Source of the DNA: Azonexaceae bacterium
Lineage (GTDB): Bacteria > Pseudomonadota > Gammaproteobacteria > Burkholderiales > Rhodocyclaceae
Assembly (NCBI GenBank): GCA_013335535.1
Contig: JAAXVL010000002.1
Span: 186,001-250,000 of the forward strand
Reading direction: 5' to 3'
DNA length: 64,000 nucleotides
Under the pieces are notes generated by a model. That model saw only the letters and a program-made list of their open reading frames with translations. It was not told where the DNA came from and did no database searches. Below, in pieces: positions 1 to 64,000 of this stretch; within the stretch, counting starts at the first letter, position 1, and each line of letters starts with the position of its first letter. The position numbers were made by a program, and so were the translations under genes.

Positions 1-1670
1 CTGACCTGGATGTCGAGCGCACGTGCCAGCCGGTCGACGATGGATAGCCCGAGACCCAGTCCCTTGTTGTGTTCGCGGGCAGTGTTGCCGACCTGATAGA
101 ACTCGGCAAAGATCGCGGCCTGATGTTCCCGGGCGATGCCGATGCCGCTGTCACGCACTTCGATCAGCAGCTGTTCGCCACGCCGTCGGACGGCGACGAG
201 AACCCGGCCGCCGGGCTGGGTGTAGCGCAGGGCGTTGGAAACCAGGTTGGCGATCATCCGGTCGAGCAGGAGCGGATCGGTGTTTGCCCATAAGGCGCTG
301 GGGCGGAAACGCAGCGTGATGTTGCGGTCGGCCGCAGCACGCCGGAAGGAATTGGCCACCCGCTCGAATACCGGCTGCAGCGGGAATGGACGGCAATCGG
401 GCTTGATTCCCGTGACATCGAGGCGGGAAATGTCGAGCAGCGAATCGAGCAACTCGCCGAGCATGGTCGTCGATGCAGAAATCTGTTCGGCCAGTCGTGG
501 CAGTTCGTTGGTCGTGCCGTTACGGAGCTGGCGCAAGAGGTCGGCCGAGAAGAGCGAAAGGGCGTGCAGGGGTTGCCGCAAATCGTGGCTGGCCGCGGCG
601 AGAAAGCGGCTTTTGGCTGCGTTGGCCCGCTCGGCTGCGTCTTTCCGCCCGGCCAGCTCGACCGTGGCGTCATGGATGCGCTCTTCGAGATGATCGTGGC
701 TGGCCGCCAGCTCGTCCGTCATGATCGACATTTCACGGACCTGGCGCCGTACCAGCATGGCCCCGACGAAGAGCACGATGCTGACCAGCAGGCCGAGCGA
801 GGCCAGTTCGACGAGCCGGGTATGCCACGCGGCGAGCACGGTTTTTTCCGAGATGGCGGTGAGGATGCGCAGGTCGGAAAAGCCAGGTACTTCGGCGACC
901 GAGACGAGCAGGCCATTGCCCTTGGTCATGCCGCTGACGGGGACGATGTCCCGTAGCCTGCCGTCGAACAGCACCGTGTCAGCCTTGGCGCCGAGGACGG
1001 CAGACTGTCGGCTGACGTCGCTCGGGCGGCAGGAGGCGATGATTTCGCCGCGGGCGTTGGTGAGCACCGCTTCAAAATCGTCGGACAGCCTGTTCGTCCA
1101 GCAAAAATCCTGCAGGTAGGCGGGTTCGATGGCGGCAAAGACGGTGCCCGAGAAAATGCCCTTATCCGCCGTCAGGCGCCGGCTGATGGCATAGGTGTAG
1201 CGCCCGGAGTTGCGGCCGACGTAGGGGCCGAACGTCGCGACATCGGCGCCCGCTTCCAGCGCGGCGAAATACGGGCGGTCCTTGACGTTGATCTGCGGCG
1301 TCGGGAAGTGCGTCGAAATGAAACGCTGGTTGCCGTGGCGATCGAAGACGATCAGGTCGCGCAATTGCGGCATCGAGCGCGAGTGGCGCTGGGCGATGTA
1401 TTCCCAGCCCCGGGACGACTCCCACTTTTCCCAATCGCGACGGGGTCCGGAAAGATCGCTGGCCGTGTCGCGCAGCAGCACGTCGATCGCTTCGAAGGTG
1501 CGCGCCGTGTGTTCGGCCATCATGAGGCTGAAGTGTTGCAGGCGGCGTTCGCCGACTTCAAGGTCGGAGTGGCGGACCAGCGTCAGGTCGATGACGAAGA
1601 CGAACAGAATGATCAGCGTGCCGGCCATGGCGGCCGTCAGGGCGAGTGTCTCGGGCTTTTTGGTCCGCAT
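1..1670 (-). CDS. Sensor histidine kinase, 3' end beyond window
   Basis: Membrane sensor kinase, incomplete: 556 codons are present and the frame is still open at base 1. The ATG at 1670 opens with a hydrophobic segment (about residues 13-30). An extracytoplasmic, probably Cache-like, region follows to about residue 280, then a second membrane segment (LGLLVSIVLFVGAMLV). The H box is ASHDLRQPLHAL with His362. The N box is MIANLVSNALRYT and the G boxes are DSGIGIA and KGLGLGLSIV. Kinases with the ASHDLRQPLHAL type of H box often carry a C-terminal receiver domain; whether this one does lies outside the window. It starts 6 bases after the methyltransferase stop, so the two are probably co-transcribed. 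The ligand is unknown. Confidence 0.9.
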   Translation of the reverse strand, partial: MRTKKPETLALTAAMAGTLIILFVFVIDLTLVRHSDLEVGERRLQHFSLMMAEHTARTFEAIDVLLRDTASDLSGPRRDWEKWESSRGWEYIAQRHSRSMPQLRDLIVFDRHGNQRFISTHFPTPQINVKDRPYFAALEAGADVATFGPYVGRNSGRYTYAISRRLTADKGIFSGTVFAAIEPAYLQDFCWTNRLSDDFEAVLTNARGEIIASCRPSDVSRQSAVLGAKADTVLFDGRLRDIVPVSGMTKGNGLLVSVAEVPGFSDLRILTAISEKTVLAAWHTRLVELASLGLLVSIVLFVGAMLVRRQVREMSIMTDELAASHDHLEERIHDATVELAGRKDAAERANAAKSRFLAAASHDLRQPLHALSLFSADLLRQLRNGTTNELPRLAEQISASTTMLGELLDSLLDISRLDVTGIKPDCRPFPLQPVFERVANSFRRAAADRNITLRFRPSALWANTDPLLLDRMIANLVSNALRYTQPGGRVLVAVRRRGEQLLIEVRDSGIGIAREHQAAIFAEFYQVGNTAREHNKGLGLGLSIVDRLARALDIQV

Positions 1671-1676
1671 GCCGGG

Positions 1677-2426
1677 CTAGAGCTGATAGCAGTAGAGCGG
1701 GCGGGGTGGTGTGCAATCGACGTCGATGATGCGATCCGGCGTCTGGCCCGGGACGGGAAAGCTGTTGCTGATGAAGAGGCTGCCCGGCGGCATTTCGGCC
1801 TTTACCTTTTCCCAGAGTCGGGGCATCGGCGCCGGGGACAGGAAGGCGTAAACCACATCGTAATCGCCCAGTTTCGCCTGCCACAAATCGTCCCAGCGCC
1901 AGCGGATGTTGGGGCGGCCGAGACTGAAAAAAGCGCCGACCAGCCAGGTCAGCGGGGCGTTTTCATAACCTGTGAAATGGCTGTCCGGTAGCGCGTCGGC
2001 GAGCGGCACGGTGGTGCTGCCGAGGCCGGCGCCGAGGTCGAGAAAACGGGTCGGCCCACGTTCGACCAGCAGCTCGCCCAGAGCGGTGACGGTCTGTTTG
2101 TTGGAGAGGTAAAGCGGCACCTGCCCGGACAGCGCGCCGCGAAAGATCAGCAGCAGGAAGATGGCGGCAAGCAGGAACCAGATCGGGTCAATGGCCAGTC
2201 GTTGCGTGTACCAGACCAGCGGCATGAATCCGGCGTGGATGACGCGCCACCACCACGGCTGGCGGGAGATCGTGGCAAAAAACAGGGCGACGCCACCGAT
2301 GGCCAGGCTGGTTTCCAGCCAAGGCATGGCTTCGGCGTTCCAGCCGTAATAAGGCCAGGCGATGGAGAGAACAAGAATGACAGCCGCCCCTTGCAGGGCG
2401 AATTGTCGTTTCGGCGTTGAGGACAT
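1677..2426 (-). CDS. Membrane-anchored SAM-dependent methyltransferase
   Basis: A 249-residue protein with three hydrophobic segments in its first 100 residues (near 10-27, 38-52 and 82-96). A class I methyltransferase fold follows. Motif I is FLDLGAGLGSTT (about residues 128-139) and an acidic GYEN follows strand 2, as expected for S-adenosylmethionine binding. The substrate cannot be told from sequence. The catalytic part should face the cytoplasm. It lies 9 bases downstream of the indolepyruvate oxidoreductase stop and just upstream of the sensor kinase, so the three may share a transcript. Confidence 0.75.
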   Translation of the reverse strand: MSSTPKRQFALQGAAVILVLSIAWPYYGWNAEAMPWLETSLAIGGVALFFATISRQPWWWRVIHAGFMPLVWYTQRLAIDPIWFLLAAIFLLLIFRGALSGQVPLYLSNKQTVTALGELLVERGPTRFLDLGAGLGSTTVPLADALPDSHFTGYENAPLTWLVGAFFSLGRPNIRWRWDDLWQAKLGDYDVVYAFLSPAPMPRLWEKVKAEMPPGSLFISNSFPVPGQTPDRIIDVDCTPPRPLYCYQL

Positions 2427-2435
2427 CCGGCGATT

Positions 2436-5400
2436 TTATGCCATCAGCGCGGATCTCGCCTTTTCTCTTGTGCGCGCAGCCTGTTCGGCCGCCTGGGTGC
2501 GAATCGGGCCGAAGCCACGAACGTTGGCCGGCCAGTCGGCCAGGGGCAGTGCGTTGCTGACTTTGCCGGGTGTCTGGCTGATCAGCTCGAGGTCGGCCTC
2601 GTAGTCGGCGAGCAATTTGTGGTCGAGGGCCTTTTCCGGGCCAAAGCGGAAGGGATCGAGCCAGCTGCCGCGCCGACTGCGGGCCTTGGCCAGCATTTTC
2701 AGCACCGGCAATAGCCAGGGGCCGAAAGTGATTTTCTGCGGTCGGCCATCCGGGCCAGGTTTGGCGAAGAGCGGCGGGGCGAGGTTGAAACTGAGGCGGA
2801 GGTCACCTTCGAATTGCTCGCCGAGTTGCTTGAGGAAACTGCCTTCGGTGTACAGGCGGGCGACTTCGTACTCGTCCTTGGGGGCGAGCAGGCGGGCGTA
2901 CTGGGTGGCGACGGCGCGGGTCAGGGCGTCGTTGCCGAGGCGGCGGATGGATTCGACCCGGCTGTTGTAGCGCTCGGCGAGGCCGGCGTCCTGGTAGGCG
3001 GTGAGGTGTTCGACGCGGCTGGCGATGAGTTCGTCCAGCGTTTGTTCGGGCAAGGGCTGGCCGGTCAGCGGGCCGGCGATTTTGGCGACGCGTTCCGGGT
3101 CGGTCGCGGCGCGTCGGCCCCATTCGAAGGCTTGGCGGTTGGCGTCGACGGCGGCGCCGTTGAGTTCGATGGCGCGGTCCAGCGCCGCGGCGGACACCGG
3201 CACCAGGCCGAGTTGCCAGGCGTAGCCGAGGAGCAGCATGTTGCCGTAGAGGGCGTCGCCCATCAGGCGGCTGGCCAGGTGCTGGGCATCGATGAACTGG
3301 ACGCGGTCGGCGCCCAGGGTGTCGGTGAGTTGCGTCTTGAGGCCGGCCAGCGGGAAGTGCCAGTCGCGGTTGCGCGTGAATTCGGCGGTCGGCGTGTCGG
3401 TGCAGCTGACGACGGCGCGCGTACGGCCGTCGAGCATTTTCGCCAGGGCTTCGCTGCTGGCGCTGACGACGAGGTCGCCGCCGAGCACGGCGTGGGCTTC
3501 GCCAGTGGCGATGCGGGCCGCATGGATGTCCTCGGGGCGGTCGGCGATGCGCAGGTGGGAGAAGACGGCGCCGTATTTTTGCGCCAGGCCGGTCATGTCG
3601 AGGGTCGAAATGCCCTTGCCGTCGAGGTGGGCGGCCATGCCGATGAGGGCGCCGAGGGTGATGACGCCCATGCCGCCGACGCCGGTGATGAGCAGGTTGT
3701 AGGGCTGGGCCGTGGATGGGAGTTTGGGGGATTTCAAAATCGGCCAGTTTTCCCGGTTGACCGTGGAATTCACCGTCTTGCGCAGCTTGCCGCCTTCTAT
3801 CGTGACGAAGCTCGGGCAGAAGCCTTTGACGCAGGAGAAATCCTGGTTGCACGACGACTGGTCGATCTGGCGCTTGGTGCCGAAGGCCGTTTCGACGGGC
3901 ACGATGGACAGGCAGTTCGATTGCACCGAGCAGTCGCCGCAGCCTTCGCAGACGGCTTCGTTGATGACGACGCGCTGGGCGATGGCTGGCATCTTGCCGC
4001 GTTTGCGCCGGCGCCGGGCTTCGGTGGCGCAGACCTGGTCGTAGATTAGGACGGTGACGCCGGGTTCCTCGCGCAGTTCGCGCTGTACGGTGTCGAGTTC
4101 GTCGCGGTGGCGGATCGGCACGTTGGGGGCGAGGTCGGTGATCCCGGCGTACTTGGCCGGGTCGTTGGTGACAATGACCATCTTGCCGACGCCCTCGGCT
4201 TCAAGCTGGCGCGTGATGCGGGCGACGCTCAGGATGCCGTCGACGGGCTGGCCGCCGGTCATCGCGACGGCGTCGTTGTAGAGGATTTTGTAGGTGATCG
4301 GCACCTTGGCGGCGATGGACTGGCGGATGGCGAGGATGCCGGAATGGAAATAGGTGCCGTCGCCGAGGTTGGCGAAGATGTGTTTTTCGCTGGTGAAGGG
4401 CGCCTGGCCGACCCAGGGCACGCCTTCGCCGCCCATGTGGGTGAAGGTCGAGGTTGAGCGGTCCATCCACGTCACCATGTAGTGGCAGCCGATGCCGGCG
4501 ACGGCGCGCGAGCCTTCCGGGACGCGGGTCGAGCTGTTGTGCGGGCAGCCCGAGCAGAAATGCGGTTTGCGCTCGGCGAGGACAATGGGCGTCAGCGCCG
4601 CTTTCTGCTTGCTTTCGATCAGCGCGAGGCGGGCGGCGATGGTCGGCGAGGTGAAGAAGCGGCCGATGCGTTCGGCGATGACGCGGGCGATGGTGGCGAC
4701 CGGCAGTTCGCCGGTGGCCGGCAGCAGCCAGCCGCCTTCGGACCACTCGCCGATTTCGTCGAACTTGCCGATGACGCGCGGGCGGACATCGTCCTTCCAG
4801 TTGTACAGCTCTTCCTTGAGCTGGTATTCGAGCAGCTGGCGCTTTTCCTCGACGACGAGGATTTCCTCGAGCCCTTCGGCGAAATGGCGGACGCCTTCCG
4901 GTTCGAGCGGCCAGACCATGCCGACCTTGAACAGCCGGATGCCGATTTCGCCGGCCAGCGCGTCGTCAATGCCGAGTTCGTCGAGAGCCTGACGGACGTC
5001 GAGGTAGGACTTGCCGGCGGTCAAAATGCCGAGGCGCGGGGCAGGTGAATCGATGATCAGCTTGTTCAGTCCATTGGCCCGGCAGTAGGCCAGCGCGGCG
5101 TAGAGCTTGTGGTTGAGCAGGCGGGCTTCCTGGACCAGCGGCGGGTCGGGCCAGCGGATGTTAAGGCCGTCTGGTGGCAATTTGAAATTTGGCGGAAAAA
5201 TCGGGTTGACCGTGGCAGGGTCGATGCTGACCGAGGCCGAGGTCTCGACCGTGTCGGCCAGCGCCTTGAAGGCCACCCAGCAGCCCGAATAGCGGCTCAT
5301 CGCCCAGCCGTGCAGGCCGAAATCGAGGTATTCCTGCACGTTTGCCGGGTAGAGCACCGGCATCATGACCGCCTTGAAAAAGTGCTCGGTCTGGTGCGGC

Positions 5401-5891
5401 AGGGTCGATGACTTGGCGGCATGGTCGTCGCCGGCAATGACCAGCACGCCACCGAATTTCGAACTGCCGGCCGCGTTGGCGTGGCGGAAGACGTCGCCAC
5501 AGCGGTCGACGCCCGGGCCCTTGCCGTACCACAGGCCGAACACGCCGTCGTAGAGCGCGCCGGGAAAAAGATTGACCTGCTGGCTACCCCACACTGCCGT
5601 CGCCGCCATGTCCTCGTTGAGGCCGGGCTGGAAGGTAATGTGGTGTTCGGCGAGATGCTGTTTGGCCTTCCACAGGCCGAGGTCGAGGTTGCCGAGCGGG
5701 CTGCCGCGATAGCCGGAAATGAAGCCGGCGGTGTTGAGCCCGGCGGCGAGGTCGCGTTCGCGCTGCAGCATGGGCAGGCGGATCAGTGCCTGGGTCCCGG
5801 TCAGAAAGACGCGGCCGGTATGGCGGGTGTATTTGTCGTCGATCGATGCGGACAGATCGGTTGGCAGGGGCGGTTGCGCCAGATTGCTCAT
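2436..5891 (-). CDS. Indolepyruvate:ferredoxin oxidoreductase, fused alpha-beta type
   Basis: A 1151-residue single-chain 2-oxoacid:ferredoxin oxidoreductase. This family oxidatively decarboxylates indolepyruvate and other aryl pyruvates to the acyl-CoA, reducing ferredoxin, in aromatic amino acid catabolism. The N-terminal pyrimidine-binding region leads into a TPP-binding part with GDGTYFHSG and a later Asn-Asp pair (ILYNDAVAMTGG). A ferredoxin-like cysteine cluster (CEGCGDCSVQSNC, then CNQDFSC and CPS) sits near residues 650-690. The gamma-type domain begins at LLITGVGGMGV. The length is normal for the fused proteobacterial form. Two copies of the dispersed CCGGTYGACCGTGG repeat lie inside the gene, encoding residues about 226-232 (ATVNPIF) and 709-716 (STVNRENW, in the linker before the gamma domain). 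Confidence 0.93.
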   Translation of the reverse strand: MSNLAQPPLPTDLSASIDDKYTRHTGRVFLTGTQALIRLPMLQRERDLAAGLNTAGFISGYRGSPLGNLDLGLWKAKQHLAEHHITFQPGLNEDMAATAVWGSQQVNLFPGALYDGVFGLWYGKGPGVDRCGDVFRHANAAGSSKFGGVLVIAGDDHAAKSSTLPHQTEHFFKAVMMPVLYPANVQEYLDFGLHGWAMSRYSGCWVAFKALADTVETSASVSIDPATVNPIFPPNFKLPPDGLNIRWPDPPLVQEARLLNHKLYAALAYCRANGLNKLIIDSPAPRLGILTAGKSYLDVRQALDELGIDDALAGEIGIRLFKVGMVWPLEPEGVRHFAEGLEEILVVEEKRQLLEYQLKEELYNWKDDVRPRVIGKFDEIGEWSEGGWLLPATGELPVATIARVIAERIGRFFTSPTIAARLALIESKQKAALTPIVLAERKPHFCSGCPHNSSTRVPEGSRAVAGIGCHYMVTWMDRSTSTFTHMGGEGVPWVGQAPFTSEKHIFANLGDGTYFHSGILAIRQSIAAKVPITYKILYNDAVAMTGGQPVDGILSVARITRQLEAEGVGKMVIVTNDPAKYAGITDLAPNVPIRHRDELDTVQRELREEPGVTVLIYDQVCATEARRRRKRGKMPAIAQRVVINEAVCEGCGDCSVQSNCLSIVPVETAFGTKRQIDQSSCNQDFSCVKGFCPSFVTIEGGKLRKTVNSTVNRENWPILKSPKLPSTAQPYNLLITGVGGMGVITLGALIGMAAHLDGKGISTLDMTGLAQKYGAVFSHLRIADRPEDIHAARIATGEAHAVLGGDLVVSASSEALAKMLDGRTRAVVSCTDTPTAEFTRNRDWHFPLAGLKTQLTDTLGADRVQFIDAQHLASRLMGDALYGNMLLLGYAWQLGLVPVSAAALDRAIELNGAAVDANRQAFEWGRRAATDPERVAKIAGPLTGQPLPEQTLDELIASRVEHLTAYQDAGLAERYNSRVESIRRLGNDALTRAVATQYARLLAPKDEYEVARLYTEGSFLKQLGEQFEGDLRLSFNLAPPLFAKPGPDGRPQKITFGPWLLPVLKMLAKARSRRGSWLDPFRFGPEKALDHKLLADYEADLELISQTPGKVSNALPLADWPANVRGFGPIRTQAAEQAARTREKARSALMA
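3731..3774 (+). repeat. Dispersed CCGGTYGACCGTGG repeat, copy A
   Basis: Core CCGGTTGACCGTGG at 3753-3766. It is preceded by the AT-rich left arm (ATTTCAAAATCGGCCAGTTTTC) typical of this element. It is antisense to and inside the indolepyruvate oxidoreductase gene, encoding a linker. Confidence 0.85.
5181..5217 (+). repeat. Dispersed CCGGTYGACCGTGG repeat, copy B (one mismatch)
   Basis: Core CGGGTTGACCGTGG at 5202-5215, one base off the consensus. The left arm TTTGAAATTTGGCGGAAAAAT precedes it. It is antisense inside the indolepyruvate oxidoreductase gene. Confidence 0.7.
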
Positions 5892-6009
5892 CTTTGTCTC
5901 CGGTTATGACGCCTTGTGGGCGGTTTCGGACAGCCGGCACCGGGGGTGGTGGCGCAGGCTGCTAGGAGATTGGATTGTGCTGGCCGGCGAACGTTCCGGC
6001 CATGCGGGA

Positions 6010-7875
6010 TTACCCGGGCAGGCCGAGGCGCAGCGTGAAGCTGAAGGTGCTGCCGACGCCTTCCTGGCTGCGCACGGTGAGGCGGCCGCCCATCATGTCG
6101 ACGAGCTGGTTGGAAATGGTCAGGCCGAGGCCGGTGCCGCCAAAGTTTCGGGTGGTCGACGTATCGGCCTGGGCGAAGGCCTGGAAAATCGAGTCAAGAC
6201 GGTCAGCCGGGATGCCGATACCGGTGTCGGCGATGTCGACGGCCAGCATCACGTCGCTACTGCCTGTTTCGACAACGCGGACGGTGACCGCGATGCTGCC
6301 GGCGAGGGTGAATTTGACCGCATTGCCGATCAGGTTGAGCAGGACCTGACGGATGCGTAGTGGGTCGCCGATCAGGGTTTCCGGCAAATCCGCCGGCAGG
6401 GTGCAGGTGCTGACCAGGCCCTTGTCCCTGATTTGCGGCGTCATCAGGCGGAGGACGTCATTGACCAGCGGGGCGAATTCGAACGGCGTATGTTCGATGT
6501 GCAGCTTGCCGGCCTCGATCTTGGAGACATCGAGAATGTCGTTGAGGATGGCCAGAAGACTGTTGGCCGACACCTGGGCGATGTTCAGGTATTCCTGGGT
6601 CTCGTCATCGAGCTTGTTCATCCGGGCCAGTTCGATCATGCCGATGACGCCGTTCATCGGCGTCCGCAATTCATGGCTCATGTTGGCCAGAAACTCGCTC
6701 TTTGCCTTGTTGGCCGCTTCCGCCGACTCTTTTGCCGCCGCCAGGTTTTCCATGATTTTCGAGCGCTGCTCCTCGCTGGCCGCCAGCGCCAGTTCGGCCT
6801 TGTTGCGGGCGCCGAGAAACTCGTTGAAGGCAGCGGCGACCGTACTGATTTCACTGCTGCTGATTTCGGGCACCGGCTCGGCGGCCTGCCCCGGACGCAT
6901 CGCGCTGGCCCGCTGGCGCATGGCGGCGGCCAGTTGCCCCAGCGGCCTCGAGATGCGCACCGAAAAGAGCCAGAGCAGCGGCGCAGCAAGCAACATGAGC
7001 AGGATGGAAATGGTCGCCAGGCGCTGTTCGATGTTGCGGATGGGCCGGAAAGCCTCGCTGGTGGGAATGACCGATGAAATGATCCAGTCCGTCGAGGCCA
7101 GCCGCTTGAAGGTGAACAGGCCGACGAGTCCCCGGCTGTTGGTGCCTTCGAGCGTCCCTTCAAAACCGGCAAGGGCGCGGTCAAGAGCCGGGTTGGCACC
7201 CGGTGGCGCCACTTCCTTCATGATCCGCTCTTTGTTCGGATGGGCGATGACCAGCCGGTTCATGCTGACCAGATACAAATAGCCGTTCTCGCCAATCTTG
7301 CGCGTTCCCAGCGTGCCGATCAGGTTGGGCTTGTAGAGGTTGAGCACGCCACCGAAGATCGCGACGAGCTCGCCCTGGGCATTGAGAACGGGGGCGGCCA
7401 TGACGATGATCGGCTGCTGCGTGGCTTTGCCGAGGATGGGTTGCGAAATCGTCGGCTTGAGCGTTTTCTGGACGTTCTGGATGTAGTCCCGGTTGCTCAT
7501 GTCGAGGTCGCGTCGCCCAGGCTTGACCGGCCAGTCGACGAGCAGCAGGCCCTTGGCATCGAAAATGTAGAGGTCGTCGAACAGCGTCAACAGGGTGGGG
7601 CGCTCGCGCAGATGGCGTTCGAGCGCCTCGAGATCGGTCAGTCGGTCCTGCGGCACGGTGGTGGATACCGTGGTCAGGGCACGCAGGCGATCCTGCAGTT
7701 TGTCATCGATATTGCCGGCCAGTTCACTGAGAAAGGCAAACTGCTCGGCTTCGATACGTTTGCCGAGTTCTTCGCGCAGCACCGAGTATTGGCCGAAAAA
7801 CTGGACGAGCAGCAGAAGCAGCGCGGTGCTGATGGCGCCTACAGTGAGCTTGAGTTTGAGGCTGTAGGGCGACAT
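6010..7875 (-). CDS. Cache-domain hybrid-free sensor histidine kinase
   Basis: A 621-residue membrane kinase starting at the ATG at 7875 ([14 protein letters not shown]). Membrane helix 1 is near residues 8-28. A large periplasmic double-Cache-like domain (about 30-275) follows, with membrane helix 2 near 285-305. After a HAMP-like and coiled-coil linker come HisKA ([19 protein letters not shown], His401) and HATPase_c ([30 protein letters not shown]). There is no receiver or HPt domain, so a separate response regulator must be used; none is nearby. The start lies 2 bases after the stop of the flavoprotein gene, so translation is probably coupled. The frame stays open upstream to 8349, but that extension overlaps the flavoprotein gene and is not credible. 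Confidence 0.9.
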
Positions 7876-7877
7876 GG

Positions 7878-9269
7878 TCAGCGTGCAGGTGGCAGAACTT
7901 TTCCGGGATTCAGGATGTTGTGCGGATCGAGTGCCTGCTTGATTGAACGCATCACCTCGACGGCAATTTCGCCATGCTCGAGGCACAGATATTTGCGCTT
8001 GCCCAGCCCGATGCCGTGTTCGCCGGTACAGGTGCCTTCCATGGCGATGGCGCGTTCGACAACGCGCTGGCTGATCCATGCCGCTTCGGCCATGTCCTGC
8101 TCGTTGCCGGTGTCGACGAGTACGACGAGATGGAAATTGCCGTCGCCGACATGGCCGAACAGGGCAATCGGAATGCTCACCTGGGCGATGTCCTCGTTGG
8201 TCGCCGCGATGCATTCGGCGAGCCGGGAAATCGGTACGCAGACGTCGGTCGGGAAACAGCGGCAGCCGGGTTTGAGTTGCAGGCAGGCGAAATAGGCGTC
8301 GTGGCGGGCTTGCCAAAGGCGGCTGCGGTCTTCCGGCCGGGCGGCCCACTCGAAATGCGTGCCGCCGAGGTCGTCGGCAATGCCTTGTACGGTTTGCGCC
8401 TGCTCCTCGACCGAAGCCGGGCTGCCGTGGAATTCGAAAAACAGCGTCGGCGCTTCGGCCAGCGTGGTCTTGCTGAACAGGTTGATGGCTTTCAGCGACA
8501 GTGCATCAAGCAGTTCGATGCGGGCCACCGGGACGCCGAGCTGGATGGTCTGGATGACCGTCTGCACGGCCGAGTCGACGTCAGGGAAGCTGCACACGGC
8601 GGCCGAAATGGCTTCGGGGATCGGGTAGAGCTTGACGGTCAGCTCGGCCATGATGCCGAGCGTGCCTTCGGAGCCGACGAGCAGGCGCGTCAGGTCGTAG
8701 CCGGCGGAGGACTTGCGGGCGCGACCGCCGGTTTTCATGATGCGGCCGTCAGCCAGCACGGTCGTCGTCGCCATGACGTTGTCGCGCATCGTGCCGTAGC
8801 GCACGGCGTTGGTGCCCGAGGCGCGGGTCGCTGCCATGCCGCCAAGCGTCGCATCGGCACCGGGGTCGATGGGGAAGAAGAGGCCGGTACCTTTCAGGGC
8901 GTCGTTCAATTGCTTGCGCGTGACGCCGGCCTGCACTGTCGCATCGCCGTCTTCGGCGTGGATGACGATGATCTGGTTCATGCCCGAAAGATCGAGCGAA
9001 ATGCCGCCGCCCGGGGCCAGCACGTGGCCTTCGACCGAACTGCCGACGCCGTAGGGAATGACCGGCACGCCGTGTTCGGCGCACATTGCCACGGTCAACC
9101 GGATTTCTTCGACATTTTCAGCAAAGACGACGCCGCCCGGCAGCATCGGGTCATGGACGGATTCATCGCGGCCATGCTGCTGGCGCGTCGAGTCGCCTTG
9201 GGAAAAACGGTGCTGGAATTGCTGTTGCAGCGCTTGCCGGAGAGCATCCGGAATCGATGGAGAGGTCAC
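7878..9269 (-). CDS. FAD-linked D-lactate dehydrogenase-like oxidase
   Basis: A 463-residue flavoprotein of the GlcD/LDHD (VAO/PCMH fold) family, which oxidises D-2-hydroxy acids such as D-lactate or glycolate. The N-terminal FAD domain shows [23 protein letters not shown] (residues about 69-91), the pyrophosphate loop [23 protein letters not shown] and [11 protein letters not shown]. The C-terminal FAD-linked oxidase domain has HVGDGNFH (metal/substrate histidines) and ends with [13 protein letters not shown] and [10 protein letters not shown]. The start is a GTG overlapping the upstream stop as GTGA. The upstream partner is the acyltransferase-PilZ gene and the downstream one a Cache histidine kinase. 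The exact substrate is not determined. Confidence 0.88.
9086..9102 (-). repeat. Dispersed CCGGTYGACCGTGG repeat, copy C (core only)
   Basis: Exact core CCGGTTGACCGTGG on the minus strand at 9102-9089, extended by CAA as in other copies. The AT-rich left arm is weak. It encodes residues 57-61 (RLTVA) of the flavoprotein, a helix conserved in that family, so this copy could be fortuitous. Confidence 0.55.
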
Positions 9270-10567
9270 GGGAGGAATCGGGTCGCCTGGTCGAGATCCG
9301 TGTGAGTATGCCCTTCGTAAAGCGCCGTGACGAATTTTCTCCAGACCAGGTCCGGCTCGCCGATGCGGAAGCCGCAGTAATGCTGCTCATCGACATCGGT
9401 TTCCTGAACGACCTGGACAGTCAGTCGCGAGATTTCATGGAGGCCGAGCTGGACGGTGGCATTGAGCCAGATTTCGGACGGCACCGGCTCGACGATCCTG
9501 GCCCGGAAACCATAGCGCGACACTTCGTTGACTTCGATGTTGATCGGCTTTCCTAGTAGCGCTGGCGCATTGTTGAGTCGGGCCGGGCACTTTACCGAGA
9601 AGCGACGGTGCTGGCGAATCTGCGGTGCAGCGCCTTTTTCGGGCAGCGCAGGCAGGACGCTGCGATATTCGGGCAGGTCGTAGATCAGGTGAAGCAGTGC
9701 TTTCTTGCGGTCGCTCAGCTCGGCAAAGACATTGGTTTTTTGATTGAAGAAATAATCGATCAGGCTCGGGGTCAGCACCGGGTCGTTGGTCGTGAAGAAG
9801 CGCCGATGTGGAATCTGGATATTGGCCAGCTTCGTTTCACAGAAATAGTGATGAAGATTGCGGTTATTGGCCTTGCCCGCGTAGGCCTTGCGCATCGTTT
9901 CCGGGGCATGCTTGAGGTCGAGCGTGGCGCCGACAGCAGGCGCGCCATTGACGAAGTCGTAGTTCTCGACGACGTTGGCAGTCAGCCGCTTGAAGAAGAG
10001 CAGCGACTCGTACATCTCGATATGGCGTGGATTGACCGCGATGACCAGATGGCGGGTGTCGAAGAAGGTCGTGCAGTATTCGTACATGAACTTCATGAGC
10101 GGGAAGAGGATCGTTCCTCCCGTGCGCCGGAAGCGCGGATGCACGGCGAGGGCCGAAACCTCGGCGATGTTGCCTTCCTTCTCGCGGACGCCGGTCAGGT
10201 CGAAAATGCGTTGCAGCGGAAAGCCGATGGCACTTTCCCGGATCAATGACAGCGTGCCGACGACCTGATCGTCGAATTTGGCACATAGCGTCGTCGTCGT
10301 CGGCAAGGCGTGATAGATCGTGACGCGCATGCCGGAGGGGTCCGGGGTCATGAAGCCGCTGCTGACATAGGCGTCGTGCAGCAATTTGAAGCAGGCTTCG
10401 AGCTCTTCCTTGGTCTCCGCGATTTTCAGGACCAGGCGCTTGTTGGGATCGGGGTCGCAATCGACGAACGAACGGTAGACGTTATGGCGACTTTTCTCCG
10501 GCAACATCGCAAAAAGCTTGCGAGCAGTCTGGCTGAAGTAGAACCGCAAACGGGCTAGGGCCGGCAT
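9266..10567 (-). CDS. GNAT-type N-acyltransferase fused to PilZ domain
   Basis: A 433-residue protein starting at the ATG at 10567 (a TTG sits one codon upstream). Residues about 45-240 look like a GNAT/FeeM-type acyltransferase. The start resembles N-acyl amino acid synthase domains (LKIAETKEELEACFKLLHDAYV), and motif A is VSALAVHPRFRRTGGTILF. Residues about 325-425 look like a PilZ domain: RQHRRFSVKCPARL supplies the RxxxR-type arginines and EVSRYGFRARI the second motif, both used for cyclic-di-GMP binding. It is first in an overlapping operon with the D-lactate-dehydrogenase-like gene and the Cache kinase. A cyclic-di-GMP-controlled acyl transfer is inferred; acyl donor and acceptor are unknown. 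Confidence 0.75.
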   Translation of the reverse strand: MPALARLRFYFSQTARKLFAMLPEKSRHNVYRSFVDCDPDPNKRLVLKIAETKEELEACFKLLHDAYVSSGFMTPDPSGMRVTIYHALPTTTTLCAKFDDQVVGTLSLIRESAIGFPLQRIFDLTGVREKEGNIAEVSALAVHPRFRRTGGTILFPLMKFMYEYCTTFFDTRHLVIAVNPRHIEMYESLLFFKRLTANVVENYDFVNGAPAVGATLDLKHAPETMRKAYAGKANNRNLHHYFCETKLANIQIPHRRFFTTNDPVLTPSLIDYFFNQKTNVFAELSDRKKALLHLIYDLPEYRSVLPALPEKGAAPQIRQHRRFSVKCPARLNNAPALLGKPINIEVNEVSRYGFRARIVEPVPSEIWLNATVQLGLHEISRLTVQVVQETDVDEQHYCGFRIGEPDLVWRKFVTALYEGHTHTDLDQATRFLP

Positions 10568-10614
10568 CAAGCATACTCAATGGGAAGTTACATTTTTATC
10601 ATAGCACCTTCTGA

Positions 10615-10643
10615 TTGACACGAATCAGGTGCCTCGGGACAAT
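10615..10643 (+). promoter_or_regulatory. Candidate sigma-70 promoter for the liv operon
   Basis: TTGACA at 10615-10620, a 17-base spacer, then GACAAT at 10638-10643. This is 44 bases before the lipoprotein ATG, which has an AGGAG ribosome site (10674-10678). Confidence 0.5.
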
Positions 10644-10686
10644 CAGGGGCTATTGCTTTGTCCCCCAGAGATCAGGAGAAACACCG

Positions 10687-12102
10687 ATGCAAGCCAAGCT
10701 TTCCGTAGTTGCCCTCTCCGTTGCCGCCGCCTTTGCCTTGTCCGCCTGCGGTCAGAAGGAAGAACCGAAACCTGCCGCGGCTCCGGTGCCGGCGGCCAAG
10801 CCGGAATTGGTCGTCAAGCTCGGCCATGTCGCACCGATGACCGGCCCGCAGGCTCACCTCGGTAAGGACAATGAAAATGGCGCCGTGCTGGCCATCGAAG
10901 AGCTTAATGCCAAGGGAATGGAAATTGGCGGCGCCAAGGTCAAGTTCGAACTGATCAACGAAGACGACCAGGCCGATCCGAAGCAAGGCTCGATCGTCGC
11001 CCAGAAGCTGGTCGATGCCAAGGTCAATGGCGTCATCGGTCACCTCAATTCCGGCACCACCATCCCGGCCTCGAAGCTCTACGCCGACGCCGGCATTCCG
11101 CAGATCTCCGGCTCCGCCACCAACCCGAAATACACGCAGCAGGGCTTTGCCACGGCGTTCCGTGTCATGGCCAACGATGTCCAGCAGGGCAAGAGCCTTG
11201 GCGAATTCGCCGTCAAACAGGGCGTCAAGACCGTGGCCATCGTCGACGACCGCACTGCTTACGGCCAAGGGCTGGCCGACGAGTTCAGGAAGGCGGCGGA
11301 AGCCTCCGGCATCAAGGTCGTCGCCAGCGAATACACCACCGACAAGGCGACTGACTTCAAGGCGATCCTGACCAAGATCAAGTCGACCAAGGCCGAACTG
11401 GTCTTCTTTGGCGGCATGGATGCGCAGGGCGGCCCGATGGCCAAGCAGATGAAGGAGCTCGGCATCAAGGCCAAGTTCCTCGGCGGTGACGGCATTTGTA
11501 CACCGGAATTCATGAAGCTCGGCGGCCCGGCCACCGAAGGCCAGTTCTGCTCGCTGCCCGGCATGCCGCTCGAAAAGCTGGCCAAGGGTCCTGAATTCCG
11601 CGAAAAATTTACCAAGAAATTCAATGCTGAAATCCAGCTTTACGCGCCCTATGTTTACGACGCCGTGATGGTCATGGCCGATTCGATGAAGCGCGCCGAT
11701 TCGGTCGATCCAGCCAAGTTCCTGCCTGCCATCGGCAAGACGAAGTACGACGGCGTGACGGCGATGATCGAGTTCGATGCGGTGGGCGACCTCAAGGGTG
11801 GCGCCATTTCCATCTACCAGTACAAGGGCGGCAAGCTGGAATATGTCGAAACCCTCGGTGGCAGCACGCTGGAAGCGGTGAAGGCCGATATCAAGGCGGA
11901 CGTCAAGGAAGCCGTGGCCGATGTGAAGGATGCTGCCAAGGCGGTGGCCGGTGCCGCAACTGCGGTGGGCAAGGAAGCCGTCGGTGACGTCAAGGACGCC
12001 GCCAAGGCAGCGACCGAGGCTGGCAAGGATGCCGTCAAGGCGGGGGCCGAGGCGGTCAAGAATGCCGCCGATGCAACCAAGGCGGCGGTCGAGAAGAAGT
12101 AA
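10687..12102 (+). CDS. Branched-chain amino acid ABC transporter binding lipoprotein with Lys/Ala tail
   Basis: A 471-residue substrate-binding protein of the LivJ/LivK (Peripla_BP_6) type. The ATG at 10687 is chosen because it follows AGGAG and begins a lipoprotein signal (FALSAC, Cys about residue 20, then GQKEE), which suggests an inner or outer membrane anchored protein. The binding fold runs from VVKLGHVAPMTGPQAHLGKD to about residue 395. About 75 further residues are almost only A, K, D, V, E, T and G, in repeats such as ADVKDAAKAVA and GDVKDAAKAATEAGK. These are predicted to form a long amphipathic helix like LEA or apolipoprotein-like helices. This tail is absent from ordinary LivK proteins. 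First gene of the liv operon. Confidence 0.9.
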   Translation: MQAKLSVVALSVAAAFALSACGQKEEPKPAAAPVPAAKPELVVKLGHVAPMTGPQAHLGKDNENGAVLAIEELNAKGMEIGGAKVKFELINEDDQADPKQGSIVAQKLVDAKVNGVIGHLNSGTTIPASKLYADAGIPQISGSATNPKYTQQGFATAFRVMANDVQQGKSLGEFAVKQGVKTVAIVDDRTAYGQGLADEFRKAAEASGIKVVASEYTTDKATDFKAILTKIKSTKAELVFFGGMDAQGGPMAKQMKELGIKAKFLGGDGICTPEFMKLGGPATEGQFCSLPGMPLEKLAKGPEFREKFTKKFNAEIQLYAPYVYDAVMVMADSMKRADSVDPAKFLPAIGKTKYDGVTAMIEFDAVGDLKGGAISIYQYKGGKLEYVETLGGSTLEAVKADIKADVKEAVADVKDAAKAVAGAATAVGKEAVGDVKDAAKAATEAGKDAVKAGAEAVKNAADATKAAVEKK

Positions 12103-12123
12103 TCGTTTAAACCGCTGCACGAG

Positions 12124-12147
12124 ACGGCACCGCAAGGTGCCGTTTCC
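12124..12147 (+). terminator. Hairpin between binding protein and livH
   Basis: ACGGCACC (12124-12131), loop GCAA, then GGTGCCGT (12136-12143), followed by TTTCC. It is probably a partial terminator or mRNA-stabilising hairpin. Such a hairpin lets the binding protein be made in excess over the membrane components. Confidence 0.55.
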
Positions 12148-12172
12148 TTATGTTCCAGAAGAAAAAGACTAA

Positions 12173-13096
12173 ATGGATATATTCCTCCAGCAGATCATCA
12201 ACGGTCTCGTCCAGGGCAGCATCTACGCGTTGGTCGCGCTGGGCTACACGATGGTCTACGGGATCATGGGGCTGATCAATTTCGCGCACGGCGAAGTCGT
12301 CATGATCGGCACGCTGGTCACCATTACGGTGGCCGGTTCGCTGATCAAGGCCGGCATGCCGGTGGCGGTGGCCGGCTTTGCCGGGCTCATGGCGGCGGTG
12401 CTGGTCTGTATGGCGCTCGGCTGGGCACTCGAACGTGTGGCTTACCGGCCCTTGCGCAACGCGCCGCGGCTGACCCCGCTGATCACGGCGATCGGCATGT
12501 CCATCGTCCTGCAGAATCTCGCGATGATGATCTGGGGGCGAAATTACCTGACGTTTCCGGCATTGCTGCCGAAAATGGATTTCGAGTTTGCCGGCGCCAA
12601 TTTCACGATGATCCAGATCATCATCGTCCTCGTTTCGGCGGCGACCATGGGCGGCCTGCTGCTCCTCGTCTATCGCACCAAGCTCGGCATGGCCATGCGC
12701 GCCACGGCGCAGAACCCGGCCGTGGCCAGCCTCATGGGCGTCAATATCAACCGCGTCATCGCCGCCGCTTTCGTCATCGGCTCTGCCCTCGGCGCCGTGG
12801 CCGGCGTCATGGTCGGCACCTATTACGAAATCGCCCACTACCAGATGGGCTTCATGCTCGGCCTCAAGGCCTTCACGGCGGCCGTGCTCGGTGGCATCGG
12901 CAATCTGGCCGGGGCCATGTTGGGCGGCATTTTGCTCGGCATCATCGAGGCGCTCGGGGCGGGTTACATCGGTGACCTGACCGGTGGCTTCCTGGGCAGC
13001 CACTATCAGGACATCTTTGCTTTCGTCGTGCTCATTGTCGTGCTGATGTTCAAACCGTCCGGATTGTTTGGCGAGAAGACGGGGGACAGGGCATGA
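12173..13096 (+). CDS. livH: Branched-chain amino acid ABC transporter permease LivH
   Basis: A 307-residue inner-membrane permease of the LivH family. It has the family N-terminus (QQIINGLVQGSIYALVALGYTMVYGIMGLINFAHGE) and about eight hydrophobic helices. The cytoplasmic-loop motif RATAQNPAVASLMGVN corresponds to the contact site for the ATPases. It overlaps livM by 4 bases (ATGA). Together with LivM it should form the channel for leucine, isoleucine, valine or related amino or carboxylic compounds. Substrate identity is not fixed by sequence. Confidence 0.95.
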   Translation: MDIFLQQIINGLVQGSIYALVALGYTMVYGIMGLINFAHGEVVMIGTLVTITVAGSLIKAGMPVAVAGFAGLMAAVLVCMALGWALERVAYRPLRNAPRLTPLITAIGMSIVLQNLAMMIWGRNYLTFPALLPKMDFEFAGANFTMIQIIIVLVSAATMGGLLLLVYRTKLGMAMRATAQNPAVASLMGVNINRVIAAAFVIGSALGAVAGVMVGTYYEIAHYQMGFMLGLKAFTAAVLGGIGNLAGAMLGGILLGIIEALGAGYIGDLTGGFLGSHYQDIFAFVVLIVVLMFKPSGLFGEKTGDRA

Positions 13097-14154
13097 ATTT
13101 TGGCCGTTTTTTCCGGTCGACCGTGGGAATCGGCCTCACCGCCGCAATTCTGCTTGCCTTGCCCTTTGTTGCGGCGACGGGCGGTCAGGCCTGGGTGCGC
13201 ATCCTCGATTTCGCCATCCTCTACGTTTTTCTGGCGCTCGGCCTCAACATCGTGGTCGGTCTGGCCGGATTGCTCGATCTCGGCTACATCGCCTTCTACG
13301 CCGTCGGTGCCTATACCTGGGCCTTGTTGGCAAGTCCTCACTTCGGTCTGCACTGGCCGATCTGGGCCATCCTGCCGCTCGGCGCCGGGCTGGCCTGTTT
13401 TGCCGGCGTGCTGCTCGGCTCGCCGACGCTCAAGCTGCGCGGCGATTATCTGGCCATCGTGACGCTCGGTTTCGGCGAAATCGTCCGCATTTTCCTCAAC
13501 AACCTCAATGCGCCGATCAACGTCACCAACGGGCCGCAGGGCATTACGCTGATCGATCCGGTCAGCTTCGGCGCCTTCAAGTTCTCGGGGACGACGCAGA
13601 TTTTCGGCTTTGCGCTGAGCGGGCCGCAGAAGTATTACTTCCTGCTCGTCGCGCTGGCCATTCTCGTCATCATCATCAACATACGCCTGCAGAATTCGCG
13701 CATCGGCCGCGCCTGGCAAGCCATCCGCGAGGATGAAATCGCCGCCAAGGCCATCGGCATCAACACGCGCAACCTCAAGTTGCTGGCCTTCGCCATGGGT
13801 GCCAGTTTCGGCGGCGTGGCCGGCGGAATTTTTTCGGCCATGCAGGGCTTCGTTTCGCCGGAAAGTTTTTCGCTGCTTGAGTCGATCATGATCCTCGCCA
13901 TGGTGGTGCTGGGCGGCATGGGCCACATTCCCGGCGTCATTCTCGGTGCTGTGCTGCTCACGGTGTTGCCGGAAGTCCTCCGTTATGGCGTCGGGCCGTT
14001 GCAGATGGCCATGTTCGGCAAGATGCTGGTCGATCCGGAAAGCCTGCGCATGCTGGTTTTCGGGCTGGCTCTGGTCCTCGTCATGCGCTTCAAGCCGGCC
14101 GGACTGTGGCCGTCGCCGGAACGTCAGCGTGAGTTGAAGGAGACCGGCAAATGA
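13093..14154 (+). CDS. livM: Branched-chain amino acid ABC transporter permease LivM
   Basis: A 353-residue permease. It has the LivM signature LGLNIVVGLAGLLDLGYIAFYAVGAY split over helices 2-3, and the coupling loop GRAWQAIREDEIAAKAIGIN about residues 200-220. The first 12 codons (MNFGRFFRSTVG) are encoded by a copy of the dispersed repeat, so the extreme N-terminus is repeat-derived. The start overlaps the livH stop (ATGA), and the stop overlaps livG in the same way, indicating tight translational coupling. Confidence 0.95.
   Translation: MNFGRFFRSTVGIGLTAAILLALPFVAATGGQAWVRILDFAILYVFLALGLNIVVGLAGLLDLGYIAFYAVGAYTWALLASPHFGLHWPIWAILPLGAGLACFAGVLLGSPTLKLRGDYLAIVTLGFGEIVRIFLNNLNAPINVTNGPQGITLIDPVSFGAFKFSGTTQIFGFALSGPQKYYFLLVALAILVIIINIRLQNSRIGRAWQAIREDEIAAKAIGINTRNLKLLAFAMGASFGGVAGGIFSAMQGFVSPESFSLLESIMILAMVVLGGMGHIPGVILGAVLLTVLPEVLRYGVGPLQMAMFGKMLVDPESLRMLVFGLALVLVMRFKPAGLWPSPERQRELKETGK
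13095..13126 (+). repeat. Dispersed CCGGTYGACCGTGG repeat, copy D (full length)
   Basis: Core CCGGTCGACCGTGG at 13113-13126, with left arm GAATTTTGGCC plus a T-rich run from 13095. Over 32 bases it matches copy E (minus strand, 17231-17262) with one difference. Here the centre is the perfect palindrome CGGTCGACCG. It forms codons 1-12 of livM. Confidence 0.9.
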
Positions 14155-14924
14155 ACGTGAATTTGCCAAACCCGCTGCTCGAAGCGAAGGCGGTCGCTAA
14201 GCATTTCGGCGGCGTCAAGGCGCTGCGCGACGTGTCGCTGACTATCCGCCGCGGCGAAATCTACGGCCTGATCGGCCCCAACGGCGCCGGCAAGACGACC
14301 TTCTTCAACTGCATGACCGGTCTCTACGTGCCGGACGGTGGTGGTTTTACCTTCGATGGTGCGCCGCTTATCGCCGATGCGCCGGACAAGGCGGCGGCAC
14401 GGGGCATCGCCCGTACCTTCCAGAACATCCGGCTGTTCGGCAACATGACGGCGCTCGAAAACGTCATGGTCGGCCGCCACGTGCGGACCAAGGCCGGCGT
14501 GCTCGGCGCCATGTTCCAGAATGCCGCGACCAAGGCCGAAGAGGCCGCCATTCGGCAAAAAGCCATCGACCTGCTGCACTACGTCCGCATTGAGGAACGT
14601 GCCGGCGACCTGGCCCGCAACCTCTCCTACGGCGACCAGCGCCGGCTGGAAATCGCTCGCGCCCTGGCCACCGATCCCAAGCTGCTTTGCCTCGATGAGC
14701 CCGCCGCCGGCATGAACGCCACCGAAACCGAACAACTGCGCGATCTGATCGACGGCATTCGCCGTGATGGCACGACCATTCTGCTCATCGAGCACGACGT
14801 CAAGCTGGTCATGGGCCTGTGCGACCGCGTTGCCGTGCTCGACTACGGCGCGCTGGTCATCGAGGATGTGCCGGCCGTCGTGCAGAAAGATCAACGCGTC
14901 ATCGAGGCTTACCTAGGTGCTTGA
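14151..14924 (+). CDS. livG: Branched-chain amino acid ABC transporter ATPase LivG
   Basis: A 257-residue ATPase. Walker A is GPNGAGKTT (about residues 43-51), the ABC signature is LSYGDQRRLEIARAL and Walker B is LLCLDEPAAGMN. The H-loop is in LLIEHDVKLVMGLCDRVAVLDYG. The MN.TE sequence after Walker B and the C-terminal IEAYLG are typical of LivG. It overlaps livF by 8 bases. Confidence 0.96.
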   Translation: MNVNLPNPLLEAKAVAKHFGGVKALRDVSLTIRRGEIYGLIGPNGAGKTTFFNCMTGLYVPDGGGFTFDGAPLIADAPDKAAARGIARTFQNIRLFGNMTALENVMVGRHVRTKAGVLGAMFQNAATKAEEAAIRQKAIDLLHYVRIEERAGDLARNLSYGDQRRLEIARALATDPKLLCLDEPAAGMNATETEQLRDLIDGIRRDGTTILLIEHDVKLVMGLCDRVAVLDYGALVIEDVPAVVQKDQRVIEAYLGA

Positions 14925-15621
14925 AGTAACCGGACTCCACGTCGCCTATGGCGGCATCCAGGCGGTGCGCAGCATCACCTTCCACGTCAACGAAGGCGAA
15001 ACCGTGGCGCTCATCGGCGCCAACGGGGCTGGCAAGACGAGCACGCTGAAAGCCATTTCGCGCGTGCTCGACGCGGTTGGCGGCGACGTTCATTTCTGTG
15101 GCGAAAAGATCAGCAAGATCGCGCCGCACGACATCATCCGCAAGGGCATTGCCCTGGTTCCCGAAGGGCGTGGCGTCTTTCCCCGCCTGACTGTGCTCGA
15201 GAACCTGCACATGGGCGCCTTCATTAGCGATTCTGCGGCCGACGTCGAAAAAGACCTCAAGATGGTTTACGGCTATTTCCCGCGCCTCAAGGAGCGCGAA
15301 AGCCAGTTGGCCGGCACGCTGTCCGGTGGCGAACAGCAGATGCTGGCCATCGGCCGCGCCCTGATGAGCCGGCCGAAAATGCTGCTGCTCGACGAACCGT
15401 CGATGGGTCTGGCGCCGATCATGGTCCAGAAAATATTCGAAGTCGTCCGCGCCGTGGCGGCTGACGGCATGACCATCCTGCTGATCGAGCAGAATGCCAA
15501 GCTGGCCCTGCAATCGAGTCAGCGTGGCTATGTCATGGAAAGCGGCGAAATCACGCTGAACGGCGAGTCGGCCATGCTGCTCGACGATCCCAAGGTGCGT
15601 GCCGCCTACCTCGGCGAGTAA
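14917..15621 (+). CDS. livF: Branched-chain amino acid ABC transporter ATPase LivF
   Basis: A 234-residue ATPase starting at GTG 14917, inside the end of livG. Walker A is GANGAGKTS, the signature LSGGEQQMLAIGRAL, Walker B MLLLDEPSMGLAP, and the H-loop region LLIEQNAKLAL carries Gln-Asn in place of the usual His, as in other LivF proteins. It should pair with LivG to drive the LivHM channel. Its stop abuts the start of the next gene. Confidence 0.96.
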   Translation: MLEVTGLHVAYGGIQAVRSITFHVNEGETVALIGANGAGKTSTLKAISRVLDAVGGDVHFCGEKISKIAPHDIIRKGIALVPEGRGVFPRLTVLENLHMGAFISDSAADVEKDLKMVYGYFPRLKERESQLAGTLSGGEQQMLAIGRALMSRPKMLLLDEPSMGLAPIMVQKIFEVVRAVAADGMTILLIEQNAKLALQSSQRGYVMESGEITLNGESAMLLDDPKVRAAYLGE

Positions 15622-16470
15622 GTGGTGAGCATCGTCCCCTTTCAGGCGCTGGCCTGCCCGCTCGATGGCGCGCCGCTGCATTGCCACGGTTCGAGCTGGC
15701 GCTGCGCCAGTGGCCACTGTTTCGATATCGCGGCCCAAGGCTACGCCAATCTGCTGCCCGTTCAACAAAAGCGCTCGCGCGACCCGGGTGATAGCAAGGA
15801 AATGGTTGCCGCCCGCCGGCGTTTCCTCAACGCAGGTCACTATCAGCCGATTGCCGCCGCGGTCAGCCGGGCGGCGTTGGCCGATCTGCCTTCCGGCGCG
15901 ACGATCAGTTGCCTCGATGCCGGCTCGGGCGAAGGCTATTACCTGCGCCAGTTCGCTGCGGCGGCCAGCGAGGGACAAACGCTGGCCCTGCTCGGCCTCG
16001 ACATCTCGAAGTGGGCGGTGCTGTCCGCCGCCAAGCAGGACAAGCGGCCAAACTGGCTGGTCGGCAGCAATGCCAATCTGCCGGTGCTGCCGGCGACGCT
16101 CGACCTCGTGCTGTGCATGTTCGGCTTTCCGGTTTATGCCGAGTTTGCCCGTGTGCTCAAGCCGGGCAGTGTGCTGCTGCAGGTCGACGCCGGGCCGGAT
16201 CACCTGCGCGAACTGCGCGAAATCATCTATCCCGCGCTCAAACCTGAACGCTCCGCCGAAGCGCAGTTGCCGGCCGGGTTTTGCCATCTGTCCACGGAAA
16301 CCGTCCGCTTTCCGCTGAGTATCGATGGCGCCGAGCAGATCGCCGACCTGCTGGCCATGACGCCGCATCTCTACCGGGCCAGCGCCGAGGGGCGGGCGCG
16401 GGCAGCGGCGCTGACCTCGCTGGCGGTGACCGTCGACGTCCGCCTGACGCGGTTCGGGCGCCAAGCTTGA
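15622..16470 (+). CDS. rlmA: RlmA-type 23S rRNA guanine-N1 methyltransferase
   Basis: A 282-residue protein with the RlmA/RrmA layout. An N-terminal zinc knuckle (CPLDGAPLHC, then CASGHCFDIA) leads to GYANLLPVQQK. The S-adenosylmethionine site is CLDAGSGEGYYLRQF (about residues 95-110) and is followed by LGLDISKWAV. RlmA methylates G745 in 23S rRNA, and relatives methylate G748. The start is GTG directly after the livF stop (15622, or the GTG at 15625), so it may be read from the liv transcript although unrelated in role. Confidence 0.85.
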   Translation: MVSIVPFQALACPLDGAPLHCHGSSWRCASGHCFDIAAQGYANLLPVQQKRSRDPGDSKEMVAARRRFLNAGHYQPIAAAVSRAALADLPSGATISCLDAGSGEGYYLRQFAAAASEGQTLALLGLDISKWAVLSAAKQDKRPNWLVGSNANLPVLPATLDLVLCMFGFPVYAEFARVLKPGSVLLQVDAGPDHLRELREIIYPALKPERSAEAQLPAGFCHLSTETVRFPLSIDGAEQIADLLAMTPHLYRASAEGRARAAALTSLAVTVDVRLTRFGRQA

Positions 16471-16528
16471 TCGCCTGACGCATCAGCTCTTTTTCAGTTG
16501 CATCAAACGATTTGCCGTGCCGGCGGGT

Positions 16529-16547
16529 GACAATGGCCGACATTGTC
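16529..16547. promoter_or_regulatory. Operator-like palindrome
   Basis: GACAATG (16529-16535), spacer GCCGA, CATTGTC (16541-16547): perfect 7-base arms. Outer GGTGA/TCACC matching is looser. It ends 20 bases before the ATG of the next gene, where a repressor could act. It has no following T run, so it is not a good terminator. Confidence 0.4.
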
Positions 16548-16567
16548 TTTCACCGGATTGCCCCGCC

Positions 16568-17200
16568 ATGACTTTTCGCCACTCCCTAGCCGCTCTGGCC
16601 GTCTTGTTGCTCTCCGCCGCTCTTCAGGCCGACGAGGCCAAGCCGGTCGATACCACGCCAAAAATGGCTTACGGGCTCATGATGCAGCAGGGCGACCGGC
16701 TGATTTTCTCGCCGTGCCGTGACCGCAGCTACGCCAATGTCGAGGATGTTTCTCCGGATGGCGGCGTGACGAAGGTGCTCAACAGCCTGGGGCTGAATGC
16801 CGGCAAGCGGCTCTACGTCGAACTCCTCGGCGTGCTCGACAACGGTACGCTCAAAGCCTCGGCTTTCAACATGGCGCGCGTCGAAGGGCGCTGCCAGATG
16901 CCGGGCGGCAAGGAAGAGTCTTGGCGCGCCGCCGGTAACGATCCGGCCTGGGCGCTGGTTGCCGGTGGCGAATACGTCCGCTTGCAGCGCTACGGCAAGC
17001 CCGAGGTCACGATGCCTTACGCCGAATTCCGGAGCGAAGGGAATGTCAGTCGCTATGACGGTGCCAGCGATCACCACAAGCTGGCTGTTCGCCTCGACAA
17101 GACCCTTTGTCGCGATGCTCAGGCCAACGGCGCTTTTGCGTGGACTGCCGTGGTTGATCTTGACGGCCAGGTGCTCAAGGGCTGCGCCTGGCAGCGTTGA
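16568..17200 (+). CDS. Putative exported protein, function unknown
   Basis: A 210-residue protein starting at ATG 16568 with a signal peptide (HSLAALAVLLLSAALQADEA, cleavage near residue 19). The mature part holds two cysteines in FSPCRDRSY and GRCQMPGG, and two more near the C-terminus (LCRDAQ, GCAWQR). The segment AAGNDPAWALVAGGEYVRL is reminiscent of the G-x-E-P-x-W motif of COG3650-type envelope proteins, but the match is weak. The gene stands alone on the plus strand and converges on the reductase gene. Confidence 0.6.
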   Translation: MTFRHSLAALAVLLLSAALQADEAKPVDTTPKMAYGLMMQQGDRLIFSPCRDRSYANVEDVSPDGGVTKVLNSLGLNAGKRLYVELLGVLDNGTLKASAFNMARVEGRCQMPGGKEESWRAAGNDPAWALVAGGEYVRLQRYGKPEVTMPYAEFRSEGNVSRYDGASDHHKLAVRLDKTLCRDAQANGAFAWTAVVDLDGQVLKGCAWQR

Positions 17201-17230
17201 TTCAGCCGCATTTCCGGTTAGCCGGGTTTG

Positions 17231-17262
17231 CCACGGTCAACCGGAAAAAACGGCCAAAATTC
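17231..17262 (-). repeat. Dispersed CCGGTYGACCGTGG repeat, copy E (full length)
   Basis: Core CCGGTTGACCGTGG at 17244-17231 on the minus strand. The full left arm is TTTTGGCCGTTTTTT, reaching 17262, so it touches the stop codon of the reductase gene. It lies in a 60-base space between convergent genes. A CCGGTT at 17214-17219 can pair with the AACCGG of the core. Confidence 0.9.
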
Positions 17263-18274
17263 AAGTCGTCGAAAAGGTGAAGGCGTCGGCGAAGAACTCT
17301 TCTTCCGGCATGCCTTGCGCAGCGAAGTCGCGTTTGGCTGCCTCGATCATGAGCGGTGATCCGCAGGCATAGACCTGGTAGCCGGAAAGGTCGGGGAAAT
17401 CGGCCAGCACGGCCTGATGCACGAAGCCGGTGCGACCGCTCCACTCGTCGCCGGCCGCTGGCTCCGAGAGCACCGGGATGTAGCGGATGTTGGCGTGTTC
17501 GGCGGCCCATTTTTCGGGCAGGGCATTCTGGTACAGATCGACGCGCGCTTTGGCGCCCCAGTAGATGAACATCTGCCGGGTGATGTTCTTGGCAATGGCG
17601 TGTTCGACGATGGATTTGACCGGGGCGAAACCGGTGCCGCCGGCGAGCAGGATCATCGGCTTGGGCGAATCTTCGCGCAGGTAGAAGCTGCCATGCGGGC
17701 CGTTGAAACGCAGGATGTCGCGGACCTTCATGGTCGAAAAGACCTGATCGGTGAACAGGCCGCCGGGAACATGGCGGATGTGCAGTTGCAGGACGTTCTC
17801 GTCGTACGGCGCACTGGCCAGCGAATAGCTGCGCTTCTTGCCGTCCTTGAGCAGGATGTCGATGTACTGGCCGGCGAGAAACTGGAAACGCTCGCTGGCG
17901 GGGAGGCGCAGGTGGATTTCGATGACGTCCGGCGCCAGCTTGTCGAGCTTCTCGATGCGCGAAGGCAGGGTCTTCACCGGAATGTCGGTGGCCAGGCTGA
18001 GTTGCTTGCATTCGATGACCAGGTCGGTCTGCGCGCTGGCGCAGCAAAACAAGGTCATGCCAGCCGCTTTTTCTGCGTCGGTCAACGCATGTGTCTGGGA
18101 CTTGCCGTGATCAACCGAGCCGCTGACGACCTTGCCCTTGCAGGCGCCACAGGCACCATCCTTGCAGCCGTACGGCAGAATCAGCCCCTGGCGCAAACCG
18201 GCGTCAAGCAGGGTCTCGCCGGCTTCGGCGCTAAAGGCGCGGCCGCTCGGCTGGACAGTGATCTGGTAGCTCAT
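17261..18274 (-). CDS. 2Fe-2S ferredoxin-type flavin oxidoreductase
   Basis: A 337-residue NAD(P)H electron-transfer protein, like CDP-6-deoxy-3,4-glucoseen reductases and phenol or methane hydroxylase reductase subunits. The N-terminal plant-type ferredoxin domain has CKDGACGACKGKV with a distal Cys in LFCCASAQTDL. The FAD domain has RSYSLASAPY (about residues 145-154). The NAD domain has LLAGGTGFAPVKSIVEH and ends YACGSPLMIEAA. The start is the ATG at 18274. No oxygenase partner lies next to it, so the acceptor is unknown. The gene is divergent from the epimerase gene, 33 bases away. Confidence 0.88.
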   Translation of the reverse strand: MSYQITVQPSGRAFSAEAGETLLDAGLRQGLILPYGCKDGACGACKGKVVSGSVDHGKSQTHALTDAEKAAGMTLFCCASAQTDLVIECKQLSLATDIPVKTLPSRIEKLDKLAPDVIEIHLRLPASERFQFLAGQYIDILLKDGKKRSYSLASAPYDENVLQLHIRHVPGGLFTDQVFSTMKVRDILRFNGPHGSFYLREDSPKPMILLAGGTGFAPVKSIVEHAIAKNITRQMFIYWGAKARVDLYQNALPEKWAAEHANIRYIPVLSEPAAGDEWSGRTGFVHQAVLADFPDLSGYQVYACGSPLMIEAAKRDFAAQGMPEEEFFADAFTFSTT

Positions 18275-18307
18275 AATTTCCCCTTGGTCGTCGGCTACAA
18301 TGCCGGC

Positions 18308-19195
18308 GTGCAAAAAATCCTGATTGTCGGCAGCGGGGACGTTGCCCGCCGCATCCTCTCTCGCATTGTCCCCAATGCCCGCGTCTATGCCCTGCTGCGC
18401 AATGCCGGCCGGGCGGCCGAGTGGCGTGCTGCAGGGGCGCGGCCGGTGCTGGCCGATCTCGACGACCGGGGCAGCCTGCAACGCATTGCCGGACTGGCCG
18501 ACAGCATCCTGCATCTGGCGCCACCGCCCGGCGAAGGCCGTCACGACACGCGTACCCGCAACCTGCTGGCCGCCTTGGGCAAGGGCAAAAGTCTACCACG
18601 GCGTCTGGTCTACGTAAGCACGACGGGGGTTTATGGCGACTGTGGCGGGGCGCAGATCGACGAAACCCGCCGCCTGAATCCGGAGAGCGCCCGCGCCGGC
18701 CGTCGCGTCGATGCCGAACATTGCCTGCGTCAATGGGGCGAGCGGACCGGCGTCAAAGTCTCCATCCTGCGCGCCCCGGGCATCTACGCGGCTGATCGCC
18801 TGCCCATCGAGCGCCTGACCAAGGCCCTGCCGGCGCTCTGTGCAGTGGATGACGGCTATACCAATCACATTCACGCCAACGACCTGGCTGCAGCCTGCAT
18901 TGCCGCCCTGCGTCATGGTGGCGCCAACCGCGTCTACAATGTCGTCGATGATTCCGACCTGAAGATGGCCGACTATTTCGAGCGCGTTGCCGATGCCTTC
19001 GCGCTACCGCGTCCGCCGCGCATTTCGCGGCAAGAGGCCGAAAAGACGCTGTCGCCGGTGCAGATGTCCTTCATGCGTGAATCGCGGCGTATTGCCAACA
19101 AACGCCTGAAAACAGAATTAAAACTGCGTCTTGCGTACCCGACGGTCGATGTCGGGATCGCCGAGGCGAAAGCAGCCAAGCTGGCTGCCAACTAG
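18308..19195 (+). CDS. NAD(P)-dependent epimerase/SDR family protein
   Basis: A 295-residue extended short-chain dehydrogenase-like protein starting at GTG 18308. The dinucleotide site is ILIVGSGDVARRIL near the N-terminus. STTGVYGDCGG supplies the Ser/Thr and a Tyr of the active-site region, but the usual YxxxK is not clear (the R-rich SARAGRRVDAEHCL stands in its place). It resembles YeeZ-type proteins, so it may bind NAD(P) without classic epimerase activity. It is followed after 9 bases by the HemJ-like gene. Confidence 0.75.
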   Translation: MQKILIVGSGDVARRILSRIVPNARVYALLRNAGRAAEWRAAGARPVLADLDDRGSLQRIAGLADSILHLAPPPGEGRHDTRTRNLLAALGKGKSLPRRLVYVSTTGVYGDCGGAQIDETRRLNPESARAGRRVDAEHCLRQWGERTGVKVSILRAPGIYAADRLPIERLTKALPALCAVDDGYTNHIHANDLAAACIAALRHGGANRVYNVVDDSDLKMADYFERVADAFALPRPPRISRQEAEKTLSPVQMSFMRESRRIANKRLKTELKLRLAYPTVDVGIAEAKAAKLAAN

Positions 19196-19204
19196 GAGAA
19201 ACGC

Positions 19205-19621
19205 ATGCTCGTCGTAAAGACTTTGCATATCTGGATGGTCATTTCGTGGTTCGCCGGGCTGTTCTATCTGCCGCGCATTTTCGTCAATCTGGCCATGGTG
19301 CCGGCCGACAGCATCGCCGAACGCGACCGCCTTCTGCTCATGGCCGGCAAGCTCTACAAATTCATGACGCCGCTTGGCATCCTCGCCATCGTGCTGGGTT
19401 TCTGGCTGTGGTTCGGCTACGGTTTCACCGGCGGCTGGCTGCACGCCAAGACCACGCTGGTCGCCATTCTTGCCCTCTACCACTGGCATTGCGGCCGCGT
19501 GCTCAAGCAGTTCCAGGGTGGTGGCAACAAGAAAACCCACATCTGGTACCGTTTCTATAACGAACTGCCGGTTATCGTGCTGCTGATCGTCCTCTTCCTC
19601 GTTGTCCTCAAGCCCTTCTGA
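19205..19621 (+). CDS. hemJ: HemJ-like protoporphyrinogen IX oxidase
   Basis: A 138-residue membrane protein with four hydrophobic helices and the UPF0093/HemJ motifs. His in TLHIWMVISWFAGLFYLPR and Lys in WLHAKTTLV correspond to the conserved heme-binding and catalytic positions. HemJ oxidises protoporphyrinogen IX to protoporphyrin IX in the inner membrane. AGGAG lies 5 bases before the ATG. One base separates its stop from the downstream methyltransferase start. Confidence 0.85.
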   Translation: MLVVKTLHIWMVISWFAGLFYLPRIFVNLAMVPADSIAERDRLLLMAGKLYKFMTPLGILAIVLGFWLWFGYGFTGGWLHAKTTLVAILALYHWHCGRVLKQFQGGGNKKTHIWYRFYNELPVIVLLIVLFLVVLKPF

Positions 19622-19622
19622 C

Positions 19623-20765
19623 ATGAATACCTATTTCGCAATCTGCCCGCGCGGGCTGGAAGAACACCTGCTCGAGGAGCTTCGTGCCGTCGGCGGCGAA
19701 GACCTGCGGACGACCCATGGTGGCGTTTTCTTTTCCGGCGACTGGTCGGTCTGCTACCGCGCCAACCTCGAATCCCGTCTGGCTACCCGCATTCTCTGGC
19801 ACATCGTCAAGGGGCCGTACCAAAAGGAAGACGACATCTACCGGCTGGCCGTCCGCCAGTTGTGGCCGAACCATTTCGATGTGACGCGCACGATGCGCGT
19901 GGTGACGACGGCCATCAAGTGCCCGCTCAAATCGCTCGATTTCGTCACGTTGCGCGTCAAGGACGCTATCTGTGACCGCTTTCGTGAGGACCGCGGCGAT
20001 CGGCCGAATATCGAAACACGCCATCCCGACGTCAGCGTCCATGTCTTCCTCTCCGAGAACGAGTGCACGCTGTACCTCGACACGTCCGGTCAGCCCTTGT
20101 GGCAGCGCGGTTTCCGCAAGGCCAGTGTGGATGCGCCGCTCAAGGAAAACCTGGCGGCCGGCATCCTCAAAATTACCGGCTGGCAGCCCGGCACGCCGCT
20201 GGTTGACCCGATGTGCGGAAGCGGCACCTTCCTGCTTGAAGCCGTGCAAGTGGCGCTCGACCGCGCCCCGGGGCTGGATCGCGGTTTCGCCTTCGAGATG
20301 CTGCGCAATTTCGAGGCGCTCAACTGGGCGAACATTCGCCAGGCGGCCGAAGCACGCGTCAAACCGGCCGAGCCGATGGATATCCGTGGCTACGACATCG
20401 ATGACAAGGCGGTTCGTGCCACCCGGCGCAACCTGCAGGAGGCGGGTTTTGGCAACGTTGTCACGGTCGACCGGGAAGATCTGCTCGAAACGCAACCGCT
20501 GACCGATCATGGCATCCTTGTCACCAACCCGCCCTACGGCGAGCGCATCGGTGAGCAGGACGAACTGGCTGCTTTTTATCCGCAACTCGGTTCAGCCCTG
20601 AAAAAACACTGGGCCGGATGGAACTGTTTCTTCTTCACAGCCGACCTGCGTTTGCCTAAACTGGTCGGGCTCAAACCGAGCCGCAAGACGCCGCTGTTCA
20701 ATGGTCCGCTCGAGTGCCGACTTTTTGAAATTCGCATGGTCGCCGGTAGCAATCGCAAGGTGTGA
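19623..20765 (+). CDS. THUMP-domain RNA methyltransferase (RlmL N-part type)
   Basis: A 380-residue class I methyltransferase from the ATG at 19623. An N-terminal ferredoxin-like plus THUMP region (about 1-155) binds RNA. The methyltransferase region has the family sequence RGFRKASVDAPLKENLAAGIL, motif I LVDPMCGSGTFLLEA and the catalytic NPPYGERIG. These are characteristic of N2-guanine methyltransferases such as RlmL (23S G2445). It lacks the second RlmK domain of the E. coli fusion, as in many betaproteobacteria. The substrate is inferred from family. Confidence 0.87.
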   Translation: MNTYFAICPRGLEEHLLEELRAVGGEDLRTTHGGVFFSGDWSVCYRANLESRLATRILWHIVKGPYQKEDDIYRLAVRQLWPNHFDVTRTMRVVTTAIKCPLKSLDFVTLRVKDAICDRFREDRGDRPNIETRHPDVSVHVFLSENECTLYLDTSGQPLWQRGFRKASVDAPLKENLAAGILKITGWQPGTPLVDPMCGSGTFLLEAVQVALDRAPGLDRGFAFEMLRNFEALNWANIRQAAEARVKPAEPMDIRGYDIDDKAVRATRRNLQEAGFGNVVTVDREDLLETQPLTDHGILVTNPPYGERIGEQDELAAFYPQLGSALKKHWAGWNCFFFTADLRLPKLVGLKPSRKTPLFNGPLECRLFEIRMVAGSNRKV

Positions 20766-20776
20766 GCAGGGGGCAA

Positions 20777-20793
20777 TTGCTGCAATGCAATAC
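20777..20793 (+). promoter_or_regulatory. TGCAATGCAATAC box upstream of CoA-transferase
   Basis: TTGCTGCAATGCAATAC, 88 bases before the CoA-transferase ATG. The same 17-base word with one change stands at 28450-28466 upstream of htpX, suggesting one regulator binds both. Confidence 0.4.
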
Positions 20794-20880
20794 GCATGGA
20801 ATTTTGATCCTGGTCAGCATATTGGTCTGACCGCCATGCGAGGATTCATGTTTTGCCAAAATAATTTCAGGAGATAGCGC

Positions 20881-22176
20881 ATGTCCTTCCAGTCTCTGTA
20901 TCAACAAAAACGCATGTCCGCCGCCGATGCCATTCGCGTCGTCAAGAATGGTGACACCATCGTTGTTCCTACGGCTGTTGGCGAACCGCCCAGCTTGCTG
21001 ACGGCGCTCTCGGAGGCGCGTCGCGATTTCCGCGATGTGCAGGTTTCGCAGATTCTGGCCGTGCGCAAGTTCGGTTACCTGGATCCGGAAACTATCGAGC
21101 ACGTTCGCCACACCGCCTATTTCTACAGCGGCGCCACCCGTCCGGGCGGCAAGGATGGCTGGGTCGATTTCATCCCGGCCTATTTCTCGGAAATGCCGTC
21201 GTTGCTCAACCGTGGCCTCATGCCGGCCGATGTCGTGTTCACCATGGCTTCGCCGATGGACGAGCATGGCTTCTTCTCGCTGTCGCTGGCCGCCGACTAC
21301 ACGATGGCCGCCATCGACCGTGCCCGTGTTGTCGTGCTCGAAGTCAATCCGAACGTGCCCTTCGCCAATGGCGATTGTCACATCCACATTTCGCAGGTTG
21401 CCGCGCTGTGCGAAAGCGATGAGCCGATTCTCGAGGTCGGCCTGCCGAAGATTGGCCCGGTCCAGGAGGCCATCGGCAAGTACGTCGCCGAGATGATTCC
21501 GGATGGCGCCACCTTGCAGATCGGCTACGGCGGCATTCCCGACGCTGTGGTCATGCAGCTGACCGACAAGCACGATCTCGGCATCCACACCGAAATGGTT
21601 GGCGACGGCATCATGTCGCTGGTCGAGGCTGGTGTTGTGACCAATCGCAAGAAGAACTACCACCACGGCAAGATGCTGGCGACCTTCGCGCTCGGCTCGA
21701 AAAAGCTGTACCAGTTCATGCATCGCAATCCGGCGCTCGAAATGCACCCGGTCGATTTTACCAATGACCCCTATCTGGCCGGTCAGAACGACAACCTGCA
21801 CGCCATCAACGCGACGATGCAGATCGATTTCCTCGGCCAGTGCGGCTCGGAAAGCCTGGGCCCGATTCCCTATTCAGGTACCGGCGGCCAGTCCGACTTC
21901 GTGCGCGCTGCAAATCGCTCGAACGGTGGCAAGGCTTTCATCGTGCTGCCGTCTACGGCCAAGGACGACACGATTTCACGCATCGTGCCGACCCTGTCGC
22001 CGGGAACCCATGTGTCGACGAGCAAGAACGACATTAACTATGTCGTTACCGAGTTCGGCGTCGCCCAGCTGCGCGGCAAGACGGCCAAGCAGCGGACTGA
22101 GGCGCTGATCGGCATTGCCCACCCGAATTTCCGCGGTGAACTGCGCGATGCGGCAAAGCGTCTGAAACTGCTCTGA
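20881..22176 (+). CDS. Acetyl-CoA hydrolase/CoA-transferase family protein
   Basis: A 431-residue protein of the 4-hydroxybutyrate/acetate CoA-transferase family, which moves CoA between short acyl-CoA and carboxylates through a glutamyl-CoA intermediate. Two related halves are visible. The HTEM motif places Glu238 where the catalytic glutamate of the family sits. The C-terminal half has SESLGPIPYSGTGGQSDFVR, the glycine-rich CoA-binding loop, and NYVVTEFGVAQLRGKT. Length is normal. A small gene follows after 10 bases. Which acids it uses is unknown. Confidence 0.88.
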   Translation: MSFQSLYQQKRMSAADAIRVVKNGDTIVVPTAVGEPPSLLTALSEARRDFRDVQVSQILAVRKFGYLDPETIEHVRHTAYFYSGATRPGGKDGWVDFIPAYFSEMPSLLNRGLMPADVVFTMASPMDEHGFFSLSLAADYTMAAIDRARVVVLEVNPNVPFANGDCHIHISQVAALCESDEPILEVGLPKIGPVQEAIGKYVAEMIPDGATLQIGYGGIPDAVVMQLTDKHDLGIHTEMVGDGIMSLVEAGVVTNRKKNYHHGKMLATFALGSKKLYQFMHRNPALEMHPVDFTNDPYLAGQNDNLHAINATMQIDFLGQCGSESLGPIPYSGTGGQSDFVRAANRSNGGKAFIVLPSTAKDDTISRIVPTLSPGTHVSTSKNDINYVVTEFGVAQLRGKTAKQRTEALIGIAHPNFRGELRDAAKRLKLL

Positions 22177-22186
22177 GGAGGCGGCG

Positions 22187-22513
22187 ATGATTCTGCAAAA
22201 ACAATTTACTGAAGAGGAGTTGTCGCAGATCATCGAAGAAGGCGCCATTTACATGTGCGCCTGTCCGGCACAGGTGGCGGTGCAATTGCGCAGCTTGCGC
22301 GAACTGCACCGCTATCAGAACGCCTGCGAAGTCGAACCGGATAATGATCACCGCGTACATCGTGCCATTGCCGAGGCAACAATGCGGGCTCATGCGGTGA
22401 TGGAAACGTGCATGGTGGACATCCTTGCACTTGAAGGCTGGGACAGGACGACGCTGAAAATGCCCGAGGGGCTGCGCCGTCGCCGCGATGAAATGATCGC
22501 CCGGGACGAGTGA
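22187..22513 (+). CDS. Small conserved-looking protein, function unknown
   Basis: A 108-residue cytoplasmic protein with no signal or membrane segment. It has a CxC motif (YMCACPAQVAVQLRSL, about residues 22-37), a middle helix rich in His and Glu, and a basic end (RRRRDEM). A GAGG ribosome site precedes the ATG and the gene lies 10 bases behind the CoA-transferase, so it is probably co-expressed with it. I do not recognise the family. Confidence 0.7.
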   Translation: MILQKQFTEEELSQIIEEGAIYMCACPAQVAVQLRSLRELHRYQNACEVEPDNDHRVHRAIAEATMRAHAVMETCMVDILALEGWDRTTLKMPEGLRRRRDEMIARDE

Positions 22514-22613
22514 ATACGTCTTTTTTTGCTTACAACTTGTAGCAAATTTAATCGCTCGTCCGGCCTAAAATTGACTATCGTGTAATTGTGGTCAAGGAAG
22601 GCTGGAGTTTCCC

Positions 22614-22949
22614 ATGAAAGCGGCAAAAATTCTGATGCTCGTGTTGGCTGTGGTAATGGCCGGGATGGCGTCAAGCGCCTCGGCCCACGGTCCACGTGGG
22701 CGTATTGGCGTCTATATCGGTGGTCCTGTCTGGGGGCCGGTCTGGTACCCGCCTCCTTACTATTATCCGCCGCAGGTGATTGTCGTCCCTCCAGCGCAAC
22801 CGCCTGTCTATATCGAACAGTCACAGGAGCCGGCGCCAGATGCCGGCCAGAAATACTGGTATTTCTGCAAGAGTTCGCAGGGGTATTACCCCTACGTCAA
22901 GGAATGCCCGGAGGGCTGGCAGAAAGTATTGCCGCAACCTGAGAGATGA
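22614..22949 (+). CDS. Small secreted Tyr/Pro-rich protein
   Basis: A 111-residue protein with a signal peptide (KAAKILMLVLAVVMAGMASSASA, cleavage before HGP). A low-complexity PPYYYPPQVIVVPPAQPP stretch follows. The C-terminal module YWYFCKSSQGYYPYVKECP with GWQKVLPQP carries two cysteines that could form a disulfide; this module recurs in many proteobacterial envelope proteins of unknown role. It overlaps the next gene by 4 bases (ATGA). Confidence 0.75.
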   Translation: MKAAKILMLVLAVVMAGMASSASAHGPRGRIGVYIGGPVWGPVWYPPPYYYPPQVIVVPPAQPPVYIEQSQEPAPDAGQKYWYFCKSSQGYYPYVKECPEGWQKVLPQPER

Positions 22950-23497
22950 AAATGGCCGAGAGAAAATTTGCAGCTGGGCGCGTCGCAGTCGTGGTTGGCG
23001 CGGTCTTTCTGGGCGCGTGTACCGTATTGCCCACCGGGCCGAGCGTCATGGTCTTGCCGGGGACCGGTTATTCAATAGAGACGTTTCGCGAGGATGATGG
23101 TTACTGTCGCCAGTACGCCCACATCCAAATAGGCGGCAAGACCGCTGAAGATGCCGCAAGAGAGTCTGCCGTAACCAGTGCCGCAGTCGGCACGGCAATT
23201 GGTGCGGTCGCTGGAGCCGCCATCGGAGGTCATCGCGGCGTTGGTACTGGTGCTGGCGTCGGCTTGCTGATGGGGAGTGCTGTCGGTTCCGATAGCGCGC
23301 GGGCTTCGGGTATCGGTACCCAACGCCAGTACGACAACGCCTACGTCCAGTGCATGTATACCAAGGGGCACCGCGTACCCGTACCGGCCAATATGGCGGT
23401 GCCGAGAGCCTCGGCGCGTACTCCGGATACAAATAACCCGCCGCCACCTCCGCCACCACCGGGCTCGCCGCCACCGCCACCGCCCGGCGTCAGATAG
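22946..23497 (+). CDS. Glycine-zipper lipoprotein with polyproline tail
   Basis: A 183-residue protein. The hydrophobic start ends in a lipobox (FLGAC). A glycine-zipper segment (AVGTAIGAVAGAAIGGHRGV and on to about residue 112) could insert in or span the outer membrane. The last 20 residues are nearly all proline with glycine. Two Cys (DDGYCRQY, VQCMY) recall other glycine-zipper lipoproteins. It is read together with the Tyr/Pro-rich protein through the ATGA overlap. Role unknown; cell-envelope location inferred. Confidence 0.75.
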   Translation: MKMAERKFAAGRVAVVVGAVFLGACTVLPTGPSVMVLPGTGYSIETFREDDGYCRQYAHIQIGGKTAEDAARESAVTSAAVGTAIGAVAGAAIGGHRGVGTGAGVGLLMGSAVGSDSARASGIGTQRQYDNAYVQCMYTKGHRVPVPANMAVPRASARTPDTNNPPPPPPPPGSPPPPPPGVR

Positions 23498-23505
23498 GCT
23501 TTGCA

Positions 23506-23539
23506 AAAAAATGCCCGGACTTTGAAGCCGGGCATTTTT
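23506..23539. terminator. Bidirectional rho-independent terminator
   Basis: AAAAATGCCCGG, loop ACTTTGAAG, CCGGGCATTTTT. The A/T flanks make it work for both the plus-strand lipoprotein operon and the minus-strand lipA operon. Confidence 0.85.
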
Positions 23540-23540
23540 C

Positions 23541-23571
23541 ATTTTTGGCCATTTTTTCCGGTTGACCGTGG
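23541..23571 (+). repeat. Dispersed CCGGTYGACCGTGG repeat, copy F (full length)
   Basis: Core CCGGTTGACCGTGG at 23558-23571, with left arm ATTTTTGGCCATTTTTT directly after the terminator. It is intergenic, 25 bases past the lipA stop. Confidence 0.9.
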
Positions 23572-23596
23572 AAGTCAGCCGGCTGGCGGGTTTGGA

Positions 23597-24550
23597 TCAG
23601 GCGACGCCGGCGCTATGTGCCTGCTGATCGGCCCAGTAGCTTGAGCGCACCATCGGTGCGCAGGCGGCGCCGGAGAAGCCCATTTTCCTGGCTTCTTCCT
23701 CGAACATCTTGAAGGTGTCGGGATGGACGTAGCGGGTGACCGGGAGGTGATGGCCGGAGGGGGCGAGGTACTGGCCGATGGTCAGCATTTCGACGTCGTG
23801 GGCGCGCAGGTCGCGCATTACTTCGAGGATTTCCTCGTCGGTCTCGCCGAGGCCGACCATCAGGCCGGACTTGGTCTTGACGTCCGGATAGCGCGCCTTG
23901 AACTGCTTGAGGAATTCGAGTGAGTGCGCGTAATCGGCACCGGGACGGGCTTGCTTGTAGAGGCGCGGCACGGTTTCCATGTTGTGGTTGAGCACATCGG
24001 GCAGGGCGCCGCCGAGGACGTCGAGCGCCACGTCCATGCGGCCGCGAAAATCAGGCACCAGCGTTTCGACGGTGGTCGTCGGTGACAGTTCGCGGACATT
24101 GCTGATGACATCAACGAAATGCTGGGCACCGCCGTCGCGCAGGTCGTCGCGGTCGACGCTGGTGATCACGACGTAACGCAGCTTGAGCGTGGCGACCGAT
24201 TCGGCCAGTTCGCGCGGCTCGTTCGGGTTGGGCGGCAGCGGCTGGCCGTGGCCGACGTCGCAGAATGGGCAGCGCCGCGTGCAGATGTCGCCGAGGATCA
24301 TGAAGGTCGCCGTGCCGCGCCCGAAGCATTCGCCGATGTTGGGACAGGCGGCTTCTTCGCAGACCGTGTGCAGCTTCTTCTCGCGCAGCATGGTCTTGAT
24401 TTCGCCGAAGCGCCCGGCGCTGTTACCGGCCTTGACGCGAATCCATTCGGGTTTGCGCAGCGGGGTGTCGACCGGCACGATCTTGATGGGGATGCGCGCG
24501 GTTTTGAGTTCGCCTTTTTGCTTGACGCCTTTTTGCTTCGTTTCAGCCAT
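23597..24550 (-). CDS. lipA: Lipoyl synthase
   Basis: A 317-residue radical-SAM enzyme that inserts two sulfurs into octanoyl-lipoyl domains. The auxiliary cluster cysteines are [12 protein letters not shown], the radical-SAM cluster is CTRRCPFC (about residues 90-97), and the C-terminal RSSYWADQQ contains the conserved Ser ligand of the auxiliary cluster. It overlaps lipB by 8 bases, giving the octanoyl-transfer to sulfur-insertion order of the pathway. Confidence 0.97.
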
Positions 24551-25160
24551 GTTGTTTGTCCAGTTGCTGTAGCAATTGTTGAGAGAGTTGCTCGCCCGCC
24601 TCGTGAGCGGTGAGCGGAATGTTCAGGTCTTTGGTTTGAATCACTTTGAGCCCCGCATAGCCGCAGGGATTGATTGCCTCGAAGGGGCTCAGGTCCATGT
24701 CCACGTTGAGCGAGACGCCGTGGTAGCTGCAGCCATTGCGGATACGCAGGCCGAGGGCGGCAATCTTGGCCTCGCCGACATAGACGCCAGGCGCACCGTC
24801 GCGGCGTTCGGCCGTTAGGCCGTGTTCGGCCAGCAGGTCGATGACGGCCTGCTCAATGGCAGTGACCAGTTCGCGCACCTTAATTTTCAGGCGCGACAGG
24901 TCGAGCAGCAGGTATATCACGACCTGGCCCGGTCCGTGGTAAGTCACCTGGCCGCCGCGGTCGATCTTGACCAGCGGAATGCCGACATCGCGCAGGATGT
25001 GCTCCGGCTTGCCGGCCTGGCCGAGCGTATAGACCGGCGGGTGCTCAACGATCCAGATTTCGTCCGGTGTTTCGGCCGTGCGCTTGGCGGTGAAATCCTG
25101 CATGGCCTGGAAGGTCGGTTCATACTCGACCCGGCCCAGGCGTTTGACGGCAGGAGGCAC
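24543..25160 (-). CDS. lipB: Octanoyltransferase
   Basis: A 205-residue enzyme that moves octanoate from acyl carrier protein to E2 and GcvH proteins. Conserved features are [11 protein letters not shown] (about residues 68-78), the active-site Lys in [13 protein letters not shown], and the Cys in INPCGYAGL. The start is GTG at 25160, directly after the stop of the DUF493 gene. Confidence 0.95.
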
Positions 25161-25430
25161 TTACAGCACGACCTTGATCATCGGGTGGCCGCTCAGGTCG
25201 GTGTACAGCGCGTCGAGCTGCGGTTTGGAGGTGGCGGTCACGGTGCACGTCAGGCTCAGGTAGTTGCCGCCGGAGCTGGCCCGCATTTCCATGGTTGCGC
25301 CATCGAAATCCGGAGCGTGCACGGTGACGATATCGAGGACGACCTGAGCCAGACCGTCATCGGCCTTGCCCATGATCTTGAGGGGGAATTCGCAGGGGAA
25401 TTCGAGCAGGGTGTCCTTGTACGAAGCCAT
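25161..25430 (-). CDS. ybeD: YbeD-type DUF493 protein
   Basis: An 89-residue protein of the YbeD family, with the ACT-like pattern FPCEFPLKIMGK and the ending SGHPMIKVVL. In E. coli ybeD also sits between dacA and lipB. Its role is not established, and regulation of lipoate metabolism is only a suggestion from neighbourhood. One base lies between the dat stop and this ATG. Confidence 0.9.
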   Translation of the reverse strand: MASYKDTLLEFPCEFPLKIMGKADDGLAQVVLDIVTVHAPDFDGATMEMRASSGGNYLSLTCTVTATSKPQLDALYTDLSGHPMIKVVL

Positions 25431-25431
25431 G

Positions 25432-26307
25432 TCAGCCTTTGCGCATTACGGTGTTCTTGAAATCCTGGTACCACTGCCACATCTGTCCGGCCAGCGGACC
25501 GGGTTTTCCGGTGCCAACGGGGTGGCCGTCGAGGGTCGTGATCGCCAGAATCTCTTTTGTCGATGAGGTCATCCAGACCTCGTCGGCGGCGCGAAGTTCA
25601 GTTTCTTCGATTTCAGCGATTTTTACCGGTTGACCGTGGAACTTGGCCAGCTCGAGGATCACGTCGTAGGTGATGCCGGGCAGCATGAGGTGCGTCTTGG
25701 GTGGCGCGCACAGCACACCGTCCTTGACGATGAAAATGTTCGACGCCGCGCCTTCCTTCATGAAACCGTCGCGAATGAGCAATGCCTCGGCGCAGCCTTG
25801 TTCGACAGCCTGCTGGCGAGCCAGCACGTTGGCGAGCAGCGAAATGACCTTGAGGTCGCAGCGCGACCAGCGCAGGTCAGGCACCGTGATGGCCGAGACG
25901 CCCTTGGCGCGGATGTCGGCCGGCGTGGTGACCAGCGGTGACGAAAAAGCGAAGGCAGTCGGTGCCACGCTGGGCGGCGGAAAGGCGTGGTCGCGCTTGT
26001 CATCTGCGCCGCGCGTCACCTGCAGGTAGATCGACTGGTCTTCCCAGGGGGCTTCGTCGATCAAGCGGAGAACGACATCCTTCCAGTCGCTGGCGCTGAG
26101 CGGATTGGCCAGCTGAATGCCGTCTAGCGTCGCCTGCAGGCGTTTGAGGTGTTCGTCGATGCGAAAGGCCCGACGCGAATAGACCGGAATCACTTCATAG
26201 ACGCCGTCGCCGTACAAAAAACCGCGGTCGAGCGGCGAAATGCCCGCCTCGGCCAGCGGCTTGAACTGGCCGTTCAGGTAAACGGGATCGGCGACGTAAG
26301 GCGTCAT
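25432..26307 (-). CDS. dat: D-amino acid aminotransferase (PLP fold type IV)
   Basis: A 291-residue PLP enzyme from the ATG at 26307, most like D-alanine aminotransferases that interconvert D-alanine and D-glutamate. The start shows YLNGQF with SPLDRGFLYGDGVYEVIPVY. Lys in DLKVISLLANVLARQQA is the Schiff-base lysine (about residue 150). EGAASNIFIVKDG follows. Its place between D,D-carboxypeptidase and lipB fits a D-alanine role. Residues 223-227 (FHGQP) come from a copy of the dispersed repeat. Confidence 0.88.
   Translation of the reverse strand: MTPYVADPVYLNGQFKPLAEAGISPLDRGFLYGDGVYEVIPVYSRRAFRIDEHLKRLQATLDGIQLANPLSASDWKDVVLRLIDEAPWEDQSIYLQVTRGADDKRDHAFPPPSVAPTAFAFSSPLVTTPADIRAKGVSAITVPDLRWSRCDLKVISLLANVLARQQAVEQGCAEALLIRDGFMKEGAASNIFIVKDGVLCAPPKTHLMLPGITYDVILELAKFHGQPVKIAEIEETELRAADEVWMTSSTKEILAITTLDGHPVGTGKPGPLAGQMWQWYQDFKNTVMRKG
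25609..25639 (+). repeat. Dispersed CCGGTYGACCGTGG repeat, copy G
   Basis: Core CCGGTTGACCGTGG at 25626-25639, preceded by GATTTCAGCGATTTTTA as a partly kept left arm. It is antisense inside dat. Confidence 0.8.
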
Positions 26308-26311
26308 GGGT

Positions 26312-27451
26312 TTAGTTGAACCAGAGTCGAATAGTGTCGAGGATGCGGATGAAGATGTTGCCAAGCGGCACATTTTCAAGGGCGGTGACGGGATATTCGC
26401 CATAAACCTTGCCGTCGATGCTGACCTTGAGCACGCCCAGCTTCTGGCCAGCCTCGATCGGGGCGATCAGGCGCGGCTCGGCGACGAAATCGCTCTTCAC
26501 CTTATCGGCGTAACCCTTGGGGACGGCAATCGACAGGTCGTTGGCAAAGCCAGCCTTGACCTCGCTCTGGGCACCCTTCCAGACGCGCAGCGTGGCAACG
26601 GCCTGATCCTTGGCGTAGAGTGCGACAGCGTCGTAGGAGATGTAACCCCAGTTGAGCAGCTTCTGCGATTCGCTGGCCCGGGCACTGTCCGAGACGGTGC
26701 CGAGGACGACTGATAGCAGACGGCGCTTGTCGCGTAGGGCTGACGAGATCAGGCAGTAGCCGGCCGCTTCCGTGTGGCCGGTCTTGACGCCATCGACGGT
26801 GGGGTCGATGTAGAGCAGGCGGTTGCGGTTGGGCTGGGTGATGCCGTTGTAGGTGTATTCCTTCATCGAGTAATACTTCTTGTATTCCTCGGGGAAGTCG
26901 CGGATCAAGGCGGAGGCGAGCAGGGAAAGGTCGCGCGCCGTGGTGTAGTGCTCCGGGTCGGGCAGGCCGGTCGAGTTGCGGAAGCTCGACGCATTCATGC
27001 CCAGGCGTTGCGCCTCGCGATTCATCATCTGTGCGAAATCTTCTTCACTTCCGGCAATGCCTTCAGCCAGCGTGACGCAGGCGTCGTTGCCGGACTGGAC
27101 GATCATACCTTTGATCAGGTCCTCCACCGGCACTTGCGTGTCCACCCGGATGAACATCTTGGAACCGCCGGTGCGCCAGGCTTTCTCGGAAACCGGCAGG
27201 GGCTGCTCGAGGGCCAGCGTTTTCTTGTGCAGGGCGGCGAAGGTCAGGTAAGCCGTCATGAGCTTGGTTAGCGAGGCGGGCTCAAGGCGCTCGTCAGATT
27301 TTTCTGCGGTCAACACCTGATTCGAGCCCATTTCGAGCAGCAGCCACGATTTGGCAGCCAGTGACGGAGGAACGGGCAATTGCTGGGCCATCGCCTGGGC
27401 GGCGAATGCGAAACTCAAGGCGAGAAGGGTGGTCTTGCGGAACAGCGACAT
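26312..27451 (-). CDS. dacC: D-alanyl-D-alanine carboxypeptidase (PBP5/6 type)
   Basis: A 379-residue periplasmic peptidoglycan carboxypeptidase. The signal peptide ends MAQQLPVPP. The active-site Ser is in PASLTKLM (SxxK), with SGND (SxN) and VDGVKTGHTEAAGYC (KTG). The C-terminal beta domain ends with the amphipathic helix FIRILDTIRLWFN that tethers PBP5-like proteins to the inner membrane. The dacA-dat-ybeD-lipBA order is the typical betaproteobacterial cluster. The dacA/dacC name is by family only. Confidence 0.94.
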   Translation of the reverse strand: MSLFRKTTLLALSFAFAAQAMAQQLPVPPSLAAKSWLLLEMGSNQVLTAEKSDERLEPASLTKLMTAYLTFAALHKKTLALEQPLPVSEKAWRTGGSKMFIRVDTQVPVEDLIKGMIVQSGNDACVTLAEGIAGSEEDFAQMMNREAQRLGMNASSFRNSTGLPDPEHYTTARDLSLLASALIRDFPEEYKKYYSMKEYTYNGITQPNRNRLLYIDPTVDGVKTGHTEAAGYCLISSALRDKRRLLSVVLGTVSDSARASESQKLLNWGYISYDAVALYAKDQAVATLRVWKGAQSEVKAGFANDLSIAVPKGYADKVKSDFVAEPRLIAPIEAGQKLGVLKVSIDGKVYGEYPVTALENVPLGNIFIRILDTIRLWFN

Positions 27452-27487
27452 TGGTTTTTTACTTTGTTTTGCGTTGGGGGGTGCAGA

Positions 27488-28396
27488 TTATACCCTCGGC
27501 TCAATCACGCCTTGCGGTGCCGCCGCGCAAAGCGCCTCGACGGCCGGATGGCGGATGCGGCGTTCGTTGGAAATGGCATAGATGTGCTCGCTGACGCCGC
27601 TCATGGCACCGAGTGGCACAGCTTGCAGTTGGCTGGCAACCTGCTCGGCGAGCGCCAGTGGGGCCGGGAAAATACCCAGCCCGCCGCGTCCAAAGGTCGT
27701 TAGCAAGGCGCTGTCCTCAAATTCGCCGACGATTTTCGGGTGGATGTTCGAATTTTCCAGCCAGCGGTCGATGCGGCCACGCAGCGCATTGTGGCGGGTG
27801 GGCAGGAGCAGCGGTGCGCCATCCAGACTTTTCGGAAAGTCCAGACGGTACTGCTCGACCAGACCCGGTGTCGCGAACAGCCCGGTGGCGAATTCGCCAA
27901 GCGGCGTGCTGAATACCTTGAGGTTGGCGCTGACCGGGGCAGCACGGTCGGTCAGCACCACATCGAGGCGATGCAGGGCAAGGTCGGCGAGCAGGGTTTC
28001 GAATTCACCTTCATCGCAGACCAGGCGGACATCGGCCGGCATGTTGGTCACCGTCGACAGCAAACGGTAAGCCAGCAGCTTGGGGATGCCGTCTGAAATT
28101 CCAGCGCGCAAGCGAAGCGTGGACTCGCTACCGCTGTTCGTGACCGCTTCGGTCAGCGCGTCACCCAACTGAAAGATCTGGTCAGCGTAGCCCTGCGCGA
28201 CTCGCCCGGCTTCGCTCAGTACCAAACCACGGCCCTGACTGTTGAACAAGGCTTTGCCCAGCTGCCGCTCAAGCAAGGAAAGCTGGCCGCTGATGGTCTG
28301 AACCGCCACACCTAGGCGTTCTGCCGCCCGGGTGATGCTGCCTTCTTGAGCGACGACCCAGAAGTAATGCAGGTGTTTAAAATTAATTGGTGTCAT
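27488..28396 (-). CDS. nhaR: LysR-family regulator, NhaR type
   Basis: A 302-residue transcription factor. The N-terminal winged helix has NFKHLHYFWVVAQEGSITR and AERLGVAVQTISGQLSLLE; the FKHLHYFWVVA opening is diagnostic of the NhaR group. The rest is a periplasmic-binding-like effector domain. NhaR responds to sodium in E. coli; no nhaA is nearby, so the regulon here is open. It is divergent from htpX with 101 bases between starts. Confidence 0.87.
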   Translation of the reverse strand: MTPINFKHLHYFWVVAQEGSITRAAERLGVAVQTISGQLSLLERQLGKALFNSQGRGLVLSEAGRVAQGYADQIFQLGDALTEAVTNSGSESTLRLRAGISDGIPKLLAYRLLSTVTNMPADVRLVCDEGEFETLLADLALHRLDVVLTDRAAPVSANLKVFSTPLGEFATGLFATPGLVEQYRLDFPKSLDGAPLLLPTRHNALRGRIDRWLENSNIHPKIVGEFEDSALLTTFGRGGLGIFPAPLALAEQVASQLQAVPLGAMSGVSEHIYAISNERRIRHPAVEALCAAAPQGVIEPRV

Positions 28397-28449
28397 AGGT
28401 TCTACAGAAAAAATCGAAGAGTTGTTCCATTTTGCTCCGATTTTTTAGG

Positions 28450-28466
28450 TTGTTGCAATGCAATAC
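28450..28466 (+). promoter_or_regulatory. TGCAATGCAATAC box upstream of htpX
   Basis: TTGTTGCAATGCAATAC, 31 bases before the htpX ATG, in the nhaR-htpX divergent space. It matches 16 of 17 bases of 20777-20793. A looser inverted match (TGCATTGCACAA, 29419-29430) overlaps the start of the next operon. Confidence 0.4.
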
Positions 28467-28497
28467 CATTCGCCCGTTCTCTTTCGAGGAGTTGATC

Positions 28498-29373
28498 ATG
28501 AAACGAATTGTCCTTTTTCTCGCCACTAATCTCGCCGTCATGCTGGTGCTCAGCGTGGCGACCAGCCTGCTGGGCGTCAATAAGTTCCTGACGGCCAACG
28601 GCCTCAATGTCGGCATGCTGTTCGTTTTTGCGGCCGTCATTGGCTTCGGCGGCGCCTTCATCTCGCTGCTCATGTCGAAAACCATGGCCAAGTGGAGTAC
28701 CGGTGCCCGGGTTATCGAGTCGCCGAGCTCGTCCACCGAAATGTGGTTGGTCGATACCGTCGCCAAACTGGCCAAGCGCGCCAACCTGCCGATGCCAGAA
28801 GTCGCCATCTACGACGGTGAGCCGAATGCCTTCGCCACCGGCGCCAGCAAGAACAGTTCGTTGGTCGCCGTGTCGACCGGCTTGTTGCAGGGCATGACGC
28901 GGGACGAAGCCGAAGCCGTGCTGGCCCACGAAGTTGCCCACATCGCCAACGGCGACATGGTGACGATGACGCTGATCCAGGGCGTGGTGAATACCTTCGT
29001 CGTCTTCCTGTCGCGCATCGTCGGCTACGTGGTCGATGGTTTCCTGCGTCGCGGCGACAGTGAAAACACGGGCCCGGGCATCGGCTATATGGTGACCAGC
29101 ATGATCTGTGAAGTCGTCTTCGGCCTGCTTGCCAGCATCATCGTTGCCTGGTTCTCGCGTCAGCGTGAATTCCGAGCCGATTCGGGCGCTGCTGGCCTCA
29201 TGGGCTCGCCGGTGCCGATGCAGAACGCGCTGCGTCGTCTTGGCAGCCTGCATACCGAACCGTTGCCACAAAACATGGCGGCCTCGGGTATTGCCGGAGG
29301 AAGCAGCTGGATGGCGCTGTTCTCGACCCACCCGCCACTCGAAGAACGCATTGCTGCCTTGGGAGGTCGTTGA
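28498..29373 (+). CDS. htpX: Membrane zinc protease HtpX
   Basis: A 291-residue M48B metalloprotease of the inner membrane that degrades misfolded membrane proteins. The ATG at 28498 begins two membrane helices (about 4-22 and 36-56). Zinc ligands are in [12 protein letters not shown] and the Glu of [10 protein letters not shown]. Two further helices lie between them. It ends with the family's [13 protein letters not shown]. Confidence 0.95.
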
Positions 29374-29414
29374 TCGCTGCCAGTCAATGGCATGCGGTTT
29401 GCTAAGAAAATTTC

Positions 29415-30650
29415 ATGATGCATTGCACAAAAATACTCGCTTTCGCTTTGGGCATGGGCGCGACGCTAGCCGTCGCGCAGCCCGAATTCGATCTGCCGAA
29501 ACTGGAGGCGCTGGCCCTGTCGTCGAGCCGCGCTGTGCTGTCGGCGCGCGACCAGATCACGGCGGCGCGCTATGCGGTCGATAGCGCCGGCGCCTTTCCC
29601 AATCCGGAGCTCGAATATCTGGGCGGTACCTCGCGTTCCCGCGGAGTGGGCGGCAACACCGGCGACGCGCGCAGCGTCACGCTGACCCAGCCGCTCGATA
29701 TGCCGTGGCGGCGCTCGGCGCGGATCGGCGCGGCGGAAGCTGGGCTGGAGTCGACGACGGCAGCGGTCAGGGCTTTCGAGGCCGATACGCTGGCCCGCCT
29801 GCGCCTGCGTTATTTCGAGGTCTTGCGGCGCGATGTCGAGTTGAGCAATACACGTGAAGATCTGGCGGCCATGGAGAGTGTGCGCTCGCGTATCGCGTTG
29901 CGTGTGGAAACGGGCGAGGCTCCGCGCTTCGAGTTGATCAAGGCGGATGCCGAGTTGCTGAACGTTCAGAAAATCGCCCAGGCGGCGGGTTTTCGCGGTG
30001 AGCAGGCGCGCTCGCAGTTGCGCCAGAGTGTAGGCGGCGCCTTGCCAACGGACTTTTCCCTGCGTGGCCGCTTGCGGGACGTTCCAGAACTGCCTCCGCT
30101 GGATGGTTTGCGCAAACAATTGGCTGAAACCAGCCCGGATTTGGCGCGTGCACGCTCTGAAATGGTGCGTGCCCAATATCAGCTTGATCTCGAACGGCGC
30201 CAACGCTGGCCCAATGTGGCACTGAAAGCCGGGATGGATGAGGATCCCGACATGCGTTCCAACAAGTTTGGCGTCGTTGTTTCGATTCCGCTGTGGGACC
30301 GTCGTAGCGGCCCGGTTGGCGAAGCCTCGGCGCAATTGTCGCGGGCCCGCCATGAGTTGGCAGCGCAGGAGTTTTCGCTTGCCCAGCAGCTGGAAATCGC
30401 CTTCCAGCAATATGAAATTGCCCAGGCCCAGGTTGTCGCGCTGGAGTCCGGCATCCTCAAGCAGGCTGAAGCGGCCGTGAAGGTGGCGGAAGCGGCCTAT
30501 CGTTTTGGCGAACGTGGTTTTCTCGAAGTACTCGATGCCCAACGCGTTTTCCGCGCAGCGCGTGCCGAGCTGATTACGGCGCGCTTCGAACTGGCTGCGG
30601 CCTGGGTTGAAATTGAACGACTACGGGCGCTGCCCGGAGGAAAAGAATAA
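29415..30650 (+). CDS. Outer-membrane efflux protein, CzcC/TolC family
   Basis: A 411-residue outer-membrane channel with a signal peptide (ILAFALGMGATLAVAQ) and two TolC-type repeats rich in Ala, Arg, Glu and Leu. ERRQRWPNVALKAGM with FGVVVSIPLWDRRSG is the typical OEP pattern in the second half. It forms the outer part of the heavy-metal RND system. The next ATG overlaps its TAA stop by one base. Confidence 0.9.
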   Translation: MMHCTKILAFALGMGATLAVAQPEFDLPKLEALALSSSRAVLSARDQITAARYAVDSAGAFPNPELEYLGGTSRSRGVGGNTGDARSVTLTQPLDMPWRRSARIGAAEAGLESTTAAVRAFEADTLARLRLRYFEVLRRDVELSNTREDLAAMESVRSRIALRVETGEAPRFELIKADAELLNVQKIAQAAGFRGEQARSQLRQSVGGALPTDFSLRGRLRDVPELPPLDGLRKQLAETSPDLARARSEMVRAQYQLDLERRQRWPNVALKAGMDEDPDMRSNKFGVVVSIPLWDRRSGPVGEASAQLSRARHELAAQEFSLAQQLEIAFQQYEIAQAQVVALESGILKQAEAAVKVAEAAYRFGERGFLEVLDAQRVFRAARAELITARFELAAAWVEIERLRALPGGKE

Positions 30651-31789
30651 TGAAAAAAGCCCTGTTTTTGCTGTTGACCGTGGCAACACTGGCTGGCTGC
30701 AATCAAGAGAACAACAAATCGGCGGTGCAGCAGGTGCGCGACCCGCTAAGCGTCTCACCCTCGCCCGAGTTGCTGAGCCAGCTTAAATTGAGCGATGTTG
30801 GCTCTCAGCCCGTGGCTGAAACCCTGCGCGTCAGTGGGCGGATCGATTTTGACGAACAGCGCCTGGCCCGCATTGGCGCCACGGTGACGGGGCGGGTCAC
30901 CGATATCGACGCCCTGCTCGGCCAGAGCGTCAAAAAGGGCGAGATTCTCGCCAGGTTGAACAGCAGCGAATTGTCCAGTCAGCAACTGGCTTATCTCAAG
31001 GCGCGGGCCGAGCTGGAATTGAACCGGCGCAATGCCGAACGTGCCAAGGCCTTGTTTGAGGCCGATGTGATCGGCGCGGCCGAACTGCAGCGCCGGGAGA
31101 GCGAATACCAGATTTCGAAGGCTGAAACGCGGGCGGCGAGCGACCAGTTGCAATTGCTGGGGGTCGGCCCGGCGGCAATCGACCGCCTGGGCAAACAGGG
31201 CGAAGTCAATTCGGTGACCCCGGTCGTGGCCACTTTGAACGGCGTCGTCGTCGAGCGCAAGCTGGCGCAGGGGCAGGTCGTGCAACCGGCCGATTCGCTG
31301 TTTGTCGTTGCCGATCTATCGCGTCTGTGGGCGGTTGCGCAGGTGCCCGAGCAACAGGTCAGCCTGGTCAAGGCCGGGCAGTCGGTCAGTATCGAAGTGC
31401 CGGCGCTGGGCCATGAGAAGCTGGTCGGCAAGCTGATTTTTGTCGGTCAGACCATTGACCCGGAAACGCGCACGGTCCTGGTTCGTACCGAACTGGATAA
31501 TCGCGATGGTCGCCTCAAACCCGCCATGCTGGCTTCGATGCTGATCGAGGCGAAACCGGTCGAGCGGCTGGTCGTACCGGCTGGTGCTGTCGTTCGTGAA
31601 AATGATGAGGACCACGTTTTTGTCGCTGAGGGCGATGGTGCCTTCCGTCTGGCCAAGGTCAAACTCGGCCCGGAGCAGGGTGGGGTACGCGTCGTTATGT
31701 CCGGCCTCAAGGGTGGAGAAAAGCTGGTTGTGGATGGCGCTTTTCACCTGAATAACGAGCGTAATCGCAAGGAAATGGAGGGATCGTGA
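30650..31789 (+). CDS. RND efflux membrane fusion lipoprotein, CzcB type
   Basis: A 379-residue periplasmic adaptor. The lipobox is LAGC (Cys about residue 17), so it is lipid anchored. Beta-barrel and lipoyl parts (RIDFDEQRLARIGATVTGRV, then VTPVVATLNGVVVERKLAQG) flank a coiled-coil hairpin about residues 105-160. No His-rich metal-binding N-terminus is present. The signal sequence contains GCTGTTGACCGTGG, a two-mismatch relative of the dispersed repeat. It overlaps the pump gene by 4 bases. Confidence 0.92.
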   Translation: MKKALFLLLTVATLAGCNQENNKSAVQQVRDPLSVSPSPELLSQLKLSDVGSQPVAETLRVSGRIDFDEQRLARIGATVTGRVTDIDALLGQSVKKGEILARLNSSELSSQQLAYLKARAELELNRRNAERAKALFEADVIGAAELQRRESEYQISKAETRAASDQLQLLGVGPAAIDRLGKQGEVNSVTPVVATLNGVVVERKLAQGQVVQPADSLFVVADLSRLWAVAQVPEQQVSLVKAGQSVSIEVPALGHEKLVGKLIFVGQTIDPETRTVLVRTELDNRDGRLKPAMLASMLIEAKPVERLVVPAGAVVRENDEDHVFVAEGDGAFRLAKVKLGPEQGGVRVVMSGLKGGEKLVVDGAFHLNNERNRKEMEGS

Positions 31790-34700
31790 TCGAGTCCCTC
31801 GTCCGCGGGGCGCTCAAGCAGCGCCTGATCGTCGCGGTGATCGCCACCGTGCTTTTCTTCTTTGGACTCGATGCGGCGCGCAAGCTGTCGGTCGACGCCT
31901 TCCCCGATGTGACCAACGTTCAGGTCCAGATCGCCACCGAGGCCACCGGCCGTTCGCCGGAAGAGGTCGAACGCTTCGCGACGGTGCCGCTCGAAGTGGC
32001 GATGACCGGCCTGCCCGGGCTGGAGGAGATGCGCTCGCTGAACAAGCCGGGCCTGTCGCTGATCACCCTGGTTTTCAACGACAAGACCGACGTCTATTTC
32101 GCCCGCCAACTCGTCATGGAGCGCCTGCTCGAAGTCGGTTCGCGCCTGCCGGCCGGCATCACGCCGGTGCTCGGGCCGGTGTCGACCGGTCTCGGTGAGG
32201 TCTATCAATACACGCTGGAACGGCCCGATGACGGTGACCGGACACTGAGCGTAGAAGAGTTGATGAAGCGCCGGGTTGCCCAGGACTGGGTCGTGCGCCC
32301 CTTGCTGCGCTCGATACCGGGAGTGGCCGAAATCAATTCGCAGGGCGGCTATGCCAAGCAGTATCAGGTGCTGGTCAATCCCGACAAGCTGCGCCATTTC
32401 GGGCTTAACGTCGCCGACGTTTATCTGGCGGTGGGGCGCAACAACGCCAATGCCGGCGGCGGTGTGCTGCCGCAGTATGCCGAGCAGTACCTGATTCGCG
32501 GCGTTGGGCTGGTGCGTGATCTCGACGACCTGCGCGCCATCGTGCTCAAGGAAAAGGATGGCGTACCGGTCTATGTGCGCGACGTGGCTGACGTGCAGAT
32601 AGGCCACGATGTTCGGCAGGGCGCCGTGATCAAGAACGGGACGACCGAGGCGGTCGGCGGCGTGGTCATGATGATCGCCGGCGGTAATGCCAAGGAGGTG
32701 GTCAGCCGGGTCAAGGCGCGGGTCGAGGAGATCAACCGCAAGGGCATGCTGCCGGACGGACTGAAAATCGCGCCGTATTACGACCGCTCGGAACTGGTCG
32801 ATGCGGCGCTGTGGACGGTGACCAAGGTGCTGCTTGAAGGCGTCGCGCTGGTCGTCGTCGTGCTTTTCCTGTTTCTCGGCGACGTCCGCTCCTCGCTGAT
32901 CGTCGTCGGCACGCTGGTGCTGACGCCGCTGCTGACCTTCATGGCGATGAACAAGCTGGGTATTTCGGCCAACCTGATGTCGTTGGGCGGCCTGGCCATC
33001 GCCATCGGCCTCATGGTCGACGGTTCGGTGGTGGTCGTCGAAAACGCCTACCTGCAGCTTGGACGCAATGCCAAGACCGGCGAGAGCCAGTTGCGGGTGA
33101 TCCTGCGCGCCGTGGTCGAAGTGGCGACGCCGGTCATCTTCGGCGTTGGCATCATCATTCTCGTCTTCCTGCCGCTCATGACTTTGCAGGGCATGGAAGG
33201 CAAGATGTTCGCGCCGTTGGCCTATACCATCGCCATCGCACTGGCCATTTCACTGGTGCTGTCGATGACACTGACGCCCGTGATGTCGACTTACCTGCTC
33301 AAGCCGCCGGCCCACGATGGCGACCACGATACGAAGCTGATCGCGGCCATGAAGCAGCGTTACCTCAGGATGCTGCACTGGGCACTGGGTAATGAACGGA
33401 AGACGGTGATCCTGGCCGTCGGCGCCTTTGTCCTGACACTGGGCACGCTACCTTTCCTCGGCACGGCTTTCATCCCGGAAATGAAGGAAGGCTCGGTCGT
33501 GCCGGGTATCAACCGCGTGCCCAACATTTCGCTCGACGAGTCGATCAAGATGGAAATGGAGGCCATGCGTCTGGTCATGCAGGTGCCGGGGGTCAAGTCG
33601 GCGGTGTCCGGCGTCGGGCGCGGCGAATCGCCGGCCGACCCGCAGGGGCCGAACGAGTCGACGCCCATCGTCAGCCTGAAACCGCGTAGCGAATGGCCCT
33701 CCGGCTGGACACAGGAGGACATTCAGGACGCCATGCGCGAGAAGCTCAAGGTGTTGCCGGGCGTTCAGGTCGTCATGGCCCAGCCGATTTCCGACCGCGT
33801 CGATGAAATGGTCACTGGCGTGCGTTCCGACATTGCCGTCAAGGTCTTCGGCGACGATCTCGATCAGCTCAAGAAGATCGCCGGGCAGATCGGCAAGGTT
33901 GCTCAGACCTTGCAGGGGGCGCAGGATTTGCGCATCGAGCGGATCAGCGGCCAGCAGTATTTGTCGATTGAAATCGACCGGCAGGCAATTGCCCGCCTTG
34001 GTTTGAACGTTTCCGACGTCAATGACCTGCTCGAAACAGCGGTCGGTGGCAAGGTGGCGACCGAGATTTTCGAGGGCGAACGGCGCTTCCCTGGCGTGGT
34101 GCGTTTGCCGGAGAGCTTCCGCAACAACGTCGAGGCGATTTCGAACATCCTGATCACTTCGCGTAATGGCGCCCAGGCGCGCCTGGCCGACGTCGCGAAA
34201 ATCAGCGTCATGGACGGCCCGGCGCAGATTTCGCGCGAACTGGGCAAGCGCCGCATTGTCGTGGGCGTCAATGTGAAGGACCGTGACCTGGGTAGTTTCG
34301 TCGCTGAACTGCAGCAGAAGGTGGATAGCCAGATCAAACTGCCGGAAGGGTATTACCTGGAGTGGGGCGGTCAGTTCCAGAACATGGAGCGGGCACTGGG
34401 CCACCTCAAGATCATTATCCCGATCACCATCGCGGCGATTTTCTTCCTGCTCTTCCTCCTATTCAATTCGCTGCGCTTCGCCACGCTGATCATCACCGTG
34501 CTGCCTTTTGCTTCCATCGGCGGCATCATCGGCCTGTTCGTCAGCGGCGAATATCTCTCGGTGCCGGCCTCGGTGGGCTTCATCGCGCTGTGGGGGATCG
34601 CCGTGCTCAACGGTGTCGTGCTGGTGTCCTACATTCGTGGCCTGCGCGATGCAGGACGTAGCGTGCGCGATGCCGTGGTCGAAGGGGCGACGCTGCGCTT

Positions 34701-34896
34701 CCGGCCGGTCATGATGACGGCGACGGTCGCCATGCTTGGCCTGATTCCCTTCCTGTTTTCGAGCGGGCCAGGTTCCGAAGTGCAGCGGCCGCTGGCCATC
34801 GTGGTCATCGGTGGCTTGATTACCTGCACCCTGCTCACGCTGCTGGTTTTGCCGACAATTTATCGCTGGTTTGACGAAGAAGAGGTCGAGGCATGA
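31786..34896 (+). CDS. Heavy-metal RND efflux pump, CzcA family
   Basis: A 1036-residue inner-membrane proton antiporter with the 12-helix RND layout. The start is the GTG at 31786. Helix 4 reads AIAIGLMVDGSVVVVENAYL. It keeps the VDG...EN signature but has AIG where the zinc/cobalt CzcA type has DFG, and Gly-Ser where the CusA type has Ala-Ala. The metal is therefore uncertain, although the HME family is clear. Periplasmic docking and pore domains lie at about 40-330 and 560-870. It overlaps the PII-like gene by 4 bases. Confidence 0.93.
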   Translation: MIESLVRGALKQRLIVAVIATVLFFFGLDAARKLSVDAFPDVTNVQVQIATEATGRSPEEVERFATVPLEVAMTGLPGLEEMRSLNKPGLSLITLVFNDKTDVYFARQLVMERLLEVGSRLPAGITPVLGPVSTGLGEVYQYTLERPDDGDRTLSVEELMKRRVAQDWVVRPLLRSIPGVAEINSQGGYAKQYQVLVNPDKLRHFGLNVADVYLAVGRNNANAGGGVLPQYAEQYLIRGVGLVRDLDDLRAIVLKEKDGVPVYVRDVADVQIGHDVRQGAVIKNGTTEAVGGVVMMIAGGNAKEVVSRVKARVEEINRKGMLPDGLKIAPYYDRSELVDAALWTVTKVLLEGVALVVVVLFLFLGDVRSSLIVVGTLVLTPLLTFMAMNKLGISANLMSLGGLAIAIGLMVDGSVVVVENAYLQLGRNAKTGESQLRVILRAVVEVATPVIFGVGIIILVFLPLMTLQGMEGKMFAPLAYTIAIALAISLVLSMTLTPVMSTYLLKPPAHDGDHDTKLIAAMKQRYLRMLHWALGNERKTVILAVGAFVLTLGTLPFLGTAFIPEMKEGSVVPGINRVPNISLDESIKMEMEAMRLVMQVPGVKSAVSGVGRGESPADPQGPNESTPIVSLKPRSEWPSGWTQEDIQDAMREKLKVLPGVQVVMAQPISDRVDEMVTGVRSDIAVKVFGDDLDQLKKIAGQIGKVAQTLQGAQDLRIERISGQQYLSIEIDRQAIARLGLNVSDVNDLLETAVGGKVATEIFEGERRFPGVVRLPESFRNNVEAISNILITSRNGAQARLADVAKISVMDGPAQISRELGKRRIVVGVNVKDRDLGSFVAELQQKVDSQIKLPEGYYLEWGGQFQNMERALGHLKIIIPITIAAIFFLLFLLFNSLRFATLIITVLPFASIGGIIGLFVSGEYLSVPASVGFIALWGIAVLNGVVLVSYIRGLRDAGRSVRDAVVEGATLRFRPVMMTATVAMLGLIPFLFSSGPGSEVQRPLAIVVIGGLITCTLLTLLVLPTIYRWFDEEEVEA

Positions 34897-35231
34897 AAGA
34901 AATCAAGGCGGTCATTCGCCCCAACAAACTGGCCGTTTTGCGCGATGCGCTGGTCGCCTTGCCGGGCTTCCCCGGCATGACGGTGACCAAGGTTGAAGGC
35001 TGTAGCGCCCCGTCGCGCCATGTGCCGGCACGGACCAAGATCAAGGATGAGCTGACCGATTACACACCCAAGGTGCGCGTCGAGATCGTCGCGCCGGACG
35101 AGGTGGCCGAACTCATCTTCCAGCGTGTTACCGAGGTGGCCCAGACCGGCCATTATGGCGACGGTCTGGTGTGGATAACCGAGGTCCAGCGAGCGGCTTT
35201 CATTTTCAAGACGATGCCCGGACCGGAATAA
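34893..35231 (+). CDS. PII-like protein linked to metal efflux (PII-NG type)
   Basis: A 112-residue ferredoxin-like PII superfamily protein: MKEIKAVIRPNKLAVLRDAL opens it and GDGLVWITEVQRAAFI is the C-terminal strand pair. The T-loop region (GCSAPSRHVPARTKIKDE) lacks the Tyr that GlnD uridylylates in GlnB/GlnK, so it is not a classic nitrogen sensor. A PII subgroup (PII-NG) tied to metal-efflux operons has been described. The translational overlap with the pump here fits that. It may sense metal or nucleotide; this is inference. Confidence 0.85.
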   Translation: MKEIKAVIRPNKLAVLRDALVALPGFPGMTVTKVEGCSAPSRHVPARTKIKDELTDYTPKVRVEIVAPDEVAELIFQRVTEVAQTGHYGDGLVWITEVQRAAFIFKTMPGPE

Positions 35232-35311
35232 ATTGGCTGGCCTGACTATTACTTTTGTCAGGTGTGGAGGATTTCACAGGCGGAACAGGTCCAGTTTCTT
35301 AAAATTCGAAC

Positions 35312-35962
35312 ATGAATATTTGTCCCTCGGGACTGGTCAGTCGGAATTTTATGGAAAACATGGTCAATCCGGGTATCGGAAGATCGCTGATGTCACCGGT
35401 CGCGTTGCAGGAAGGCATTGCCAGCCTGTCGCGCGGCGCCTATTTCAAGGAAGCATCACTCGACATGATGCTGAGCATCCTGACCGAGTCGGCCGCGCAG
35501 ATGTCCGGCGTCGAGCGCGTCAGCATCTGGGCTCTCAACAACGAACATCGGGAATTGCTCTGCCTGGATATCTTCGAGTTGACGACGCGGCGCCACAGCA
35601 AAGGCCAGAGCATCCACGCCAGCCAATATCCGTTCTATTTCAGGGCTCTGAGGGCAGGCAGCAGCATTTCAGCTGACGATGCCTACAGCCATCCGATAAC
35701 CCGCGAGTTTGCCGCCGATTATCTGCCACGCCACGGCGTGACAGCGATGCTCGAGACGCCGATTCATATTCGTGGCGAGTTGCAGGGCGTTCTCTGTCTT
35801 GAGCAGGTCGGCCCGAGCCAGCCATGGACGTCGGCGCATGGCTTGTTTGCGCAGGCGGTGGCCAATCTGGTGACGCTGGCCTTGGTCGAGTATGAGGCCG
35901 AGGAGGCCAAGCGTCAGGCCTTCGCAGCCAGTGAACGGCTGCGCGCCGTCGTCGGCGCCTGA
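35312..35962 (+). CDS. GAF-domain protein
   Basis: A 216-residue soluble protein with one GAF domain (about residues 45-195: ILTESAAQMSGVERVSIWAL, MLETPIHIRGELQGVLCLEQ) and a short C-terminal helix. It has no output domain such as kinase or GGDEF, so it may be a small-ligand sensor acting through a partner. The start may be 35312 or a later ATG (35351 or 35390). It stands alone between the metal efflux operon and a convergent gene. Confidence 0.75.
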   Translation: MNICPSGLVSRNFMENMVNPGIGRSLMSPVALQEGIASLSRGAYFKEASLDMMLSILTESAAQMSGVERVSIWALNNEHRELLCLDIFELTTRRHSKGQSIHASQYPFYFRALRAGSSISADDAYSHPITREFAADYLPRHGVTAMLETPIHIRGELQGVLCLEQVGPSQPWTSAHGLFAQAVANLVTLALVEYEAEEAKRQAFAASERLRAVVGA

Positions 35963-35970
35963 AGACATTT

Positions 35971-36005
35971 CATTTTTTGCCGAATTTACCGGTTGACCGT
36001 GGCAA
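35971..36005 (+). repeat. Dispersed CCGGTYGACCGTGG repeat, copy I
   Basis: Core CCGGTTGACCGTGG at 35989-36002 with CAA after it, and left arm CATTTTTTGCCGAATTTA. On the minus strand its CGG then TAA form the last codon and stop of the 250-residue gene. Confidence 0.85.
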
Positions 36006-36738
36006 TGCTGTTGCCGAGCGCTTCGAGACGGTCTTGAACTTCCTGGCGAATGGCCGGTGTGTCGAGCTCGGCGGCATTGCGGCTGATGCAATCCGATAGC
36101 TGTCGGGCGAGATGCATGACACCCCAGATTTCCAGTAGCTCGGCCTGCTGGGCAAGTTTGAGCGATTCGGTGGTCAGGGCGTAGGCATCCGGCGGCAGCG
36201 TCGCCAGTGCGTCGTGCATGAGCTGGATTTGCTCGCAGGCCTCGTCGACAAATAGCTGGTCGAGCACGGCGGAGCGTTCGTTATCGTTAGCCATTGCCGT
36301 GCAGGCTTCAAGGCGTTTGGCAAAATGCGCGGCCCGTTCGGGAAAGGCCGGGTGCTCGAGGCCGTCGGCTTCGCTCAGACATTCGATGGCTGCCGTTATG
36401 GCGGCGATCAGCCGCGTCGGCAGCGCACTTTCTTCGAGACGGTCGGCGGCGCTGGCCAGTGCTTCGCCGAGGCGCAGGCAGTTGGCATCGGCCGTTTCGA
36501 TGGCAATGGCGTACAAGCCGAAAATGGCTGGACGAATATCCTCGGCGCCCGTAGCGTGACGCTCGGACCAGCCTTTGGACAGGCGTTCGCAGGCGGCCAT
36601 CCAGCGTTCATTGAGCTTTGGGTCGAAGCGCGCCTTGCGGGGCTTGGCAACCCAGGGCAGGATCGCGGCGGTCGCCTCCAAGGTGGGAGCGAGCGCCGCG
36701 CGGGTTCCCTCAAGCTCGTGCTCGGGGACGTCGGCCAT
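35986..36738 (-). CDS. All-helical protein of unknown function
   Basis: A 250-residue soluble protein, rich in Ala, Leu and Glu and predicted almost wholly helical. It has no signal, membrane segment or motif I can name. An HPt-like helical bundle is possible (LFVDEACEQIQLMHDAL), but no convincing phospho-histidine site is seen. Its last five codons (ATVNR) and stop are formed by copy I of the dispersed repeat, so the natural C-terminus may have been set by it. It lies 6 bases behind the VOC protein gene. Confidence 0.65.
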   Translation of the reverse strand: MADVPEHELEGTRAALAPTLEATAAILPWVAKPRKARFDPKLNERWMAACERLSKGWSERHATGAEDIRPAIFGLYAIAIETADANCLRLGEALASAADRLEESALPTRLIAAITAAIECLSEADGLEHPAFPERAAHFAKRLEACTAMANDNERSAVLDQLFVDEACEQIQLMHDALATLPPDAYALTTESLKLAQQAELLEIWGVMHLARQLSDCISRNAAELDTPAIRQEVQDRLEALGNSIATVNR

Positions 36739-36744
36739 GAAACT

Positions 36745-37221
36745 TTACTGCGCGGCCAGTTTGGCGAAAGCCGAGACGACTTCCGGCGGCGCCTGGACGA
36801 GTTCGATCAGCACACCTTCGCCGCCGATCGGGAATTCTTCATTGCCCTTCGGGTGCAGGAAGGTGATGTCGAAACCGGCTGCGCCCTTGCGGATGCCGCC
36901 CGGGGCAAAACGCACGCCGTTGGCCGACAGCCATTCGACCGCCTTGGGCAGGTCGTCGATCCACAGGCCGACGTGGTTGAGCGGCGTGGCATGCACGGCC
37001 GGCTTCTTTTCCGGATCGAGCGGCTGCATGAGGTCGACTTCGACCTTGAACGGGCCGGTGCCCATGGCGCAGATGTCTTCGTCGACATTTTCGCGCTCGG
37101 AAACGAAGGTGCTAGTGATTTCCAGGCCGAATTTCTCGACCCACAGGGTGCGCAGCTTTTCCTTGGAGGGGCCGCCGATGGCGATTTGCTGGATGCCGAG
37201 AACCTTGAACGGACGTGTCAT
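36745..37221 (-). CDS. VOC-fold (glyoxalase-like) protein
   Basis: A 158-residue protein of the vicinal oxygen chelate superfamily. Two beta-alpha-beta-beta-beta units are visible, with potential metal ligands Gln (GIQQIAIGG), Glu ([11 protein letters not shown]), His ([12 protein letters not shown]) and Glu (VLIELVQAP). It resembles methylmalonyl-CoA epimerase and glyoxalase I types, but the first ligand is Gln rather than His, so the reaction is uncertain. Confidence 0.78.
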
Positions 37222-37261
37222 GAGTCAATTCCTGTCGTGTGGTGAATAACGTAATCCATAA

Positions 37262-38053
37262 TTATAGGGTTTTCCGGCGTTGGGCGAGCACCAGCAAAAC
37301 GATGCCGGCCAGCACCATCGGCAGCGACAGCCACTGGCCCATGCTGATCGTGTATGACTGGCCGAAGATGCCGGCATCCGGCTCGCGGAAGAATTCGGTG
37401 ATGAAGCGGAAAGTGCCGTAGCCGATCAGGAAAACCCCGGACACAGCACCGCGTTGCCACGGTCGACCGGAAAAAAGCCACAAAATTAAAAAGAGCGCGA
37501 AGCCCTCCAGTCCGATGTGATAAAGCTGCGACGGGTGGCGCGGCAGCATGTCGCCCGATTGCGGGAAAATCATCGCCCATGGCAGGCTGGCATCGGCGAC
37601 GCGGCCCCACAGTTCGCCGTTGATGAAATTGCCGAGGCGGCCAGCGGCCAGGCCGAGCGGGACGAGCGGGGCGACGAAATCCATGACATCCCACCAGTTG
37701 AGCTTTTGCTTGTTCGCCCACAGCCCCATGGCGACAAGTACGCCGAGAAAGCCGCCATGGAAGCTCATGCCGCCTTTCCAGACAGCGAAAATTTCCAGCG
37801 GATTGGCCAGGTAATAGCCCGGGTCATAGAAAAACACCTGTCCGAGTCGCCCGCCGACAATCACGCCGAGCATGCCGTAGAACAGCAGGTCGTCGAGCTG
37901 TTCGACGCTCAGGATCGACGGGCGCGACTTGATCCGGTAGCGGCCGAGCAAAATAAACTGAACGAAGGCGACGAGATACATCAAACCGTACCAGCGCACC
38001 GAGAGCGGGCCGAGCGAAAAAGCGACAGGGTCGAACTGCGGGTGAAGAAGCAT
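37262..38053 (-). CDS. lgt: Prolipoprotein diacylglyceryl transferase
   Basis: A 263-residue inner-membrane enzyme from the ATG at 38053; it transfers diacylglycerol to the Cys of prolipoproteins. The Lgt signature [13 protein letters not shown] spans about residues 138-150, and [12 protein letters not shown] contains the conserved His. [14 protein letters not shown] and FREPD follow. Residues 195-200 (SGRPWQ), in a loop before the last helices, are encoded by copy J of the dispersed repeat. ilvD is divergent, 88 bases away. Confidence 0.96.
37454..37491 (-). repeat. Dispersed CCGGTYGACCGTGG repeat, copy J
   Basis: Core CCGGTCGACCGTGG at 37470-37457 on the minus strand, followed by CAA. The AT-rich arm TTTTGTGGCTTTTTT lies before it. 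It has the palindromic centre CGGTCGACCG, as in copy D. It lies within lgt. Confidence 0.85.
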
Positions 38054-38141
38054 CGAAGGTTCAGAGTGGGCTAGAATTAGCCGATTATAGTTCGCGCGCC
38101 ATAACAAGATGTCGGCGCCAGATTCAGACGGAGAGAGAGTC

Positions 38142-39998
38142 ATGCCGCAATATCGTTCCCACACCTCCACCCACGGCCGCAACATGGCGGGCGCCCGTTC
38201 CCTGTGGCGCGCTACCGGCATGAAGGATGGCGATTTCGGCAAGCCGATCATCGCCGTGGTCAACAGCTTCACCCAGTTCGTCCCGGGCCACGTGCACCTC
38301 AAGGACATGGGCCAGCTCGTGGCACGCGAGATCGAGGCGGCCGGCGGCGTCGCCAAGGAATTCAATACCATCGCCATCGACGACGGCATCGCCATGGGCC
38401 ACAGCGGGATGTTGTATTCGCTGCCCAGCCGCGACCTGATCGCCGACTCGGTCGAATACATGGTCAACGCCCACTGCGCCGATGCCATGGTCTGCATCTC
38501 CAACTGCGACAAGATCACCCCGGGCATGCTGATGGCCGCCATGCGCCTCAACATCCCGGTCATCTTCGTCTCCGGTGGACCGATGGAAGCCGGCAAGGTC
38601 AAGATCCAGGGCAACGTCGTGCATCTCGATCTGGTCGACGCCATGGTCAAGGCCGCCGACCACTCGGTTTCCCAGTCCGACCTCGATGAAATCGAGCGCT
38701 CCGCCTGCCCGACCTGCGGTTCCTGTTCCGGCATGTTCACCGCCAACTCGATGAACTGCCTGACCGAAGCCTTCGGCCTCAGCCTGCCCGGCAACGGTAC
38801 CGTCGTCGCCACGCACGCCGACCGCAAGCAGCTTTTCCTGCGTGCCGGCCGCCAGATCGTCGAGCTCTGCAAGCGTTATTACGAGCAGGACGACGCCTCG
38901 GTGCTGCCGCGCTCGATCGCGACGAAGGCCGCCTTCGAGAACGCCATGACCCTCGACGTCGCCATGGGCGGCTCGACCAACACTGTGCTGCACATCCTGG
39001 CCACGGCTCAGGAAGCCGGCGTCGACTTCACGATGGCTGACATCGACCGCATTTCGCGCGCCGTGCCCTGTCTGTGCAAGGTCGCGCCGATGACCGACAA
39101 ATACCACATCGAAGACGTCCATCGCGCCGGCGGCATCATGGGCATCCTCGGCGAACTGGATCGGGCCGGCCTGCTCTCCCGCGACGTGCCGACCGTCCAC
39201 ACCAAGAATATCGGTGAAGCCATCGAGCGCTGGGACGTGGTCCGCGAACACGACGTCAAGGTGCATGAATTTTTCAAGGCCGCCCCAGGCGGGGTGCCGA
39301 CGCAAGTTGCCTTCTCGCAGGATCGTCGCTTCAACGAACTCGACCTTGATCGCACCCACGGCTGTATTCGCAACAAGGCCAACGCTTACTCCCAGGAAGG
39401 TGGCCTTGCCGTGCTTTACGGCAACATCGCGCTCGACGGCTGCATCGTCAAGACGGCCGGTGTCGATGAATCAATCTGGAAGTTCTCCGGCAAAGCGCGC
39501 GTCTTCGAAAGCCAGGATGCTGCGGTCGACGCCATTCTGGGCGAAAAAATCGTTGCCGGTGATGTTGTTGTGATCCGCTACGAAGGCCCGAAGGGCGGCC
39601 CCGGCATGCAGGAAATGCTCTACCCGACCTCCTATCTGAAGTCGATGGGGCTCGGCAAAGCCTGCGCGCTGCTCACTGACGGCCGTTTCTCCGGCGGTAC
39701 GTCCGGCCTGTCCATCGGTCACGCCTCGCCGGAAGCGGCTGACGGTGGCGCCATCGGCCTGGTTGAAGAGGGCGACACCATCGAAATCGATATCCCGAAT
39801 CGCCGCATTCACCTCGCCATCACCGATGGCGAGATGGCTCGTCGGCGCGCCGCCATGGACGCCAAGGGCGAAGCCGCCTGGCAACCAGTCAATCGCGAAC
39901 GGACGGTTTCTGCTGCGCTGCAAGCCTATGCACTGATGGCTACTTCGGCCGACAAGGGCGCCGTACGCGACGTGACGCAGATTCAGCGCCGCAAATGA
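38142..39998 (+). CDS. ilvD: Dihydroxy-acid dehydratase
   Basis: A 618-residue enzyme of valine, isoleucine and pantothenate synthesis; it dehydrates 2,3-dihydroxy acids to 2-oxo acids. The ATG at 38142 follows GGAGAGAGAG and gives the usual 616-619 length; an earlier in-frame ATG at 38109 is less likely. Cluster cysteines are in SNCDKITPG and [43 protein letters not shown]-like and [11 protein letters not shown] motifs are present. It is followed by a LysE-type exporter with a 4-base overlap. Confidence 0.97.
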
Positions 39999-40615
39999 CG
40001 CTTACTGTCTGGCTCGGGTTCCTGGTGGCATCGATCCTGATCGCTGTCACCCCCGGGCCGGGCGCCGTGATCAGTATGAGTACCGGCATGCGACATGGCT
40101 ATTGGTCGGCGCTGACCGCCATTCTCGGTTTGCAGACGGCTATCCTGGTGCACCTGTTGATTGTCGCCCTTGGTCTCGGTGCTGTGTTGGCTGCTTCCGA
40201 GAATGCCTTCTTGCTGGTCAAATTCATCGGTGCCGCTTATCTGGTCTGGCTTGGCATCCAGAAATGGCGGGCGCCGGCCATTCCCATCGATGCCAAGGCG
40301 CCGCTAGTGCGGCGTCGTGGGCTGTTTTTACAAGGGGTTCTGGTCAATTTGACCAACCCCAAAGCCATCATATTTATCGCTGCCCTGGTTCCCCAATTCG
40401 TTGATCCCGCCCAGGCACAAGTACTGCAGTATCTGCTAATTGCCACGACCCTCTGCCTGACCGATCTCGCGGTGATGTCCGGTTATGCCCTGGCCGCAGT
40501 ACGTTTGGGGCGCTGGTTGCACGACCCGGTCGCCATTCGCCGGCAAAACCGCTTTTTCGGTGGACTGTTCGTTTCGGCTGGTGTTTTGCTGGCGGTGTCG
40601 TCGCGACCTTCATAA
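39995..40615 (+). CDS. LysE/RhtB-family amino acid exporter
   Basis: A 206-residue membrane protein with about six helices and the family signature [19 protein letters not shown] near the start, then [14 protein letters not shown] and [18 protein letters not shown]. Its ATG overlaps the ilvD stop (ATGA), so export of a branched-chain or related amino acid is a reasonable guess; the substrate is not shown by sequence. Confidence 0.9.
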
Positions 40616-40765
40616 GCATTTGCTGTCAACGTATCCTCAGGGTGCTGCGTTAAGTAGCTTGAGCGGGATAGGCGAATCACCCGGCTATCCTGTTTGCAAG
40701 GGATAGAAAACGGTTTTATCATCCAACACTGATTTATCCACCAACCTGAATAACGGAGCGAGAGA

Positions 40766-41074
40766 ATGAAAGCTGTTTATGTTGCCGTGATGGCCGCCGC
40801 TGGTATCGTAATGGCTGGTCAAGCCCAGGCCGACGAAGCTCTGGCCAAGGCCAAGAACTGCATGTCCTGTCATGCCATCGACAAAAAACTGGTTGGCCCG
40901 GCTTACAAGGATGTCGCTGCCAAGTACAAGGGCGACAAGGCTGCCCCCGCCATGCTGGCTGCCAAGGTCAAGGCCGGCGGCAAGGGTACCTGGGGTCAGA
41001 TCCCGATGCCCCCCAACAACGTGACCGAAGACGAAGCCAAGAAATTGGTTGCCTGGGTGCTCTCCCAGAAGTAA
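40766..41074 (+). CDS. Small class I cytochrome c (c-551/c-552 type)
   Basis: A 102-residue periplasmic electron carrier. The signal peptide (VAVMAAAGIVMAGQAQA) leaves about 80 mature residues. Heme attaches at CMSCH (about residues 32-36) and the axial Met is in GQIPMPPN. It ends AWVLSQK, close to Pseudomonas c-551. It is monocistronic, with its own terminator. It would donate electrons to oxidases or nitrogen- and chlorine-oxide reductases. Confidence 0.94.
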   Translation: MKAVYVAVMAAAGIVMAGQAQADEALAKAKNCMSCHAIDKKLVGPAYKDVAAKYKGDKAAPAMLAAKVKAGGKGTWGQIPMPPNNVTEDEAKKLVAWVLSQK

Positions 41075-41094
41075 TTTTGACCTTCGTGTCCCTC

Positions 41095-41121
41095 AAAGCC
41101 GGCTATATGCCGGCTTTTCTG
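41095..41121 (+). terminator. Rho-independent terminator of cytochrome c gene
   Basis: AAAGCCGGC, loop TATAT, GCCGGCTTTT, ending in a T-rich run; 20 bases after the cytochrome stop. Confidence 0.85.
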
Positions 41122-41131
41122 TTTATTGGTG

Positions 41132-41160
41132 TTGACACGACCGGTGGTCGTCCGGATAAT
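41132..41160 (+). promoter_or_regulatory. Strong sigma-70 promoter of the tRNA-tuf operon
   Basis: TTGACA at 41132-41137, a 17-base spacer, then GATAAT at 41155-41160. It is followed by a GC-rich CCCGGG discriminator, as in stringently controlled stable-RNA promoters. tRNA-Tyr begins 14 bases on. Confidence 0.75.
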
Positions 41161-41173
41161 CCCGGGTTCTTCC

Positions 41174-41258
<85 letters not shown>

Positions 41259-41297
41259 GATTAAATGCTGTGACAGCCTGTGTTGCGGGCGTAATAA

Positions 41298-41371
41298 GCG
41301 GGTGTAGCTCAATGGTAGAGCTGAAGCCTTCCAAGCTTAAGACGAGGGTTCGATTCCCTTCACCCGCTCCA
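41298..41371 (+). tRNA. glyT: tRNA-Gly (TCC)
   Basis: 74 bases with encoded CCA. Acceptor GCGGGTG pairs with CACCCGC. The anticodon TCC is at 41330-41332 and the T-arm is GGGTTCGATTCCC. Confidence 0.96.
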
Positions 41372-41401
41372 TAACGCAGTACGGCTGGAGTTTTAAGGTA
41401 G

Positions 41402-41476
<75 letters not shown>

Positions 41477-41529
41477 CCGATTAGCTTGGATTCTGGATTT
41501 TTTATTTATTTGATTATTGAGGAACTGGA

Positions 41530-42720
41530 ATGGCTAAGGAAAAATTCGAGCGTACCAAACCGCACGTAAACGTTGGCACGATTGGTCACGTTGACCACGG
41601 CAAGACGACGCTGACTGCTGCGATCACGACGGTGCTGTCTGCCAAGTTTGGTGGTTCGGCCAAGAAGTATGACGAAATTGATGCGGCGCCTGAAGAAAAG
41701 GCCCGTGGTATTACCATCAATACCGCCCACGTTGAATACGAAACCGCCAACCGTCACTACGCTCACGTTGACTGCCCGGGTCACGCGGACTACGTCAAGA
41801 ACATGATTACCGGTGCTGCCCAGATGGACGGCGCCATTCTCGTCTGTTCCGCTGCTGACGGCCCGATGCCGCAAACCCGCGAACACATCCTGCTGGCTCG
41901 CCAGGTTGGCGTGCCGTACGTTCTCGTGTTCATGAACAAGTGCGACATGGTTGACGATGCTGAACTCCTCGAGCTCGTCGAAATGGAACTGCGCGAGCTG
42001 CTCTCCAAATACGACTTCCCGGGCGACGACACCCCGATCATTCACGGTTCTGCACTGAAAGCCCTCGAAGGTGATCAGTCCGAAATTGGCGAACCCTCCA
42101 TCTTCCGTCTGGCAGATGCCTTGGACTCCTACATTCCTGACCCGGAGCGTGCGATTGACCAGCCGTTCCTGATGCCGGTTGAAGACGTCTTCTCCATCTC
42201 TGGTCGCGGCACCGTGGTGACCGGTCGTATCGAACGTGGCGTTGTCAAGGTTGGCGAAGAAATCGAAATCGTCGGTATCCGTCCGACCGTCAAGACCACC
42301 TGTACCGGTGTTGAAATGTTCCGCAAGCTGCTCGACCAAGGTCAGGCTGGCGACAACGTTGGCGCCCTGCTTCGTGGCACCAAGCGTGAAGACGTCGAGC
42401 GCGGTCAAGTTCTGTGCAAGCCGGGTTCTGTCAAGCCGCACACCCACTTCACCTCCGAAGTGTACATCCTGTCCAAGGATGAAGGCGGCCGTCATACCCC
42501 GTTCTTCAACGGCTACCGTCCTCAGTTCTACTTCCGTACGACCGACGTGACCGGCTCCATCGATCTGCCGGAAGGCGTCGAGATGGTGATGCCTGGCGAC
42601 AACATCGCCATGACCATCAAGCTGATCGCACCGATCGCCATGGAAGAAGGTCTGCGCTTCGCCATCCGTGAAGGCGGTCGTACCGTCGGCGCCGGTGTCG
42701 TCGCTAAGATCATCGAGTAA
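41530..42720 (+). CDS. tuf: Elongation factor Tu, copy 1
   Basis: A 396-residue GTPase that delivers aminoacyl-tRNA to the ribosome. G1 is GHVDHGKT, the switch II region DCPGHADY and G4 NKCD; domains 2 and 3 are complete. The gene is co-transcribed with the upstream tRNAs. From base 41542 to the stop it appears identical to copy 2 (58102-59292). Only three synonymous third-codon bases at codons 2-4 differ, which marks recent gene conversion. Confidence 0.98.
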
Positions 42721-42738
42721 TCGGTAGTTTCTGTAAGC

Positions 42739-42766
42739 AAAGCGCTTCGGGTAACCGAGGCGCTTT
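42739..42766 (+). terminator. Hairpin between tuf and tRNA-Trp
   Basis: AAAGCGCTTCGG, loop GTAA, CCGAGGCGCTTT, with one G-T pair. No T run follows beyond GATGTTT, so it may be a weak attenuator or an RNA-processing site separating tuf mRNA from tRNA-Trp. Confidence 0.6.
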
Positions 42767-42780
42767 GATGTTTCTGCAGC

Positions 42781-42856
42781 AGGGGTGTAGCTCAATTGGT
42801 AGAGCAACGGTTTCCAAAACCGTAGGTCGGGGGTTCGATTCCCTCCGCCCCTGCCA
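42781..42856 (+). tRNA. trpT: tRNA-Trp (CCA)
   Basis: 76 bases with encoded CCA. Acceptor AGGGGTG pairs with CGCCCCT (one G-T). The anticodon CCA is at 42814-42816. It sits in the conserved tuf-trpT-secE order. Confidence 0.96.
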
Positions 42857-42880
42857 CTCTCTTTAAAGATCGCGAATTTC

Positions 42881-43234
42881 ATGGCTGACAAGATCAAGTT
42901 TGCGCTGGCGCTGGTAATTCTGGCGGCGGGCGTGGCTGGCTTCTACCTGCTCTCCGAGCAGGCAATGATTTTGCGCGTCCTGGCGGTCCTCGTTGGGTTG
43001 GCGCTAGCGATTGCTGTGGCTTGGAAAACCGAGCCTGGGCAGCGCTTTTTCATGTTTGCCAACGAGGCGGTTATCGAGGCCAAAAAAGTTGTTTGGCCTA
43101 GCCGAAAGGAAACCATGCAGACAACCGGAGCGGTATTCGCTTTTGTTGTTGTCATGGCGATCTTCCTGTATCTCACCGACAAAAGCCTTGAATGGGTTCT
43201 TTATGACCTGGTCTTGGGCTGGAAGAAATCATGA
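42881..43234 (+). CDS. secE: Preprotein translocase subunit SecE
   Basis: A 117-residue inner-membrane part of SecYEG. It is the three-helix proteobacterial form, with helices near 5-22, 28-46 and 85-105. The conserved amphipathic stretch is [17 protein letters not shown]. It overlaps nusG by 4 bases. Confidence 0.96.
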
Positions 43235-43764
43235 GTAAACGCTGGTACGTCGTTCACGCTTACTCGGGCTTCGAAAAGAGCGTCATGCGCGCAATTTTGG
43301 AGCGCATTGAGCGTCTTGGAATGCAGGATAAATTTGGCCGCATCCTGGTTCCGGTTGAGGAAGTTGTTGAAATGAAGAATGGCCAGAAGGCCATCTCTGA
43401 GCGCAAATTCTTCCCGGGCTACGTGCTGTGCGAAATGGAGATGGATGACGATTCCTGGCACTTGGTCAAGAACACGCCCAAAGTCACTGGTTTTGTCGGT
43501 GGTACTGCAACCAAACCCACCCCAATTTCCGAAAAGGAAGTTGAAAAAATCATGCAGCAAATGCAGGAAGGTGTTGAGAAACCCCGTCCGAAAGTGCTGT
43601 TTGAGGTTGGCGAAGTCGTGCGAGTCAAGGAAGGCCCGTTCACTGACTTCCATGGTGCGGTCGAAGATGTCAATTACGAGAAAAATCGCATCCGTGTTTC
43701 GGTGACCATCTTTGGTCGTGCAACGCCGGTCGAGCTGGAGTTTGGTCAGGTCGAAAAAGCCTGA
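43231..43764 (+). CDS. nusG: Transcription termination/antitermination factor NusG
   Basis: A 177-residue factor. The NGN domain ([18 protein letters not shown], then [18 protein letters not shown]) binds the RNA polymerase clamp. The KOW domain ([20 protein letters not shown]) contacts Rho or ribosomal S10. Length is normal. Confidence 0.97.
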
Positions 43765-43773
43765 TCGTTGATT

Positions 43774-43803
43774 AAGGGCAAGCCGAAAGCCCTTCGTTTC
43801 GGC
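43774..43803 (+). promoter_or_regulatory. Two mutually exclusive hairpins before rplK
   Basis: AAGGGC (43774-43779) can pair with GCCCTT (43789-43794), or GCCGAAA (43782-43788) with TTTCGGC (43797-43803). The two stems overlap and cannot form together. Such alternatives are typical of leader control, here of the L11 operon. Confidence 0.45.
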
Positions 43804-43814
43804 AAGAGGAGCGC

Positions 43815-43850
43815 TGGTAGCGGATGTGTTTCCGTGAAAGCGCGCTACCA
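43815..43850 (+). promoter_or_regulatory. Leader hairpin, possible L1 autoregulatory site
   Basis: TGGTAGCG (43815-43822) pairs with CGCTACCA (43843-43850), with inner CGGA/TCCG pairing. It ends 20 bases before rplK, where L1 represses translation in E. coli. Binding by L1 is inferred from position. Confidence 0.45.
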
Positions 43851-43870
43851 CTCATTAATAAGGAGCAATT

Positions 43871-44302
43871 ATGGCCAAGAAAATTATTGGTTATATCAAG
43901 CTGCAAGTGCCTGCTGGCAAAGCAAACCCGTCGCCCCCGATCGGCCCCGCCCTCGGTCAGCGCGGTCTGAATATTATGGAATTCTGCAAGGCATTTAACG
44001 CCCAAACCCAAGGCGTCGAGCCGGGTCTGCCGATTCCTGTTGTAATCACCGCCTTTGCGGACAAGTCCTTCACTTTTGTGATGAAGACGCCGCCGGCCAC
44101 GATCCTGATCAAGAAGGCTGCCGGGATAAAGTCCGGTTCGGCCAAGCCACATACCGATAAGGTTGGCAAGATCACTCGTGCTCAAGCTGAAGAAATTGCC
44201 AAGACCAAGATGCCTGACCTTACAGCTGCCGATATGGATGCAGCCGTTCGCACCATCGCTGGTTCCGCCCGTTCCATGGGCATTACGGTAGAGGGTCTGT
44301 AA
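43871..44302 (+). CDS. rplK: 50S ribosomal protein L11
   Basis: 143 residues. It has [37 protein letters not shown] split by domain; the proline-rich N-domain is the thiostrepton and GTPase-centre region. The C-domain, which binds 23S rRNA, ends [12 protein letters not shown]. Two bases separate it from rplA. Confidence 0.98.
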
Positions 44303-44304
44303 TC

Positions 44305-45000
44305 ATGGCTAAACTTACCAAGAAGCAAAAAGCCGTGCAGGGCAAGATCGTCGCGATGAAGCTCTATCCGGTCCAGGAAGCGCTGACGCTGGCCAAGGAA
44401 ACCGCCACCGCGAAGTTCGACGAGTCGATCGACGTCGCTGTTAATCTGGGTGTTGATGCACGTAAGTCGGACCAGGTTGTGCGTGGTTCCGTTGTGCTGC
44501 CGGCCGGTACCGGCAAGTCGGTTCGCGTTGCCGTTTTTGCGCAAGGCGAAAAGGCTGAAGCCGCCAAGGCTGCTGGTGCTGAAGTCGTCGGTTTCGATGA
44601 CCTGGCCGCCGAAGTCAAGGCAGGCAATCTGAATTTCGATGTCGTCATCGCCACCCCGGATGCCATGAAGATCGTCGGTCAGCTCGGCCAGATCCTTGGC
44701 CCGCGCGGTCTGATGCCAAATCCAAAGGTTGGTACCGTGACCATGGACGTCGTCACTGCCGTGAAGAATGCCAAGGCTGGTCAGGTGCAGTACCGCACCG
44801 ACAAGGCTGGCATCATTCACGCCACCATCGGTCGCGCTTCCTTCTCGGTCGAGAGCCTTGAGTCCAATCTCAAGGCCCTGATCGATGCGCTGAATAAGGC
44901 GAAACCGGCTTCTTCCAAGGGCCAGTATCTCCGCAAGGTTGCTGTTGCTGCCACGATGGGCCCCGGCGTTCGCGTCGATCAGGCCACCCTGGTTGGCTAA
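44305..45000 (+). CDS. rplA: 50S ribosomal protein L1
   Basis: 231 residues. L1 forms the stalk at the E site and in E. coli represses the rplK-rplA mRNA. It has the motif [22 protein letters not shown]. Length matches the family. Confidence 0.98.
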
Positions 45001-45230
45001 AAAAGTACTTTGGGTCGCTGATGGCTGTGCAAACGGTCGTCAGCGAATCGTCAAAGACCGCAGGCGCCCCGGCAACGAGGCTTAATCGCGAAAGCACCCT
45101 GCGCAGACGGTGTCCCCGAACAAGATTTTCTGCTGCCCGGCAACGGGGAGCATAGCTTCTGGTTCAGGTCGCCGTAGGTGCGGCGGGAAATTTTTCCCGT
45201 CGTGTTATGACTTGAAAGGAGGAAGGACCC
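45001..45230 (+). promoter_or_regulatory. rplJ leader (L10-type autoregulatory region)
   Basis: A 230-base non-coding stretch between rplA and rplJ. It contains GC-rich pairing, for example CCCCG at 45114-45118 with CGGGG at 45144-45148, and a strong AAAGGAGGA ribosome site before the GTG. In bacteria, L10-L12 binds this leader and represses translation; that is inferred from place and structure. No open gene was found in it. Confidence 0.6.
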
Positions 45231-45728
45231 GTGGGTCTCAATCTGAACGACAAAAAAGCGGTTGTAGCTGAGGTATCGGCACAAGTGGCCAACGCCCAGA
45301 CTATCGCGATTGCCGAATATCGTGGCATCGAGGTCGGTGACCTCACCGTGCTGCGCAAGAAGGCTCGCGAATCTGGCGTCTATCTGCGTGTGTTGAAAAA
45401 TACCTTGGTGCGTCGCGCGGTTGCGGACACTCCGTTCGCTGGCCTAGCTGATCACATGGTCGGTCCGCTGATCTATAGCGTGTCCGCCGATCCCGTGGCT
45501 GCTGCGAAGGTGCTTAGCGAATTCGCTAAAACCAACGACAAATTGGTACTCAAGGCTGGCTCTTACGCCGGCAAGGTGCTCGACAAGGCTGGTGTCCAGG
45601 CGCTCGCGTCTGTCCCGAGCCGCGAAGAGCTGCTCTCCAAGCTGCTGTATGTCATGCAAGCTCCGGTCGCCGGCTTTGTCCGCGGTCTGGCTGCCCTGGC
45701 TGCCCAGCGCGAAGAAGCTTCCGCTTGA
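45231..45728 (+). CDS. rplJ: 50S ribosomal protein L10
   Basis: 165 residues starting at GTG after AAAGGAGGA. It has the motif [20 protein letters not shown] and anchors L7/L12 dimers to the stalk base by its C-terminal helix. The GTG gives the sequence [15 protein letters not shown] seen in related bacteria. Confidence 0.97.
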
Positions 45729-45766
45729 TCTCTACCGAATACGAACTGATTTAGGAGTTTATTGAA

Positions 45767-46138
45767 ATGGCAATTAGCAAAGAAGACATCCTGGAAGCCG
45801 TAGGCTCCCTGACCGTTATGGAACTGAATGACCTGGTCAAGGCATTCGAAGAGAAATTTGGCGTTTCCGCCGCTGCCGTCGCCGTTGCCGGCCCGGCTGG
45901 TGGTGCAGCTGCCGCTGTCGAAGAGCAGACCGAATTCACCGTCATGCTGAACGCAGCCGGCGACAAGAAGGTCGAAGTCATTAAGGTCGTTCGTGCCGTT
46001 ACCGGCCTGGGCCTCAAGGAAGCCAAGGATTTGGTTGATGGCGCTCCAAAGGCTGTCAAGGAAGGTGTTTCGAAGGCTGATGCAGAAGCCCTCAAGAAGC
46101 AACTGGAAGACGCAGGCGCCAAGGTCGAAGTTAAGTAA
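45767..46138 (+). CDS. rplL: 50S ribosomal protein L7/L12
   Basis: 123 residues. An N-terminal dimerisation part, an Ala-rich hinge ([19 protein letters not shown]) and a C-terminal factor-binding domain ([20 protein letters not shown]). Length is normal. Confidence 0.98.
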
Positions 46139-46154
46139 TCGCTACTTCGCAAGC

Positions 46155-46183
46155 GGGCTGGCGGCTTTGTCGCCAGCCCTTTT
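46155..46183 (+). terminator. Attenuator between rplL and rpoB
   Basis: GGGCTGGCG, loop GCTTTGT, CGCCAGCCC, TTTT. It has the form of a rho-independent terminator. Partial read-through here would give the usual excess of L12 over RNA polymerase subunits, as in E. coli. Confidence 0.8.
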
Positions 46184-46237
46184 GTGCTTTGTATGACAGG
46201 TTTAATACATCCCTAACGAACTTGAATAACGCCAGCC

Positions 46238-46298
46238 GGCAAACGCAAACGAAACTTCTTTCTTCCCTGTGTGGGAGGAGGGGGCGTTTGCGTTTGCC
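46238..46298 (+). promoter_or_regulatory. Long stem-loop upstream of rpoB
   Basis: GGCAAACGCAAACG (46238-46251) is a perfect 14-base inverted repeat of CGTTTGCGTTTGCC (46285-46298). Inside the loop TTCCC and GGGAG can pair further. It is likely a double-stranded RNA processing site, of the kind cut by RNase III in the E. coli rplL-rpoB space. Confidence 0.6.
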
Positions 46299-46343
46299 TG
46301 TTTTCTCAGGTTCAACGTTTGATTCCATCCTCACGGAGTTACC

Positions 46344-50624
<4,281 letters not shown>

Positions 50625-50645
50625 TTTAGGGCTGGGAGTTAAACG

Positions 50646-54854
<4,209 letters not shown>

Positions 54855-54867
54855 TAAGTTAGTAGGC

Positions 54868-54892
54868 CCCCCTTGTCTCGTTGACACGGGGG
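54868..54892 (+). terminator. rpoC terminator hairpin overlapping the str promoter
   Basis: CCCCCTTGTC, loop TCGTT, GACACGGGGG with one mismatch. There is no long T run after it. The 3' half contains the -35 of the next promoter, so termination signal and promoter share bases. Confidence 0.6.
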
Positions 54893-54909
54893 TTGATCGG
54901 CCATAGAAT
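54881..54909 (+). promoter_or_regulatory. Sigma-70 promoter of the str operon
   Basis: TTGACA at 54881-54886, a 17-base spacer, TAGAAT at 54904-54909. It lies 104 bases before rpsL. Its -35 lies inside the rpoC hairpin. Confidence 0.7.
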
Positions 54910-55013
54910 TTATGGTCTTTGTCGGCGGGGGCTAATCATTGTCTCCGCTTTGGATAACAAAATAGCCGTCGTGTACCAGTCATTCTGTGCCCGGCCGTTG
55001 AAGGAAGTTTGAT

Positions 55014-55391
55014 ATGCCGACCATTAACCAGCTCGTGCGCAAGCCGCGCGTAGCCGAAAAGGCCAAGAGCAAGGTTCCTGCTCTGGAAAAGTGCCCGCAG
55101 AAGCGTGGCGTCTGTACCCGTGTTTATACCACTACCCCGAAAAAGCCGAACTCTGCTCTTCGTAAAGTTTGCAAGGTCCGTCTGACGAATGGCTTCGAGG
55201 TCATTTCGTATATCGGCGGTGAAGGTCACAATCTGCAGGAGCACTCTGTGGTCCTGATTCGTGGTGGTCGTGTCAAGGACTTGCCGGGTGTGCGTTATCA
55301 CACCGTGCGTGGCTCCCTGGATACGCAGGGTGTCAAAGATCGTAAGCAGTCCCGTTCCAAGTACGGGGCCAAGCGTCCGAAGGCTGCTTAG
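55014..55391 (+). CDS. rpsL: 30S ribosomal protein S12
   Basis: 125 residues at the decoding centre. [11 protein letters not shown] and [13 protein letters not shown] keep the lysines (43 and 88 in E. coli numbering) whose change gives streptomycin resistance, so this allele looks sensitive. First gene of the str operon. Confidence 0.98.
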
Positions 55392-55414
55392 TTCAATTAG
55401 TGGCTTGAGTAAGT

Positions 55415-55434
55415 GGCCACCCATTTGGGTGGTC
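55415..55434 (+). promoter_or_regulatory. Hairpin 1 between rpsL and rpsG
   Basis: CCACCC (55417-55422), loop ATTT, GGGTGG (55427-55432), with a further pair each side. In E. coli S7 binds the rpsL-rpsG spacer and represses translation; a similar role is possible. Confidence 0.45.
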
Positions 55435-55441
55435 GGGAGAG

Positions 55442-55472
55442 GCCGGGAGGGTAAAACCCTAGCCCGGCTTTT
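55442..55472 (+). terminator. Terminator-like hairpin 2 between rpsL and rpsG
   Basis: GCCGGG and AGGGT pair with ACCCT and CCCGGC around loop AAA, then TTTT. It has terminator form, yet the operon must be read through, so it is probably an attenuator or part of an S7 target. Confidence 0.5.
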
Positions 55473-55501
55473 CAACTGAATCGTGTTTAATAGAGGTTAA
55501 T

Positions 55502-55972
55502 ATGCCCCGTCGTCGTGAAGTACCTAAACGTGACATTCTCCCGGATCCGAAGTTCGGCAATGTCGATGTCTCCAAGTTTGTAAACGCCATCATGCAAAGC
55601 GGCAAAAAATCCGTTGCCGAGCGCATCGTCTACGGCGCTTTCGATATCATCACCAGCAAGTCAGGTAAAGATCCGCTCGAAGTCTTCGCTTCTGCGATGG
55701 CAAACGTGCGTCCGATGGTCGAGGTGAAGTCGCGCCGCGTTGGTGGTGCCAACTACCAAGTTCCGGTTGAGGTTCGCCCGGCTCGTCGCGCCGCGCTTGC
55801 TATGCGCTGGTTGCGAGAGTCTGCCCGCAAGCGCTCCGAGAAGTCCATGGGGCAGCGTCTGGCAGCTGAAATGCTGGAAGCCGCCGAGAACCGCGGTGGT
55901 GCAGTCAAGAAGCGCGACGAAGTGCATCGCATGGCTGATGCCAACAAGGCCTTCGCTCACTTCCGCTTCTAA
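55502..55972 (+). CDS. rpsG: 30S ribosomal protein S7
   Basis: 156 residues that nucleate the 30S head. The start [19 protein letters not shown] and [24 protein letters not shown] split in two identify it. It ends FAHFRF. A gap of 18 bases separates it from fusA. Confidence 0.98.
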
Positions 55973-55990
55973 TTTTCTAAGGGCTCTAAC

Positions 55991-58084
<2,094 letters not shown>

Positions 58085-58101
58085 TTGCTGGAGAACGAAT
58101 A

Positions 58102-59292
58102 ATGGCAAAAGAGAAATTCGAGCGTACCAAACCGCACGTAAACGTTGGCACGATTGGTCACGTTGACCACGGCAAGACGACGCTGACTGCTGCGATCACG
58201 ACGGTGCTGTCTGCCAAGTTTGGTGGTTCGGCCAAGAAGTATGACGAAATTGATGCGGCGCCTGAAGAAAAGGCCCGTGGTATTACCATCAATACCGCCC
58301 ACGTTGAATACGAAACCGCCAACCGTCACTACGCTCACGTTGACTGCCCGGGTCACGCGGACTACGTCAAGAACATGATTACCGGTGCTGCCCAGATGGA
58401 CGGCGCCATTCTCGTCTGTTCCGCTGCTGACGGCCCGATGCCGCAAACCCGCGAACACATCCTGCTGGCTCGCCAGGTTGGCGTGCCGTACGTTCTCGTG
58501 TTCATGAACAAGTGCGACATGGTTGACGATGCTGAACTCCTCGAGCTCGTCGAAATGGAACTGCGCGAGCTGCTCTCCAAATACGACTTCCCGGGCGACG
58601 ACACCCCGATCATTCACGGTTCTGCACTGAAAGCCCTCGAAGGTGATCAGTCCGAAATTGGCGAACCCTCCATCTTCCGTCTGGCAGATGCCTTGGACTC
58701 CTACATTCCTGACCCGGAGCGTGCGATTGACCAGCCGTTCCTGATGCCGGTTGAAGACGTCTTCTCCATCTCTGGTCGCGGCACCGTGGTGACCGGTCGT
58801 ATCGAACGTGGCGTTGTCAAGGTTGGCGAAGAAATCGAAATCGTCGGTATCCGTCCGACCGTCAAGACCACCTGTACCGGTGTTGAAATGTTCCGCAAGC
58901 TGCTCGACCAAGGTCAGGCTGGCGACAACGTTGGCGCCCTGCTTCGTGGCACCAAGCGTGAAGACGTCGAGCGCGGTCAAGTTCTGTGCAAGCCGGGTTC
59001 TGTCAAGCCGCACACCCACTTCACCTCCGAAGTGTACATCCTGTCCAAGGATGAAGGCGGCCGTCATACCCCGTTCTTCAACGGCTACCGTCCTCAGTTC
59101 TACTTCCGTACGACCGACGTGACCGGCTCCATCGATCTGCCGGAAGGCGTCGAGATGGTGATGCCTGGCGACAACATCGCCATGACCATCAAGCTGATCG
59201 CACCGATCGCCATGGAAGAAGGTCTGCGCTTCGCCATCCGTGAAGGCGGTCGTACCGTCGGCGCCGGTGTCGTCGCTAAGATCATCGAGTAA
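58102..59292 (+). CDS. tuf: Elongation factor Tu, copy 2
   Basis: 396 residues, the same protein as copy 1 at 41530-42720. The two genes differ only in the third bases of codons 2 to 4, and sequence identity ends one base past the stop codon. It belongs to the str operon behind fusA. Confidence 0.98.
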
Positions 59293-59353
59293 TTCGCTCT
59301 TTTAAAAATTCGGGGTGAGGCTCGCTCACCCCATCGCTCTTTGGAAGCCAAAA

Positions 59354-59665
59354 ATGCAAAGCCAGAAAATCCGTATCCGTCTCAAGGCCTTCGACTATCG
59401 TCTGATCGATCAATCCGCTCAGGAAATCGTAGAAACCGCCAAGCGTACCGGTGCAGTTGTCCGCGGTCCCGTGCCGCTGCCGACCCGCAAGCAGCGTTTC
59501 GACATCCTGCGTTCGCCGCACGTGAACAAGGCTTCCCGCGATCAGTTGGAAATTCGTACCCATCTGCGTCTGATGGATATCGTCGATCCGACCGACAAGA
59601 CCGTTGATGCACTAATGAAGCTGGATCTCCCGGCTGGTGTCGACGTCGAAATCAAGTTGCAGTAA
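59354..59665 (+). CDS. rpsJ: 30S ribosomal protein S10
   Basis: 103 residues from the ATG at 59354 ([18 protein letters not shown]). S10 also partners NusB in antitermination and binds NusG. The motif [20 protein letters not shown] is intact. It lies 61 bases behind tuf, with no visible terminator between, so str and S10 operons may be continuous. Confidence 0.98.
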
Positions 59666-59686
59666 TACAGTAATTGCGGATATAAT
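59657..59686 (+). promoter_or_regulatory. Candidate promoter between rpsJ and rplC
   Basis: TTGCAG at 59657-59662, 18 bases, then TATAAT at 59681-59686. The -10 lies inside the palindrome GCGGATATAATCCGC (59676-59690). It would give extra transcription of the ribosomal genes from rplC on. Confidence 0.5.
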
Positions 59687-59775
59687 CCGCGCCTTTCGGG
59701 GGTGGCCGGCGACGGCTACCCATTTGTTGTTTTACATCGACCGGCCAATCGCAGCCGGCGATGAGGAGAATAACC

Positions 59776-60414
59776 ATGAGTCTAGGCCTTGTTGGTCGCA
59801 AGGTTGGCATGACTCGCATTTTTGCCGAGGATGGCGCGTCCATTCCGGTAACTGTGCTTGACGTGTCTAACAACCGAGTGACCCAAGTAAAAACGCCGGA
59901 GATCGATGGCTACTCAGCCATTCAGGTCGCATTCGGCAAGCGCCGTGCCTCTCGTGTTTCGAAGCCTCTTGCTGGCCATCTGGCCAAGGCGGGTGTCGAA
60001 GCCGGGCATGTGCTCAAGGAATTCCTGATCGGTGCTGATCAGCTCGCCACTTTCAAGGCGGGCGACCAGGTTGCTGTCACCATTTTTGCCGAAGGGCAAA
60101 AGGTTGACGTGACCGGTAGCTCCATTGGTAAGGGTTTCCAGGGTGGTATCAAACGCCACAATTTCAGTTCAAACCGTGCAACCCATGGTAACTCGCTGTC
60201 GCATAACGCGCCGGGTTCCATTGGTATGGCGCAGGATCCGGGTCGTGTTTTCCCAGGTAAGCGCATGGCCGGCCATATGGGCGATGTTCAGTCGACCATG
60301 CAGGGGCTGACGATTGTTCGCGTTGATGCCGACCGCCAGCTGTTGCTGGTCAAAGGTGCCGTTCCTGGTGCCAAAGGTTCTGACGTCGTCGTGCGTCCGG
60401 CAGTCAAGGGCTAA
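59776..60414 (+). CDS. rplC: 50S ribosomal protein L3
   Basis: 212 residues from the ATG at 59776 ([15 protein letters not shown]), which follows GAGGAG; an earlier in-frame ATG at 59761 lacks such a site. The extended loop has [20 protein letters not shown] with the conserved Gln of [17 protein letters not shown], which PrmB methylates in E. coli. Confidence 0.97.
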
Positions 60415-60423
60415 GGGGGCGAC

Positions 60424-61047
60424 ATGGAACTCAAGGTAATTAACGAACAAGGCCAGGAGTCTGCCAAGTTGCAGGCTTCCGATGTGCTGTTCGGTCGCGA
60501 TTTCAATGAAGCGCTGGTTCACCAGATCGTCGTTGCCTACCAGGCTAACGCGCGTTCCGGCGACCGTCAGCAGAAGGATCGCTCCGAGGTCCGTCACACC
60601 ACCACGAAGCCGTGGCGCCAAAAGGGTACGGGTCGTGCCCGTGCTGGTAGCAATGGCAGCCCGCTGTGGCGTGGAGGCGGTCGTATTTTCCCGAATTCTC
60701 CGGAAGAGAATTTCAGCCAGAAGGTCAACAAGAAGATGTTCCGCGCCGGTATGGCCGCGATCCTCTCCGAGTTGGCTCGCCAAGACCGTCTCGTCGTTAT
60801 CGACGATTTGTCGGTCGATGCGCCCAAGACTAAGCTGTTTATGCAAAAGCTTAAGGATCTGGGGCTCGAAGGCAAGCTTTTGGTCATCACCGACGCGCTG
60901 AGCGAGAACCTCTATCTCTCGTCGCGCAACCTGCCCAACGTTCTGGTGCTGGAAGCCCAGGAAGCTGATCCGGTTTCCCTGGTCCGCTTTCCCAAGGTCC
61001 TCGTGACCAAGAATGCTGTGGCCAAGTTCGAGGAGATGTGGGGATGA
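60424..61047 (+). CDS. rplD: 50S ribosomal protein L4
   Basis: 207 residues. The exit-tunnel loop is [20 protein letters not shown]. In E. coli L4 also represses the S10 operon; no L4 leader was recognised here. The stop overlaps rplW (ATGA). Confidence 0.97.
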
Positions 61048-61346
61048 ATCAAGAGCGTCTGATGCAGGTGCTGCTGGCACCGCAAATCTCCGAAAAGGCT
61101 ACTTACGTTGCTGACAAGCACAACCAAGTAATCTTCCGCGTTGCTTCCGATGCCACCAAGCCGGAAATCAAGGCTGCCGTTGAACTGCTGTTCAAGGTTG
61201 AAGTTGGTGCTGTCCAGGTCGCTAACGTCAAGGGCAAGGTCAAGCGTTTCAAGGGTGCGGTCGGTCGTCGCAAGGGCTGGAAGAAAGCCTACGTGAGCCT
61301 CAAGCCGGGCCAGGAACTGAATTTTGTTGAAGGGGGGAATGCGTAA
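61044..61346 (+). CDS. rplW: 50S ribosomal protein L23
   Basis: 100 residues from the ATG at 61044 that overlaps the rplD stop; a GTG two codons earlier is less likely. It has the motif [19 protein letters not shown] near the exit tunnel, where trigger factor and SRP dock. Confidence 0.97.
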
Positions 61347-62173
61347 TGGCACTCGTTAAAGTCAAGCCGACTTCCCCGGGGCGTCGCGCCGTTGTCCAGG
61401 TCGTTAATCCCAACCTGCACAAGGGCAAGCCGTTCGCTCCGCTGGTCGAAGCCAAGTCTGGCAACGCCGGTCGCAACAACAATGGCCGTATCACCGTTCG
61501 GCATCAAGGTGGCGGCCACAAGCAGGCTTACCGCGTTATCGATTTCAAGCGCAACAAGGACGGGATTCCGGCCAAGGTTGAGCGTCTCGAGTACGATCCC
61601 AACCGTACGGCAAATATTGCACTACTGTGTTATGCCGACGGTGAGCGTCGCTACATCATTGCCAATAAGGGCATGGTGGTTGGTCAGCCGATCATGAGCG
61701 GCTCGGAAGCGCCGATCAAGTCGGGTAATGCCCTGCCGATCCGTAATATCCCGGTTGGTACGACCATCTGCTGCGTCGAGATGCTGCCTGGCAAAGGCGC
61801 GCAAATCGCCCGTTCCGCTGGCACCTCCGTCCAGCTGCTGGCCCGTGAAGGTTCGTATGCCCAGATTCGCCTCCGCTCCGGCGAAGTGCGTCGCGTGCAT
61901 GTCGAATGTCGCGCCACCATCGGTGAAGTTGGTAACGAAGAGCACAACCTGCGCAAGTTCGGCAAAGCCGGTGCTATGCGTTGGCGTGGTATTCGCCCGA
62001 CCGTTCGCGGTACGGCCATGAACCCGGTTGATCACCCCCACGGTGGTGGTGAAGGCAAGACCGGCGAAGGTCGCGTGCCAGTCAATCCGTGGGGTCAGCC
62101 CACCAAGGGTTACCGCACCCGCAGCAACAAGCGCACGAACAGCATGATCGTTCAGCGCCGTCACAAGCGTTAA
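61346..62173 (+). CDS. rplB: 50S ribosomal protein L2
   Basis: 275 residues. [20 protein letters not shown] and the peptidyl-transferase-centre segment [18 protein letters not shown] are present. The ATG shares one base with the rplW stop. Confidence 0.98.
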
Positions 62174-62183
62174 GGGGTAGGAA

Positions 62184-62459
62184 ATGGGACGTTCTCTCAA
62201 AAAGGGCCCGTTTGTTGATGCGCATCTGATCGACAAAGTCGAAGCAGTCCGCGCTACCAGCGACAAGCGCCCGATCAAGACATGGTCGCGTCGTTCGACG
62301 ATCCTCCCCGAGTTCATCGGCCTGACGATTGCGGTGCATAACGGCAAGCAGCATATTCCGGTGTTCGTTACCGAAAATATGGTCGGTCACAAGCTCGGCG
62401 AGTTCTCGCTGACCCGCACGTTCAAGGGTCACACCGCCGGCAAGAAGGCCAAGAAGTAA
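62184..62459 (+). CDS. rpsS: 30S ribosomal protein S19
   Basis: 91 residues. [18 protein letters not shown] starts it and [14 protein letters not shown] is the C-terminal signature. It forms a head complex with S13. Confidence 0.98.
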
Positions 62460-62468
62460 GGAGCTGAC

Positions 62469-62798
62469 ATGGAAACTCGTGCAAATTTGCGAGGCGTACG
62501 CCTCTCTGCGCAAAAAGGCCGCCTGGTTGCGGACCTCGTGCGCGGCAAGCCGGTTGGCCAGGCCCTGAACATCCTGGCTTTCTGCCCCAAAAAGGGCGCC
62601 GGTATCGTCAAGAAAGTGCTGGAGTCGGCAATTGCCAACGCCGAGCACAACGATGGTGCTGATATCGACGAACTGACGGTGAAAACCATCTACGTTGAAA
62701 AAGGCATGGTGCTCAAGCGCTTTACGGCGCGCGCCAAGGGTCGTGGTAATCGGATCGTCAAGCCGACCTGCCATATCTATCTGACCGTTGGTAACTAA
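62469..62798 (+). CDS. rplV: 50S ribosomal protein L22
   Basis: 109 residues. The N-part is [20 protein letters not shown]. The tunnel hairpin [20 protein letters not shown] is intact, with no macrolide-resistance deletion seen. Confidence 0.97.
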
Positions 62799-62807
62799 GG
62801 AAGAGCC

Positions 62808-63587
62808 ATGGGACAGAAAATTCATCCGACTGGCTTCCGCCTGGCAGTCACCAAGAACTGGGGTTCGCGCTGGTATGCCAACAGCAAGGATTTCCCGGGT
62901 ATGCTCAACGAAGATATCAAGGTTCGTGAGTATCTCAAGCGCAAGTTGGCACACGCCTCTGTCGGCCGTGTGCTGATCGAACGTCCAGCTAAGAACGCCC
63001 GTGTCACCATCTACTCGGCTCGTCCGGGTGTGGTCATAGGCAAGAAGGGCGAAGACATCGAACAACTGCGTACGGATCTTCAGCGCATTATGGGCGTACC
63101 CGTCCATGTCTCGATCGAAGAGATCCGCAAGCCGGAAATCGATGCGCAACTGATCGCTGATTCGATTGCCCAGCAACTCGAAAAGCGCATTATGTTCCGC
63201 CGTGCCATGAAGCGCGCCATGCAAAACGCCATGCGTCTCGGTGCCCAGGGCATCAAGGTGATGAGCGCTGGCCGTCTGAATGGTGCTGAAATCGCTCGTA
63301 GCGAATGGTATCGCGAAGGCCGCGTGCCGCTCCATACCCTGCGCGCTGACATCGATTACGCCACCTCGGAAGCGCTGACCACCTACGGCATCATCGGGAT
63401 CAAGGTCTGGGTTTATAAGGGTGACATGCTGGATCGCAACGAGCAGCCGGAAGTTGTCGAGCCGGTTGCTGACGATCGTCGTCCGCGTCGTGCACCGGGT
63501 AAGCCGGAAGGCGACAAGCCGCGTACCCGTACCGTCAAGAAGGCTGATGGCGCAGGCGCTCCGGGCGCAAGAAAGGCAGGTGCTTAA
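62808..63587 (+). CDS. rpsC: 30S ribosomal protein S3
   Basis: 259 residues. The KH domain is at [17 protein letters not shown]. The C-terminal lobe is followed by a basic extension ([20 protein letters not shown]) that makes it longer than the 233-residue E. coli protein. Confidence 0.97.
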
Positions 63588-63588
63588 C

Positions 63589-64000
63589 ATGCTGCAACCA
63601 AATCGCCGCAAGTTCCGCAAGGAACACAAGGGGCGCAACGAAGGTCTGGCCACCCGCGGCACAAAAGTGTCGTTCGGAGAGTGGGGCCTCAAGGCAACCG
63701 GTCGTGGCCGCCTGACGGCGCGTCAGATTGAAGCTGCCCGTCGTGCTATGACGCGTCACATCAAGCGTGGCGGTCGCATCTGGATCCGTATCTTCCCGGA
63801 CAAGCCGATTTCCAAGAAGCCGGCCGAAGTTCGTATGGGTAACGGTAAGGGTAACCCGGAGTACTGGGTTGCTGAGATACAGCCGGGCAAGGTGCTCTAT
63901 GAGATGGATGGTGTCAATGAAGCTCTGGCGCGCGAAGCATTTGCTCTCGCTGCCGCCAAGTTGCCGATTGCTACCACCTTCGTGACTCGTCATCTGGGGT
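63589..64000 (+). CDS. rplP: 50S ribosomal protein L16, cut by window end
   Basis: 137 codons from the ATG at 63589 ([20 protein letters not shown]). L16 is normally about 138 residues, so only the last codon or so and the stop lie outside. [20 protein letters not shown] is the conserved core next to the A site. Confidence 0.96.

Follow-up and report, generated by a model that had tools for sequence, protein, structure and literature searches.

A dispersed 41-bp motif with phased A/T tracts as a putative DNA-uptake sequence in Azonexus/Dechloromonas-type bacteria

According to a paper from 2025, Neisseriaceae and Pasteurellaceae are the only families known to choose self DNA by tags, so that ideas on the evolution of tags rest on two cases (PMC12616744; this and the other cited papers are used here in excerpts). 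The tag of the Pasteurellaceae (USS) is described as a core with an AT segment directly 3' of it. A second AT segment is centred 12 positions further in the Hin type and corresponds to AAAATTTTGCAAAT in the Apl type. Perfect copies of the USS are in excess over single-mismatch ones, and the USS as well as the tag of the Neisseriaceae (DUS) show a density of ~1 per kb (PMC1626085, excerpts).

Here we analyse a dispersed DNA word in a stretch of 64 kb (the window) from a genome of 4.25 Mb (G000). The host genus is the one with the Azonexus/Dechloromonas records. In its plan the motif resembles the USS of the Hin and Apl types, since a core is combined with two AT-rich segments on the same side, about one helical turn apart. 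Moreover, as for the USS, perfect copies outnumber single-mismatch ones, copies lie within genes yet non-coding DNA is preferred, oppositely oriented pairs occur, copies originate by mutation and not by insertion, and the types are specific to subclades (PMC1626085, PMC12616744, excerpts). In contrast, the core differs. On the opposite strand the motif reads as a core CCACGGTCAACCGG followed by an A-tract, a short spacer and AAAATTsAAAT, and this core is longer than the USS cores AAGTGCGGT and ACAAGCGGT. The density is ~1 per 4-6 kb as compared to ~1 per kb, and the host genus is betaproteobacterial. Some variants contain GCGGT, which resembles the USS inner core GCGG but may be chance. By sequence the motif was rejected as a Pasteurellaceae USS: word counting gives the core as CCGGTTGACCGTGG, and neither AAGTGCGGT nor ACAAGCGGT forms it.

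The DUS belongs to the same putative functional class and likewise comes in dialects built around a short inner core that does not vary, and in inverted pairs, in some DUS species as dyad-symmetric overlapping pairs (PMC3630211, PMC12616744, excerpts). A minor pilin of the ComP family (PF16732) is also encoded here, with only putative DNA binding. Unlike the motif, the DUS is ~10-13 nt long, differs in sequence and is described without AT tracts in the excerpts used (PMC12616744, PMC1626085), and the PF16732 protein is here spread through most of the genus. An assignment to the DUS by sequence was rejected as well, the motif having two AT tracts and no GCCGTCTGAA-type core with CTG. The statement of the original prediction that no element with this sequence is described agrees with the open-licence literature. 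No report therein connects an uptake sequence with Dechloromonas or Rhodocyclaceae, no uptake or transformation data were found there for Dechloromonas-type bacteria, and the matches listed for the core strings all look unrelated by title. Five papers mention natural transformation along with Dechloromonas, each naming the genus a single time.

Sequence and number of the motif

Throughout the genome 404 exact CCGGTYGACCGTGG cores are found, 200 in forward and 204 in reverse orientation, whereas the reversed pattern as control gives 0 matches in the same 4.25 Mb. The full motif comprises ~41 bp, ATTTCAAWTTTTGGCC-n-WTTTTT-CCGGTTGACCGTGG-mAA. It consists of the core and two A/T tracts which are one helical turn apart, their centres being separated by 11 bp. 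In 464 kb of the genome the 12-mer GGTTGACCGTGG is observed 65 times, whereas an order-4 Markov model predicts 0.19 occurrences. A 41-bp matrix, trained on the same 464 kb that was scanned, yields 116 sites of ≥16 bits there but 0 sites of ≥6 bits in two Markov-4 backgrounds of 464 kb each. The word is thus far more frequent than chance allows, as had been predicted.

The 12 sites of the window, each ≥24 bits with the 41-bp matrix, are listed in Table 1. All eight exact cores of the original prediction and its one-mismatch copy at 5202 were recovered by the window scan. Its list was incomplete, lacking the second one-mismatch copy at 20461 and the weak copies at 30670 and 52321, the latter two being detectable by the extended motif only. 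The weak copy at 52321 also contradicts the claim that the 26 kb of translation genes are free of copies, but a mild scarcity holds in this region, which was picked post hoc (1 site vs 6.1 expected, P 0.016). When the core alone is searched with ≤3 mismatches, the window shows 34 matches vs 18.9 expected. Loose core matches are therefore mostly due to chance, other than the exact ones.

Table 1. Copies of the motif in the 64-kb window
Positions	Strand	Class	Bits	Core	Mismatches in core	Location
3731-3771	+	copy	56.0	3753-3766		within indolepyruvate ferredoxin oxidoreductase gene (2436-5891, -)
5180-5220	+	copy	48.0	5202-5215	one	indolepyruvate ferredoxin oxidoreductase gene (2436-5891, -)
9084-9124	-	copy	29.3	9089-9102		within GlcD-like oxidase gene (7878-9269, -)
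13091-13131	+	copy	48.9	13113-13126		start of LivM-like permease gene (13093-14154, +)
17226-17266	-	copy	58.8	17231-17244
20456-20496	-	weak copy	24.5	20461-20474	one	within RlmL-like gene (19602-20765, +)
23536-23576	+	copy	64.4	23558-23571		intergenic, past lipA 3' end; A/T tracts come after a hairpin
25604-25644	+	copy	44.0	25626-25639		within class-IV aminotransferase gene (25432-26403, -)
30648-30688	+	weak copy	26.9	at 30670		start of ORF 30650-31789 (+)
35967-36007	+	copy	56.5	35989-36002
37452-37492	-	copy	51.9	37457-37470
52316-52356	-	weak copy	24.0	at 52321		within large ORF 50646-54854 (+)

The description of several cores as being followed by CAA turned out to be loose. Among 67 exact cores the second 3' base is A in 64 cases, while the first (A 29, C 31, G 7) and the third (A 36, G 16, T 12, C 3) are mixed.

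For three definitions of the core, the ratios of perfect to single-mismatch copies in the 464 kb are 65/40, 93/67 and 76/24, with 2, 32 and 8 single mismatches, respectively, due by chance. The motif has an information content of 48.5 bits, although ~13 bits suffice for locating 700-1000 sites. This fits a drive better than ordinary recognition of a site.

Placement in the genome

According to a purpose-made gene finder applied to the 464 kb, 58 of the 116 sites are intergenic, 57 lie within genes and 1 is located at a gene edge. The intergenic DNA holding these 58 sites makes up ~7% of the sequence. Site density peaks where neighbouring genes converge (12 sites in 3.1 kb) and is lowest in divergent gaps (8 in 8.2 kb), with tandem gaps in between (38 in 20.4 kb); the underlying base counts took in all intergenic gaps.

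One rival reading is that the copies are chance words or conserved at the protein level only. A protein-level constraint could be seen in the intragenic sites, 25/57 of which share one frame, many encoding xTVNx on the opposite strand. Yet half of the copies are outside genes, the control pattern has no match and no background site reaches 6 bits. Neither outcome named in the original prediction as speaking against a signal, a count not above shuffled expectation or conservation solely as protein, was observed. This reading has practically no probability left and is already refuted by the counts.

Half of the sites being intergenic with peak density in convergent gaps could point to an operator of a global regulator or to an element acting in the RNA, for instance a terminator. 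Three head-to-head pairs, 18-19 bp apart, were found among 99 gaps of contig C1, as expected of an uptake sequence; in line with an RNA element, the three inverted pairs fold into strong hairpins. Such pairs are few, however. A hairpin directly upstream is predicted for 10/58 intergenic sites and for 45/393 random ones, which is no clear enrichment, and a single copy folded alone (n=1) is not unusual in structure (z -0.07). The terminator reading was rejected on these grounds. As to an operator, divergent gaps have the lowest intergenic density, 57/116 sites are intragenic, and in tandem gaps 19 sites are oriented with and 19 against transcription. Altogether we consider an operator or RNA element very unlikely.

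A site for a protein that organises or segregates the chromosome, similar to KOPS, Chi, parS, matS or SlmA sites, or for a nucleoid protein, would agree with the occurrence chromosome-wide, on both strands, in and between genes, with the phased A/T tracts and with the near-palindromic variant of G147/G201. But over 1 Mb of contig C1, taken in contig order rather than by replication direction, strand runs are not significant (z -1.4), and the spacing of sites is near-random (CV 1.05). Moreover the genomes G150, G154 and G169 are nearly free of the motif, which would be odd for a housekeeping signal. The 48.5 bits are far above the needs of recognition, and perfect copies outnumber single-mismatch ones. 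This option of the original prediction hence appears unlikely, given the missing strand and spacing pattern over this 1 Mb and the near absence of the motif in several species of the genus.

Origin of the copies and variants among relatives

REP/REPIN, MITE and HIP1-type repeats are abundant dispersed words, too. The strong consensus, the hundreds of copies and the few inverted pairs with strong hairpins might suggest a miniature mobile repeat of the REP/REPIN/MITE type which multiplies by copying. In contrast to these families, the motif leaves no insertion footprint at aligned sites, about half of its copies are intragenic, and its A/T tracts are phased. At the intragenic sites 5202 and 25626 each 30/30 rows of aligned relatives are free of gaps, i.e. 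all 60/60 rows are equal in length. At site 3753 equal length is seen in 12/30 rows and small length changes in the rest, with no all-gap row. All-gap rows (5/30) were only obtained for the intergenic site 23558, where 2/30 rows keep the length and the whole gap between the genes is variable. This stretch aligns poorly among relatives and is uninformative on origin.

Compared to G161, 25/32 sites are gap-free and all 25 retain the motif. Differences amount to 11/350 positions in the core and 863/7221 in the flanks; changes between A and T account for 8/19 of those in the tracts and 46/863 of those in the flanks. No aligned site exhibits a gap of the whole motif against any of seven relatives (G161, G195, G112, G147, G202, G150 and G169). 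As BLAST might split at a gap of this size, we also searched for broken alignments. None of them coincided with a site at which G000 has additional DNA of about motif length; the broken pairs are motif-to-motif matches in G161 and G195, and in G112 a longer gap on the G112 side. Presence or absence of an inserted block, as for REP or MITE elements, was not found in the orthologous-site alignments. At the sites aligned, the copies arose by substitution in place. The proposed miniature repeat family is thereby rejected where sites can be aligned, and a mobile repeat is an extremely unlikely source overall.

Sister species either carry variants which have ACCG and the tracts in common or show almost no motif. 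Besides the G000 form, variants were derived for G175, G184, G171, G189/G197 and G147/G201 from samples of 60-360 kb with 6-93 sites each, the last one being near-palindromic. In several of them RCGGT forms the inner core and the two phased A/T tracts come after it on the same strand, and some carry GCGGT on the strand which places the tracts 3'. Outside the genus, the extended pattern was not detected in any of 297 sampled genomes of the same order. Whole-genome hits per genus member were obtained by a covariance-model search, which separates poor from rich genomes, the upper values being at least ~86. G150, G154 and G169 have 0 sites in samples of 80 kb and 4, 1 and 4 hits genome-wide. In G112 no such word is found in 100 kb by word search. 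With 3 sites of ≥12 bits by matrix and 56 hits genome-wide it is nevertheless motif-poor rather than devoid of sites. For G202, the sample of 40 kb represents the comEC/element region and says little about the whole genome (5 hits).

Competence genes and the putative uptake function

The motif itself is observed, as are its number, placement, conservation, origin in place at the sites aligned, differing forms among species and lack of copies in one mobile element; beyond this, we regard it as probably a DNA-uptake sequence. Among the options of the original prediction this is the one well supported by indirect evidence: the 404 cores against an empty control, the USS-like architecture, the excess of perfect copies, the origin in place, the core changing less than its flanks with A/T swaps in the tracts, the high information content, the preference for intergenic DNA, the head-to-head pairs, the variants that share ACCG and the tracts, and the motif-free element. 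G000 encodes ComEA, DprA, type IV minor pilins, including one of the ComP family (PF16732), and ComEC in pieces, its comEC gene being interrupted by a mobile element of 33.7 kb. This one element tested contains 0 motif sites with 7.9 expected. A motif-free mobile element (n=1) would also fit other chromosomal signals. In a viral collection the motif 19-mer is present in just 2 stretches.

Among the genomes compared no link between motif richness and integrity of comEC was found. Seven genomes have an interrupted or frameshifted comEC. Three of them are motif-rich (G000, G193 and G197, each at least ~86 hits) and four have fewer hits (G158 22, G202 5, G169 4, G220 1). G150 and G154 have long open comEC frames yet are motif-poor (4 hits and 1 hit). 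G175, which carries a variant of the motif, has an open comEC frame of 782 aa. In the motif-rich G195 the beginning of comEC reads in a different frame that holds one stop, and the match runs up to residue 735/833, so that this comEC may be intact or disrupted. The ComP-type pilin family (ComP_DUS) occurs in 70/76 members of the genus irrespective of motif count and is thus not diagnostic of the motif. At locus L215 ComP-type and GspH/FimT-type minor pilins are adjacent; they are receptor candidates only. The interrupted comEC, the missing motif-comEC link, the occurrence of ComP irrespective of the motif and the low density were counted against the uptake reading.

For a DNA-uptake sequence we infer that the core is bound at the cell surface by a receptor belonging to the type IV pilus/competence machinery. 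The two A/T tracts would make part of the DNA stiff, bent or easy to melt, which eases the double strand into the outer-membrane pore. With such a presumed uptake bias, imported fragments bearing the tag would be integrated by recombination at a higher rate, and point mutations improving the tag could thereby spread in the chromosome. Over time biased import would lead to near-perfect copies wherever the sequence permits, chiefly at the ends of genes and in codons that tolerate them.

The Azonexus tag could represent a third instance of self-DNA tagging that evolved independently. A wider scenario is possible but remains tentative: Azonexus/Dechloromonas could be the third lineage in which tags guide the uptake of self DNA, sharing the Pasteurellaceae design by convergence or by common ancestry of the receptor, with at least five dialects, one of them near-palindromic, and in conflict with mobile elements which insert into comEC. 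If the uptake reading is true, a third case would exist with another core but the same plan of a core plus phased A/T tracts. Sister species with and nearly without the tag, together with the dialects, would then allow testing of the purpose of the A/T tracts, of dialect switching and of the reading pilin. It would moreover hint at natural transformation, improvable by tagged DNA, in environmental bacteria of the Azonexus/Dechloromonas group.

Extent and abundance of the motif

The dispersed word of the original prediction is real. The window holds eight exact copies of CCGGTYGACCGTGG and two with one mismatch, and the whole genome contains 404 exact cores (200 forward, 204 reverse) with no match to a reversed control pattern. 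A 464-kb sample of the genome, consisting of the window and 20 stretches of contig C1, was evaluated against an order-4 Markov background. Word counting there, with no motif given beforehand, ranks this core first, GGTTGACCGTGG being seen 65 times versus 0.19 expected.

The flanks of 67 exact cores place the signal between -22 and about +18 from the core start. The extended consensus reads ATTTsAAWTTTTGGCC-n-WTTTTT-CCGGTTGACCGTGG-mAAys, or CCACGGTCAACCGG-AAAAAA-TGGCC-AAAATTGAAAT on the other strand, and carries 48.5 bits in total. A matrix refined on the same 464 kb that it then scanned finds 116 sites of at least 16 bits; two equal-sized Markov backgrounds contain none at 6 bits or more. Genome-wide, ~1,000 sites are estimated from 62 sites in 264 kb chosen irrespective of the motif, or ~700 when scaled from the exact cores.

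Placement, origin and conservation of the copies

According to our own simple gene finder, 57 of the 116 sites lie inside genes, 58 between genes and one on an edge, although intergenic DNA makes up only ~7% of the sequence. Between convergent genes there are 12 sites in 3.1 kb, between tandem genes 38 in 20.4 kb and between divergent genes 8 in 8.2 kb. Tandem-gap sites run with (19) and against (19) transcription. Over 1 Mb of contig C1 the strand order shows no significant runs (z -1.4). The sites are spaced almost at random (CV 1.05), except for three head-to-head pairs separated by 18-19 bp. Folded as RNA, three such pairs give strong hairpins; the one single copy tried does not. This placement does not match a promoter operator and, to the extent tested, does not match a polar replication signal either.

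Comparison of relatives at the same places shows substitution in place at sites 5202 and 25626 (core starts in the window). Both align without gaps in 60/60 rows (30 relatives each), and motif-less relatives have different bases at the same positions. Site 3753 has equal length in 12/30 rows and small length changes in the rest, while around the intergenic site 23558 the whole stretch is variable and 5/30 rows are all gap. Against the genus member G161, 32 sites align, of which 25 are gap-free with the motif kept in every case. The seven gapped ones include one poor alignment and L095:3190-3230, where the matching G161 site has an 18-bp insertion mid-motif. Five sites align with G195, four of them gap-free and all four with the motif kept. 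In the motif-poor G112 six sites align (two gap-free, four gapped, no gap spanning the whole motif), in G147 five (three gapped), and at none of these is there a counterpart at 20 bits; at L094:9658 G147 has its own variant in the same place. Where alignments are broken at the site, no motif-sized extra DNA was found in the window's genome.

Relative to G161, 11 of 350 core positions are changed versus 863 of 7221 in the 150-bp flanks (P 1e-8). The tracts show 19 changes in 300 positions, and A<->T exchanges account for 8 of these 19 versus 46 of the 863 in the flanks (P 5e-6). These figures argue that selection or drive holds the core strongly and, in the tracts, preserves an A or T more than the particular base.

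Identity, distribution and dialects

Most likely the motif is a DNA-uptake sequence, a role already among the guesses of the original prediction, and this would be the third family to have one. A pilin would bind it, and uptake would be biased towards tagged DNA. As described in PMC1626085, the Pasteurellaceae USS has a core with an AT-rich segment just 3', its first bases usually A, and a second AT segment centred 12 positions to the right in the Hin type and reading AAAATTTTGCAAAT in the Apl type. The same account gives an unusually strong consensus with perfect copies far outnumbering singly mismatched ones, a bias towards non-coding DNA, pairs in opposite orientation, and copies originating by mutation and not by insertion. 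Similarly, our motif combines a core with two A/T tracts (centres 11 bp apart), and perfect cores exceed single-mismatch cores (65/40, 93/67, 76/24). For dialects built around an invariant inner core, and for arrangements with dyad symmetry, the parallel lies in Neisseriaceae (PMC3630211, PMC12616744). A site for a nucleoid protein is a less likely alternative, one that accounts badly for the excess information, the strong consensus and the scarcity of the motif in sister species.

Among family genomes outside the genus, 20 of 146 carry the core once and none carries it more often, comparable to what the reversed control yields in that set. The longer pattern TTTTTNNCGGTYGACCGTRGNA is in none of 297 genomes from the order, again outside the genus. 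In an 84,980-species collection, 14 stretches contain a 33-mer of the extended motif; this search may leave out records of the window's own genome. The titles of the 14 name Azonexus, Dechloromonas, (uncultured) Rhodocyclaceae bacterium and Betaproteobacteria bacterium; one stretch is from a MAG labelled 'Gammaproteobacteria bacterium', taken as given. Within the genus the distribution is patchy, with at least one GGTYGACCGTGGCAA in 37 of 76 members (range 1 to 142). G150, G154 and G169 have no site in an 80-kb sample of each and 4, 1 and 4 matches in a genome-wide search with a ceiling on hits per genome. The 19-mer WWTTTCCGGTTGACCGTGG is found on two viral-collection contigs, which could be proviruses with host flanks: L310 (9694-9712, -) and L311 (827-845, +).

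The form described here is common to G161 and G195, with G193 close; other members use dialects (see table). Samples covered 60-360 kb with 6 to 93 sites each, the G147 and G201 forms coming from separate counts. ACCG plus at least one tract is common to all these samples. The consensus forms of the 60-360-kb samples were drawn from sites found with our matrix, which very different dialects could escape; overrepresented 10-mers were counted without it. In G147 and G201 the distal tract keeps its distance from the core and the proximal one is weaker. A second word is overrepresented in 100 kb of G147 (L100-L104), as CCCCGGAA (39 vs 6.35) and CCGGGGTTTC (14 vs 0.9).

Dialect forms in the genus and features of the window's genome
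Feature	Genome or location	Form or content
Dialect	G184	CCGGTTGACCG(T/C)AGCA
Dialect	G175	GGTCGACCGCAGCA
Dialect	G189, G197	GGCCGACCGTAGCATT
Dialect	G171	GGGTTsACCGCAGCA
Dialect	G147, G201	TTTTCACGGTCGACCGTGAAAA-like, nearly palindromic copies
Adjacent minor pilins	L215, 3962-4447 (-) and 3345-3953 (-)	beside PilW gene
Integrative element	contig C33, ~109,610-143,310 (L211 5610 to L212 19310)	33.7 kb, splits comEC
Motif copy	L211:5136	in comEC fragment adjoining element

Competence genes and the interruption of comEC

ComEA and DprA are encoded in the genome, together with 16 prepilin-like matches, 14 of them above the family cut-off. The two minor pilins in the table are candidate receptors: one is ComP-family (Pfam ComP_DUS, PF16732, 44.2 bits, cut-off 27.3), the other GspH/FimT-type. 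Counting against the uptake reading, the PF16732 family occurs in 70 of the 76 genus members.

In the window's genome comEC is interrupted; by the reading frame of G161 the cut falls at residue ~316, within the stretch HLMSISGLHVTM. The inserted element encodes a large serine recombinase, a tyrosine integrase, a type-ISP specificity protein, CHAT, NADAR, a B-family DNA polymerase and D5/VapE-like, UmuC-like and SRAP proteins. It carries no motif at 12 bits or more versus 7.9 expected (P 4e-4). A related element occupies the same comEC codon in G202; the comEC match of G205 likewise starts from this residue, at the end of a contig, and that of G157 covers residues 314-536 only. A cut near residue 298 is seen in G193, G197, G158 and G220 (L246, L247, L248, L249), the interruption in G197 being only ~2.3 kb, and G169 shows stops and a frame change. 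Nine proteins near the residue-298 junctions comprise SRAP and UmuC-like proteins (G193), a SEC-C protein (G158) and six with no Pfam match. Among the genomes compared, comEC state does not explain motif richness, which likewise counts against the uptake reading. G195 is an ambiguous case, the start of its comEC lying in a different frame with one stop and its match stopping at residue 735 of 833.

Inactivation of a transformation gene by elements is described for comM in Acinetobacter (PMC11472951). With its comEC interrupted, the strain may recently have ceased to be transformable. If so, its tags would be a legacy, as has been argued for some Pasteurellaceae (PMC1626085).
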